DNA from: Diplolepis rosae
Lineage: Eukaryota > Arthropoda > Insecta > Hymenoptera > Diplolepididae
Direction: 5' to 3'
Assembly: GCA_030998225.1 (NCBI GenBank)
Contig: JAPYXD010000698.1
Coordinates: 6,427,001-6,491,000 of the forward strand
Length of the DNA stretch: 64,000 nt
Below are positions 1 to 64,000 of the stretch, in pieces (position 1 is the stretch's first letter; each line of letters begins with the position of its first letter). Below the pieces are notes generated by a model, which saw only the letters and a list, made by a program, of their open reading frames with translations, was not told the origin of the DNA and ran no database searches. The position numbers and the translations under genes were made by a program.

Positions 1-474
1 CAGGAAACGATAAAAACGTCTTGCTAGCACAAATAAATAAATGTAAACAAATTTTTGTTTTATACGTTCATAAAAATGCATAAATAATAATAATTAAAGC
101 AAAAAAAATTATTTGAATAAATTTTATGATATTTATGTGGGTTACGCAAGAAGAAAAAATTAAAATGTATTTTAGAAATAAAATTGATTTAATCGTTCTA
201 TAATTAAATATTGTTTCATCCCATACATAACATTTTTCTCTCTTATTTTGTATTATTTAATTCATAATTATTATAATATAACATTATTGATACATTTTAT
301 TTTGACTATCTTTAATATTGCTTAAAACATTTTTTTTTCATTTTAAGTACTCTTAATTTTTTTTTTTTTTACTTCAGGTACATTTTCTTGCTGAGATTGC
401 TGAAAATTTCTTGTCCTCTTTCGTCAGGTATTATCACAATTTTTTTTATAATTAATATCATTATCTTCAAGTTT
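1..474. other. AT-rich stretch, nothing recognised
   Basis: Very AT-rich sequence with T and A runs. I see no coding potential, terminal inverted repeats or RNA gene here. Confidence 0.5.
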
Positions 475-807
475 TTAAAATCTATTATTAGTACGCAGTA
501 CTTTGCTTTTAACACCAAGATTAACTTGATTAGCTTTTCGTTTCTTACTCTTAGTCTTTTCAGTTACCTTAACTATATTTTTACTCTCGGCTTCCAAATT
601 TTTTATTGATGGAGATTGGTCAGAAGCAGAGTCAGTATCATCAATATATTTTATATTATCATAGAAGCAGTGTGTATCTCTCAGCAAGACTTTTTTTAAT
701 GCCTGTAATTGTTGCCATTTATTTTTAGTTCTTTTTAAGCGATCTACAAACAAAGGTTTCAGCGGATGCTCTAGATTTAATTGGAGTTGTAAAAATATTA
801 TTTGTAA
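475..807 (-). CDS. Possible terminal exon of an unrecognised host gene
   Basis: An open minus-strand frame runs from a stop at about 808 down to a stop at about 475. The last 92 or so residues look protein-like: an amphipathic, Lys/Leu-rich start (FVDRLKRTKNKWQQ), an acidic stretch with DDTDSASDQ, and a basic KSKKRKANQ tail that could be a nuclear localisation signal. There is no good ATG, so if real it would be an internal or 3'-terminal exon. A possible acceptor ending CTAG lies at about 771-774 on the minus strand. I do not recognise the family. A chance ORF in AT-rich DNA is the main alternative. Confidence 0.2.
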   Translation of the reverse strand, partial: LQIIFLQLQLNLEHPLKPLFVDRLKRTKNKWQQLQALKKVLLRDTHCFYDNIKYIDDTDSASDQSPSIKNLEAESKNIVKVTEKTKSKKRKANQVNLGVKSKVLRTNNRF

Positions 808-912
808 TTACCTTCTTACTGATTTTATTAAATAATTTCTCAAAATAAACTTGAGACTAATCACAAAATAAAAATTGACTGTCACATCGCTGGCGCTGAC
901 TTAACCAATGGA

Positions 913-1101
913 TGTGGGATACGACATATTAGAATTAGTGAAAATCGGCATGTGGGATACGACATATTAGATTATTTATTTAAAAATATTAAATAAACAA
1001 TTTGACTCACAAGATTTTAATATAAGCTGTAAAACATTATTATTAATCCATTTTTCAAAAAAAGTCAATTTCTCAAATTTTGTGGGATACGACATATTAG
1101 A
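913..1101. repeat. Three dispersed copies of one 21-mer
   Basis: The same 21 bases, TGTGGGATACGAC followed by ATATTAGA, occur at 913-933, 951-971 and 1081-1101, all in the same orientation. The flanks are unrelated, so this is not a simple tandem array. Function unknown. Confidence 0.8.
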
Positions 1102-1134
1102 ACGTGGGTATCGATATGTTAATTTACTCAATAT

Positions 1135-1240
1135 TATTTGAGTACAAATTAATTAGTTGAGTTCGAAATTTTGGCCACTGCCTACATTATCGGAGAAGCA
1201 GTCGAAAGCGTTTTTTTCCACAGAAAGATTTCAAATTCTT
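1135..1240 (+). repeat. Fragment of the tRNA-like repeat family
   Basis: The stretch about 1150-1200 matches in reverse the sequence near 60061-60120 (TTAATTAGTTGAG, GCCACTGCCTACATTATCGG). It then runs into GCAGTCGAAAGCG and a TTTCCACAGAAAGATTTC segment, which match the 3' side of the tRNA-like unit at 59853-59924. The tRNA-like body itself is missing, so this is a recombined relic. Confidence 0.6.
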
Positions 1241-1370
1241 TAAATTATTTGATTATTAATTGTAGTTTTATTCTTAGATGTTTAAACTTCATTAGTTCTA
1301 AAAATATTCAGAACTGTGCAAAAATCCACGTTTATACAGAAGGTATTGCAGGTGCCATTTTTTACTATCT

Positions 1371-1690
1371 AATGTGACATATTTGAGGACGTGTCTGCTA
1401 TTATATTGAAGAAAGAGAGCAGAAGTCTATTTTAACTGGAGAAGCTATTTTTTTTTCTTGTGAGATGAGTCACAGAAAATAGTGATTTCACAGTTTTCTG
1501 ATTCCGAAAGCTTATTTTTATCGAATTTTTATTCATTATGTTATTTTGGCATTGGGTCAGATTCTTTTTATTTTCACATTTAAATTATCAATGGCAGATA
1601 TATAAAAAAAAACCTAAAAAGTAAGGCAAACGTTTAATTCGGCCACATATGGGGGCCCTCTTCAGTGTCATAAGTTAAAAGATTAATTGA
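1371..1690 (-). repeat. Decayed copy of the hammerhead-bearing repeat family
   Basis: The left side (about 1372-1420) resembles the GTGACATG...TATTATATTG terminal motif seen at 7086 and 31523. The right side contains, on the minus strand, the GGGCCCCCATATGTGGCC hairpin and the TTTGCCTT tail. The core after the hairpin is interrupted by extra bases (GAATTAAACG instead of GAAACG), so any ribozyme here is dead. The diagnostic TTTTGGCATTGGGTCAG tail lies at about 1544-1560. Confidence 0.6.
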
Positions 1691-4209
1691 AAATTCCATT
1701 TAAGGATTAAAATATAGGAGATTACTCAAATAGAATGAAAATTGGCACGATGAGTCAGCAACGATTAAAATATAGTAATTCAGTCTTGTTCTATACATAG
1801 ATAAATTAATATGCATTTAAACTGTTGTGATTATTCTGAGCTAAAACAGGAATTAAGTCCTAGGAAGGAAATAACTGTATGAGCGTGGTTTTTTGCATAC
1901 TTTCTGTTAGCATATGTAGATTGAACTTCACATCTCCCGCTGGTAGGGAGAAAAATGTCTGAAGGTCGTGTGAATATCAAAGGGTTCAAGTATATATGCA
2001 ATGGCTTTATTTCTTTTTGTTTGAACTTCAAGTACTTTCCGATATTGTAAAACTATTTATTAACTGCAATTAACTATACTAATGACTTATAATTTTCTTT
2101 AATCACTATTTATGTTATTCTCGTAGTTGATGGCTGTCCATAGGACCTAAAAACTGAAAATGCTATAGGTAAGGTAAAGAAATATTGCGATTAGAACTGT
2201 AACAATTGCAGTAAGATAAAATTCTCTTCGTGAGTGAAGGGTGTTAAAATTATTATACATATTTTAATCTCCAAGTCAATTTTTTAATTGGTCAAATATA
2301 TATATATATATATTCTTTCTAGAAAATTTGATATTTATGTACAGGTATATAAACATAAATTTTTCCACAAAAATAAAACTTTAGGATTGAAACACTTTGA
2401 ATATTTTAAAATTTGCCTTTGATGTGAAAAATTATATTCCATTTCCTTAATACATTCATTTAATCCATTCTAATCGAGATTGTTAGAGACGGTGTTTCAG
2501 TACTAAAATTAAAATTTCGTCATTATGTACATAAGATTAAAAATTCCGTGAAAGATCGTCTAAAGTTATACCAGATATTCAGTAAGAAATCTTATTCCAT
2601 ACGTTAACTCAAATAGATTATTACAAAAATCAAAATGTAAATTTAGACAGTTGTTTTTGAAAAGCAGGATTTAGAACTTCATTCGACTACATTAATTCTA
2701 TAAATAATCTTATTGATCCTTAAACTTTTGGAATGCTCTGTACCCGATTCTATTACTTCTGCTCGACGAGATACATATGCGCGTGCTTATGCAAAGCGGA
2801 AATGAAACGTCATCGAAGAAGAGTCGGATGGGAAGAAGATGCGCTCCTGCTGTCGCGGCACTCCAGAAATAAAGATTGTTAGGAAGAAACTTGGAGAAGT
2901 GAACGAATAAATGCCTGGATTCAAGGAATGATAGAATCTGTGATAGTATATAGCAAGGGTGGAATAAAAGATTCTTTCGATCGATAGAGTTTTGTGAAGA
3001 GCAGTGGAAAAGGAGGATTCAATAAATGAGTAAATTAAAGCGGACATTCTGAAAACTTGATTACCTATGTAGGCTCTATTAATTAATTTTTCTCGATTTT
3101 CCCTCTTCCTCTATCGTAGCCTTTCTTTTGCCAACCGCGTAATTCCGAGTGCATTATTCGCGGCACGTCTAGTGCTAGAAGCTTCCCCTATTTTTCTCGA
3201 GTACTCCTACACCCCCATTCCCATCCCCATCCTCACCTCGTGAGACCTTTGTTCCTCATTTACTTTTTATCTCGACAGTGGTGGCGATATAACCCCGCCC
3301 AATCGCCATCTCTTGTTCCCTTGAATCATCCCCAACCCACGAGCCTTACAGGTACTTATCCGTGCTACCATGAAACTCCATTCGTGTTGGTTTCACGGAT
3401 GAGACGGTCTATGTCATCTTTTTTCTCTCTTTCTCATCCCCTCGGTATCAATGCTTTCGTCTCAGCGTTACCACTCAGTTCTTTATTTCGCTAAAATCCC
3501 GAGGGATTTCGGGGATCGCGCTTTCCTTTGGGAATATTATGAGATTGCAAGAAATTCCTCCCCTATTTATCTGACTTTTCCTACCTTTTTCTAGATTCCT
3601 TTGCAAAATAAGAGGCAGAAAGCCCCTCGTGTTTTACAGATTTTGCTCTCACAGGCTTTCAAAAAAGTATTGTACCAGAACACTGCTTGATTCGCTACTT
3701 CCGTTATATTCATCCAGGAATTGCTTAGAGACAAGTCTTCTCTTTTTCTTTCATCACAAGAGGTTGTTTTGCATAGACAACATTGAACAGTTGGAATTCT
3801 AGTACTGTAATCTCAAGTGTTTTGTCTCTCCGTGGTGGAAGGAATGACGTTTTATCACAGGGGTGAATAACTCGCGTGTGTAACTGGATAGCGTAAAAGT
3901 TTCCGAGTCTCGAGTTTCTGGAATATTGAATTTCAAAACTACTTTGCATTCAAATTCTGGCATCGCATGTTTCAGAGGCAAATACAAAAAATGTGGTAGA
4001 AGAGGAAGCTACTATTCCGTTCCAGTCAAATTCTGTACGTATAAAATGTTGGGTTCATGTTTGGAAAAAGTGCTTCACAAAAGGTACATAGAAATTGATT
4101 TAGTATAAAATCCAAATAGCTACATGGAGAAAATTTCATACTAAATATTACAATGCTCGCATCATAACAGTGGAACACACAGAAATAATCAGAAAAATTA
4201 AATTGGACA
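1691..4209. other. No gene recognised; GC-richer island at 2760-3540
   Basis: Mostly AT-rich single-copy-looking DNA with a short (TA)n tract near 2297. From about 2760 to 3540 the sequence is GC-richer and pyrimidine-rich on the plus strand, as in other non-repetitive islands of this window. Short ORFs overlap on both strands without motifs, and I could not support any of them. Confidence 0.4.
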
Positions 4210-5596
4210 CCCAAGTAGGGTTATCCGACACTGACGATCGGAACGACATCGTTCCAGTTTCGGTTTTCCAGTACTGGATTCCGACACTGGACCGACATCG
4301 TTTATACAACCGGAACGACGTCGTTCCTATGTAGGGTTCTCAGTACCGGAATGATGTCGGCAACCCGGTACTGGATTGCAGACTTAAAACCATTGTTGAA
4401 TCGACACTGGATTCCAATTTTTATTGAATATGTTTAAATAAAGATGGTCAAAACCCAAATTTCTTAAGTATCAATGGATTTCTTATAATCGCTGTTGCAA
4501 ATTTTATTTTATAGAATTCATCATAATTATTTTCAATCGAAAATAATGATTTTAATTATGCAATTTTATTGAATTTGGTAATTGGATAAGTTATTCCTAG
4601 AAATAGTTCCATTAAAAATTCATATAATTTTTTTAGACTTTTTTAATTTGTACTAAAATTCTAGTTAATTTTAATTAAATAATTAATTAAAATAACTAAT
4701 TAATTAATTTTAATTGATTAAAATAAATTTTTAGTTAATTTCAATCGATTTTAAATCACTTAAATTTGCATTTTTATGTCAATAAATATAAATTTTAATA
4801 AAATTTGATAATTTGTTAGAAAATAGTAAATTTTCGTACTTTAAACTTGAAACCTCATATTTCCAGAGTAAATCATAATTTATTAGTCTTTCAATATACC
4901 TGAATATCCTTTGTAAGCGATATTTAGAAACATCTGATAGCCAGCCGCTTATTTTTCGTTGCTTGTCCAGATATGAAATGTCTTACTCAAGTAGTGTCTT
5001 TTTCTTTTTTGAACCTAGAGGTTATTTATATATCGGCGCGGTGAAAAAATGAATGACATAAATAGTAAAATAGAACAAAATCGGAAAAGAATTAAAGGAC
5101 TCAAGAATTAAATAGTTGTTTTGAAAGTGAAATTTACAGTTCCAATAATATAAGTGAGAATAACTCGAATTTTCATACTGCTAATGATATTAAAGAAACG
5201 CAGACGCAATATGAGTAAGGAGGTATGAAGCGAAATTGAAAATGGAAAAATTAGTTCGTTTTTATATTTATTAGTATTGATTATAAGCTTCGAAATTCGA
5301 TTTAAATAAATATTATGAAAACTAAATTATTGTTCATATTTATTGTATTTAAAATTCCGATACCAAATAAGTGTCGTCCATTTATAATGGAACGATATTG
5401 GAGTCCAGTATCGGAACGATATTGAAATCCAGTATCGGAACGATGTTGGAATCCAGTACCGAATCGGTCTTACATTTCGATATTCATGCGACACCGATCC
5501 AGTGTCGAACACCGATGTCATTCCGACACTGGAATGTCGGCTCCCGACATCGGAACGGCATTGTTCCAATACTGGAAAACTGGAACCCCACTTGGG
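4210..5596. mobile_element. Foldback element with CCAGTATCGGAACGA sub-repeats
   Basis: The ends are inverted: CCCAAGTAGGG at the left and CCCCACTTGGG at the right. The terminal ~200 bp on each side is built from degenerate copies of a motif like CCAGTATCGGAACGATRTTGG, in both orientations. The ~900 bp centre is AT-rich without coding capacity. This looks like a non-autonomous DNA element of the foldback type. No clear target duplication was found. Confidence 0.65.
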
Positions 5597-7085
5597 CATG
5601 TGTAAAATCACCATTTACGATGTCCGCTTTTGTAACGTTTCATTGAAAGTTTTCCTTTCTTGTCATTCATATTTTATTATTTACAATTTTTGCTACCGAG
5701 CATGCTGTAGAACACTGTAAAGTGTCAAGTTTTTATATAGAAACCATGGTAAAATTTATAAGTCACTTTCAAAAAGAAATATTTAATAGTAAAGAATATT
5801 GTATATTGAAAGACTCCATAGTAAATTTAAGTATGTACGCATCGTACTTAGCCACTGTACAAAATGTACATTGCAGCTATGTACAAAATACTCTTCACTA
5901 AACTGAATTTTAGAGTGTGACCATAGTAAAATTTAAAATGCGCACTGCGTCATCCCACATGCTCGATGCTTTGCATGCATTTATCTCGTGTCTCTTGTTT
6001 CAAATGTTTTGAATTCTGAAATGTAGCAGCAGGTCACGCAGTGGGAAATTTTTTATTTTTACGTGTGATTTTCGAGTGTTTTTGGATGAAAAGCTAAGTT
6101 TAAATTTTTGATTTTTTCAAAATAAAATATAAAATTTCCGATCCTTAATTTATCATGCACAAATTTGTCCCCAAATTTATTTCTAAACACGAGGTCATTG
6201 AATATTGAGGTTAGAAAATTTTTCCATCAAATCATTAATATTCTACCTGTTTTAAAAAGTATGATTCTACTAATTTGATAGATTTTTCGATTGTTCTCTA
6301 CAAAATAGTGGTTAGCAATATCTACTTTGAAAGTTCACAATAGACCATAGTAAAATATGACAATAAAGGAACGTTGAATTTAATTATAAACCGTAGAAAC
6401 TTTTTGTAGGGACAAGGCTATATTTTACTATCTTTTATAGCATTTATTTTAACGTTTCATATGATTCTCATCATGCCGTAAATTACTATGTACCCTACTG
6501 AAATTTGGTGTAATGTCATTATGGTCTACTGTTCAACTGGAACATAGTAAAAAATCATATTTTCCGACGGTAGGAATTAAATTCAAAAATTAAATTAAAA
6601 ATTTTTTAAATTAAATTAAATTCAAATTTCAAATGACCCCTAGGACTCAAACGGTTAATATAAAAATCTCTCCGTGTACTAAAAGAAATTTAATTTACAC
6701 TGTATGATTCCATAATATCATGTGAGATTATATATGTATGAGAAATCGATTCTTATAATTGTAAAATTTATTTGATCAGGTTGTGAGAGAAAAAGTGATA
6801 ATGTTTGAATACCCCGGGGATTTCCGCGTTTCCCATGTTGCCTAACAAGATTTTCTCCAATTCATTCGATATTGGTAACATTTATGTATGGGGAGTAGTG
6901 TGAGGTGTAAACCATCTGCTGTTCTCTCTCCCGATGGCATTGTTCGTGATTGGAATAAAAAAGTAAACATGTGTAGAATGGGCTTAAACACATAGTAACT
7001 GTTAAAGTAACTACCTAGTTTTATTACGATGTTGCATTTTATCATGCAAATAAACTTTACTGCCGACAAATATCTTTATAATTTC
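5597..7085. other. No gene; recurrent CCATAGTAAAAT motif
   Basis: AT-rich. A CCATRGTAAAATTTA-like motif recurs at about 5744, 5816, 5921 and 6345, with a weaker copy at 6543. The spacing is irregular, so it is not a tandem satellite; it may be a decayed MITE cluster. No coding signal. Confidence 0.4.
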
Positions 7086-7610
7086 TAACGTGACATGTTT
7101 GGAAACATGTCTGCTCTTATATTGACCCAAAATTATATAATTTTTGAATTTCTTAACTAGGTATAGGACAATAGTCTTCTTCAGGGAAGAAAATAACCTG
7201 TTAGGATAGTATTTTTAAAAACAATTGTCAGTCAGCAAAGCCACGTCTCCGGTCGATTTTTAAACACTTTTCATCTGGACGGCGAAGTAAATAACTCGAT
7301 TGGTGAGAGACTCAAGTAATAAAGTCCTCACAAAAGTTTTTAAAATTAAAAATTTGTTCAGGATTCATGTTTTATGTTGCTAATTAAAATTTTGGATATC
7401 CTTTCAAACTCTTTTCGGGCCGGTTTTTTTAATCCTTACAGAAATGTTGAATTAATCTTTTAATTATAACACTGGAGAAGACCCCAATATGTGGCCGAAA
7501 CTTTTGCCTTTCACTTTACGTCCTCTTTACGTTTTTTATTACTACCATTGATAATTTTAAATAAAGAAAATAAGAAGAAACTGACCTAGTGCCAAAACAA
7601 AAAGAAATCA
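7086..7610 (+). mobile_element. Hammerhead-family repeat, degenerate copy
   Basis: Begins with GTGACATGTTTGGAAACATG and TATTGACCC, the terminal motif of the family. It continues with the TAGGTATAGGACAATAGTC block shared with 32358, and ends with AAGAAGAAACTGACC and TGCCAAAAC. The hammerhead-like core at about 7475-7515 has mutated (CTGGAGA instead of CTGAAGA; the AACTTTTG tail lacks ACGT), so it is probably inactive. Confidence 0.6.
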
Positions 7611-8184
7611 ATAAAAATTTTACAATTTCTGTTTCCAGAACTGTGATAATTATTTTTTCCAAGATTTCGTAAATCTATTAACCGTGATTTTCTATTTGAT
7701 GCAATCTGCACAGAAGCCTTGTAAGGAAATTTTTTCCTCTGCAAAGGTTTCGACCTTGTGCTAGAGAGAAAATGTAATAGACCATAACGAAAATGCAACA
7801 ATTTCCTTTGTAAACTCGGCAATCGATTGCCGTGAAATTGGTTCAGATCGTCGTGATTCCTAAAATCAGTTAACTCATTGAAAAGCATGTCGAAATGCAT
7901 GAAAGTGTGGCATGGGGAGACGCTTCGCGTTCTCTAGGGGTTACAAGAGTCAATTTTGACATTCCCAGCAGACAGGCTGACTCTCGTACATGGATCCTTT
8001 CCGGCCTGGTTCCCCTATAATATTAGATGATAATCACTAATTCCATGAAAGCTGACCCTCTGTGAGGACTCTGTTGGGATGGGAACACGGAAACACGCGT
8101 GTATTCAACCACAGAGTCTGCGTCATCACTAAAGGTAATACACGGTTCGATACCAGAACGATGGTGGTGGTTGTGAATGCGGTT
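7611..8184. other. No recognised gene
   Basis: Non-repetitive sequence becoming GC-richer from about 7900. A 104-residue minus-strand frame covers 7586-7900 but overlaps the end of the preceding repeat and has no recognisable domain. I do not call it a gene. Confidence 0.4.
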
Positions 8185-8346
8185 TTAGAGCCGTATAACT
8201 GCTGTACATGCGTCTCGCTCGGGGCCTGCTGAACTTTCAGCAATTACTGTAATTAGTCCAATTAACAGACTCGCTTGAGCGTCTTTCTGACTCTGGCCCC
8301 GGGATTCACAAATACACAGAAACAGAAGCATAAGCAACAGAGTCAT
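8185..8346 (-). CDS. Possible first exon or short secreted peptide (53 aa)
   Basis: The ATG at 8346-8344 sits in a favourable GCGCCATGA context. The encoded peptide begins with a strong hydrophobic core (MTLLLMLLFLCIC) followed by small and polar residues (ESRGQSQ), which is what a cleaved signal peptide looks like. It then has a second hydrophobic stretch (ASLLIGLITVIA) and ends with GPERDACTAVIRL before a stop. The surrounding DNA is GC-richer and appears single-copy. It may be a small secreted peptide, or the first coding exon of a secreted or membrane protein with an unrecognised splice donor. No family is recognised and chance is not excluded. Confidence 0.3.
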   Translation of the reverse strand: MTLLLMLLFLCICESRGQSQKDAQASLLIGLITVIAESSAGPERDACTAVIRL

Positions 8347-9490
8347 GGCGCCCGATCTTTGAGATGTGAGTATATACATACGATAATACCGGTTTTTGGT
8401 GCATTTACGTTAATGTATATGTATATACGACTTTATACTCCGAGTAGAAGTGGGTACTCGTAACTCGCAACTCGTAACTCATAAGCCCGCATGGGGGAAA
8501 GGGCGCCAGGCCGCTGAAAAGGAGCTGGAGGATCCTTGACGACGTACTAAGTTCGAGTTTCCTCTACATTTTACACTCTGTTTACCCACCACTGTGTGCA
8601 CGACACCACCTATTCGATCTCGGTTCTCGATTTGCAACTTTTAACATAAGTTACATTCCTCAATATTAATCCAGTTGCAAATTTCAAATTTAGACTCGAA
8701 TAATAAATCCCTCGATTTATACTTTTGAGCTTTTATTATTTTTGGGAACTCAATGATTCATATTTTTAAACGTTTCGACTCAAAATGGAGACCTCGAAGT
8801 GAACGTTTGTTTATAAAAAATACAAAAACACGGGATAGATTGAATATTGCAAGTGTGAACGTTTTTGATAATTATTTTTGATGGCCGATACCAATTTTTA
8901 TTTATTAATAATAGTAGTTTGCTTTAAATATTCTTGATAGTACTCTTGCTTTATTATACCTTAATCGTATGCAAATAATGGGGTGTGAGTTAAATAATGT
9001 TTTATGCAAATATTTTTTTAAAGAAAGAAGACGAGGAGAAGGCGGTAAGGGAGTATCGTCTGGGAGCGACATTATCATTAACACCTCTGTCGATAGTGCA
9101 ATGTACTTCACACAAATAAGCGCAGCTGTAATTGCGTCATGGCTGTATCGCTGGAATATCTTTCGAGAGTTTTCAAGTCCTCGATGATGTGGATGAAAAA
9201 TAAAAAAAGTTTTTTACTGAAGTGCTAAGAAACCGAATGGACTGAGCCATCTCTAATGATGTCGCTCAAGTTTAAATTAAAGGCGTACCATTTATCATTC
9301 ACATATTTAATAACATGTCGCGAGTGAAGAAAAGACAATAAAGCTACATGAAGCAAGAAATAGATACATATTATATAGTAAAAAATGGCACTTGCAATAC
9401 TTTTCATTACCAAACGTACTCAAATAATATTCATAAAATAGTACTTTTATCGACCCTCAAATAATAATTTCATACGATGTTATTGTTAAT
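8347..9490. other. No gene recognised
   Basis: Apparently single-copy DNA. A short degenerate repeat of GTAACTCGCAACTC type lies near 8457-8482. AT content rises after about 8640. No supported coding sequence. Confidence 0.4.
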
Positions 9491-9600
9491 AATTGGCTTT
9501 AGGGTCCAGAAATGATAACTCAGGAAGTTAGATACTTTCCAACATTCCGACTCTAATCGGAGTCCTGATCAGTGATCTTTATTTCTAAAATTTTAAAACA
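9491..9600 (-). repeat. Degenerate hammerhead-like repeat, second family
   Basis: Shares TTGGCTTTAGGGTCC with the sequence at 55711. On the minus strand it has CTGATCA, one G, a GACTC/GAGTC stem around a CGATTA loop (9549-9564), and then GGAATG. The catalytic core differs from consensus (CTGATCA for CUGANGA, and a shifted GAA), so it is probably a dead relative of the copy at 55743-55779. Confidence 0.5.
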
Positions 9601-9842
9601 TTGGATAAAATATGGCACATATGAGCTCTATTTTGGTATAAACTTTTGTAATGTGAAAAATGTAAAATATCGTTGAAAAATTTACATAAAATTGTACAGA
9701 AAACGTCGATAAATTACCCAAAAAAATTTTCTATAGGAATAACGATAAAATTGTAGCACATAACTCTACGATACATCAACTAAAAAAATACTATTATATA
9801 TTTGTGTCTAAATGTTACTGAATATATAGATGCAAGTACATA

Positions 9843-10919
9843 TGGGTTATTCCATATTAGATTGACAGTCGATGTCACAGATTTGAACAAGATAATTTTT
9901 TTTCGGTTCTTTATCAACAATAAATAGACACGTATTTTTTTGTTTGGCCAAAAAAATTTTTTTTACAAGTATACGATTTTTCGAATTTTCTGAGAAATGA
10001 TATTTTCGATATACCAAGCGCACTTTCAAGCCTGTTTATCTTGAAAACAATTGTTCGCATAAAAAATTGTCCAAATTATGAAAATTAGGGTTTTGACTCG
10101 TCTTTACAGAGATTGTTGCGAAAAAATTGTTTAAACATTTTTTAACATACAAAAGTAAAGAAATAAACGCAAAATCGTTTTTTTCCAAATTTGGCCCCTT
10201 TTGAAATTTTTTTTTTCGTGGATTTAGATTCTTTGAAGTCTGTTATACAATATGAGAATCGAATCAAAATGGCTGGATCATTGATTCGGAAGTTATGGAA
10301 TTTTGAAGAGCCTCGAGCGGCCTCGCGCGCAATCCGGGCGCTTCCAAACGCGGCGAGCATTTTACCGGGCGTAAGTTATTAGCGCTAAAAGTAAAGGTAA
10401 ACGCTCGCTGCGCGTGGGAGCGCCCGGATTGCGCGCGAGGCCGCTCGAGGCTCTTCAAAATTCCATAACTTCCGAATCAATGATTCAGCCATTTTGATTC
10501 GATTCTCATATTGTATAACAGGCTTCAAAGAATCTAAATCCACGAAAAAAAAAATTTGGAAAGGGGCCAAATTTGGAAAAAAACGATTTTGCGTTTATTT
10601 CTTTACTTTTGTATGTTAAAAAATGTTTAAACAATTTTTTCGCAACAATCTCTGTAAAGAAGAGTCAAAACCCTAATTTTCGTAATTTGGACAATTTTTT
10701 GTGCGAACAATTGTTTTCAAGATAAACAGGCTTGAAAGTGCGCTTGCTAATATCGAAAATATCATTTCTCAGAAAATTCGAAAAATCGTATACTTGTAAA
10801 AAAATTTTTTTTGGCCAAACAAAAAAATACGTGTCTATTTATTGTTGATAAAGAACCGAAAAAAAATTATCTTGTTCAAATCTGTGACATCGACTGTCAA
10901 TCTAATATGGAGTGACCCA
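9843..10919. mobile_element. Foldback element (1077 bp), near-perfect inverted arms
   Basis: The left end TGGGTTATTCCATATTAG is inverted at the right end as TGGGTCACTCCATATTAG, and the two arms stay complementary almost to the middle. The centre (about 10320-10440) is GC-rich with GCGCGCAATCCGGGCG-type segments. The element is flanked by TA on both sides, consistent with a TA target duplication. It encodes no transposase; the apparent ORFs in both arms mirror each other. Copies lie at 53862-54940 and, disrupted, at 15818-17294. Confidence 0.8.
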
Positions 10920-10984
10920 TATATAGTATAAAATTACAAAGAATTATTTATGAAAATTAGCTTAAAATTGCTAATACGAATTCT

Positions 10985-11257
10985 ACACTGTTAGAAATTT
11001 CTACCGCCATTTCGCAAAACATATGACTGTAGTTTTATTCAGTTACAGCCTCACAAAATTAAGACAGAATTTTAGAAAATTCTGTTACTTTTGAGTAAAT
11101 TTATGAAAAAAAAAATTTTAATTTCAGTTAGTGAAAAACCCTTTCACCGATAAATCAGCTGATTTTCAATGAAATAATCAGTGAATACATAAATATATAA
11201 AAATAGTAATACCTGAAAATATTTGTTTTGTAAATTTCCGAACATTTCTAACAGTGT
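10985..11257. mobile_element. Short MITE with ACACTGTTAGAAAT ends
   Basis: Starts ACACTGTTAGAAATTTC and ends ACATTTCTAACAGTGT, about 273 bp long, non-coding. Its interior resembles the unit repeated at 50.1-51.7 kb. A related truncated copy begins near 13447. Confidence 0.65.
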
Positions 11258-11638
11258 GTAGTGTTCAAATATTTTTATAAATAATAACAATTTATGATGA
11301 AAACGCGTAAAAAACTTTTAGAGTGAAAAATTGAAGTGTGGCGAAAAACCTTGCAATATAAATGTAAATTATAAATAAATTTCTCATAAGAATGCCAGTA
11401 TTCAAATATTAGTTTTATGAAAAAAATCCATATGTTCTGACAAGGGGATATCTAAATTTTTCAATCTCAACAACATTTGGGATTTGACAAATAAATTGAA
11501 ATAACCTTATGTAAGTTATCTATGCAATTAAAGTTTGGTTATGATTTGAAACCGAAAGTGTGGGATGAAAGTGGAGGGTATGCTTTTGCTATTGTATTTA
11601 GAGTTGAGATTTTAAGGAAAAGGAAAAAAAAGAGTGTA

Positions 11639-11765
11639 AAACAGGGCCCCCATATGTGGCCGAAATGTTTGCCTTCCTTTTTACAGTTTTTTTTATAACT
11701 GTCACTGATAATTCTTAAATGTGAAAATAAAAAGAATCTTAACCCTATGCCAAAATAACAAAATG
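11639..11765 (+). repeat. Truncated hammerhead-family relic
   Basis: Contains GGGCCCCCATATGTGGCC followed by GAAATG instead of GAAACG, and the downstream tail AACCCTATGCCAAAATAAC. The CUGANGA box is lost, so it is not a ribozyme candidate. Confidence 0.6.
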
Positions 11766-11835
11766 AATAAAAATAGTAGATAATGTTTATTAATATATAT
11801 ATATATATAAATTTATTGTTAGATATATATATATA

Positions 11836-12573
11836 AAGGGTTTCCCAATAAGGGTGATATGTTTTGAAATTGAAAAAAAAACACTGAATATTCATTCGGA
11901 ATTGATCGAAATCTTTTTTATTATATTGGATATTCTATGCCATTTATGATTTAAAGAATATATCGGCCAAATGTCCCCCGAGACTTGAGCCAAAAATGCG
12001 CCTCATCAGAAAAGATGATTTTTTGATGAAAATTGGGATGATTTTCAATTGATTCCAGAGCCCAATCCGCGAACTCCCGACGCAAACGATGGTCATTAGG
12101 CTTGAGTTCTTGGGCCAGAATCATCTTATAGGGATGCAGGCCAAGATCCAATCGCAAAATACGCCAGGTAGTCATCCTGGACAGGCCCAATTCCTGAGAT
12201 CGGCGTGGCACGGACAATTCACGGTACGGCGGCTATATTCTGTGTAGAACGTGCGGTACGCATACGATTTTTAGGCTTAGTATCCAATAGAGTAAATTCA
12301 CTCTCCAACTTATCGATTATTCGACGAATTGAGAGCGCGGATGGAGCAGAATGACGACCATATTTTGCACGATATGCTCTTTGAACACCGACAAAACTTC
12401 TCGAATTTTGATAAAATAATTGGACAATTTCCAAACGTTGTGGAAGCGTGAAACTACTCATGATTAAATGGCAAACCTTACTGATCACAACTGACAGCAG
12501 ACGTCAAAAATTTCAGTTCAAATCAGCCCGATAGGGACATTCAAAATCATATCACCCCTATTGGGAAACCCTT
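11836..12573 (-). mobile_element. Tc1/mariner-superfamily element with internal deletion
   Basis: Inverted ends AAGGGTTTCCCAATAAGG (left) and, reversed, AAGGGTTTCCCAATAGGG (right), with TA next to each end. Only 738 bp remain. The flanks are also mirror images (AATTTATTGTTAGATATA from 11810 and its reverse to 12591, with a (TA)n expansion on the left), so the true terminal repeats may be ~20-25 bp longer than the boundary given here. Confidence 0.8.
11951..12461 (-). pseudogene. Truncated Tc1/mariner-type transposase
   Basis: The ATG at 12461 opens a frame beginning MSSFTLPQRLEIVQ with an N-terminal helix-turn-helix region. A single-base frameshift near 12218 moves the reading to a second frame containing SRMTTWRILR (second DNA-binding helix) and IIFSDEAHFWL, which carries the first catalytic Asp. 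Right after this the sequence jumps to what reads, in a third frame, as the normal C-terminus (GGHLADIFFKS). The middle of the protein with the other two catalytic acidic residues is therefore deleted. About 165 residues remain against roughly 340 in the family, so it cannot be active. Confidence 0.75.
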
Positions 12574-12592
12574 TATATCTAACAATAAATTG

Positions 12593-13997
12593 GAAATAGT
12601 TTGTGCAAAAATATATCAAATGCTGTTTTGGTTTAACAGTTTATACAATCTAACTATAAGTTTCACATAATCCAGTTATATAGATTCTTTGATTCATTAA
12701 ATTGTTGATTCGCTCGGTTGCCTATTCAAATTTTTTCCCGTGTAATATTGGTTATCAAGGTATAGGGATAAATTCCGATAGATAGCATATCGATATTTCG
12801 TATTAACCTCACTATCATCAAGGATGATTGTTAATAGAATATATTTGCAAACGGTAACTGTAGGCTTGTTTACGGACATTTTCAACGCACGTTAATAATT
12901 TCCCTTGGGGTGACGTTTTCGAACATTTCTTGCGGTGATGAAATTCGCGCGAGGTCGTTAACCGACATTGAATGAATAGCTTCTCGTTTTTCTCACATCG
13001 ACTGGAACCTCGTTTTCTTACATTATACGCTTCAGAAATAAATGCCTCTTATATGAAAGTTAACTGTATTTTTAAAAAAGTTTAATAAGAATGTATCGCC
13101 ATTTCCAATTAAAATTCATTTGCTTATTAACTTTTCATTTAGCTGCATTAATTCAATTTTAACAAGACGTTATGAAAACTCAATAAAATGTTTCATCTGA
13201 AAAAGTTCTCATAATTTAATTTCGGAATAAATTTAAAACTTTGATGGGTATAAGTATCTCGCGACAAATTATCATGCATGCATACTTTGTTTAAAGGTGT
13301 CAAACTACCGAGAGTTGATCATTGATTATATATATTTCATGTATTGAAGCTGCGAAATTATAACTCTGAAGGTCCAGTGTTTCAATATAGATGCAAATTC
13401 ATTTATCGTTTCAATGATAATGAATAATAAACAAGCATTTGTGTTCATTGTTAGAAATTTCTGCCGGAATTTCCGAAACATGTAGCCAAAGTTTTATTCA
13501 GTTTTACAATTTTGTAAAATTATGATAAATTTGAAAAAAATTAATTTTACATTTAACGCTTTGGGTAATTAAAACTTTAAGAAGTTACATATGACAGAAA
13601 ATTCTATTAGAATTTCGTAATTTTAAGAAGAATTTTATATGAAATATAATTTTCAGGTAATTAAAACAGACTAAATGTTAGCTTGCTCACAAATGAATAA
13701 ATTGTTCGAATATAATTTCATATTAATGTAAATTTTGCTGCTGCATAATAGAAAGCTGTTGAAGACTGAATTTTAATGCCAAGGATGGATTTGAAAGCCA
13801 GAGTGCATTTTTGCGAAAGAAACGTTCTCGCGAATCAAATCGAATTTGTTCTGTTTCGTTTGTTAGGCTAAGTAAAGAAGCAGGCGAGGTCTCATAAAAG
13901 TTCTTTCAAACAGCGAATTCATGACCGTGTATTGTTTCATCTAATGTTTAGAGCTTACTTTGAAGAGAAATTAAGAAAACGTTTTTTTTAACTTATC
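12593..13997. other. Repeat with an empty TTAA site, then no recognised gene
   Basis: Positions about 12635-12740 match the sequences flanking the element at 38561-39626 (TTTCACATAATC, then ATTCATTAAATTGTTGATTCGCTCG) but have an uninterrupted TTAA. The rest to 13997 is AT-rich. A truncated ACACTGTTAGAAAT-type MITE starts near 13447. No coding sequence supported. Confidence 0.55.
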
Positions 13998-15791
13998 CCC
14001 GTGTGGAAATTTTGTCCTGGCGCGAGCCAGGCCCCAACCAGGAAAAACCGGGCCCCAACTTGGGTATCGAGGCAGGACCAAACCGCAAATGAAACGCCTA
14101 ACCCGACCAAAGCCTACCTCATGGCCCAGTTTGGTCCCAACTTGGCACCGTTCATTTTGTGAGTCTCAGTCAAATTGAATCAGTGCCTCAGCCACATAAA
14201 TTTTTTTTTTAATGTTTTCATCTAATCCTTCTAGAATAATTTTCGAGATTTAAAATGTAGTCCAAGTCATATATTTTAATATTATTAACAAATATTTTGA
14301 ATTGAATTTGATTTTGACACGGAGAAAAATGGATATTGACCCATAATATCTGGATATTGAGGCACAATGTCAGTAGCATTCAACTATGTGACAAACATTT
14401 AGATATTCTACTTCAATGCCTGCAGATATTGAAAAAGGGATATTAACCACCAGTATCTCAGATATTGAACTTGATTATCTCAGATATTAAGAATGAATAT
14501 TCGAGATACTAAACTTCTGAATATCCTCGTTAGTAAACTTGAATGCCTGAGGTACTAGAGTTGACTATCTCAGATATTTAACATCAATATCAGGTATACT
14601 GGAAATGTAAGTTATAGATGTTACATCAGCTCAATATCTAAGATACTCAAAAAATTATTTTAAAGGTTATAAAATAACTACATATTCAGTTTTTAGAAAA
14701 AAGTCAAATTATATTTTATTATGCTCTTTTCTGTAAAAGTAATGTAGATGTTTGAACCAAATTTTCATTATCTGGCATGTCTAAAATTAATTTAATGTTC
14801 TTGTTAGAAACTTAAACTTAACACTAAGGTTAGATTTCATTTTCGGCTATAAACCACATATAGAGAAAATATATAGCTTATATGTTTTACTTACTGCATC
14901 TCAAGTTAATGACCCGATCACTTTTATTCCATTAGAAACACTTATTAGAATTTAAGTAAACTTTAATAAACTTTTAAAATTTATCTTTCCGGAACGCTGC
15001 AAGCATGTCAATCTTAGATTCACTTAGATTTCGATGAGAGCGAAAAAGTGATCACATAACCTTTATATATATGCGCGCGCACTTCATGCTTCAATATCTA
15101 AACTATTGAATTTGAATATCAAATGTTACTTCTCGGCAAAATCTTATATATTGAAAAAAAAATTTTAATATTGCGTGTCAATATCTAGATATTATGGATG
15201 AATATTTCCTATTTGAATATCTACTTTTCAATATCCATTTTTCTCCGTGTACACTGTGAAACCAAGTATGAACTTTTTAAGAACCTTTCAATGGAGTTCA
15301 CGACAGCCCATTCATTTATTAAAAATAAAAGTGTCAAACACGCAGTTGAAATAAATGAAAAAATTTAAAACTTTATTCCAACCTCTAAAATGACAGATTC
15401 AAAGTCTAATCTACAAATTTGATTTAGTTACTATCGTTTTCATTGCTTACTCTTCTTGCTTTAATTATCGCGCGATGCCTCCGGACTCATCCAGTGCTCT
15501 TTATTTTGGGCATTTTAATTAGCACGCACAGAAATTAAACACATACACTATCGAACATAATCATTAATATCTTTGGCATAATTTAAAGAACCCGGGTTTA
15601 AGATTGGAGGCGATCTAAAAACACAAGCACAGCCAAAGTAGGTGGCGCTGTAACCGCAACAACTATTAAACAAGTATCCAGGTTGGCTTCATGCCACATC
15701 CAAGACATTCGCCATGTTGTAGCCAAATAATAATTTTCCAAGTTGGGGCCAAACTTGTAATAGGGCAAAAATTTGGCAATTTCCACACGGG
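13998..15791. mobile_element. CCCGTGTGGAAATT-ended element with nested insertion
   Basis: Begins CCCGTGTGGAAATTTTGTC and ends with the inverted AATTTCCACACGGG. A second copy at 35244-37367 shares both termini and most of the interior. The element is GC-rich near its left end (CCAGGCCCCAACC-type repeats). It is interrupted at 14318-15249 by another element that is absent from the second copy. No ORF of transposase size. Confidence 0.75.
14318..15249. mobile_element. CACGGAGAAAAATGG-ended foldback, nested
   Basis: The ends CACGGAGAAAAATGGATATT and its inverse are exact. The subterminal DNA on both sides is rich in the ATATCTGGATATTGA-type motif. 932 bp, non-coding. The second copy is 21293-27979, split by a retrotransposon. 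This copy preserves that retrotransposon's empty target site (near 14880-14910, minus orientation). Confidence 0.8.
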
Positions 15792-16257
15792 TCACGATAC
15801 ATTTGTTTCTTTGTGTATGGGTCATTCCATATTAGATTGACAGTCGATGTCGCAGATTTGAATAAGATAATTTTTTTTCGGTTCTTTATCAACAATAAAT
15901 AGACACGCAGTTTTTTGTTTGGCCAAAAAAATTTTTTTTGCAAGTATACGATTTTTCGAATTTTCTAAAAAAATGATATTTTCGATATAGCAAGCGCATT
16001 TTCAAGCCTGTTTATCTTGAAAACAATTGTTCGCACGAAAAATTTTGCAAATTACGAAAATAAGAAATAAACGCAAAATCGTCTTTTTCCAAATTTGGCC
16101 CTTTTCGAAATTTTTTTTTCGTAGATTTAGATTCTTTGAAGTCTATTATAAAATATGACGATCGAATCAAAACGGCTGGATATATCATTTCTTAGAAAAT
16201 TCGATAAATCGTATACTTGTAAAAAATGTTTTCATAGGCCGAACAAAAAAATACGTG

Positions 16258-17204
16258 AATTATTGAATTAAATGAGAGAATAAAAATACCCAAACAAAAG
16301 ATAGATATTGAAAAGAAAGAAAAAGAAAAAATTATCTCAATTCCTTACTATGGCACTATTTCTGAAAATATAAAGAGAGTTTTAAACAAATATCAAATAA
16401 ACACCATTTACAGAATAAATTCTAAATTAAACAGGTCTATCAAGAAAAAAACTTTCAAAAAAGATCTTTCGCAGAAATGGTTTTCATAAAAAAAGAAAAA
16501 AACAATAGTCTAAACAAAGTCTCAGATTTGGAACATTTTAACCAATCTTATAATGCTGTTTTGGAATTCCTTTTATAAAAGTTGAAAAAAATCCAATTAT
16601 TTTTTTCCACATACTTATGTGTTGGTTTCCATTTCTTACTTAATTTATAAATGAATGTAAGAATTTAATTTTACTTTTTTTAAAAACAGATGAAGGAAAA
16701 AAATCCCACCTTATCTTATGTTGTTTCCTAAATTTTATTTAGTTTTAAACAAATTTGACTTCTTATTGACTCCGTAATTTTAAACTTCGACGATACGCTC
16801 CTGTTCATATTATAGTAATAAGTAAATGACAATTTTAAAATTCAGTTAAGTCGTGAGCAGAGCCATGTGCTCTTGCTTTCAAACAAAATTTCATACTTGT
16901 TTAACCTTACAATGTTTGTAAATTATCATGTATTATATTTTTACTTTTACAATTTTTAAGGTACATACTTTTTTTATATAATAATACTTTTATAATATTT
17001 TATCTGTTACAATCGCTGTAAATCAATTTATTATTACAGATTTAAAAACTTAATACTAATGTTGGTAAAGTAATAAAAGCTTTTATTCCCTGATGAGGAG
17101 ATACATTGTGTTCTCGAAACGTTGGAACTGTTTTTTTTTTTTTAAATAAAATGACTTGGTCCGAAAGTGTCGTTTTTCTTTCAAACACATTTGATGTGTA
17201 CTAC
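16258..17204 (+). mobile_element. 5'-truncated Penelope-like retroelement fragment
   Basis: The insertion splits the foldback right arm with ACGTG repeated on both sides (16253-16257 and 17205-17209). Its first ~230 bp read in two frames as KIPKQKIDIEKK and then SIPYYGTISENIKRVLNKY and QINTIYRINSKL. This resembles the region after the reverse transcriptase domain in Penelope-like elements; the match is from memory. The downstream ~700 bp is AT-rich and ends in a hammerhead-like core and a T run. Frameshifts and truncation mean it is dead as a protein gene. Confidence 0.45.
17086..17127 (+). ncRNA. Hammerhead ribozyme-like motif
   Basis: Stem I 5' TTCC (17086-17089); CTGATGA core (17090-17096); an extra G; stem II GAGA/TCTC closing a short loop (17098-17115); GAA (17116-17118); the self-complementary ACGT of a minimal stem III (17119-17122); T as the nucleotide before cleavage (17123); and GGAA pairing back to stem I (17124-17127). 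All invariant hammerhead positions are present. It lies near the 3' end of a Penelope-like fragment, where such ribozymes are known. The very short stem III would need dimerisation or be weak. Confidence 0.55.
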
Positions 17205-17296
17205 ACGTGTCTATTTATTGTTGATAAAGAACGAAAAAAAATTATCTTGTTCAAATCTGCGACATCGACTGTCAATCTAATATGGAATGACCCATA

Positions 17297-19127
17297 TATG
17301 TAAAGTGGAGGAAATTATGACAGAGAATACAAGAAAGTGAATGACATCAGCTTGAACCTCCTTTAGAAAAAGAAGATTAGTGCAAATGTTACATAAAAAT
17401 TTAAGTGCAAATAATTTAGTAAAAGAATGAATTTGCTTGAAAGGGATTGGATTTATGTATAGATTAGTGTGTAAGCTTGTTATTACGTGTAGACGGAATT
17501 GTAATGGGGAACTGATGGTGGCTGTATAACACGAGATTCAAATGCCGCAAGCCAATCTTTCATAAATTCCCTATCCCTGGAGCATCCCGATGAAATGTGA
17601 TATTATCCACGTGCCTAATATTCAAAAAGCGTTGTTTCCGCTTTATCCCCTAGGGTTAAGAGGGCTTCTTCCATCCTCAGTCTCTATTCTCTTCATTTCG
17701 AATTCCCCGAATACGCTTGGCTCTGAGACTATGGCATAAGAAATCTGCGAGGCTCACTCGTATATTTTAATCAGGACCCCGTTCATCCCTCTTTCTCTCT
17801 CGATCCTACTCTAACAGTCTAAACCTCTTCTTCACCCTCCCTCGTCCTCTTTGTACTACCTATTCTTTTTCTTTCGTCGTTTTCCGCTCCGCCTTTACCA
17901 GAGGAGACTTATAAGAAGAGAATAAAAAGGCCCTCGGGTGGATGAAAAGAGCTGAATAACTTCGGGATAAAAGCCGAATAAATCTTTTTATTATCCCCGT
18001 CTCGTCCCACGTCTGCCCCACCTAGTCGTACCTACATAAGTACGCAAGGCTTTTTCTCGTATAAGAATCCTTGGTACTCCCTTCGCCGCTCCACTCAATA
18101 CTCCTACATCATTTCCATTCTTTCCTCCTCTCATCGCGGTCTTCTCAACCCTCATTTACTACTATTCGATTCGTCTCATCTTCCAAGTGGTTCACTTCTT
18201 CATAACAGTAGTCAATAGTTCGAAAATAGTTGAGAAGACAGAAAGTCAATAGCCATGGTTTTTTGTGCAAAAATTCAAGTATATTATCTCTTCTTCAATT
18301 AGAGTGGATATCAGAGAGTATTTCTAAGACAATAAGTTACAAATTTGTCATTCTTATCGATTTTTTAATTGAAACGTTTCCATTGACAAGTGTCTCTTAT
18401 CTGCAAGACGATAGACATTTATAGCATTGACAGAGAGTTGATTCAAGCGATTGAGATATTATAGTTCGAGTTTGAATAACGTGTTCGAATGTCAGGTATA
18501 TTGAATAGCTGGTATAATATCCTGAAAAAATTATCTCGATGTTTTTATTTGTAGAATGAGTATACATTTATGAAAATAACTATCTGAAAACATAAATACA
18601 TATCACCAGTAAACAAAATATTTATGTGTAAGACATAGTGTTCAATTTTTTGATAAAATTGAGATTCTTAATTCAATAGTCAATTGGGAATTTGCATATT
18701 TTTTTTAAAGTGATCAAAAAATGAAATTTGGGGGTCACATTTGCATACAAAATGTTTTCTGAATTTTTTAGTTAGTAATAATTTATTAATGAGGATAAGA
18801 AAAATTTTAATTTTAAATTATCTGAAAACGTTCCGGATAGAGTCGAATGTTTCCGATGATACAGTGACATCACGTCGTTATGTACAATCGCTCTGAGTCG
18901 CATCTTTGTATTGACGCCGATTGAAAATTCTGTAAAATGTCAAAAAAACGGCATATAAATGGTGTTTTGTCGATGGGTCTTATAATTCAACAAACCAAGA
19001 CACCCGAAATTTTTTTTCCAGTTCCGGTAAATCCGATTGTGTGAAATAAATGTTTTGAAAGTACACAACGCCGAAATAAGCCGGAAACTAGTAACATGTT
19101 TTTCTGCCAAGATCATTTTGATGTATT
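17297..19127. other. No gene; GC-richer island 17.5-18.2 kb
   Basis: Apparently single-copy DNA with pyrimidine-rich runs (about 17640-18180), then AT-rich sequence. No exon could be supported. Confidence 0.4.
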
Positions 19128-19465
19128 ACACTGATAGAAATAGTTCGGGAGTTTTAGCCATTCGGTTGTAGGTTGGGAATTTATAATTGTATTTATAAAA
19201 TAATATGTCTCTGAAGAACGCAGGATGTTGAATACAGAAATCAAAATATTGTAAGTGAAACTGGTCGAATCAGAAATATAATATGGGAAGGCGAACAATA
19301 AATTTTTCCATAGCAACCAATAATATGGTTGATTCGTTCATATTTATTCAGTTATAATCGGATGGTTAAAATACAAATCTCATATTGCTGTATCTATGCC
19401 AGCAATAAGGTAAGGTTAAATTAATCATAAATATCGTTGTAACAGCCATTCCTTTCTATCAGTGT
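19128..19465. mobile_element. MITE with ACACTGATAGAAA ends
   Basis: ACACTGATAGAAA at the left and TTTCTATCAGTGT at the right, 338 bp apart. No coding capacity. The ends resemble those of the ACACTGTTAGAAAT family. Confidence 0.6.
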
Positions 19466-21292
19466 ATAAGTATTCTTATTTCTTTATCATAATATTGTTA
19501 CCTGTGAATAAACTATAATTGAAAAAACATATATATTTCTTTATATTTATATTTATAGCGCTCAAAACAAATTCTAACCTCAATTTGTCGAATGTTAAAC
19601 ATTAAACTTGCTGTTATTACTTTTCTCAGATTTTTCATTAAAAAATGTTCAATTTCTGGCTTTGAAACAAATTTTACAATAATAAATTAATATTTATATC
19701 ATACATTTTACCAATAATATACTCATCTTCTTTAATAACGTAATAATAATTTAACTATGTACTAAATACATTAACTTATACATGAATGATTTTTTATTAT
19801 CATCGATTAGTAGTTTTTTCTTTTATTTGAATTGACAGAGTAGAATAATGATTATAATTTGTAAATTTAACTTACAAAGTGCCTTCGACACCACGAAACC
19901 ACTATCCAGCTTAGAAGGAATTTTTTAATAAACAAACCAGTTTTCTAATTAATTAGAACTTCACTCGCACTTGTTTTGCATGTTGCCAATACAAAAACAC
20001 AACGATATGATGTAACAGTTTCAAGAACCAATCAAAGACGCTTTATCCCCAAAGCAATCCGTTTCAAACGCTCATTATCTTTGAATCGATCGCAAATCAA
20101 CAATTAATGAATAAAAAAAAACGCCATTGTAATTATTTTCTATGTAACATAAACTTTTGATTTCCTATATAAAATGGTATAATTTTGTTGCTTTCGAATT
20201 CCCAAATATTAGCAATCAATTAAACAATCTCTAAATGTAGTATATTTTTTAATCCCTTTGATTGAAATGTAAATATAACAAACATGTTGAGCACATTGGC
20301 TAAAAAGTAGTGATCGCGTGCAAAATACATTTGGAGCGTTTCATTTAGCAAATTGGCTCTAAATGAGGATGGCCATCTCGTAGATTCTCCATGAAGAAAC
20401 CCTCTGCTCACCCTCTCGCTTTGATTCAACCATAATCTCTTTGTCTATGTGTCTCATTGTTCCTGTTTCACTTTCTCTCTTCCGCTCTATAGTTTCTGCT
20501 CTCTCATACATTTCTATAACCCCTCTGGCGTCAACCCTCGAAGAATTAAGTTCCAAGGGGAGCACAGAGTTTATAGGGTTATAGGTTACAGTGGCCGATT
20601 TCAACCCCTGCTCCAGAGATTGGAATCTACACCTACTGTAGCATACTCGCATTTACGAGTTCGTAGAGCGACCTCTGGTATTTGTGTAATGAGCTTTAGG
20701 CTTCATCGTTGTGTGCCAATGTGTACAATTTTGTGTAAACACATTTACATACGTGTATAGATAGTATACGCAGACATATTCTTGAAACACTCATACTTGC
20801 TCGTAAAATGTAGAGAAACACAAATACAGATGCTTTCAAAAATTTGTATTCACAGTCTCGTATAAATTCAGTATACAGCACGCGATCGTCAAACTATGTA
20901 GAAGGCATAAAGGCAAACAAGGGTTGTTGAGACAGCTTCCAAGCCAACGGGCTTTTAGAATCTCGACTAAACATTTTGCACCCTTTGTCAGTGTCTCTCA
21001 ACTCGAATAGAAGCCGTCTTGTTAGCATGAAGCTGAATCTTCATTTATGATAATCCACATAGTAATGCCCTACCCCTAAGAAGATATTTCTATTTTAATT
21101 TACGATACAAACGTTTCTGTGAATTTCGTTACATATTATAAGGGGCTTATAAGAATTCCTTCCTCGCTACAACGAGGTAACAAACTGATTGAATTATACA
21201 GTAAATATTTTTGAAATTATAATTAGAGAATGAAACATTTCATTGAAATAATCTCGTGCAGAAATCTTAACATGGACATAGTTGTATTCTCA
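19466..21292. other. No gene recognised; island at 20.35-21.0 kb
   Basis: AT-rich to about 20340, then GC-richer sequence with overlapping short frames on both strands. None has a recognisable domain. Confidence 0.4.
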
Positions 21293-21620
21293 CACGGAGG
21301 AAAATGGATATTGAAAAGTAGATATTCAAATAGGAGATATTCATCCATAATATCTAGATATTGACACGCAATATTAAAATATTTTTTTTCAATATATAAG
21401 ATTTTCCAAAGAAGTAACATTTGATATTCAGATTTAATAGTTTAGATATTGAAGCATGAAGTGCGCGCGCATATATATCATCGAAATCTAAGTGAATCAA
21501 AGATTGACATGCTTGCAGCGTGCCGGAAAGATAAATTTTGAAGGTTTATTAAAGTTTTCTTAGATTCTAATAAGTGTTTCTAATGGAATAAAAGTGATCG
21601 GGACTTTAACTTGAGATGCA

Positions 21621-21634
21621 GTAAGTAAAACATA
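21621..21634 (+). repeat. Target-site duplication, left copy
   Basis: GTAAGTAAAACATA, identical to 27536-27549. The uninterrupted sister element (14318-15249) carries this sequence once, which confirms the boundary. Confidence 0.9.
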
Positions 21635-22797
21635 AACTCCGCCATTGCCGGTCCCAAGCCCGGATGAGAAAGGAGGAGGGGGCACACAGACAGCAACATG
21701 ACACAACACATTACAGCGACACTAAACACAACACACCTAACAACCAAGAGAGCGTTCTGAGGGCGGGCAGGGTCTCGCCGAGGTGAACGCATGAGTCCAA
21801 GCACGGAGCAGACGCGTCCTGCAGCCCACCAATGGTAGTAGCCGCAAGGACTCTGCCAGCAGTAGGGCTGTTGCCGTCAGGATGGCTGCCAAGGGAGCCC
21901 TATAGACGGGCTTTTCCCTAGTGATGGGCCTGCCGGGCGCACGTACCACGACGGTTGTTCTGCGACTTTCAGGCGCGTGAGGACGCGGTGTGGAGCGAAA
22001 GCATCAGGAGACCTTGAACAGGTCTCTTGATGCCGAATGAACGTACACGGAGTGAATGCGGGGGGCCCCTTAATCGGGGTATCGCCCCAAATGCGTATGC
22101 GGCGATGACGCTGAACTTCCCGCGTGCGCTCTTGCGGTCACACTACAATCACATGCACGACACCGACACCCACACACATCAGAATGAATGGGACGCTGAG
22201 TGAATGAGGCTGCGGCCGGCGCCTGCTGGATATTCCCGATAGACTAGCCAAGGGAGGAGTAGTAGCCTCTCGACCAGGGTAGGACGCGATGTCAGTACCT
22301 CACCTCTGTGGAAGTAATATGGGTAACCGTAAGTCCCTCCGGTGTTCGACCGCGAAGGGCAAAGATCCCGTGAAACCACATGTTAATCTGGGAAAACCGC
22401 TCACGATCCTACTGTCTGGAGCCAATGTCGGGGTTGAAATCATGGACGTCCGGGCGCAGGAATGAAGGATTACCTGGTCAGTATTTCCTTATATCCGACG
22501 CTGCGTAGGATAAATCGCACACCGTCTAGCCTGAAGTCCGGGTCAGGTGTCGGGGCGGACCCGGCACCGCTCGGTCGATAGGGGTGACGTTAAACCTTTA
22601 GCATCATTATGGCGCGGGCCTATCCCGTAACCTTTTTTGGTAGCTTCATTTAATGTGCCGATAGGATCGACCTCCCGATAAGCCGCTTCTCGGTTTCGGC
22701 GCATATAACTAGGGATTTATACAGGCGGGGATAGTAGCCCTACTGCGGTAGGGCTCCCATGATGGGCGAACCGTCTTAAGACACGAGGAAAACAAAC
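21635..22797 (+). other. 5' leader of the R1-clade element
   Basis: GC-rich, 1163 bp, with no conserved ORF. In this clade the leader usually holds the internal promoter. The sequence around 21640-21660 (CCGCCATTGCCGG) is the 5' end defined by the target duplication. Confidence 0.7.
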
Positions 22798-24130
22798 ATG
22801 AACTCTGAAAGAAATAAAGGACATGGAGACGTGAAGGCGCCAGATGCGCACTCACACACTTCTCCAGGAGCTGAGGGATGGCAAGACGTCCTTCAGCTCC
22901 TGAAGGAGCAAAATGAAAAAATGGAAAGGTTAGCCAGGGCCCTCAGCGTTATACAACAGGGTATGCTGAGGAATAACCCTGGCTTCGTTAAAGACTCGGT
23001 GAACGAGGCAACTGAGGTGTTGAGCGGCATGCTCAACACCCACAAGTGCCTCCTGGAGAGCGGGGTGAAATTCCAGAAGAAAATGGAATCTCACTCCGCT
23101 ATAAAGAAATTGGGGATCTTCCAGAGACCACGTTCGGCGTCTCTGGGAGATACCCCAAAAAATCAGGCGAAGGGCGAAAAAAGATCTGCGCCCTCTCCCC
23201 CTCTGGAAAAAACTCCCAAGAGGGGGAAGGGTGGCTCTTCGCCCTCTTATGCCGAGGTGGCCACGAGCCAGCCCCCAAATAAAGAAGGGGACTGGCATGT
23301 GGTCTCAAAAAAAAGAAAAAAAAAAAAGAAAAAAAAAAGGAGAAAAGGGCGGAGGACCCTGCCCAAAAAGCGCAGGGGACCACCGCCACTCCTAAGTCGA
23401 AGCGCTCCACGCCCGCCAGGTCGGGCGACGCCATCAAGGTGTCGGCGAAGGACGGCCAGTCCTACGCCGACATCTTGAGGGAAATGAAGGCGAAGGTCGA
23501 CCCCCGGAAGGCAGGACTTGAGGTCCTGTCTATCCGGAGGACCAGGAAGGAAGAAGTCCTTTTGGTCCTCAAAAAGGGGGAGACGTTTCGGCCTTCCGAA
23601 AGGAGCTCGACCTGGCGGTCGGGGAAAGGGCGCAAATTTCAGCCCTGGTCTCGACGAGGTCCCTCGAAATTAGGGACCTCGACGAGACCGTTGAAAAAGA
23701 AGAGGTTGTGTCTGCCCTGTGCTTGGCATTGGGCAGACCGGCTTTTGAGGGGTCCTGCAGGCTCTTCACCCGCTTTGGTGGGGTGAAGACTGCAGTCATC
23801 AGGCTAGCTGAGGCAGACGCCGCGCGTCTGCTTCAGCTAGGCAAGTTGAGGATCGGGTGGGAAGAGTGCCGCATTCGCGAGCACCTGGAAGTCGCCCGCT
23901 GCTTCAGGTGCCTTGGATACGGCCACGGGTCCCGGGGCTGCAGCAACCCCGACAGGAAAAACGCCTGTTGGAGATGCGGCGCCACGGGACACTTGGCCAG
24001 GACCTGTAAGGCGCCACCAAGGTGCCTGTCATGCGCAGACAGGGGCGACAAAGATGTCGCCCATGTGTCGGGGAGCGGCTCCTGCCCGGTCTTCCGGGAA
24101 GAGCTTCGGAGGTTGAGAGGCAGGAATTGA
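22798..24130 (+). CDS. ORF1, gag-like nucleic-acid-binding protein (two frameshifts)
   Basis: ATG at 22798. The N-terminal part has a helical, possibly coiled-coil stretch (LLKEQNEKMERLARAL, about residues 34-50), a Ser/Pro-rich linker and a long Lys run. Reading shifts frame in the A-rich run near 23310-23345, continues with GQSYADILREMK (from about 23457), and shifts again in AAAAAGGGGG near 23571-23580. The last part carries three metal-binding knuckles: CFRC...H...C from 23900, CWRC...H...C, and a longer-spaced third with CLSC. Such proteins bind element RNA and form the retrotransposition particle. ORF1 ends with TGA at 24128-24130 and overlaps the ORF2 frame. Both breaks are in homopolymers, so they may be assembly errors. 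Confidence 0.85.
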
Positions 24131-27100
24131 AGTTCCTGCAGCTCAACCTCGGAAGGGGGAAGGATGCCCAGGACCTCCTGATGCAGACTGCCAGGGAGAG
24201 GGGGCTGATGTGCTGCTCATTAGTGAGCAGTACAAGTGGTCCGATAACTCTGCTTGGTATCAGGATGCATCAAGGAGGGCCGGCATCCTTGTTTGTAACC
24301 CTGATTTGGGCGTCGGGGACTTCCTGGAGACCGACGCGGGGTTCGTCTGGGTGGAGGTGGCGGATGTGCGTGTGTACAGCTGCTACTTCTCCCCCGGCGA
24401 TCCCTTCGATGTCTTTGAGACCCAGATACTCCTACTTGAGGAAAGCATCCGTGAGGCCATTGGGCGATCCATCATAGTGGGTGACTTCAACAGTAAGTCG
24501 CCCGAGTGGGGTGAAGCCCGCCTAGATAGGAGGGGAATCTTGGTTCGCGAGATGGTCGCTAGGAACGAACTGATCGTCTTGAATCAGGGCGGGGAATTTA
24601 CGTTCAGACGAGGAGCGGGGGGGTCAATAATTGATCTCACAATTGCCGCACCTCGCCTCGCTTCAAGGATAAGCGACTGGTCGGTCCTCGAGTTAATAAC
24701 CTTGAGTGACCACCGTTGCATCGAATTCACACTAGAACAACGGTGTCAGGCGGTAGATAAGGGTAGGGGCGGCGAAGGAAGGAGCCCCTCCTGGAACACG
24801 AAACGACTCAGCAGGGAAAGACTTCGCGAACACCTCGAAGAAACCAGGCTCATCGATGAGCTTGGTTGGGTCTGCCCTGCTGGGTCGTTTGAAGCTGCTG
24901 TGCGATCGGTGAGGCAGAAGGTGGTCGCGGCTTGCGACTACTCGATGCCTCGCCGTGTGCGCAGGCAAGCCAAGGGTTCGATGTACTGGTGGAACGACCA
25001 GTTGGCAGCCCTACGTCGAGAATGCCTCGCAGCGCGGCGAAAATTCACCCGTTCAAAGGGGGATGCTACGCTGCACGAGGCATGGAAAGGGGCAAAATCA
25101 GCTTTGAGGCGAGGCATAAAGAAAAGCCGACTTCAATGCTGGAAAGACTTGATCGGTGAGGTCGAGAAGAACCCATGGGGTCTCGCCTTCAAAATAGTCA
25201 CCAAGAGATTGGTGGCTAGAAGAAAGACCCCGGGCCTGGATAATCCCGATCGAGTCCAGTACATTGTGCGTAGCTTGTTTCCACACGTGGAGCCGTTCCA
25301 AAGACAGGACCGAAGTTCCTGCGTGGTCCGGCGCGAAGAACTCTTCACTCTCGAAGAACTAAAGAGAGCGGGTGGAAGGCTTAAGGCAAATACAGCGCCG
25401 GGTATCGACGGGGTGCCGAACGAGATCCTCAAAGAGGTGATCGGGGCGTACCCAGAGATCCTCCTAGAAGCCTTTAACTCCTGTCTTCGGGAGGGCAGGT
25501 TCTTCGCAAATTGGAAGAAGCAGAGGTTGGTCCTGCTGAGGAAGGGCAACAAACCTCTAGGGGTTGCCTCGTCGTATAGACCAATATGCTTATTGGATAC
25601 GATGGGGAAGCTTCTGGAGGAGTTGATTCTACAACGGCTTCAGGCTCTCTTGGTCGGGGAGAGCGGGCTCTCGGAAAACCAGTTCGGATTCAGGAAAGGC
25701 AGGTCCACTGTGGACGCCATCCAAGCTGTGGTTAACATCGCCACAAATGCAAGAAAAGGAACTGGTAAGCGTAAGGGATTCTGTGCGTTGATTAGCATTG
25801 ACATACGCAATGCGTTCAATACCGCGAGATGGAACATCTGCATCGAGGCGATGGTGCGGAAAAAGGTTCCAGACTACCTGTTGCGAATGATAGATGACTA
25901 TCTGAGCGACAGGTGGGTGATATATGAGGGCGACAAATGGTCTCTCAAGGAGGAGATGACATGTGGCGCCCCTCAAGGGTCGCGGGTGGGTCCACTCGTT
26001 TGGAACGTCATGTACGACGATTTCCTGCGCATGGACCTGCCTGCTGGAACGAGCATCGTCGGCTTCGCGGATGACGCACTTGTCGTGTGCGCCGCTGACG
26101 ACGTTGGAATCCTAGAGCTGAGGATCAATGAAAGTCTGTGGCGAGCGAAGCGCTGGTTGGATGGCAGAGGTCTTAAAATGGCCCCTGAGAAAACCGAGGC
26201 TTTGCTCGTTACGGACAGGAGATCCTTCCAATACCCGAGGATCGTTCTCGGAGAGCATGAAGTCGAGTGGAAAACAAGCATTAAGTACCTGGGGGTGCAG
26301 CTGGATCGTAGGCTTAGCTTTGGCGAACACCTAAAGATCGCAGCCGCCAAAGCCATCCAATGTGGAGCGATCTTGGCCCGGCTTATGCCAAACATTGGTG
26401 GACCCAGGGAAGCGAAAAAGAAGATTGGTGGCGAGCGTGGTCCATTCGAAGCTGCTTTATGCTGCTCCGGTCTGGGCCAATGCCTTGCAAAACCATGCTA
26501 TCCAGAAGAAGCTGTTCTCGGCGCAGAGACTTGTCGCGCTGAGAATAGTTTCGGCATATAGATCTATCTCGACGAGCGCTGTGCTGGTCCTGGCGAGCGT
26601 CCCGCCAATAGATTTATTGGCGGAGGAAAGGCAGGAAACCTTTCAGCTTCGCAAGGAGCTTACCTGCGCCGACCTGCAGGAAATCGCTCGCGCGAAGGAG
26701 GCCATCCGCAAGGATGGAAGGCGCAGACTCGTCGAGAAATGGCAGATGAGATGGCATGGTGAGCAGACAGGGAGATGGACCTACCGCCTGATCCCGGAGC
26801 TCGCCACCTGGCTGAACAGAAAGCACGGGGAAGTCGGCTTTTACTTGGCACAAGCGCTCTCGGGCCATGGCTGTTTTAACGCGTACCTGAGGCGCTTTAA
26901 GAAGAGAGACGAGGAGACGTGTTGCTACTGCGATTCCCCGGTGGATAACGCAGAGCACGCACTCTTCGTCTGCGCAAAATGGGGTGTGGCTAGGGGGGTC
27001 CTCGCTCAGGCGGTGGGTTCCGAACTTACTTCTGACACGATGGTCCCCCTCATGCTCCAGTCTGAACGGTTCTGGACGCTCATCGAGTCATTCGTCACAC

Positions 27101-27162
27101 TTGTGATGAAGACGAGAGAACTTGATGGTCGTCAAGAGCGAAACAACGGGGAGGGCCAGTAG
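24131..27162 (+). CDS. ORF2, endonuclease-reverse transcriptase (two frameshifts)
   Basis: The frame overlaps the end of ORF1, with no certain start codon. It reads KFLQLNLGRG, shifts frame in GGGGG at about 24203-24207, then stays open for over 730 codons. Endonuclease motifs: LLISEQY with the catalytic Glu (24225-24227), GDFNSKSPEWG (about 24480), and SDHR (24705-24716). Reverse transcriptase: APQGSRVGPL (about 25970) and the catalytic FADD (26064-26075). A second frameshift in GCGAAAAAGAAG near 26412-26423 moves to the frame with VVHSKLLYAAPVW and ending with a CCHC-type motif CCYCDSP...H...C (about 26920-26975). Stop at 27160-27162. It nicks target DNA and copies its own RNA onto it. Confidence 0.9.
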
Positions 27163-27535
27163 AAATCGCATCGGGGCCGGCACCCGCGGTCCTGCGTCTC
27201 GGGCAGACTTGACTTTCCGCGTCGTTCGGGGGAGAAATCTGTTTGTTTCTCCCCTGGGTGGCGCGGCTAGTCGGTTATCCTAATGGGCGTGTGGCCGCGG
27301 GTGGAAGTTCCGAGCGAACGGATGACGGAAGAGTCGTACGCGACTTTAATGGAACCAACCACCCGTGAAGTTTAAAGCCGAAAGGCGGTTCCGCGGGTGG
27401 TGTATTGGTTCGAGAGAGGGGGTTTTTTGGTTTTAACAGGTATGCCTAGACCCGTCCTAGGAGAGTCCTGTACAACGTCTATAAAAGATTTTGCCATTTT
27501 CCTCCTCACCAAAAAAAAAAAAAAAAAAAAAAAAA
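27163..27535 (+). other. 3' UTR and poly(A) tail
   Basis: About 350 bp of GC-rich sequence with CCGCGGGTGG-type repeats, followed by an uninterrupted A run at 27511-27535. Confidence 0.8.
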
Positions 27536-27549
27536 GTAAGTAAAACATA
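27536..27549 (+). repeat. Target-site duplication, right copy
   Basis: GTAAGTAAAACATA immediately after the poly(A) tail, identical to the left copy. One extra A could belong to either the tail or the duplication. Confidence 0.9.
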
Positions 27550-27979
27550 TAAGCTACATATTTTCTCTATATGTAGTTTATAGCCGAGAATGAAATCTAA
27601 CCTTAGTGTTAAGGTTAAGTTTCTAACAAGAACATTTAATTATTTTAGACATGCCAAATAATGAAAATGGGAGCAATGCATATAAATCTACTATATACTT
27701 ATGTACATAATAAAATATTATTTGATTGTTTTCTAAAAACTGAATATTTAGTTACTTTATAACCTTTAAAATAATTTTTTGAGTTTAGTATCTTGAATAT
27801 TCATTTTTAATATCTGAGATAATCAAGCTCAATATCTGAGATACTGGTGGTTAATATCTTTTTTTCAATATCTGCAGGCATTGAAGTAGAATATCTAAAT
27901 GTTTGTCACATAGTTGAATGCTACTGACATTGTGCTTCAATATCTAGATATTATGGGTCAATATCCATTTTTCTCCGTG

Positions 27980-28500
27980 CAATACACGGAGAGACTTTTT
28001 GTAGTAATCTGTGTAAAAAATCACAGTACATTTTACTATTTTAAGGTAGCAAAGTAGGGAAAATAGGGAACTTTTGTAATGATTAGCACTTTGAGTAGTA
28101 ATTTCCAGAATTACTTAATTGATAATAATAAAATCTAAAAATATTGCATTTATTTAAAAAAAGATTTTAAATATTTGCAAAATTCTGCAGTAAAATTACA
28201 AGTGGTTCATCGCAGTCACTTACCAAGTAAGATAGGATAAAATTCAAAACTTATTATATTAATATCTAGAGAAGGTTGCAGTGTTTACAAAGGACTATAG
28301 TAATTTGACGGTCCGAGTGCCAGCCAAATTACTATAGTTCTTTGTAAAAACTCCTATAATCGGAGCAGCAAATAAAAAAAAGAAACACGCAATGGGGATT
28401 TATCGACAACCATAATTATTCACTTTTAAATGTGATACCTAACGTATACAATAACACTTTTATTAAATTAAAACGCCGCGTCGCACGCTTAATACATATA
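27980..28500. other. No gene; small perfect palindrome
   Basis: AT-rich. A hairpin lies at 28283-28348: TTTACAAAGGACTATAGTAA and its near-perfect inverse around a 20-bp GC-rich centre. A start resembling ACACGGAGAG at about 27984 may be another decayed element. Confidence 0.5.
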
Positions 28501-29793
28501 CTAGGTTGTTCAAAAAGTTTTGAAAGCCACATCTATAGAGCAGTAGAAGAACCAAAATTTCTACGCCATTTTAAGATTTCATCTTTCATTGAACATACCC
28601 AAAGTGTCATTCCACTCTGTCAATTCATTGTTTGTTTACAAGCCATTTGAAGTTGACGTGTCTGTGTATTTTTGTACAATGGAAAAAACCGAATATCGTG
28701 CAGTGATAAAATTCTTTGTTTTGGAAGGTTTATCAGCAACGGAAATTCATACAAAAATGGTGAAAGTGTTAAAGAAGGCTGCTCCTTCATTTCCAACTGT
28801 GCATCGATGGGTTTTAGAGTTTAGACGTGGTCGAAAAAGCGTTGAAGACGATCCACGCTCAGGACGTCCAAAAAGTGCATCAACACCAGCATTCATAGCA
28901 AAAGTACAGGATATGGTTTTGGAAGATCGTCGATTGACCGAGAGAGATTTAGCAGAGGCCCTAGACATCTCATTAGGCAGTGTGAGTCATATTTTACGTG
29001 AAGTTTTGGGTTTCAGAAAGCTCTGTGCACAATGGGTGCCGCATTCGCTCACAATGGAACAAAAACACGTTCGAATGCGACTTTCTGAGCAACATTTGGA
29101 GCGTTTTCGAAAGGATAAAAAGGATTTTTTGCGTCGATTCATCACTATGAATGAGACTTGGGTCTTCCATCATGATCCTGAATCAAAACAAAAGGCTAAG
29201 GAGTGGTGTGAACCAGGCACTTCGGCACCAAAGCGAGTTCGTGTCCAGAAATCGGCGAAGAAGGTGTTAGCATCAGTTTTTTGGGATGCAAAAGGGATTT
29301 TGTTGGTGGATTATCTCCAAACTGGCAAAACAATAAATTCTGAATATTATTGTAACCTTTTGGATCAATTGGATGCAAAAATTCGTAAAAAAAGACCCGG
29401 TTTGCAGAAGAAAAAAATCCTTTTTCATCAAGACAATGCACCCGCTCGCACAGCTCAAAAAACCATCACTAAAATAACCGAATTAAAGTACGAATTGTTG
29501 CAGCATCCACCTTATTTGCCTGATTTAGCTCCCTCTGACTTCTGGTTGTTCCCACACCTCAAAAAATTCCTTCGTGGGAAGCATTTTTCATCAAACGAAG
29601 AGGTTATAGCCGTCGTAGAGGAGTATTTTGCAGGCCTTGCAGAAAGTCACTTCCATGATGGGATAAACAAGTTGGAAGACCGTTGGGCCAAATGTATTGA
29701 TCTTATGGGAGATTATACTGAGCAATAAAAGTGATTTCACCAAAAAAAAAACGTATTTTCATTTCCGCTTTCAAAACTTTTTGAACAACCTAG
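28501..29793 (+). mobile_element. Full-length mariner transposon
   Basis: 27-bp inverted repeats are identical at both ends (28501-28527 and 29767-29793, starting CTAGGTTGTTCAAAAAG), flanked by the TA target duplication (28499-28500 and 29794-29795). Length 1293 bp, typical for mariner. It contains one intact transposase frame. Confidence 0.93.
28679..29728 (+). CDS. Mariner transposase, first catalytic Asp replaced by Asn
   Basis: 349 residues, the usual mariner length, from the ATG at 28679 (an upstream in-frame extension is ignored because it is not conserved-looking). N-terminal paired helix-turn-helix DNA-binding region (about 1-110), linker WVPHSLT, then the catalytic domain. The DD34D triad positions are N158 (in ITMNETW), D252 (in HQDNAPA) and D287 (in LAPSDFW), with 34 residues between the last two. 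The first position is Asn where the family has Asp, a G-to-A change in the codon at 29150-29152. The frame has no stops, so this is otherwise a young copy. Loss of this Asp is expected to abolish strand cleavage, so the protein is probably inactive but may still bind the ends. Confidence 0.9.
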   Translation: MEKTEYRAVIKFFVLEGLSATEIHTKMVKVLKKAAPSFPTVHRWVLEFRRGRKSVEDDPRSGRPKSASTPAFIAKVQDMVLEDRRLTERDLAEALDISLGSVSHILREVLGFRKLCAQWVPHSLTMEQKHVRMRLSEQHLERFRKDKKDFLRRFITMNETWVFHHDPESKQKAKEWCEPGTSAPKRVRVQKSAKKVLASVFWDAKGILLVDYLQTGKTINSEYYCNLLDQLDAKIRKKRPGLQKKKILFHQDNAPARTAQKTITKITELKYELLQHPPYLPDLAPSDFWLFPHLKKFLRGKHFSSNEEVIAVVEEYFAGLAESHFHDGINKLEDRWAKCIDLMGDYTEQ

Positions 29794-29795
29794 TA

Positions 29796-31518
29796 TACGT
29801 AGTTTAACCGTTTCTATACCTGCAAGTTATACATGGTTCGTTTAGAGCTTAGTTTTCTTATATACTAATGGAAGAATGTTGAACCGCCTGCAAGAACGTT
29901 TTCACTACTAGAGGTCTCAGTAGCCACCTATTGAGAAGAGAACGTACTAAACTCAAATTCGAAATAAGAATCACAAGAATAAAAACTACAAAACCTCAAT
30001 AGAACGTCGCATATCCGTTCGATCTGCAAAATTTTGAAGATTCAAAAACGACAATCAAAATTTTAGAATTAAAAACTCAAATTTCAACCGAATTAATATC
30101 AGTTTGACAATTTGGTAGTAAATGCCGAAATACCTTGAAAGGTAAAAATTATTTTTCGTCTACTTCTTAAAATCTGTAAAAGTATTAATTTATTTTACTC
30201 ACCTGTGAGTAAAAGAATCATCATCACAATAAAAATGAATTGTAAGTGTCAACGAATAATTAATTATCGATCAACAGAAATTTCTATCTTATTTTATGAA
30301 AGATACAAAATTTGTCGCCGTTAATTTATTATTGACAAAGAAGCAGGTCACTGAAAATCATTATTTCGATTAATCTTTGACATCTTCAGAAAGTTGACTG
30401 ATTTTTTCATTTTTGTAATAGTATAAGTTATATTATATATATATATTCTCCAGGAAGCCGTAACTCGTCGTTTATCATTATGCTGCATAAATTCAAAAAG
30501 AGTCAGAATTTTTCCGAATAAAAAACGACTTTAGCGTGAAAATTATTGTTTTGAAAACTTCAACTTTTAAATTAGAACAAATTTTTCTACCATATAAATT
30601 TCATACCACTACTCATACAATATATTTCTCTTTTTATAACCAAGCAAAATTGTATTTCACAAGTTCAACATAAAAATTCTCATTATTTTTGTTTCACTTA
30701 TTTACCATTTAAAAACACAAATTTATAAATAAATTATATTATATTTATTTATAAAAAGCTCATATTCCCATTATAAAAATTTAATATTACTGCAAACACA
30801 AGCGCAAAAATTATTACAGTTAATAGAAGTATTCACAAAGAAATTTTTTGATTTGTACTATCTTATATTTAAAAGATTTCTATAAAAATACCTTATATTG
30901 AAAACATTTTTATAAAACACTCACATTCTTACAGCCGATAGTAATTTATCTTATCATTTTATCCATTTTTAAGGTTTTAAATGCTTATTACCTCTATTAT
31001 TTTTGTATAATTAAATAATTTCTCTACTAATTTATCCTACTTAATAATTTTCCTACAGAAAATATTAAAAGTTACTCCTTTGAAAAAGAACAAGTCGAAA
31101 TAAAAGTAGTACATCTTAATATTTCTACAATAAATAGTCACGTAGTTATACCACATTTTTCCTACTCTGGTACCAACTTTAGTAATTTTTTCTACAAAAA
31201 GTTTTGCATATCAGTTTTTATGAGTAATGTCCTTTTTAATATAATTATAGGTGGAGTATATGGCAAAAAACATTCGTTTTTATAGACTATACTATATTAT
31301 TCAATAGATTGAATCCGAAAAACCGTGTTCTGCGAATAATTTAAAATAGTACTACTATAATCTCCTTTGATTAGACGATTTTTAACTTTTGTTTAATTTT
31401 ATTAAAAATAGGAAAACTGGCCTGTCTCTCGTCAGCACCTTATTATAAATGGGTCTGAAAAGGGTACTCTCTGCACGGTACAAGGAAAATGATACATTTT
31501 CTCTAAAACCATATATGT
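29796..31518. other. No gene recognised, AT-rich
   Basis: Very AT-rich with a short (TA)n tract near 30430. Short T-rich frames only. Nothing supported. Confidence 0.45.
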
Positions 31519-31956
31519 TTAAAGTGACATGCTTGATGACATGTCTAGTATTATATTGACCCAAATTCATAGAATTTTTGTTAATTTCTTGTTATTTTGG
31601 CATAGGGTCAGTTTCATCTTATTTTATTTGAAAAAAATGTCACTATTAGATGTAAAAATGCGCAAAAAGTTTTTGAATTCTATGATAATTTTTAATTTGA
31701 TTATTTCCTATATTCTAATGTTCTACAGAAATTTTGAATTAATCTTTGAATTTATGGCAGTGAAGAGGGCCCCCATATGTGGCCGAAACGTTTGCCTTTC
31801 TGTCTTTTTGCGCATTTTTACATCTAATAGTGACATTTTTAATCAAATAAAATAAGATGAAACTGACCCTATGCCAAAATAACCAGAAATTAACAAAAAT
31901 TCTATGAATTTGGGTCAATATAATACTAGACATGTCATCAAGCATGTCACTTTAAA
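31519..31956 (+). mobile_element. Palindromic hammerhead-family element (438 bp)
   Basis: TTTAAAGTGACATG at the left and CATGTCACTTTAAA at the right. About 130 bp of each arm is inverted (including ATATTGACCCAAATTC, GGCATAGGGTCAG and ATGTCACTATTAGATG). The right arm carries the hairpin and GAAACGTTTGCC core at 31756-31796. No coding capacity. Confidence 0.7.
31756..31796 (+). ncRNA. Hammerhead-like motif with one core mutation
   Basis: GGCA/TGCC stem I, GGCC/GGCC stem II, GAA, ACGT, T. The first core base is G (GTGAAGA) instead of C, so this copy is probably catalytically poor. Confidence 0.4.
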
Positions 31957-32349
31957 ATTTAAAAATGGCAAATTCACTATAAAGCTAGAATATATCTCAG
32001 TTCTGACCATTTTCAGAACGGGTTAAATTTAATAATACTTTCAGATGTGATACATAATATCACGAATATGTAAATTGAATTTTTTTTTTATTAATTTTTA
32101 ACGATAAATTTATTACGATTTTTCAAAACATCTCAGAATAAATCTAAATGCGAAAATAAACAACTTTCAATTTTTTTATTCGGTACATACTCAAATAATA
32201 TTGAATAAAATTTTATATAATATAGATATTATAATAAGCTTGCCAATTCAGTGTTAAATGGATTGTCTGTGAAGCTGATATATAAAATCGTTTTCTTGAA
32301 AAATACACGCCTGCGTCCACACGTGAAAATCACCATAAACGTCTCGAAA

Positions 32350-32816
32350 TTCTTTACTAGGTATAGGACAATAGTCTTCTTCAAGGAGGAAAAGAACCTC
32401 TCAAGATGTTTTTTCCATTGATAACCAATTTGGCATCCTTCTTTAATAATAAAATGTTCTAAAAAATTCCGGTCGGTTCGTGTGCAATTTTTTTAATGTT
32501 TTTTCATGTATCCGGTTTTTTATTCACAGTGAACTCTAAATATTTTTTCAATTCATGATGCTGCATACTGGACTACTTCATTTTGAATTGCAAGCTATGA
32601 GATAAGTTTTTCAATTCTATAATAATCCTTATTTTAATTATCTCCTATATTCTAATGTTTTAAAGAAATTTTGAATTAATCTTTGAATTTATGGCACTGA
32701 AGAGGGCCCCCATATGTGGCCGAAACGTTTGCCTTTCATTCTTTTTGCGCATTTTTACATCTAATAGTGACATTTTTAATCAAATAAAATAAGATGAAAC
32801 TGACCCTATGCCATAT
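32350..32816 (+). mobile_element. Hammerhead-family repeat, truncated at both ends
   Basis: Shares TAGGTATAGGACAATAGTC with 7157, the CCGGTCGGTTCGTGTGCAA block with 47870, TGCTGCATACTGGACTACTT with 47960, and the core and ATGAAACTGACCCTATGCC tail with the other copies. Non-coding. Confidence 0.65.
32693..32733 (+). ncRNA. Hammerhead ribozyme-like motif, intact core
   Basis: GGCA (stem I 5') at 32693-32696; CTGAAGA at 32697-32703; an extra G; stem II GGCC/GGCC around CCCATATGT; GAA at 32722-32724; ACGT at 32725-32728; T at 32729; TGCC (stem I 3') at 32730-32733. Every consensus core position is present. Confidence 0.5.
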
Positions 32817-33086
32817 ATGTTTAATTTCACAATTTATATGAATTTAATATAAAGGAAATAAAGTGGATAATTCAAATGTAAAAAGTTAGCAGCATCAGAT
32901 AAATATTAAGATTTGGAATAATGGAAAGCTATTAATATATTTAAAATAAAGTTGAAATCAACGGATGTAAATATGTTAATTATTTGCGATACTTTTGCGA
33001 TATTTTTACATTTTCAACGCCTGAAAAAATATCAAAATATGCTTATTTTGTTAGCTTTCAATTATAATAAGAGTATCAGTTTTATT

Positions 33087-33600
33087 ATTCGTCATGTTAA
33101 GTGACAGTAGCGCTGCGGCGTAGACATTTTATAAACTAAATCGAGTCCCGATAAAAGTCATTCAGTTTGTTTAAAAAGTTTAATTAAATTTATACTGTTA
33201 AAACTCATAATCAATTTTTTATATTTATCTGTATTTTTAGTGATAATTACTTTAGTTTCATATGGTGAACCAAATAAGTCACTTGATTTCACACATAGAA
33301 AAATTAAAGTCGTTTCTTCATCAGATTCATTTATTATACCACAATTTATTAAATGATTGGAATTCACAATATTTTCTCCTTCAATAAATTTTCTATTACC
33401 CTCTCCCGCATAATTTAATACATCATTTACATTGAGTAAAAAGCTCATTCTGATATTTGCATTTATTATTTAAGTATATAGGTACATCACATGTTAAACA
33501 TAAATATCAGCTATTGACAGTTTGAAAAGTTTACATCGAGTCCAGATTTAGTTCATAAAATATACGCGCCGCGGCGCTACTATCACTTAACATGACGAAT
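33087..33600. mobile_element. 514-bp element with ATTCGTCATG ends and a small ORF
   Basis: ATTCGTCATGTTAAGTGACA at 33087 and its near-exact inverse ending at 33600. The terminal ~27 bp on each side also includes GTAGCGC. A 96-residue minus-strand frame fills most of the interior. Target duplication unclear. Confidence 0.7.
33158..33448 (-). CDS. Small ORF inside the ATTCGTCATG element, function unknown
   Basis: 96 residues from ATG at 33448: begins MSFLLNVNDVLNYAGEGNRK, then GENIVNSNHLINCGI and ETTLIFLCVKSSDLFGSPYE. The composition is that of a folded protein, not a chance frame. It looks like the N-terminal part of a longer repeat-encoded protein; I have a vague recollection of similar N-termini before SWIM-type zinc motifs in insect repeats, which is not proof. 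The C-terminus (INLIKLFKQTE) runs into the inverted repeat, suggesting internal deletion. Confidence 0.4.
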   Translation of the reverse strand: MSFLLNVNDVLNYAGEGNRKFIEGENIVNSNHLINCGIINESDEETTLIFLCVKSSDLFGSPYETKVIITKNTDKYKKLIMSFNSINLIKLFKQTE

Positions 33601-35243
33601 TAAATTATGTCAAATATCACATATTAAAGATTCTCACATTATTTGAAAAGAAATCTGCGTTTTAATTTTTTGAAGCACATAATTTTGTGGAAGCTTATAT
33701 TTCAAGAATCAAAATAACAAATTCCGTTCATCTTTTTCCATATTTATTAAATACATCTATATTTAAACAAGCAACTGATGATTCTAAAAAACATAAAATA
33801 AAATAAAAACTTCAAGGAAAGATATTTTTAATGTCTTCTTTTTATAATCAAATAAAGTTGTTCAACAATCAGATGAAAAATTCATGACTAATTATTTGCA
33901 TACTTTATATGTTTCTTGATGAGATATAATTCGTTCTTATTGAATAACGATTAAGAGTTTTCTCAATAGTTAAAGCTCCCGTTAGTGAGTGAAATCGAGT
34001 CAAAATAGCGTGGGTGGTTACGCGTGTGTAATTGTTGTGTGGTTTATCGAGCGTTACGCGCTGACGGTTTAACACGCACGAACATTAAACTGACGAAATG
34101 GGGCCGTTCGCAAGCTTGACGATTTCCTCCGCGCACATATTGCTAACCACCCGTACCACTCGGTTTACACGCACGACGCTCTAACCACATAAAAAATACT
34201 CTGAAACGATCAAAGGTCAAAGACCCACAAGTCAGCGGAAATTCAATTCAAATTTAAATTATAAATGTGATTCATTGTAATATTACCAACAACTTGAAAG
34301 CGTCCAGCGTAAAAATGTCAAAAATTTCTATTAAAATTATCTGTGTCAATTTGAGTATTAACATTTATTCATTTAACTGATGTCGTTAAGTTGAGCTCGT
34401 ATTTCAAAAATTCATATCCGTTGAATATTTGCACATCATCCTCATGTTAAATTAAACACATAGTTAACGACGTACATTATGCATATTTCTGCAAATGGCT
34501 TTCATTTATGGATCTATAACAATCATACAAATCTTTTATGCATTTCCGTACAAGTAAAACATATTTCTCAATCAATTTTCATCTCAAGAAACTAAATGTA
34601 ATAATCAAATGGTATTCTATTTTCATTTTTTTTATCTAATTAATAGTTTTTAATGGGCTCTGTTTATTTATGAATTATAATATAAAAATATTCTTAAAAA
34701 GTCTTACAAATATATAAAATGCTTATTTTAGTTATATAACAGTAATTCCCGTGACTATTCAATAATACACTCAACGACTTTCCATCTAGCAATGAGAACA
34801 AAAAAGATTTTACACGGAAAAAAAATGCAGCTGTAACAGAAAAGTTCGTGCAAAAATATATCTTAGTTCAAATAATGAAAAATAGTGGATAAGCGACAAA
34901 TCTGGCTTCTAAATTGAATTTAGTTGGAACAACGATATTCACTTTCATCATACCAGACGAACAAGTGACTACACGGTTAGAAATTTGATGGTTGTAAGTA
35001 CCACTTTTGGCGGTAAACAAGAACCATTAGGAATTTCTGCCAGTTAGTCCCAAAAACTTTTTTTTTACAAAACATACCTTTAAAGATGTGTATGCATATC
35101 TTTCGCGTTTACATTATAAGACATCGTAGATGGTACTTTTTCTCCTCCTTAAAAACTTTATAGCAAAGCAGTCTTCTAATAAAAGTTCCAAAATTTTGAA
35201 CCGCAATTGCGAGAGTAGTCTAGTGCCTTAGTTGTAGGACATA
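33601..35243. other. No gene; CpG-containing segment near 34.0-34.2 kb
   Basis: Mostly AT-rich. At about 34008-34200 there is a GC-richer block with GGGTGGTTACGCG and later TAACCACCCGTACC, a possible weak inverted pair. No coding signal supported. Confidence 0.4.
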
Positions 35244-37367
35244 CCCGTGTGGAAATTTTGTCATGGCGCTAGCCAGGCCCCAACTTGAGTATCTAGACAG
35301 GACCAAACCGCAAATGAAACGCCTAACCCGACCAAAGACTACCTCATGGCCCAGTTTGGTCCCAACTTGGCACCGTTCATTTTGTGAGTCTTAGCCATAT
35401 TGAATCAGTACCTCAGTCATATTAAAAATTTTTTTAATGTCTTCATCTAATCTTTCTAGAATAATTTTCGAGATTTAAAATGTAGTCCAAGTCATATATT
35501 TTAATATTATTAACAAATATTTTGAATTGAATTTGATTTTGAGATTACACTGAAACCAAGTATGAACTTTTTAAAAAACTTTCAATGGAGTTCACGACAG
35601 CTCTTTTATTTATTAAAAATAAAAGTGTCAAACACGCAGTTAAAATAAATCAAAAAATTTAACACTTTATTCCAACCTCTAAAATGACATATTCAAAGTC
35701 TAATCTACAAATTTGATTTACTTAGGGGAGAAGCGGCGAAATTGGCACACCTAATAGAAAGTGCGAGTTTAAAAAGAAAGTATATGACTAAAAATTATGA
35801 AAAAATATTTATTTAATAGCTGGATATCTTTTCTATACTTTCCAATGGATAAAGATTGCATTGAAAATTATTAAAGCAGGTTTTTATTCAGATTTCCGAA
35901 GGACTGCACCTGCGCCAATTTACCCGCCATGTCGGGTAAATTGACGCACTAATATTATAATCTTCTCTTGCCACGTATTAGTTATATTTTCATAGATTTA
36001 GAATTAAATTTCAGTAGCAAAGGTTGATGAAAAGAGGTAGTTATAATTTGAAACTAAATTTGAGATAGTATATCAAGATATGTGAAGTTTTTTATACCTT
36101 TATTCACATAAACCAGCCAAAGTTAAAATATATTTTATATTTGTACAATAAAATACTGGCAATTGTGGATATTTAAGTGAATATTCAAATTGAAATCATT
36201 TTTATAGAGAATTATTTGAATTTATAATCAGAAGTATATACAATTATTAACTTTAGAAGACTTATAAATAATAGAAACAATCAATCAAAAATACAAATTT
36301 TTTACTTACATTGCTTTCACATCTTAAAATCGAGAAAACTTTCAAAACACTGTCAGACTGCAAATTAATTATTAAAAATCGCTTTTAAAATGCCTTAATA
36401 CCTCAAACTTAAAAAAAAAATTTAACCACTGATTGTTCAAATGAATATAACCTTACAAAGTCGTTACATCAGTTTTGCGAACCACATTACCTCCCATGTC
36501 ACAAAAAATCTTAAGAAAAAGATTAGCAGAAAAGTCCAACAACATTCAAATGTATATATCTATATTAATAATTGTGTACTTACTATCTTCTTTATATTTT
36601 CAATCATAAACATCCGAGCACTTGACTTCAGTCACCGGTTTCCAGAAACACAACACGTGTGCCAACTTCGCCTCTGATTTGAATCTCGTATGCGCCAATT
36701 TTGCCGCAAGTGTATCGTTCATTAATTAAATACTTTTTACGTAAAATGCTTATTTTTTCATACAAATATTCTATCCTAATCGTAAGATTAAATATCAAAG
36801 ATTATAAAATCGTTGCATTAATCTAATTCACCTTGAATTACTATTATTTAACGATTTAACTCAATGGCTTCGAACATAACCATTATGCCAAAAAACGATT
36901 AATCGTAATAAAACTGTATTAAGCAATTAGATTTTAATAATGTTTTCTATCAAATACATATCATACAAGAATGCACACGATAGAACTATTTTTATTTTTT
37001 GCTATGTTATCATTTTCTGAAAAATAGGGTGCGCCAATTTAGACAACGCGCCAATTTCGCTGCTTCTCCCCTACTATCGTTTTCATTGCTTACTCTTCTT
37101 GTTTTAATTATCGCGCGATTCCTCCGGACTCGTCCAGTGCTCTTTATTTTGGCATAATTTTAAAAACCCGGGTTCAAGACTGGAGGCGATCTAAAAACAC
37201 AAGCACAGCCAAAGTAGGTGGCGCTGTAACCGCAACAACTATTGAACAAGGATCAAGGTTGGCTTCATACCATATCCGAGACATTCGCCATGTTGTAGTC
37301 AAATAATAATTTTCTAAGTTGGGGCCAAACTTGTAATAGGGCAAAAATTTGGCAATTTCCACACGGG
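35244..37367. mobile_element. Second CCCGTGTGG element with nested insertion
   Basis: CCCGTGTGGAAATTTTGTC at 35244 and inverted AATTTCCACACGGG ending 37367. Aligns to 13998-15791 outside the nested segments. Here the interruption is a different element at 35725-37071. Confidence 0.75.
35725..37071. mobile_element. GGGGAGAAGC-ended MITE, TA target site
   Basis: Ends GGGGAGAAGCGGCGAAATTG and its inverse, flanked by TA (35723-35724, 37072-37073). The sister copy of the host element has TTACTATCG uninterrupted near 15429, which gives the empty site. 1347 bp with GCGCCAATTT motifs at both subtermini. No transposase frame. Confidence 0.8.
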
Positions 37368-37368
37368 T

Positions 37369-37860
37369 AGGTGCGAATTGACGAAGCTGATAATACGGCA
37401 CAATATTGGCCCAATCTCGACAGCCTACAGTCGGCTATTGTTATTGGGCCAGTGTCGCCGTTTGTATCGGTCAAGTGCTGGGCCGACTGTTTAAATTGAC
37501 GGACCTTCAACCGAATCTTGGCCCAGTATTGGCACTATACCAAGCCGATTGTCACTTTTACTGTGACATCCAGTTCCGAAAGTAGAAGAGCCAGAGTTTG
37601 GCCTATGGACGGCACATTACTGGGCCATGTATCACTTTCACCACGGCAAACCATTCTGGAAGTGAGAGAAACAGAGTTCGGCACAGCATCGGCCCGTTGC
37701 TGTGCCTAAAACAAGTGTTGGTGGCCAGAGTTTAGGCCAGAATTGGCCGCCAAGTGCATACCGAACTTATAATTCCAGCAACGACACGATATTGGCAACC
37801 GATCTTCGAAAAATTTTTGGCGATGCTGGGCAAGTTTTGGGCCGTTTCTAACTTCGCACT
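37369..37860. mobile_element. Possible MITE rich in TTGGCCC motifs
   Basis: GGTGCGAATT near 37371 and AACTTCGCAC near 37850 are inverted. The interior is GC-richer with repeated TTGGCCCA/TGGGCCA segments. Boundaries are uncertain. Confidence 0.4.
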
Positions 37861-37945
37861 TGAGCATTTAGGTAGGTTTTAGTCGGCTAAAATGTTTGCC
37901 ATTTGACAATTAAATGAAGGGAATCGACAAGGAGCAATGAAAATC

Positions 37946-38309
37946 ACACTGAGAAAAAAGATTTGATTGAATCAAAGAAAATAATTTGTTTGAACGACTT
38001 TCTTTCATTTAAAGAAATGATTTGTTTAAATGAAACAAAATATCTTTCGACCAAATAAATATTTGTTCGAATCAAATAAATTTCTGCCTTAAATCAAACA
38101 AATTATATCTTTGACCATATATCAATGCATTAATTTCTTTGTTTTGAAGAGAAATAAATTTGATTCAAACAAATATTTATTTGGTTCAAAGATATTTTGT
38201 TTGAATCAAGCAAATTTTATTTTATTTAAACAAATAATTTCTTTAAATCAAAGAAAGTCGTTCAAACAAATTATTTTCTTTGATTCAATCAAATCTTTTT
38301 TCTCAGTGT
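37946..38309. mobile_element. 364-bp foldback MITE, ACACTGAG ends
   Basis: ACACTGAGAAAAAAGATTTG at the left, exact inverse at the right, and pairing that continues through most of the arms (TTGAATCAAAGAAAATAATT). The whole element could form one long hairpin. A shorter relative lies at 51685-51860. Confidence 0.8.
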
Positions 38310-38560
38310 AAGTAGCACTACGAAATGATGCAATGAAAAAAATTTTTCTTCAATTTAGAATTATTACCATCGGAGATGGTAAGATACACTTTTATTGATT
38401 TGACTTTCTAAGTCCTACTGTAGTCGAAATATGAGAATGCTCGAAAGTGACTTTTCTTATTTAGAAATTTCGTGAAAAGTCCTATTTTAGTCTAACAGTT
38501 TTTACAATCTAACTAAAAGTTTCACATAATCTAGTTATATTGCTTCTTTAAGTTCATTAA

Positions 38561-39626
38561 GGGGGCCCTCTACTCTCGAGGCCTGAAATTGAGCGGTTTT
38601 TGGGGAATAATTTGCGAAGGATCTACTGAATAGATTTTGAAATTTTTTTTATTTCGAATATACATGTTTTGACTTTTCAATTTTACTTTTGAAGGCGAAA
38701 AAAATAACTCTCGCGACCTTGAAACGTCATTGATGACATTGATTTTATAACTGCATGGGTCCCGCTTAAGCAAAGTTGTAGCCAATTGGGTAATCTGTAA
38801 TCAGAAAATTGATATTCTTTATAATCATAGTTACGATGGCTATGTTTTCCTCAGACAGATTTTTTTTATTTTGCAATTTGTAAAAGTTATTCAACAATTT
38901 GTAAAAATTTCCAATTTTTACGTCATTTTTTGACCTATTAGAGGCTATAAAAATAGAACAAAATAAAATTTTAAAATCGTACTCGGGAAAACATAGCGGT
39001 ATGTTTTCTGAATAATTGAAAAAAAAAACCATTGAAATCGGACCAATACTTTTATGAGAAGTCTTAATCGGCAGTTAAAAAAACAATATTTTCGGGAAAA
39101 CGCGTTTAATGATAAATTACGGTGTACTGTAAAACCCCGTTTATCGCAACACCTTCCAATTGAATGCCTTCCGTTTATCGCAAATACGGAGGGGCTCCCA
39201 CTCCTCCACCACCAGCCTGACCAACTGGTTGTCGGCGCATGCGCCTCAACGAGTAGTTTCGCGCGCGTTCGCTGTTTATCACAAATTTAAAAGTGAGGGG
39301 TATTCCCACCTATCCTTAAGAATCACGTGACCTCTCTTTCTACTAATAGGAGGCGGAAAAAATAGTAGAGTTTATTGTGATAAACGGGAGAGACAAGTTG
39401 CAATAAACGTGAGTTCCAATAGACGGGTGTTGCAATAAGCGGGGTTTTACTGTATAACTTGATTGTAGTAACTTACGAGTTAATCCGCTATACTGGCGCC
39501 TTAGAGCTCTCCTTCCTCATCACGATGATGTCCACGAAATCCTTTCTGTGGCATATTCTCAGATACATATAGATTGAAATTTAAAAAAAAATCGATTTTT
39601 TGAAACCGCGGGAGTAGAGGACCCCC
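38561..39626. mobile_element. TTAA-flanked element, GGGGGCCCTCTACTC ends
   Basis: GGGGGCCCTCTACTC and inverted GAGTAGAGGACCCCC, flanked by TTAA on both sides (38557-38560, 39627-39630). The related host repeat at about 12690 has the TTAA once, so insertion at TTAA is directly visible. TTAA target sites are typical of piggyBac-type elements. Non-autonomous, with a nested MITE inside. Confidence 0.8.
39127..39452. mobile_element. Nested pogo/Tigger-like MITE
   Basis: CTGTAAAACCCCGTTTATCG at the left and the inverse of CAGTAAAACCCCGCTTATTG at the right, flanked by TA. The terminal sequence resembles pogo/Tigger-type ends (family assignment from memory). 326 bp, non-coding. Confidence 0.65.
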
Positions 39627-39630
39627 TTAA

Positions 39631-41780
39631 ATTCTTGATTCGCTCGATCGCCTAGTCAAGTTTTTTTCCGTTCAAGATTCAAGTGTCCGGCGATAAATCG
39701 TCGAAATATGAATTCTGCGCGAATACGAAATGAGGAAAAAGGCGAGAAGGGAGCATATGATGCAAAGTCGCGTTCGTTAGCTTTTGATGATTTCACAAAG
39801 CAGCATGGCACTGAGCTTGGTGAGATCTTTGTGTCGCTTGCATGACCTTTTCCTCCGCAACCTGTTTCTCTCATTTACTCCTTTTTCCCCTTTCCTTTCT
39901 CCTGTCTCACTCCTTTCTCTTCAACGCGCCTTTACATGGGCTTCCGAGAGCCCCCGGTGTTTTTTAAAAGAGCTGTAATATTTCAGTCGCATATTTTTCC
40001 ACGATCTCTAGCGGGGAAAGGAGAAAAGAGAACCAAGTCTTGCATACATAGCATCTATATTCATCCAACCCGCATTTCACTCTTTCTTTTTCTCTCCTCC
40101 ATTTCTCTCTTTCTCTATGCCTTTCTCTCGACAGTCTTTCCTTCTCTAGGGAAACATATCGGAAACTCGTGGTGGAAGCAAAGCGAGTTTTGAATCAGTG
40201 ATTCGTAATGCCGTTGCACCCCAGCCATATCTAGGCAATACTCGCCTACGACCCCGAGTGCCTGGCTCGGAAGAGAAACTTTTGTGTTTTACGCGACCAT
40301 GCATTGCAAAAACCGTGTTGGCTTTCGACGTGTATGTAGATACATCCCGGTGCACAGTGGCGTAACTTTTAAACTTGGAAAAACTGCAAGTTCGCTTCCA
40401 TAATTACGAAAGTGCTTTCATCAAAAAAATTAAAAACTATTTAACGAGACAGGCAAAAGAAAGAAGATACATAGGGAGAAACTCTTTATTGTAAAATTTA
40501 GTATTATTATATTTATGCTTACTAAAATCAATAGGAAACGAAGATATAACGTCAGTTTTTTTATAAATTACTATTTTGAATATTAAACTATGGAGTTACT
40601 AATAATATTGGAGAAAATGGTGAAATAATTGTACTTATGCCCAAAACCAAAAGCAAGTTTGATTTCCTGAAATAGTAAAATCGTGATCGACACATCGAGC
40701 GAATTATATTGAAATAAACCCAATAAATGTTTCATTAATTCCTAAAACAGAATGTTAAGTTTACAAAAGAGAATAGTAAAGTTACATCTTCTTTCTAACC
40801 GAATTACCATAGTCTTTTGGAGATAGTGGAACCATATTTATAACTTTTCCTACCGAAAATAGGGAATAATTGTATCTCCATAATAAAAACATTCAGTCAT
40901 TCCTAAATTTTACCATAGTTCTTATTAGATTTTGTGAGCTACATAGAGAGAAGAGAGTATTTTATAAACACAGTTACATACTTACATACATATACACGTA
41001 TAAACGTATCAATATAAATAGTATACATGCCAATACACGCTTAAATACTAATTTAAGCAACTTATCCTAACCGCACACATTCATAAACGCATCGCAATGA
41101 TAGGACACTTGCAATGTAGCAATTTCATTATATACTGAACTGTGAAAACTTTTACGATTTGTGAGAAGAAGTTCGGTAGTCCCTCTGCTAACAAAAATCG
41201 TAAGTTAAAAAGCCGCCACATTCAAATGTAAAAAAATTCTCGAGTAATATCGAAAACGTTCGGCGTATCTGACGTCACTCGGTAGTACATTTACTATATG
41301 TAATGGAAATTTTGTCAACGTACTATTCCAATATATGAAGTATTTTATTGCAAAATATTCAAGTCTTTCTCCCTTCATTGTTCATTACTATTGACAATGG
41401 TAATTTCTCTAAACTATTTTTCAATTTATATTATTCAAAAGACCAATTCTTGAATTGACAGTTTTAATTTTTATTTATATAGGTATCACTTTTTTCTAGT
41501 TTGAATTTGCTATCAAAGATAATAATCTTTGCAACTCTCAATGGTAATTTATAAAGATACACTATATTTACAATTGGTTCAGAAAAAGTATTTCCTCCTA
41601 TCGCTATGATAAATAAAACTAGTTTTGTTACTATATCCTCGCTTCCTATTGACTTTAAAAAAATAAATATAATAATACTAGATTTTACAATGAAGAGTTT
41701 CTTCGTGCACTGTTAAAAATTTCTGTTCTAACTTTAACATCAATTTATTTTAGAAATAAATTTCCGAATCGTAATGTAGC
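39631..41780. other. No gene; island 39.65-40.37 kb
   Basis: GC-richer and pyrimidine-rich to about 40370 (TCTCTTTCTCTCCTCC-like runs), then AT-rich. ORFs in the island overlap on both strands without domains. Motifs like ACCATAGT recur at about 40806 and 40910. Confidence 0.4.
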
Positions 41781-41788
41781 GTTACAAT

Positions 41789-41992
41789 CGAAGGGTAAAT
41801 CACTTCGAAATTATGATTTTTCGAGATTAAAAATCATGCGAATAGTGTTATAATAAACCTAGCGTTCATTTTTACGTTACGCATAGCGTTATATATAGTG
41901 TCACTTTAGTGACGCAAATCTTGGAAAATCAAATTACAATGTAATTTAACGCTGAGCGTTGTCTTCCTGATTTCGAAGTGGTTTACCCCTCG
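41789..41992. mobile_element. hAT-like MITE with 8-bp target duplication
   Basis: CGAAGGGTAAATCACTTCG at the left; the right end inverted reads CGAGGGGTAAACCACTTCG. GTTACAAT is repeated exactly on both sides (41781-41788 and 41993-42000). The 8-bp duplication suggests hAT-type mobilisation. 204 bp. Confidence 0.8.
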
Positions 41993-42702
41993 GTTACAAT
42001 GAATGTATTGTAAATTGAATTATAACAGATCAATTATATTATAATTTGCTATAGATTTTATCAAACTTTACTATAACCTATACTAAAGTTTTATATGATT
42101 TAACGAATCTTTATATAGTATTTTGACTGCGAAAAATTTTCAGTCGGCTAGGAATAATTACAATTGCACCTCGATTTTCCCTACATTCCCAATATTTTTT
42201 AGAATTATAAGATTATAAAATATCATCATCATTCAATCATTATAAAATGAAATGTATATTGCTATGCAAAGTTTTTCCATGTATGTTTCACCTGTTCAGA
42301 TATTTATTAAGAATGACAAAACTGCTATAATCAATTTTGGTCACACATTAATCAAAAATTAAACACAACGTATTGGTGAACAACAACCGAAAAAACGTAT
42401 TCTAAAAGGCGAAATTCCATTCACGAGAAACTATTTTTGGTTTAAGTTAGTGAATCTTTGACTTATAAATAACTCGTAAATTAATACATGTATTGTAAAA
42501 TTATATTAAATGTATTGCAATTTCGCTATACACTGTTAAAAATCCAATTAATTTTAATAAACTTTAATATACAAGTGGTAAATACGAAAATTTCAAACCC
42601 AACTTATTAATTTAAAATTAATAGATTTGTATATTATGAAAAATAAATATACATTTATATTAAATTTAATAAGTTTTCAATCAAAATAGATATTAAAATT
42701 AA

Positions 42703-43843
42703 CCCTTTCAGCGGCGGTGGGACGATTATGTACCACCTTTTTTGTCTTAGTTTATTTTATGTTTCCGATTGATTTTGGCACTTTGTCTATGCAAATATAT
42801 ACTTATTAGACTCTTAGAAGTCTGAGTTATTATAATCTGGTGAAAAATTGCATTATTTTATTTATATATTTGTTTGTTATAAAAAAGTAACACTAAAAAA
42901 AACGTTTTTTTTTCAGAAAAAATCGGGTTTTCCGTAACCTGCAAACGTGAGCCACTGCTAATTTTTTGACGTATTCTACACACTTAGTTTTATGATATAT
43001 ATTTTTTTCGGATTTTTTTCGTACGCTAGTTTTTTCATAAAAAATTTTCAAATATTTCGAATAATGAATTTTTTTCATATTTCGTAATTTACTTATTTAT
43101 TTAACATTGTTTACGTGCAAATTATTTATAATTTCATAAATATATTTATTCAACTTTATAACTCTAAGATCTTATGTCATCATTGAGGTCCTAGTAACTT
43201 TCTTTACACTGAATGGTCAATGTGCATGTTACACGTACTATTACTCTGGCCCCACAACAGGGGATAAAAGTTATACAATTCTTTTCTTCACCATTTAGTT
43301 TTCAGTATTTTCCATAGACAAATTTCTTAATCATTTTTTACCGTGACTGCTAGGTGAATCTTAGTAAAAAGTGTTATTGCGGCGAAATAAAGTGATACAC
43401 TCGCAACCGACAGACCTAACATAAGTCATTGAAACAGTACCATTATCATTGCGTACTTTCATTATTAATTTTTTTAAGATCCAATTTCTGAATCACATTC
43501 CTTTCTTCCGGGATCGCCAGATCGCAGGCAATTGAAAAAAACCCTTATAACCAAAATTTATCATCAATTTTCCCTTTTTTGAAAATTTTTACCGCTATAT
43601 TGGATCCACCATTTTTAATTTTGAAAATCTGACTTCAGATTCGTAATCAGCGACCCCAAAAACCCTTATAACCAAAATTTCGCATCAATTTACCCTTTTT
43701 TGAAAATTTTGACCGCCATATTGGATCCGCCATTTTGAATTTTGAAAATCTGACTTCAGATTCGTAATCAGCAACCCTGAAAACCCATATAGTCACTATC
43801 TTATCTGGAGTAGATGCACCAGAAAAATGTGCCCCTGAAAGGG
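42703..43843. mobile_element. piggyBac-like MITE, CCCTTTCAG ends
   Basis: CCCTTTCAGCGGC at the left and GCCCCTGAAAGGG at the right, flanked by TTAA (42699-42702, 43844-43847). CCCTTT next to TTAA is a common piggyBac terminus. 1141 bp without a transposase frame. Confidence 0.75.
43539..43780. repeat. 120-bp tandem duplication
   Basis: Two copies, about 120 bp apart, of a segment starting AAAACCCTTATAACCAAAAT and including ATATTGGATCC and CTGACTTCAGATTCGTAATC, inside the TTAA element. Confidence 0.8.
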
Positions 43844-44507
43844 TTAACAAACATTATTAAAATATATACATATGTGTAATTAAATTCAAATAAATTTATA
43901 TGTATTTTTTGAAATTAAAGTATTTTAAAAATACGTGTTGTAAAAATGTGGTAAAACCCCAAAAATTTTTAATAGTGTAGTTCAAATCCTGTTTAAACAC
44001 TTAACGTAAAATACGGTTTATTTTAACAAGTTTTTAACAACCTAACCATTTAGTCAGTTTTCCCGCTATTCCACTGTCTGTCTGGAACACCCCAACTATT
44101 CATAAATCTCCCTAGCTCGTTTTTATCCACTCTTGTTCATTCCGATCCACTACAGTTCGCCCTCATCCACCCCTATCTACACTTTCACAAAATCTAATCA
44201 TCTCCCACGTTCACAATAAAGATGAAGAGCTATAAGGGTCGTTCTGTTCCGATATTAGAGATGTCAAAAGAGAAGGGAGACTCTCTGTCTATTTTTCCAT
44301 TGACTCTTATCATTTCAAGCATACTCGACCTTCAATTTTGATGGGAGGATTTATGTTCCAGACGAGCAGTAAGTGGCAATAATTTTTTAACTTTATTTAT
44401 TATCGATTGAATATTACTATATTATTAGTTTTTCATGGTTAAATTAATCAAAAATCCAGTTGATTTCATCGGTTTACTAGTTGGTTTTACTTTTTATTTA
44501 ATTAATT

Positions 44508-44882
44508 TTACTAGGATTTAAGGTCATGTATTAACCAGTATAGCTGCCTAAATTAATAAAATCAGTTTCCCCCAAGACTTCTCCACAGTAATTAATTTTT
44601 GTAGCTAAAACTTTAAAGCATAATAAATGACATATTAGCGAATGGCTATACACTTTAATTAGTTATAAATAATAAAAAATAATAATTCCTGTTTTACCGA
44701 CACTAACATTTTTCAAATTGTTTAGAACTAACTAAAGTCTACAGCAAACCGCTAATATGTTCTTTATTATGTCCTAAAGTATTAGCTAAAAGAATTCTTT
44801 ATTGTGAAAAAATCTTGGGGGCAAACTGATTTTATTGATTTAGTCAGCTGTACTGATTTATCCATGGCCTTAACTAGTAATC
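44508..44882. mobile_element. Palindromic MITE (~375 bp)
   Basis: ACTAGGATTTAAGGTCATG at the left and CATGGCCTTAACTAGT at the right. The arms (about 44508-44650 and 44745-44882) are inverted, including AATAAAATCAGTTT and GACATATTAGC. Non-coding. Confidence 0.6.
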
Positions 44883-45199
44883 CCATTTGTTTTTTCATTG
44901 TGTCTTTCATACTATATATAGCAGTCTCTACAGCTTTTCTATATTCATGGTGATTCGTTCATGGACTAAGTACTTTATTTAAATTCACAAAAACTGAAAT
45001 AAGTTTCTATTAATTTTCATGATTACAATTTTTTTTAATTCATATTTTGATCAGACACAAAGTCATCTTAAAAGAGTTTGTTTTTAATAATCACAATGAG
45101 TGAAAAATTCCGTAATATTAACTGAAGTATTTCAGTTGATTTTACGATAAAATTCAAATTTTTAGCATATCACTTGCTTAAATTCAGAATATCTTTAGT

Positions 45200-45410
45200 A
45201 CACCCAGTCCCGGTTTATACTCTTTTATGAGAACCGGTAGTCTAAGCGTAGACTAGCGTAGTGGTTAAGATGTGAGCGTGTCATATGAGCGTCCGAGGAT
45301 CAAACCCCAGCGGGGACGATTAGATTTTTTAAGGATAAAATTATGTAATAATCCGCCTGTGAAAATGGTCAACAATGTATAATAGGTAAAAAAGAAAAAA
45401 ATATAAGTGT
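45200..45410 (+). repeat. tRNA-derived SINE-like sequence
   Basis: A-box TAGCGTAGTGG at 45254-45264 and B-box GGATCAAACCC at 45297-45307, 43 bp apart, which is tRNA spacing. The sequence between does not fold as a normal anticodon arm, so it is a SINE head or tRNA pseudogene. The AT-rich body runs on to about 45410. Confidence 0.55.
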
Positions 45411-45584
45411 ACCAGATTTTTTTTTTGTATTGCGATAGGAAATAAATATGCCAAAATCTAGCAGACTACTTGCCAATATTCAGTAGAGCGCTTTCTCGAC
45501 ATCAGCAAGCCATCTTCTAAGATTGAGAACAAAATTCTAAATTTGGATATTTTTTGGTAAATCTCAGAGCACGACATTCTGAAA

Positions 45585-45790
45585 TCCACTCTCTAAATTT
45601 GAATCAGTCAAAATCTACTGATTATCAGTGAAATTTGACTGATTCAAAAAGCTAAAATGAGGTTCCTGTAAATCAGTCAAATTTCACTGATTATTTCAGT
45701 GAAAATTGACTGACTTGACAGTGAAAAAAGTATTTTTCACTGATGAATTAGTGAAAAAATACCGGGTTTTTCATTTTTTAGTAAGCGAGA
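45585..45790. repeat. AATCAGTGAA-motif repeat cluster
   Basis: Many alternating copies of AATCAGTCAAATT/CACTGATT, related to the element at 62737-62982. The left edge has CTCTAAATTTGAATCAGT; the right edge is unclear. Confidence 0.55.
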
Positions 45791-46416
45791 AAGTTTTTGA
45801 CTATTCAAATGTCCTCAAACCCCGATTCTTTGTCGAATCAGTTTATAATTAAATAAACATTAGAATAATAGAATTTTTACCTTTTTTAAGACTTCGTATG
45901 TATCGGCAAAGTTCAAAGAACTTCTGTGTCGAAGCCCGATGTAAAATATTCTTTTAGGCCGGTTTGTGATGGATTTAGTTTGGGAAAACATTGATTTACA
46001 AAAATCAAAAAACTTCGATTTTTATTTCGAGAAATAATTGCTTCATGGAAACACTTTTTACGAGAAAAATTTGCGCCTTTATGAGTTTCATCACATCGTA
46101 TTTTTTTCCGAAAAAATTCGTTTTTTTCGCCGTCAAAAATGTCCATAAGGCATAGTTTACTTTCGAGCCCGAACCCCCGGCGAGTTATTCGATCCGAACA
46201 CTCAATTAAAACTTTGATTATGAATAATAAATCCAGTTATCACTTCAAATGCGACTGTACTTTGAACAACAATGAAGCTCGGTTATACTTAAACTCAGAA
46301 CTTTATGTGGGCGTGAAATGCAACTAAAAAAATCCGATAATATAACTAAACAGTCGATTTCTGTTGAATTAACTGAAGAAATTCTTCAGAATAATCGAAA
46401 ACTGCAATTGCTTTTA
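45791..46416. other. No gene recognised
   Basis: AT-rich single-copy-looking sequence. Two short frames (45913-46146 minus, 46139-46327 plus) lack domains. Confidence 0.4.
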
Positions 46417-47084
46417 AGATAGTTTTCATCCACGAAAATTAGACCTCAGGCAAAAATAGATAATTGTGCATTCAAGAATAGCAATATTATTATTGAAGGG
46501 CTATTTTCAAAGAGAAAAGATTACTTTACATGAAAAAAATTTGAAATACAGAAAAATAACTTTATCAATAAATTTTATTTTTGACCCAACTTTTTTTCTT
46601 ATCGCTTCTTACCAAATTTAAAAAAATTATGCGATTTTGATAAATTACAAATCATATTTTCAAGAAAATGATTTTCCACAACTTCACCGTTTCTAATTTT
46701 TAAAAATAAATTATTTAATGGCTGAAGCCATTAAAAAACATTTTTCAAAACGAAATTTTTATAAAGAAATTGCTGAATTTGATAATAATTTATTTATTTT
46801 CGAAAATTGGAAATGGTTAAGTTGTAGGGAATCTTTTTCTTGAAAAAGTGATTTGTAATTTATCAAAATCGCATAATTTTTTAAAATTTGGTAAGAAGCG
46901 ATAAGAAAAAAGGTTGGGGCAAAAATAAAATTTATTGATAAAGTTATTTTTCTGTATTTCAAATTTTTTTCATGGAAATTAATCTTTTCTCTTTCAAAAT
47001 AACCCTTCAATAATAATATTACTATTCTTGAAAGCAAAATTATCTATTTTTCCCTGAGGTCTAATTTTCGTGGATCAACTACCG
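46417..47084. mobile_element. Foldback MITE, AAGGTAGTT family
   Basis: Left AGATAGTTTTCATCCACG and right CGTGGATCAACTACC. About 320 bp of each arm is inverted (AAAATTAGACCTCAGG, AGATAATT, AAGAATAG and so on) with only a short spacer. Relatives at 54991-55528 and 59042-59703. Confidence 0.75.
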
Positions 47085-47473
47085 AACAACTAACCGAAAA
47101 TTTCCAGTTAATATTACTTTGACGTAAATTTCTCTCAGTTTATTAAGAGTCAACAAAACATTTGAAATCGTTATCAAACATCTCACAACATAAAAAATAT
47201 TTGTAAATTAAAATTTGTGGCTTACTCCCTTCTTAATAAAGACATGATTACGCGTAATTTATCATACTAAATCATTTGTATGCTAATATAAATGGTTCAA
47301 ACATAAAACTTAGCTAACAAAACCAACATTATTTCGAACAATAGGCGAAAAAATTTGGAAATTTAATTAATTGATATAATGTTTGTTCATTTCTTTGGCA
47401 TAGGGTCAGTTTCTTCTTATTTTCTTTGATTAAAATTATTATTACATTTAAAAATGCGCAAAAAAGAAAGAAA

Positions 47474-47514
47474 GGCAAACGTTTCGGCCACATATGGGGG
47501 CCCTCTTCAGTGCC
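47474..47514 (-). ncRNA. Hammerhead ribozyme-like motif, intact core
   Basis: Minus-strand GGCA, CTGAAGA (47504-47510), G, GGCC/GGCC stem II, GAA, ACGT, T, TGCC. Identical in core to 48095-48135 and pointing the opposite way. Confidence 0.5.
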
Positions 47515-48094
47515 ATAAATTCAAAGATTAATTCAAAATTTATGCAAAGAATTACAATATAGAAGATAATCAAAAAAGAATTATAATAAAAATTAAAAAC
47601 TTATCACATAGCTTGCAATTCAAAATGAAGTAGTCCAGTATGCAGCATCACGAATTGAAATATTACGTGAAGTTCACTATGAATAAAAAACCGGGTCAGC
47701 AAAGCCACATGTCCCGAGTCGGTTTTTAAAACAGTTCAGATCATTCTGTGAGAGACGCCGGTTTTAAAGTCTTCACGAGAAGTTTTCATTAATGTAAAAC
47801 TTGTTCGCGTTTTGCCATTGTGAACCAATTTGGCATCATTCATTAATAATAAACATTTTTTGAAAAAAATTCCGGTCGGTTCGTGTGCAAAATTTGTTAT
47901 GTTTTTTAATTTATCCGGTTTTTTATTCATAGTGAACTTCACGTAATATTTCAATTCGTGATGCTGCATACTGGACTACTTCATTTTGAATTGCAAGCTA
48001 TGTGATAAGTTTTTAATTTTTATTATAATTCTTTTTTGATTATCTTCTATATTGTAATTCTTTACATAAATTTTGAATTAATCTTTGAATTTAT

Positions 48095-48135
48095 GGCACT
48101 GAAGAGGGCCCCCATATGTGGCCGAAACGTTTGCC
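48095..48135 (+). ncRNA. Hammerhead ribozyme-like motif, intact core
   Basis: GGCA 48095-48098; CTGAAGA 48099-48105; stem II with GGCC closing at 48120-48123; GAA 48124-48126; ACGT 48127-48130; T 48131; TGCC 48132-48135. Confidence 0.5.
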
Positions 48136-48295
48136 TTTCTTTCTTTTTGCGCATTTTTAAATGTAATAATAATTTTAATCAAAGAAAATAAGAAGAAACT
48201 GACCCTATGCCAAAGAAATGAACAAACATTATATGAATTTGGGTCAATATAATAATAGACATGTTACCAAACATGTCAATTTGTTAATTAATTGA

Positions 48296-50082
48296 GTTGG
48301 GAGTTTTCGAGTACTCGAAAAATGTTGAGCTTTCAGAAAAACTAAAATTCAGTAAAGATTCTTATTTTTCGTACACTCTTAATTTCAAATGCAAAAGTCA
48401 TCTTGAATGAAAAGATATTTTTTTCGTCATATACCGTATAACTGTAAGAAGAGGAAGGTACGCTACTGGAATATGGCATGTATGAACCTCCAACACCGTA
48501 GATGTAAATATAGGTAACAAGGGAGGAGCAAGAAGGAGAGAGAGTGAGAGAGAAGAAGAGAGTACATAGATGTCGGTTCCACACTTCACCCTGCGTCCCT
48601 AGGCCCCGTCATCATCCATCTGTTCACCATCGTGTTCCGCAAAACCACTGCACTATTCAGTAGCGCGGCACTCCGTGTCGCCCCTTTGATCTTCGAGCCT
48701 TGAGGCATGCTCGGTACATATACTCATGTACCGGCTCACACAAAATCTCGACATACACACACTTCAACAATCCACAGTGTCGGATATGACACGGTCGCGA
48801 CACTTCGCGTTTCAGCGCACTCACTGCAGTATTCTCTTACCTTCGTATATATATGTATAGTGTACACTATGTATGTAATTATTTCCCCTATGTATGCATT
48901 TTCTTTAGATATGTCTATGTGTAAGTGAACTCAACTCTTGCTATCATATGTAGATGCGGGCTTTCAGATTAATAACGCGGCGCGCAAGGTGACGAGCTGC
49001 TTTTCGAGTTGAAAGAGGCGAAGAAGTGGAACAAAAAAAAGGAGAATGAGATGAGAAGGTCGCGAATACGGTATGTAGTATCATTTCGAGAGCACCCGAT
49101 TATACATGATGATGACGTTCGCCTCGAGCATGCACCGAGATGAAGACAAAATCATTCCGCGAGGCCGCTAGCTTGATTATCATTTCCAAGGAAAAAATTC
49201 TTAATTACACTCAACTCAGTGTGAAACTATACTCTCGGACTTGGTTGGGTATAATTATGTGCAATTTGAAATTTAATTTTAAGAGTAAAATGCACTGAAA
49301 GGTTAATACGAAATATTATTACTTGATAAATAACTCAAACAGGATTGTGACCTCAAATCAGCTTTTTCATGGACATTCATATGTGTATGTATGTTATAAA
49401 CTTATCATAAATCCATGAAATGTATGGAGTCAATCCCCATGAAAGCTGCAATTTTCACGACCCATATGCTCCATAAACAATACCCTAAGTCACTAGAGCT
49501 AAGGGGATTGCCGATGAAAATGGATCGGTTCGATACCCCAAGGGTCACGAAGGTGAAGAAAGAAAAAATAGATATAGGGTGACGAGTATCGTACGACGGA
49601 TGCATTAAAGATTTAAGGAAAAGCAATTGAGCTAAGTCTGCACTATACCAGTATAAGTACTTAAATGGTTACCTTCATTAAATCGTGATGAACCCTAGCT
49701 TTCAGAACTATGAACTACAGGTCTCGTATTAGTCTGTGTTCGCACATTTGTAAATACAATTAGATTGATGCCTTGCTAGTGACTGTACACTCTACAGTCT
49801 ATACAGTTTCCACGTAACGTTTCACGGCCATTCAACCCATGACCTGTACTAGGGTAGTTACGTTCACCCACAGGAAAATGCCCTGACGGTATATTCCTAG
49901 TACAAAGCTTCAATGTTCGAATAATTTACGCATAAAGACAACGCAATCGTTTTCTCAGCTGGTCGATTAGAAATATCTTTTATAACGGAATAGTCACAAT
50001 GCGCTCGGTAGTATGTAATGCCAGTTCATTGTAATTTTAGATATCAATATGCACCTATCAGATACTCAAATACTTTTTACTT
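48296..50082. other. No gene; single-copy island 48.4-49.9 kb
   Basis: GC-richer around 48580-49170 with AGAGAGAGAG-type purine runs near 48535. No exon supported. The frame at 49405-49626 (minus) has no recognised domain. Confidence 0.4.
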
Positions 50083-50230
50083 ATACTATTAGAAATATCT
50101 ATGCTAATTTCCCGAAACACGTGACTGTAGTTTTATATAGATACAATTTCATAAAATTAAGATAGGATTTCATAAAATCCAGTTACTTTTTAGTAAAATC
50201 AAGAAACGATTTCTTAATTTTCAATTACAA

Positions 50231-51680
50231 TGTGTTGAAAAGTCTGATATTTGTATCTGGAAATTCTGAAACTTGTAACAGGAATAATTTTACGTTTTGT
50301 GTGACTGAAGTTTTATTTAGTTACAATTTCGTAAAATTATGATAGAATTTCAGAAAATCCAACTACTTTATAGTAAATTTAAGAAAAAATTACTTAATTT
50401 TCAGTAACAAAGTGTTGAATATTCTGATATTTGTTTCTGGACATTATGAAACTTGCAATAAGAATAATTTTACGTTATGTGTAATTACAATTGCGTAAAA
50501 TTAAGATAGGATTTCAGAAAATCCAGTTACTTTATATTAAATTTAAGAAACAATTTTTTAATTTTCAGTTACAAAGTGTTGAAAACTCCGATATTTGTAC
50601 CTGGAAATTCTTAAACTTATAACATCAGGAATAATTTCACATTTTGTGTGACTGAAGTTTCATTCAGTTACAATTTCGTAAAATTATGATAGAATTTCAG
50701 AAAATTCAGTTAATTTATAGTAAATTTAAGAAAAAATTACTTAATTATCAGTAACAAAGTGTTGAATATTCTGATATTTGTTTCTGGACATTATGAAACT
50801 TGCAATAAGAATAATTTTACGTTTTGGGTAACTGAAGTTTCATTTAGTTACAATTTCGTAAAATTATGAAGAATTTCAGAAAATGCAGTTACTTTTTACT
50901 AAATTCAAGAAACGATTTCCTTATTTTCAATTACAATGTGTTGAATATTCTGATATTTGTATCTGCAAATTCTGAAACTTGTAACAAGAATAATTTTACG
51001 TTCCGGGTAACTGAAGTTTCATTCAGTTACAATTTCGTAAAATTAAGATAAAATTTCAGAAAATCAAGTTACTTTTTAGTAAATTTAGGAGACAATTTCT
51101 TATAATTTTCAGTAATAAAGTGTTGAATATTCTGATATTTGTATCTGGGAATTCTGAAACTTGTAACAGGAATAATTTTACGTTTTGTGTGACTGAAGTT
51201 TCATTCGCTACAATTTCGTAAAATTATGTAGAATTTCAGTAAATCCAGTTACTTTATAGTAAATTTTAGGAAAAATTTCTTAATTTTCAGTAACAAAGTG
51301 TTGAATATTCTGATATTTGTTTCTGGACATTATGAAATTTGCAATAAGAATAATTTTACGTTTTGGGTAACTGAAGTTTCATTCAGTTACAATTGCGTAA
51401 AATTAAGATAGGATTTCAGAAAATTTAGTTACTTTATATTAAATTTAAGAAACAATTTGTTAATTTTCAGTTCCAAAGTGTTGAAAATTCCGATATTTGT
51501 ACCTGGAATTTATAAAACTTGCAGTAAGAATACTTCTACGTTTTGGGTAACTGAAGTTTCATTTAGTTACAATTTCGTAAAATTATGAAGAATTTCAGAA
51601 AATGCAGTTACTTTTTACTAAATTCAAGAAACGATTTCCTTATTTTGAATTACAATGTGTTGAATATTCTGATATTTGTA
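50231..51680. repeat. ~180-bp tandem array, about nine units
   Basis: The landmark GTTGAATATTCTGATATTTG (with variants) recurs at about 50231, 50411, 50577, 50760, 50939, 51120, 51301, 51480 and 51658. The step is 166-183 bp. Each unit also has TTTTACGTTTTG and GTTACAATTTCGTAAAATTA. Units differ by point changes and small indels. Confidence 0.85.
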
Positions 51681-51865
51681 CACTGAGAAATCAGTTTCTT
51701 TGAATCATAGAAACATTTCTTTGATATACGGTAAAAGAAAAAATTTCTTTAAATTAAAGAAAGTTTTGTTAATTAAAAAAAAATTTCTTTGATCCAAAGA
51801 AATAGATTTGTTTACATTAACGTATATCGAAGAAATGTTTCTTTGATTCACAAATACTGTTTTCT
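51680..51865. mobile_element. Short foldback MITE inserted in the array
   Basis: ACACTGAGAAATCAGTTTCT at the left; ATGTTTCTTTGATTCACAAA at the right is inverted to the left interior. Related in ends and TTTCTTTGATT motif to 37946-38309. It interrupts the last tandem unit. Confidence 0.6.
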
Positions 51866-52245
51866 GGATGTATCTGGAAATTTGGAAACTTGTATCAAGA
51901 ATAATTTTACGCTTTTTGTGAATTTTTATACAGTTGTTTGTAACTGAAAATTTTGTGACAGTTTCTTAATTTTATGATAAATTTTATGAAAATTCTCTTG
52001 CAATTTTATAATTTTAGGATAAACTTTATAAAAATTCTATTACAGTTTGCTAGTTTTAAAATACGTACATTATATGAAAAATCAGTCGAATTCCATAATA
52101 TTAAGAAAATTTTTAGAGAATTCATTACATTTTCCGCAATTTAAGATACCTTTACTCAAAAACATCATAAATATTGTCAAATTTTACGTTCTCTTGGCAA
52201 CATAAAAATATTGTAATTTCCCAAACATTTCTATTAAGAGTGTAA

Positions 52246-53861
52246 AGCTCAAATATTTAAAAGCTTTTCATATATACATATAATAGGGATAATTTGATGT
52301 AAAATATTTAAAGTTTAGACGCGAGTTTGATGAATGTTAAAATTTAGTAATGGCCAATTATAGGTCCAGGCTTTTAATTCAAGACTCCGCTACCAGGCTT
52401 GGACCAATAAGTTCATTGCTATCTTGAAGAAATAAAAATTTATAAAATTTGTATAAACTATTTACATTAAATATATGCATAAAATTAATATTTGTTAAAT
52501 ATAAAATTTGTTAATGATGGATAGCCTTTCATTCAATATAACTAAAATTTATTTACATTAAATTAAATTTCTATTTGATCAATACACAAATAACTTTTTA
52601 TTCAATATAAAATAGATTTCTTTTTGATGTTCAGAATATATCACTGCAATTTAATTAAGTAATATGTGACAGAATTTGATGATTAAGTTCGAGAAGCTTT
52701 TGTCAAATATTTAATCTGGCTCGCTCGGTTAAAATTATAACGCCGATAAAACTTGTCAGGAATAATCTGCCTTGTCCTTATTCTCAGAGATAAAAGAAGG
52801 CGAGAAAGGTGATTATGGTAATAGGGAGGGGTAGGAAGTTGAAAATACGTGGGGTGAGTAAATAAGGAAATAAATAAGCGACCTTGCACATTACCTACGG
52901 TGGTCTGTAATGGCGTAGGGTGTACCGTGGTAGTTATACGACGAGAGGTGGGGCGCTCTTTAAACAGTCCGTCGCCCATTTTGCACCCTTGCGTCTGCCA
53001 GTGTCGCCGTCTTGGTGTGAAAGCCACTGTCGTAAAACCGCACACTTAATTTGCCTTGCAAAATTTAAGCTTTCTCTTTCTCTCTTGGGATGCAGGTTGT
53101 ACTGTAAGGTACAAGGTAGAAAACTAGAGGCCACCCCCCTTCCACAGAGATGGTTGTGTCGCGAGAGGGTTGAATCGAGAGGGCGGTGGTGGTGAGATAA
53201 AGAGGAAATGCAGGGGTGGAGAAGAAGTGGGGGTGTACGAGCAGTGGCGAGAGAAGAAAAGTGTGCTTAAAATATTAAAGCCGGAAGCGCTTGCAAGGAG
53301 GGTTCTTTGTTCCTTGGTGCTAGAGAGGGTTTGCTTCGCCGCTAGAAAGGGGCTAAAAGGGTAAGGGTGAGCGCAAACAACCTACCGTGCAAAATAATAT
53401 ATGAAATATGCACCGCGGTTGTTCTGCAGAATTTTCTCCTATAAAAGTTTTCCCTTCTCCTCATCCTCCTCCTCCTCACAACCACCCTCTTGCTCTTTCT
53501 TCTCCCAGGAACAAGTCATACCCAGTGAACGTTGGCGCTAATGAAAAACCTTGAATTTTCCATGAAGGAATTACGTCCTCGCTATTCGTACACGTATACT
53601 AGCTAACTCAACCCCCGTACTTTACACAGTATATACACTTTCTACCGTACTTTGCTTCCTTTTTTTAGCCATGTCGCGAACTCTATCGCATTATTCCCCC
53701 TCGTCTGAGGGCAAAACTAAAAAGCTCAGCTTGAGCTTAAAAATGAGCGAAGTTGTCTCACAGTTGGAGTGGGAAGACAAGTTTCTCTAAAAACTTCGCT
53801 ATTTTTAATTAATCCAATCTTTTAACGAATGCTATTTGGTTCATTATTTTATTATTGTATA
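52246..53861. other. No gene; GC-richer island 52.74-53.5 kb
   Basis: AT-rich, then a GC-richer region with overlapping short frames on both strands. None carries a domain, and no splice pattern could be supported. Confidence 0.4.
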
Positions 53862-54940
53862 TGGGTCATTCCATATTAGATTGACAGTCGATGTCGCAGA
53901 TTTGAACGAGATAATTTTTTTTCGCTTCTTTATCAACAATAAATAGACACGTATTTCTTTTTTTGGCCAAAAAAAATTTGTTTACAAATATACGATTTTT
54001 CAAATTTTCTAAGCAATGATATTTTCGACATAGCAAGCGCACTTTCAAGCCTGTTTATCTTGAAATTAATTGTTCGCACAAAAATTTTTCCAAATTACGA
54101 AAATTAGGGTTTTGACTCTTCTTTACAGAGATTGTTGCGAAAAAATTTTTTTAAACATTTTGTAACATACAAAAGTAAAGAAATAAACGCTAAATCGTTT
54201 TTTCCCAAATTTGTCCCCTTTCCAAATTTATTTTTTCGTGTATTTAGATTCTTTGAAGTCTGTTATACAATATGAGAATCGAATAAAAATGGCTGGATCA
54301 TTGATGCGGAAGTTATGGAATTTTGAAGAGCCTCGCGCGGCCTTGCGCGCAATCCGGGCACTTCCACGCGCGGCGAGCGTTTACCTTTACTTTTAGCGCT
54401 AATAACTTACGCCCGGTAAAATGCTCGCCGCGTTTGGAAGCGCCCAGATTGCGCGCGAGGCCGTGCGAGGCTCTTCAAAATTCCATAACTTCCGCATCAA
54501 TGATCCAGCCATTTTTATTCGATTCTCATATTGTATAACAGACTTCAAAGAATCTAAATCCACGAAAAAAAAAAATTTCGAAAGGGGCCAAATTTGGAAA
54601 AAACGATTTTGCGTTTATTTCTTTACTTTTGTATGTTATAAAAAATGTTTAAACAATTTTTTCGCAACAATCTCTGTAAAGACGAGTCAAAACCCTAATT
54701 TTCGTAATTTGCACAATTTTTTGTGCGAACAATTGTTTTCAAGATAAACAGGCTTGAAAGTGGGCTTACTATATCGAAAATATCATTTCTCAAAAAATTC
54801 GAAAAATCGTATACTTGTAAAAAAATTTTTTTTGATCAAACAAAAAAATACGTGTCTATTTATTGTTGATAAAGAGCCGAAAAAAAATTATCTTGTTCAA
54901 ATCTGTGACATCGACTGTCAATCTAATATGGAATGACCCA
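53862..54940. mobile_element. Second full-length 1.08 kb foldback copy
   Basis: TGGGTCATTCCATATTAG at the left and the exact inverse at the right, flanked by TA. The centre again has GCGCGCAATCCGGGC-type GC-rich DNA. Relative to 9843-10919 the central spacer lies in the opposite orientation. Confidence 0.8.
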
Positions 54941-54990
54941 TATACTTGTATATATGGGACTTTATTTTACCTTGCTATAGATAATGATTA

Positions 54991-55528
54991 AGGTAGTTCA
55001 TCCAGGAAAATTAGACCTCAGGCAAAAATAGATAATTTTGCTTTCAAGAATAGTCTAATTTGAAAGAGAAAAGATTATTTTTCATGAAAAAAATTTGAAA
55101 CACAAAAAATAATTTTATTAATAAATTTTATTTTTGCTCAAAGTTATTTTCTTATCGCTTCTTAGCAAATTTTAAAAAATTATTCGATTCTAATAAATCA
55201 CGAATCATTTTTTCAGTAAAAAGTTTTCCACAACTTCACCGTTTCTGATTTTTAAAAATAAATTCTTTAATGGCTAAAACCATTAAAAAAATATTTTCTA
55301 AAACGAAATTTTTATGAACAAATTGCTGAATTTGATAATAATTGATTCATTTCCAAAAATTGGAAATGGTTAAGTTGTAAAGAAAAAAATTACTTTTCTG
55401 TGTTTCAGATTCTTTTCATGGAAATTAATCTTTCTCTTACAAAATAGCCTTTCAATAATAATATTGCTATTCTTGAAAGCAAAATTATCTATTTTTTCTG
55501 AGGTCTAATTTTCCTGGATTAACTACCT
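54991..55528. mobile_element. Foldback MITE, AAGGTAGTT family
   Basis: AGGTAGTTCATCCAGGAAAA and inverse, flanked by TA. 538 bp; the arms share the AATTAGACCTCAGG segment with 46417-47084. Confidence 0.75.
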
Positions 55529-55710
55529 TAATCAAATTTCTTGTTTTTCTATGACTGAAAACTGATAATCTGTACAGTTTTTTAAACGGTATAATGGCTG
55601 GGATTTTTCATATTTTAATTTTTAAGGTAATGTTTATTTAATAATTAAAAGTAGTCTAAATTGTATTGACCCTCTATTTTAATAAAATGGTACGTTGTTG
55701 GAAAAAATTG

Positions 55711-55800
55711 GCTTTAGGGTCCAAAAATAATTAAGTCAATTTAATGAGATGTTTCGGCTGAGATTGGAGCCCTCATCAGTGATATTTATTATAAAATCTA
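55711..55800 (-). repeat. Hammerhead-family repeat end, second family
   Basis: TTGGCTTTAGGGTCC followed on the minus strand by a hammerhead-like core. Relative of 9491-9600. Confidence 0.55.
55743..55779 (-). ncRNA. Hammerhead-like motif with GGCT/AGCC stem II
   Basis: Minus strand: CTGATGA (55773-55779), G, stem II GGCT/AGCC around CCAATCTC, GAA (55753-55755), ACAT, then C as the nucleotide before cleavage. The core is intact and stem II differs from the other families while staying paired, but I could not find a convincing stem I. Confidence 0.45.
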
Positions 55801-56385
55801 GAAAATACAAAAAAGGGGTGGCGCTAATTTCACATTTTTAGAAATAATTATAGTAATTAAAGATATAATACAAAAACGAGTACATGATATTTTAAATTAA
55901 ATTTATAAGTGAAAATGGAAGGTTTGGATATTCGACCAGAACAAAAGATGTACTTAAATTAATTTCTTTGGTGTGAAGCTGTATTGAACAACTTTGATCT
56001 GCCCTATTAAAACACTTTAAATAGATAGTTATATTCTAATTATCTAGTTATATATAATATAACTATAATAATAACTATATAATAACTATATAATAACCAT
56101 AATATATAGTTATATTCTTAAATTTAAACCCGAATCTGCTAATAAATTCCTTGATGCGTAGCTGAATTGAAAGAGCTTGATTGAGGCCATTAGGCCTTTT
56201 TTGAACTATTTTACCAAAAAACTATTTTCAAACTATTTTAAAATATGTGTATATAGAGAAATAAATAAATTTTCAAGCAAATGCATGCATTTTAAACCAA
56301 AAATAGATATATTTCCAACTACAGTGAATAAATTTTCAACGACCCTGGATGATAACTAGTTAATAAATTTCAAGAAATTTCTAAC
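55801..56385. other. No gene; AT-rich with ATAACTATATAA tract
   Basis: A degenerate ATAACTATATAA-type microsatellite lies around 56020-56115. Nothing else recognised. Confidence 0.45.
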
Positions 56386-56429
56386 ACTGCAGATTTAAAC
56401 AATTTTTTCTGTGAAAAAAGGAACGCTTC

Positions 56430-56501
56430 CACTCCGCTGGGTATCGAGCCCAGGACCTTTCGATTGCCGGTCGAATGCTCTATCATCTGAGCTACGGAGG
56501 T
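56430..56501 (-). repeat. tRNA-like domain, unit 1
   Basis: Cloverleaf-capable: D arm GCTC...GAGC, anticodon stem TTCGA/TCGAA with loop CCGGCAA (anticodon GGC, base 33 is C not T), T arm CTGGG...CCCAG with CTCGATA loop, five paired acceptor bases. The C33 and lack of a matching end suggest a SINE-type pseudo-tRNA. Confidence 0.6.
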
Positions 56502-56751
56502 CTCAATACTTTTCTCACAGAATCTATTTACGCCAATTTGGCCACAGATATATCATGAACTATATACAAATTTTTCTAAATGATTTCAGTCGATTATGTC
56601 GATAATTAGAAGAGTGTATCATTCACCATGATAACCGAACTCTACCCTATCGACCCTATCAACCTGTGATTTAGAATTAACGTCATTTAAGACCAGATGG
56701 AATTTTCAATATATATTTAAAAAATTTTTCCTGTGAAAAAAGGAACGCTTC

Positions 56752-56823
56752 CACTTTGCTGGGTATCGAGCTCAGGACCTTTCGATTGCCGGTCGAACGC
56801 TCTATCATCTGAGCTACGGAGGT
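56752..56823 (-). repeat. tRNA-like domain, unit 2
   Basis: Same structure with small changes (CACTTTG acceptor side, GAGCTCAGG in the T arm). Confidence 0.6.
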
Positions 56824-57075
56824 TCCACAAAACTTTTCTCACAGAATCTATTTACGCCAATTTGGCCACGGATACATCATGAACTATATACATATTTTTC
56901 TAAATCATTTCAGTCGATTATGTCGATAATTAGAAGAGTGTATCATTCACCATGATAACCGAACTCTACCCTATCGACCCTATCAACCTGTGATTTAGAA
57001 TTAACGTCATTTAAGACCAGATGGAATTTTCAATATATATTTAAAAAAATTTTCCTGTGAAAAAAGGAACGCTTC

Positions 57076-57147
57076 CACTCCGCTGGGTATCGAGCCCAGG
57101 ACCTTTCGATTGCCGGTCGAATGCTCTATCATCTGAGCTACGGAGGT
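57076..57147 (-). repeat. tRNA-like domain, unit 3
   Basis: Identical to unit 1 over the tRNA-like part. Units 1 and 3 are more alike than either is to unit 2. Confidence 0.6.
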
Positions 57148-57602
57148 CTCAATATTTTTCTCACAGAATCTATTTACGCCAATTTGGCCACAGATATATC
57201 ATGAACTATATACAAATTTTTCTAAATGATTTCAGTCGATTATGTCGATAATTAGAAGAGTGTATCATTCACCATGATAACCGAACTCTACCATATCGAC
57301 CCTATCAACCTAGATTTAGAATTAACGTCATTTAAGACCAGATGGAATTTTCAATATATATTTAAACAATTTTTTCTGTGAAAAAAGGAACGCTTCCACT
57401 CCGCTGGGTATTTTTCACAGAAAAAATTGTTTAAATATATATTGAAAATTCCATCTGTTCTTAAATGACGTTAATTCTAAATCTAGGTTGATAGGGTCGA
57501 TATGGTAGAGTTCGGTTATCATGGTGAATGATACACTCTTCTAATTATCGACATAATCGACTAAAATCATTTAGAAAAATTTGTATATACTGCAGATTTA
57601 AA

Positions 57603-58566
57603 TATAAAAAAGACCCAAACTGATATGAAGACCTCAATTTATTATTAATTTTTAAGACTGAAGTGAGAAACAAACTGATGTAAGCTGGCTTAGATTGATA
57701 GGCATTATATAAAATTATAAGTGCATTTTCCTTTAAGAAATTGTTGTTGTTAGTATTGACCCAATACCTACATAGAAAACTCGAATTGCGTCTTTGACTC
57801 GAAAAAGAAAATTACAAGAGAGAAGTGAACGAAGGAAGGAAGGAAACGGGGTGGAAACGAAAGGGGTTTGCTTCTGTAAACATTGCGTGTAGTAAAGCCA
57901 TCGAAGCATTTGAGTCTGGTGTACTCAGTTGCAAGCATGTGTACATGAGGGCATGTTGCAGTGAGTGCAGCTGTATACGTGCAACGCTCGCATACGCAGA
58001 CAAGTACCCGCGAACATAAGCTCAGGAAACACGAAATATTTGAGTTTCTCGGCAAACACGTAAATGTAAACGCGGCGTTTATATTGCCGTTTACTTTTGT
58101 CCCTCTCGCCGGGCCCTCCCGGCCTCCGTGCTAAAGGCGAAGTTAAAGGAGTGTGGATCAGGGCCGTGGCAGGGAGGAAGGGAGCAGAATCGACTAACCG
58201 TCGAGCAAATATTGACCGAGCGGGATATTGCTCCCAATGCTTGTTTGTTTATTTCAATACTCCGTGACCGATGGGCTCGACAGGGTGGCTCGTTTACAGA
58301 GAGCACGGGGGATGTACATACACATCAAATGTGGTATGTGCTGACACACGTTCATTCCCATACACACATCAATATAGATTACCAAGCGTGTCTATTTATA
58401 AGCAACGCTTAGACGGTATACATATATTCTTAATTCTTACATCCGTTGTAAACCCTATATATATATATATATATCTAGGCATAAGTAAATCTGTCATCAG
58501 AATTAATTTCGGCCTTGGAATGCCTTTACGAATCGGTTAAACAAGCCAGTTCAATATTACTAGAGA
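57603..58566. other. No gene; GC-richer island 57.8-58.4 kb
   Basis: Overlapping frames on both strands without domains. A (TA)n tract lies at 58458-58473. Confidence 0.4.
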
Positions 58567-58724
58567 CATCCAAAAATAGGTAAAATATTAAGGCCATGGA
58601 TCAATCGGACCACGTTACTAAATTATACATTTGTTCGTTTATGTAAGATAACTTTTTTCATTTACAAAGTATCTTTCGGAAAATTTGTGAATCGCAATAA
58701 AAGACAATAAGGCATGTCTGTTAA
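58567..58724. repeat. Left half of a host repeat split by a TTAA element
   Basis: Matches 61868-62003 (ATTAAGGCCATGGATCAATC, then AGATAACTTTTTT). The right half continues at 61243-61410. Confidence 0.75.
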
Positions 58725-59041
58725 GGGAGTATGGTGGATGACTATTAAAAATGAGAATTACTTGTAATTTTGACAGAACGCGTATTATAGGCACCGTGCG
58801 TGACTGCAACGCCATAGCATGAGTGAATTAAAGGAGGCTGTTCGAGAACTTTTACAATGTATTATAATGGGACTTAGTTATAAAAATGTTTATTATCAAT
58901 AAAAAAAACAAACAAAAAAACAATTTGATTCACTTTAAAATTCGATTGTTTTTCCTTGTGAAGTATTTGTGTGAAATCAGCAGTAAAAAGTAAGTATTTT
59001 CCATAATAAAAATGATATAGAAACCAGTAAATATAAGGTTA

Positions 59042-59703
59042 AGGTAGTTGTACCAAAAATCAGTCTCTGTAAAAAGAAGTTTTTCTATGATTTCAAGACT
59101 GGAAATTATATCATCAGCCGTGTCATATGTAAGGAAAGACAATCTTTTTAATGAAAAAATTTAAAAATTATGAAAAATAATTTTTTAATAATGTTTTTTG
59201 TAATAGGATTTTTCCTTACTATCGCTTCTTACCAATTTTTTAAAAATGATTGAAGTTTCTTAAATCATTGCATATTTTTTCGGAGAAAATATTCTCTACA
59301 ACTTGACCGTTTCCAATTTTTGAAAATAAATTCTTGAATGGCTGAAATAATTAAAAATCAATTTTCCAAAACAAAATTTTTATAAACAAATTGCTGTATT
59401 TGATAATAATTGATTTATTTTCAAAAATTGGAAACGGTTAAGTTGTAGAGAATATTTCCCCCGAAAAAATAAGCTATGATTTAAGAAACTTCAATCATTT
59501 TCAAAAAATTGGTAAGAAGCGATAGTAAAGAAATATCCTATTATAAAAAACATTATTAAAATATTATTTTTCATAATTTTTAAATTTTTTCATTAAAAAG
59601 AGTGTCTTTTCTTACATATGACACGGCTGATGATATAATTCTCAGTCTTGAAATCATAGAAAAACTTCTTTTTCCAGACTGTTTTTTGGCATGACGACTA
59701 CCT
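59042..59703. mobile_element. Foldback MITE, AAGGTAGTT family, third copy
   Basis: AGGTAGTTGTACC and inverted GACGACTACCT flanked by TA. The arms pair over ~300 bp (CAGTCT, TATCATCAGCCGTGTCATAT, GGTAAGAAGCGATAG). Shares inner sequence with 46417-47084. Confidence 0.7.
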
Positions 59704-59741
59704 TAAGTTAATGACAGATCAAAACAGACTAGAAAATTCTG

Positions 59742-60120
59742 CAGTGGCAAAAATTTCAGACTCAACTAATTAATTTGAAATCATTTACAGCCGCAAGGCT
59801 GAGCCACTAGGCGATATAAGGAGATCTTCCTGTGGAGAAAGAGATGTCGGACGCCTGTGTAGCTCAGTGGTTAGAGCAGTCGACCGGCAATCGAAAGACC
59901 TGGGCTCGAATCCCAGCGCAGTCGAAAGCGTCATTTTTTCCACAGAAAGATTTTCAAATTCTTTAAATATTGAATTTATTTGCATTATTTGCGATATAAG
60001 AGTTTGAAATTGTCTACGAGGACACCTGTCGACAACGTATCCTATCTGATACGCGACTAGTGATCCTCCGATAATGTAGGCAGTGGCAAAAATTTCAGAC
60101 TCAACTAATTAATTTGAAAT
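59742..60120 (+). repeat. One tRNA-like unit bounded by direct repeats
   Basis: GCAGTGGCAAAAATTTCAGA with the following 20 bases occurs at 59742-59782 and again at 60080-60120. The ~338 bp between starts is one unit of a family like the 322-bp array at 56.4 kb. Confidence 0.6.
59853..59924 (+). repeat. tRNA-like domain (anticodon GGC, pseudo)
   Basis: Acceptor GCCTGTG with CGCAGTC (one mismatch, one G-U), D arm GCTC/GAGC, anticodon loop CCGGCAA with C at position 33, T arm CTGGG/CCCAG with loop CTCGAAT. A-box TAGCTCAGTGG and B-box GGGCTCGAATCCC are good. CTGTGGAGAAA upstream and TTTTTCCACAG downstream form an outer inverted pair. More likely a SINE head than a working tRNA. Confidence 0.55.
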
Positions 60121-61242
60121 AATAAAGAATTAAATTGTAATTTCATGATGACACTTTTAGGTACTTTTTGAGTAAATAAATATTAATTAATTAATTAAGG
60201 TTATGGTACTACTTACTTTTGCCTTCTTACTGCAGCTACCCACTTATTCCTTTGATTTATTTTCCATTTAGACGTTGGAAATTTATAAAATTTACACCCA
60301 CTTTTCCTGCTTGTATTTTTACAATTCACAACGCAACAACTTCGGTGGCTCATTTCAGCTATATTTTTTTAATTAAAACAAAATTTAGATCTGCATGTGT
60401 ATTTTGATTGCTCGGAAATATAAACAAGCCTCCTTTAACGCCTAAATTATCCACTGCGTGCGCTGGCGTCGATTTAACTCTCCCCACCATGACTTCGCAC
60501 GGTGCCTATAGCTTACTTGAACTATGGTTCAAGTTTCGTGGCCCTTCAGAACCTCAAACCAGAGAAATTAATTATTGAAAATAATATGTGATCTTATAGG
60601 AAAATGCAGTTTTTGTAGATTATAAAGATATTTAAAAATAAGAAAATTATGAAAAAAGTCTGAGATACGTAGAAAAAAATAAGAAACCCGTAGGTGCTTT
60701 CAAAATTATCAATCAGAACCTGTCTCAAAAGATATTGAATAATTTATATCGAAAATTTATTTGTAAGATATGGCAACGTCGCATTGACTCCACGTGCAAC
60801 GTTTACGCACGGATTTTTAAATGGCGCAATGCGCTCTTGAACTGCGCAACTGTCTTTATTTTTAAAAGTTTACGATTAAAAGTTGCAAGAATCAATATAT
60901 GACGTTCTAATTGAAGTTTAATGAACGAAACATTTATTAATAAATTTTCTTTCTTATATTTTTTCCTACCTCTACTTGCCTGTATCGTTGCTCATAAACC
61001 TTTTTAGTAACTCTTTTATTCTTCAAAAACCACATTTTACTGGTTTTACTCATATTTATTTGAGTTATGTATCATTAGTCTATCTTTTAGATTAGACAAA
61101 AGGCGAAATAAACACGTCGCGGCGAACGGCGGTTGAGCGGAGTGTATGCGCGACGTTGCCAAATTTACGATTGCTACCACGCGAGTCAATAGCAAGTCAA
61201 AGTGCTCTCTCGACTGACCAGCTCCGTACCCACCATTCTCCC

Positions 61243-61821
61243 TTAACTTCTTTTTAGTAAAATTTTTTAAAACAATTCTAAAACTTATCAGCAGTTATAG
61301 TTAATTGTACAATTTTTTGCAAAATTTCCACTCAAACGAAGTTGATAGACGTTCTTTATCGCTTTCTGCTGTATTTTCCACATTTCCAGGAAGTCATTGT
61401 TGAAATGTGTAAGCTCAATAATATAATGAATTATCAAATATCACTCGACATAGAAATTTAGTTAGACTGTGAGAACGAAGAACTGCAAGTTACAATATTG
61501 TAATATATTGAGGGCACTTTATATTTTTAGTCCATAGAAAATCATAATTTACGACAGGGCAGGCGCCGAACTCAAAAGCCTGTAAAGTCCAAAACGCATT
61601 CTGGAGAGATGAATAAAAACTCTGTGTTCTCTAGGTCCATAAACTGCCTTTTAAGTTAGTCATTCTTTCTCGTAGAGTTTTTTATTTAGTTTAATGTTTA
61701 AGTAGAAGTCCTCTAGGACAGACGTACCTTCCTCATGTGATTGAGAATAAAAAGTCTTAGAGAAAACTTATCAGCTTCATCTTATTTGTAATATAAACTC
61801 CCACACCTAATTCTAATAGTA
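61243..61821. repeat. Right half of the split host repeat, then no gene
   Basis: 61247-61410 matches 62008-62175 (AACTTATCA, CAAACGAAGTTGATAGAC). From 61411 to 61821 I see nothing recognisable. Confidence 0.6.
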
Positions 61822-62203
61822 ATTTTATAAAATAAAAAAGGAATTTGGCCATGTGATCTGGTTGATCCATGGTCTTAAGGCCATGGATCAATCAGACCAC
61901 TTGACTAAATTATACATTTATTCCTTCATGTAAGATAACTTTTTTAATTCACAAAGTATCTTTCCGAAAATTTAGGAATCGTAACAAAAGACAATAAAGC
62001 ACGTCTGTTAACTTCTTTTTAGTAAAAATTTTGAAAATAAAAACAAAAAACTTCCAAAACTTATCAACAATTACAGTTGACTGTAAAATTTTTTTGCAAA
62101 ATTTGCACTCAAACGAAGTTGATAGACATTCTTTATCGTTTCCTGTTGTATTTTCCAAATTTCCAGAAAGTCATTTTGTAAAATAAAAAAGGAATTTGGC
62201 CAT
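61822..62203. repeat. Undisturbed host repeat between 30-bp direct repeats
   Basis: TAAAATAAAAAAGGAATTTG and ~10 neighbouring bases occur at 61822-61851 and 62174-62203. Between them lies the uninterrupted ~320-bp copy that preserves the empty TTAA site. It starts with a hairpin at 61857-61900 (TGGTTGATCCATGG and its inverse). Confidence 0.7.
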
Positions 62204-62736
62204 CATTCAATTCATGATTCATAAACATATATATTTTTAAAAAGAAATATTAAATAATTGATAGACACAATTATACACATAGGTGCATTGAAACCCTTCT
62301 CAATATTCAATTTCTATTGGTTCTGTTACATCTATAAAGCTTCTTTAAGGATAATATTATCGGATTGAGGGTCGATGAAAGACAATCATTAAAACGTACA
62401 GTTTGTTGCCTTTAAGTAAGATCTTAATTTTTGAAAAGCTCGCTCATTAATTCTCTCTTTAGAAGTCAAAATTACCGTCATTATTATTCAATTACGGTTA
62501 TTGTGGCAGTGGCTTCATGTCGCACTTAGCCATAAACGGTAATAACGCGTTTGTGGGTGCGATAATATTTTCTCAGCGTCGTAAACTGCGTTTAATTAAA
62601 CTGGTATAAAATAGCGAGGGTGGGGGGGACTTGAATACAGAAGAGTGGACTGTAACCATCTATTTGATCGGTACTTTTTTCAGATACAATTCTAATCCAC
62701 GCAACGTCATAATTTTTCGAAGTTGAATTTGTCCCA
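62204..62736. other. No gene recognised
   Basis: AT-rich, no repeats matched elsewhere in the window and no supported coding frame. Confidence 0.4.
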
Positions 62737-62982
62737 ACTCTCTTAACCTGAATCAGTGAAATAGTCACTGATTGTATCAGTGAAAATATATCAACTGATG
62801 AATCAGTGCCCTGCTTAGATTTCACTGAGGAATCAGTGAACGCGCCACGTAAGTGAGTTCAATCTATTTCATGGATTCGTCAGTCGAATTTCACTGATTC
62901 TCAGTGAAAGACTTATAGCTACTGCCTTCGGTGAATAGTCACTGCGAATCAGTGGCCGTTCACTGATTCAGGTTTAGAGACT
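62737..62982. mobile_element. AATCAGTGAA-motif MITE
   Basis: CTCTTAACCTGAATCAGTG at the left and CACTGATTCAGGTTTAGAG at the right. The ~245 bp interior is dense with AATCAGTGAA/TTCACTGATT in both orientations. Related to 45585-45790. Confidence 0.65.
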
Positions 62983-64000
62983 GTTGAACATTTACTTATT
63001 GATGAAAGTAAATAAGCACAGAGTTTGCTTCCAAAGAATATATGTATTTATTTCATAACAAAAAAAATTCCAGTTCTGGAGATACAAGGCTCTGCTCCTG
63101 AACTGCACTCGAGATAATATAGTTGTCGACTAACTCGTACTGCAAGTACGATTCATCATAGTAAAAATAGGTAGATCACTCCCTACGGTCAGTTTTAGAA
63201 AGCTGGAAAAGGTTTCCCTTTTTTTTCTAAAATGCAGCGGAAAAGAGAGAGTTAAGCTTATTACTAAGTGCAGGGCAATCTCAACATCTGACAATCATAA
63301 ACTGCACAGCAGGAACAGAGGTACACAGTTTAAACGTGCTTCGACGGTCAAAATATACATTGAGATTATTTCAAATATTCAACAGAGACAATATTGGCAC
63401 TTTTCTTCAAGTAGTTAAGGTGGTTTATGGCAGTTTTAGACAAACGCCATGAAGCAGAAAAATGTTATTCTCATCAATTATACATTATACATACTAACTT
63501 ACTGAACGGCCTTTCTGCTAAGCGGTGCAAATACAGAAGAATCGATGATACCATAATGCATATTGTGATATTAAGGTTCTTTCAGTATATAATAAGGATA
63601 TTACTGTTGTAAAGGTTGTCAGTTTCAGGTTTTTCAATATTATTATAGAGCTTTTGTAAAATATGATCATAATTTATTAGGAAAGCTTTCTATTATATTA
63701 TTCGAGTTACTTTGGTGGCAATGTAATTATTTTTAAAATATACCTAGAAAAAAATGTAATTGATCGAAATAAACCATTTGGTTAAGTCAAACAAAATTTG
63801 GTTGAATCAAAAAATAATGTGGTCAACCGTATAATAAGCAAATTCTTTGGTTGAACCAACTAAACCTTGATGTGGTTAAACAAATATTATTCCGAGTAAA
63901 CTATTTAAAAGATTTCTATAAAAATCAGAGGATATCAATTCCTACTTTGTTATAGTATATTATGTGCCTAGGCGCATAATGAGGGTTATTGCGCGACGAG
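62983..64000. other. No gene; foldback-like motifs at 63.75-63.9 kb
   Basis: AT-rich. Around 63755-63890, TTTGGTT/AACCAA segments alternate, as in the foldback MITEs elsewhere, but a second boundary is not clear before the window ends. Confidence 0.4.

Follow-up and report, generated by a model that had tools for sequence, protein, structure and literature searches.

Minimal hammerhead motifs associated with Penelope-like retrotransposons in the genome of Diplolepis rosae

Introduction

What are the short motifs, built of CTGANGA, one extra G, a small hairpin and GAA, that recur in several repeat families of the gall wasp Diplolepis rosae? A sequence-only reading of a 64,000-nucleotide stretch of this genome (hereafter the window, at its full length) had taken them for hammerhead ribozyme-like cores with a covarying stem II and had linked them to Penelope-like elements (PLEs), of whose hammerheads they might be new members. 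In the available portions of the relevant papers, the PLE hammerheads of Cervera and De la Pena (2014) are described as minimal, without helix III or loop-loop contacts, and as lying in the pLTRs of these elements (PMC6155905, PMC7761336, PMC7229834). They occur in thousands of copies in some animals, with > 6000 motifs, both minimal and canonical, in a coral (PMC7229834, in part).

Results

All five motifs named by the sequence-only reading (17086, 32693, 47474(-), 48095 and 55743(-)) were found in the window, with CTGANGA starting at 17090(+), 32697(+), 48099(+), 47510(-) and 55779(-); on the plus strand, the former positions mark where the stem I strand begins, 4 nt upstream of CTGANGA. As claimed, each of the five carries one extra G, a perfect 4-bp stem II and GAA, stem II being GAGA/TCTC in one copy, GGCC/GGCC in three and GGCT/AGCC in one. 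ACGT stands at the place of stem III in four of the five, also as claimed, the exception being 55779(-) with ACAT. Stem I reads TTCC/GGAA in the 17090 copy and GGCA/TGCC in those of the GGCC family, and is unpaired at 55779(-).

A covariance model built in this analysis (R1), whose alignment included some of the window copies, reached E < 0.01 at ten places in the window. The Rfam models reported no hammerhead there, whether gathering scores were applied or the limit was relaxed to E ≤ 10, so annotation pipelines relying on them would miss such copies. A genome scan with RF00163 also gave no match and is uninformative, since 14 control genomes likewise gave none. Membership of this canonical type I family would involve a closed, looped stem III together with a match to the model, and the motifs have neither.

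The GAGA-family hammerhead (17086–17127, plus strand; seen in the sequence, by a pattern script and by R1 at E = 3.1e-12, as a copy in the model's own alignment) comprises stem I (17086–17089 with 17124–17127), the core (17090–17096), the extra G (17097), GAGA/TCTC and GAA, followed by ACGT (17119–17122) and a predicted cut after T 17123. The GGCC family is represented by a copy at 32693–32733 (plus strand; E = 1.1e-13, also in the model's alignment), with stem I GGCA/TGCC, stem II GGCC/GGCC, ACGT and a predicted cut after T 32729, and by the left (47474–47514, minus strand) and right (48095–48135, plus strand) halves of an inverted pair, both seen in the sequence, by the pattern script and by R1 (E = 4.8e-14 each). 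The GGCT-family copy (55749–55783, minus strand; GGCT/AGCC) is decayed, with ACAT for ACGT and stem I unpaired, and matches R1 at E = 3.5e-15, again from within the alignment. The 'degenerate fifth' motif reported at 9549–9572 is a real decayed copy but was assigned to the wrong strand: it belongs to a GACT-family hammerhead on the minus strand (9524–9584; CTGATCA-G-GACTC-N6-GAGTC-G-GAA; E = 1.3e-6) that is homologous to copies at loci L002, L011, L021 and L016.

At least four further copies had been overlooked. These are a GGCC-family hammerhead with a C to G change in the core (GTGAAGA at 31760(+), within 31750–31809; E = 2.7e-11), another with a 4-base insertion between GAA and ACGT (1665(-), within 1612–1677; E = 7.3e-7), and two decayed copies recognized by homology, one of the GGCC family (7460–7521, plus strand; E = 0.00047) and one related to the GACT family (8752–8811, minus strand; E = 0.0078). 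A weak GGCC-family fragment with the stem II part only (11643–11669, plus strand) was also found by homology (E = 0.069).

The window motifs are real and not products of chance. The window holds six matches to core, extra G, 4-bp stem II and GAA, where 100 shuffles gave 0.2 on average (maximum 2), and five when AC was also required after GAA, where the shuffles gave 0.03 (maximum 1). Only three independent families stand behind these matches, because the GGCC copies form one repeat family, and folding of single sequences was unremarkable (five stretches, z-scores 0.05 to -1.50, no support for structure); both would suit a reading of the motifs as chance matches, in a genome that is AT-rich and full of repeats. 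Against this, the pattern CTGANGAG-N12..24-GAAACGT has 15,198 exact matches in the 757.7-Mb host genome compared with 43 for the reversed pattern. Since the pattern itself selects intact cores, conservation of the core is no independent evidence here; stems I and II, which it does not require, pair and covary between families. Across 12 chosen sequences, 89.6% of cells were paired, compared with 58.5% after shuffling, with two-sided changes at all eight stem pairs and slid registers pairing in only 15.6–45.8%. The 15 distinct stem combinations present in 25 exact-core rows (from sampled genome loci and the window) had 87.5% of their cells paired, the figure after shuffling being 53.7% (at most 69.2% in 1000 shuffles). 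Among the matches listed, a stem II of ≥ 4 bp was formed at the one-extra-G offset in 31 of 47 distinct sequences, compared with 2, 2 and 0 of 47 at offsets 0, 2 and 3, and fully paired arm pairs made up 9 of 25 distinct ones, against a shuffled mean of 3.8 and a shuffle maximum also of 9. Alignment A2 was left out of these counts, as its gaps were placed inside stem II. The backwards-pattern and slid-register controls refute the chance reading, whose probability we regard as negligible, and the covariation of stem II noted in the window extends to copies at sampled genome loci and to stem I as well.

The base before the predicted cut is T in 18 and C in 7 of the 25 exact-core rows, giving predicted cleavage triplets GUU (18/25) and GUC (7/25), of which GU is fixed by the search pattern and the last base is free. 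The motifs accordingly display the CUGANGA ... GAA order of the core, compensatory stems I and II, and a cut site of U followed by H, as expected of hammerheads. A very short self-complementary stem III is present as ACGT in four of the five named copies and in most sampled copies when mismatches were tolerated in the scan; elsewhere ACGT was demanded by the search pattern, and its constancy there is not free. Because ACGT leaves no room for a closed stem III loop, the putative dimeric form that the sequence-only reading suggested from the palindromic ACGT follows from the sequence, and such a double hammerhead would agree with published work on the PLE class. Nearest-neighbour energies lent this no support: for each of 11 copies, the energy of the double hammerhead exceeded that of the best dimer fold, and also twice that of the monomer fold.

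The host elements of the motifs are PLEs, as the sequence-only reading had supposed. Reverse transcriptase (RT) and/or GIY-YIG coding was detected between inverted hammerhead pairs at five of the six loci searched (L035 and, in partial form, L039, C1 (L023/L024), L036 and L037), and the similarities of the coding sequence are to unnamed insect proteins in which RVT_1 and related domains occur. At L035, an ORF between the hammerheads contains RVT_1 (E = 2.9e-7) and GIY-YIG (E = 2.6e-7), in the RT-then-GIY-YIG order of PLEs, its frame being interrupted between two pieces; it had no direct match to the window at E ≤ 1e-3. The sixth pair, of the GACT family (L038), showed no PLE coding at E ≤ 1e-3. 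The window itself holds a decayed remnant only: the 17090 hammerhead lies within a 5'-truncated PLE (16257–17209, plus strand) that is 82–84% identical to L037, a locus of the same family with PLE RT and GIY-YIG remnants between two hammerheads. We read an RT C-terminal (thumb) remnant in this element (approximately 16274–16486, plus strand), a peptide with no protein-database homologue at E ≤ 0.1 and no Pfam family. Pfam searches of frames around the window motifs, with stops read as X, yielded neither RT nor GIY-YIG; a weak Bud3_N match near the motifs (E = 0.00063, below its cut-off) was put down to chance. The inverted pairs might suggest a DNA transposon with terminal inverted repeats, a reading that was given up once PLE coding had been detected inside such pairs.

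Most window copies are 5'-truncated or decayed, and several form head-to-head inverted pairs. The direct or inverted pLTRs and the 5'-truncated head-to-head copies expected of PLEs are both present. In the pair at 47369–48239, composed of 5'-truncated copies, the arms (47369–47694 and 47915–48239) are 99.1% identical and a GGGTC 'tail' continues from the right end alone. The arms around the 31750–31809 hammerhead (31518–31956; 31518–31669 and 31804–31956, 98%) include a left copy that retains only the stretch downstream of the hammerhead. Among the first 100 matches listed, adjacent places of the same family ≤ 12 kb apart were oriented -+ (head to head) in 19 cases, ++ in 10, +- in 4 and -- in 2. 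PLEs may carry a tail of 30–40 bp at one end; in the flanks of nine inverted loci, tails judged by eye were on one side in six, on both in one and unclear in two. A clear target-site duplication is expected of PLEs; at best one was seen, a 13-nt direct repeat (L039), and repeats of 5–8 nt elsewhere are at chance level in AT-rich DNA. Measured 3' ends lie 65–163 nt past the predicted cut, most of them at 65–121 nt, and none of 67 alignment boundaries, a small sample, fell within 3 nt of it.

Discussion

We consider it very probable that the motifs are minimal type I hammerheads in the terminal (pLTR/3') regions of several GIY-YIG-bearing PLE families. Joined by ACGU/ACGU pairing and with their stem I strands exchanged, two copies, either neighbours in a tandem transcript or on separate RNAs, would make up a double hammerhead, which may then cut after the T or C next to ACGU, probably with help from the PLE protein. 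The outer 3' ends of inverted pairs lie past the cut, as fits an RT start downstream of the ribozyme, which suggests that the inserted copies were made from RNA uncut at the predicted site.

The same ends could be explained if the motif were now a structural or binding element, for instance a hairpin close to the RT start that the PLE protein recognizes, its hammerhead form being a relic. The absence of any of the 67 alignment boundaries from within 3 nt of the cut fits this, and for one PLE studied in vitro, the portion of the report available states that ribozyme mutants still insert and that the cut is not where RNA reads end (PMC11167929). However, stem I shows covariation just as stem II does, and T or C precedes the cut in all 25 rows, which is a better fit to a cleavage site than to a binding hairpin; the same source, again in part, reports that core mutants abolish cleavage and that a compensating pair partly restores it (PMC11167929). 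We hold a purely structural role to be improbable. Still less credible is that the small families (GGCC and GACT) are metazoan retrozymes, small retroelements that have circular RNAs and canonical type I hammerheads, and not PLE derivatives. Direct GGCC arrays (steps of approximately 1.06–1.09 kb on C27, alternating 1.06 and 1.79 kb on C4) and the GACT pair of L038 with no detectable PLE coding would suit such elements, but a closed stem III is missing from the copies, inverted pairs in head-to-head order occur often, L035 contains a full PLE ORF of the GGCC family (albeit with an interrupted frame), and retrozyme repeats are described, in the available part of the source, as tandems of approximately 150–450 bp (PMC7229834).

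If the motifs are minimal PLE hammerheads, the predicted cut has the element body on one side and the presumed downstream RT start on the other, so that cutting would part the template from its start site. The ribozyme might then be a self-limiting or protein-gated switch, and not a tool for making template, a reading that we offer as speculative and rather unlikely. Were it true, insertions would stem solely from RNA that had remained uncut, and through the ACGU dimer cutting would depend on RNA concentration, damping transposition at high transcript levels; in fold-back (head-to-head) copies, the ribozyme would be paired to its own antisense sequence, and these copies would evade the switch. 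Genome-wide, the ends of copies can be read against the predicted cut, providing a natural data set on the role of the ribozyme in PLE transposition.

The elements add families to the published class of minimal PLE hammerheads, in which stem III is not closed, and are not a new kind; the suggestion of new members was right, and nothing points to a new kind of ribozyme. Small PLE-associated hammerhead variants studied by Lunse, Weinberg and Breaker in 2017 reportedly cleave as dimers. They share with the present motifs a minimal type I form in PLEs, a helix III that is absent or very short and a proposed double hammerhead, the comparison being one of descriptions only, and the constant extra G and fixed ACGT seen here may or may not be part of their consensus. 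Relative to the hammerheads of Cervera and De la Pena, this study adds several minimal-hammerhead PLE families with > 15,000 exact cores in one genome.

The Penelope families of Adineta vaga share with these elements head-to-head inverted pLTRs, a tail at one end, 5'-truncated copies and partial tandems, whereas their target-site duplications of 8–10 bp are not clearly seen here; hammerheads are not mentioned in the available portion of that paper (PMC3846280). The Poseidon element PAc of Anolis carolinensis differs in being a vertebrate element; its ribozyme overlaps the ORF start, which may or may not hold for the present families. From the available part of its description (PMC11167929), its hammerhead lies upstream of the RT start and a tail of 30–40 bp is optional; with the RT start 111–118 bp into the ORF and the cut 26 bp in, subtraction places the start approximately 85–92 nt past the cut. 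In D. rosae, the hammerhead likewise lies upstream of the presumed RT start, most measured copies ending 65–121 nt past the cut.

Hammerhead-like motifs in the window and across the genome

Judged from sequence, the motifs are real, ribozyme-like and carried in Penelope-like elements (PLEs), and their families, labelled by stem II, are further families of an already known kind. Reading the sequence confirmed every motif position of the sequence-only reading, the place that it had termed degenerate (9549-9572) actually lying on the minus strand. Scripts and a covariance model added copies at 31760 (+), 1665 (-), 7460 (+) and 8752 (-), as well as one weakly scoring fragment at 11643 (+). By script, six places in the window combined CTGANGA, up to two extra bases, a stem II of four perfectly paired positions and GAA, compared with a mean of 0.2 (maximum 2) in 100 dinucleotide-preserving shuffles; the extra base was exactly one G in all six, which represent three families and hence fewer than six independent pieces of evidence. 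Across the genome (757.7 Mb in 428 contigs, window included), the exact pattern CTGANGAG-N12..24-GAAACGT, which leaves stems I and II free but constrains the core, the single extra G and ACGT, matched 7,471 times forward and 7,727 times in reverse, against 27 and 16, respectively, when read backwards. In 220 kb of the window's contig chosen by place (two stretches adjoining the window and 20 at 1-Mb spacing), the covariance model built here detected 11 copies at E ≤ 3.7e-7, two of them already part of its own alignment; this amounts to roughly one copy every 20 kb.

Covariation of the stems

The proposed covariation of stem II was supported by two-sided changes, excess pairing and a preferred offset. 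In 12 sequences that we picked for diversity, standard pairs filled 89.6% of 96 cells (eight pairs of stems I and II; 58.5% when shuffled), all eight pairs showed two-sided changes (equalled by 2 of 500 shuffles), and pairing fell to 15.6-45.8% once the partner was shifted by one to three columns. A second set, meant to limit selection by the analyst, took every exact-core match from all loci sampled and the window, minus duplicates and matches ≤ 60 nt from an end; its 25 rows comprised 15 distinct stem combinations, 87.5% paired versus 53.7% when shuffled (maximum 69.2%, 1000 shuffles). A stricter shuffle of 25 distinct arm pairs, decayed copies included, was weaker (nine fully paired; mean 3.8, maximum also nine in 2000 shuffles). 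The first 100 matches listed contained six Watson-Crick stem II types and 47 distinct strings, of which 31 can form four or more base pairs of stem II when the offset admits a single extra G; offsets 0, 2 and 3 allow this in 2, 2 and 0 strings, respectively. Hammerhead cleavage sites follow the rule NUH, and the base preceding the predicted cut, on which the pattern sets no condition, agrees with it: 18 of the 25 rows have T and seven have C.

Penelope-like carriers

Locus L035 is a GGCC-family inverted hammerhead pair, 7.4 kb apart, enclosing an interrupted ORF with reverse transcriptase (RT; RVT_1, E=2.9e-7) and GIY-YIG endonuclease (E=2.6e-7) domains. The RT part had 268 homologues at E ≤ 1e-10; among the best 120, the closest reached 85% identity, and the named organisms were insects, mainly ants, sawflies and mosquitoes (about 31-48%). 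Using the L035 coding pieces as queries against other inverted-pair loci and the window, we detected PLE coding between the hammerheads of L039 (GGCT), L023/L024 on contig C1 (GTTGG), L036 (GTTGG) and L037 (GAGA-like), i.e. at five of six loci with L035 included; these queries matched no PLE coding in the inverted pair L038 (GACT), and window stretches gave no direct match at E ≤ 1e-3. Window 16257-17209, which contains the 17090 hammerhead, shares 82-84% identity with L037 and, together with the RT and/or GIY-YIG coding at the five loci, supports the suggested Penelope-like link.

Arms of nine inverted loci were 80.7-99.3% identical, with a GGGTC-like tail (flanks judged by eye) at one end in six, both ends in one and ambiguously in two. 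The shorter end lay 65-121 nt beyond the predicted cut in the seven loci with a placeable hammerhead (arithmetic from arm ends), and the 31,760 copy ended 163 nt beyond it. Neighbouring same-family places ≤ 12 kb apart among the first 100 matches listed, with families labelled by eye, were ordered minus-plus (19), plus-plus (10), plus-minus (4) and minus-minus (2); direct arrays also occur (contigs C4 and C27). The inverted loci match the head-to-head terminal repeats (pLTRs), tails and 5' truncation described for PLEs in one published account (PMC3846280). For PAc, the Poseidon PLE of Anolis carolinensis, extension of both DNA strands is described, with an RT start about 85-92 nt beyond the cut by subtraction of published figures (PMC11167929).

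Predicted cleavage and a proposed dimeric form

ACGT is unable to close stem III on itself. The ACGU of one copy may instead pair with that of another, with stem I strands exchanged, giving a double hammerhead as proposed for the minimal PLE class (PMC7761336, PMC6466107). Nearest-neighbour energies, the core being outside the energy model, favoured this form in none of 11 copies. Of 67 alignment boundaries, a small set in which some loci overlap and some hits are reciprocal, none fell ≤ 3 nt from the predicted cut; eight lay after it, five of them from an unrelated repeat beside 17090. Since copies run past the cut, inserted copies were made from RNA uncut at this site. Cleavage of PAc is described as requiring protein in vitro and as dispensable for insertion (PMC11167929).

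Other elements in the window

A Twister-P1-like match at 21630-21684 (+; 37.9 bits, below the gathering score of 67.2; E=1.1e-4) contains GGTCCCAAGCCCGG exactly, a 14-mer found in none of 39 sampled loci. A nearly complete LINE (22780-27159, +) follows some 1.1 kb downstream; its ORF1 carries a zinc knuckle and its ORF2 endonuclease and RT domains (PF14529, PF00078). PMC7761336 mentions, as in preparation, RTE retrotransposons with truncated twisters at their 5' end. A mariner-type transposase (PF01359, HTH_48) occupies an uninterrupted frame at 28547-29725 (+). Three tRNA-model matches mark tRNA-derived (SINE-like) units in about 322-bp steps at 56393-57594, with one more match at 59853-59924, and an array of about 180-bp repeats spans 50082-51934. 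Two copies of a large palindromic repeat, some 1.1 kb long and nearly perfect (arms matching at up to 96-98%), lie at 9837-10925 and 53845-54945, and part of this repeat is also found beside the 17090 hammerhead.
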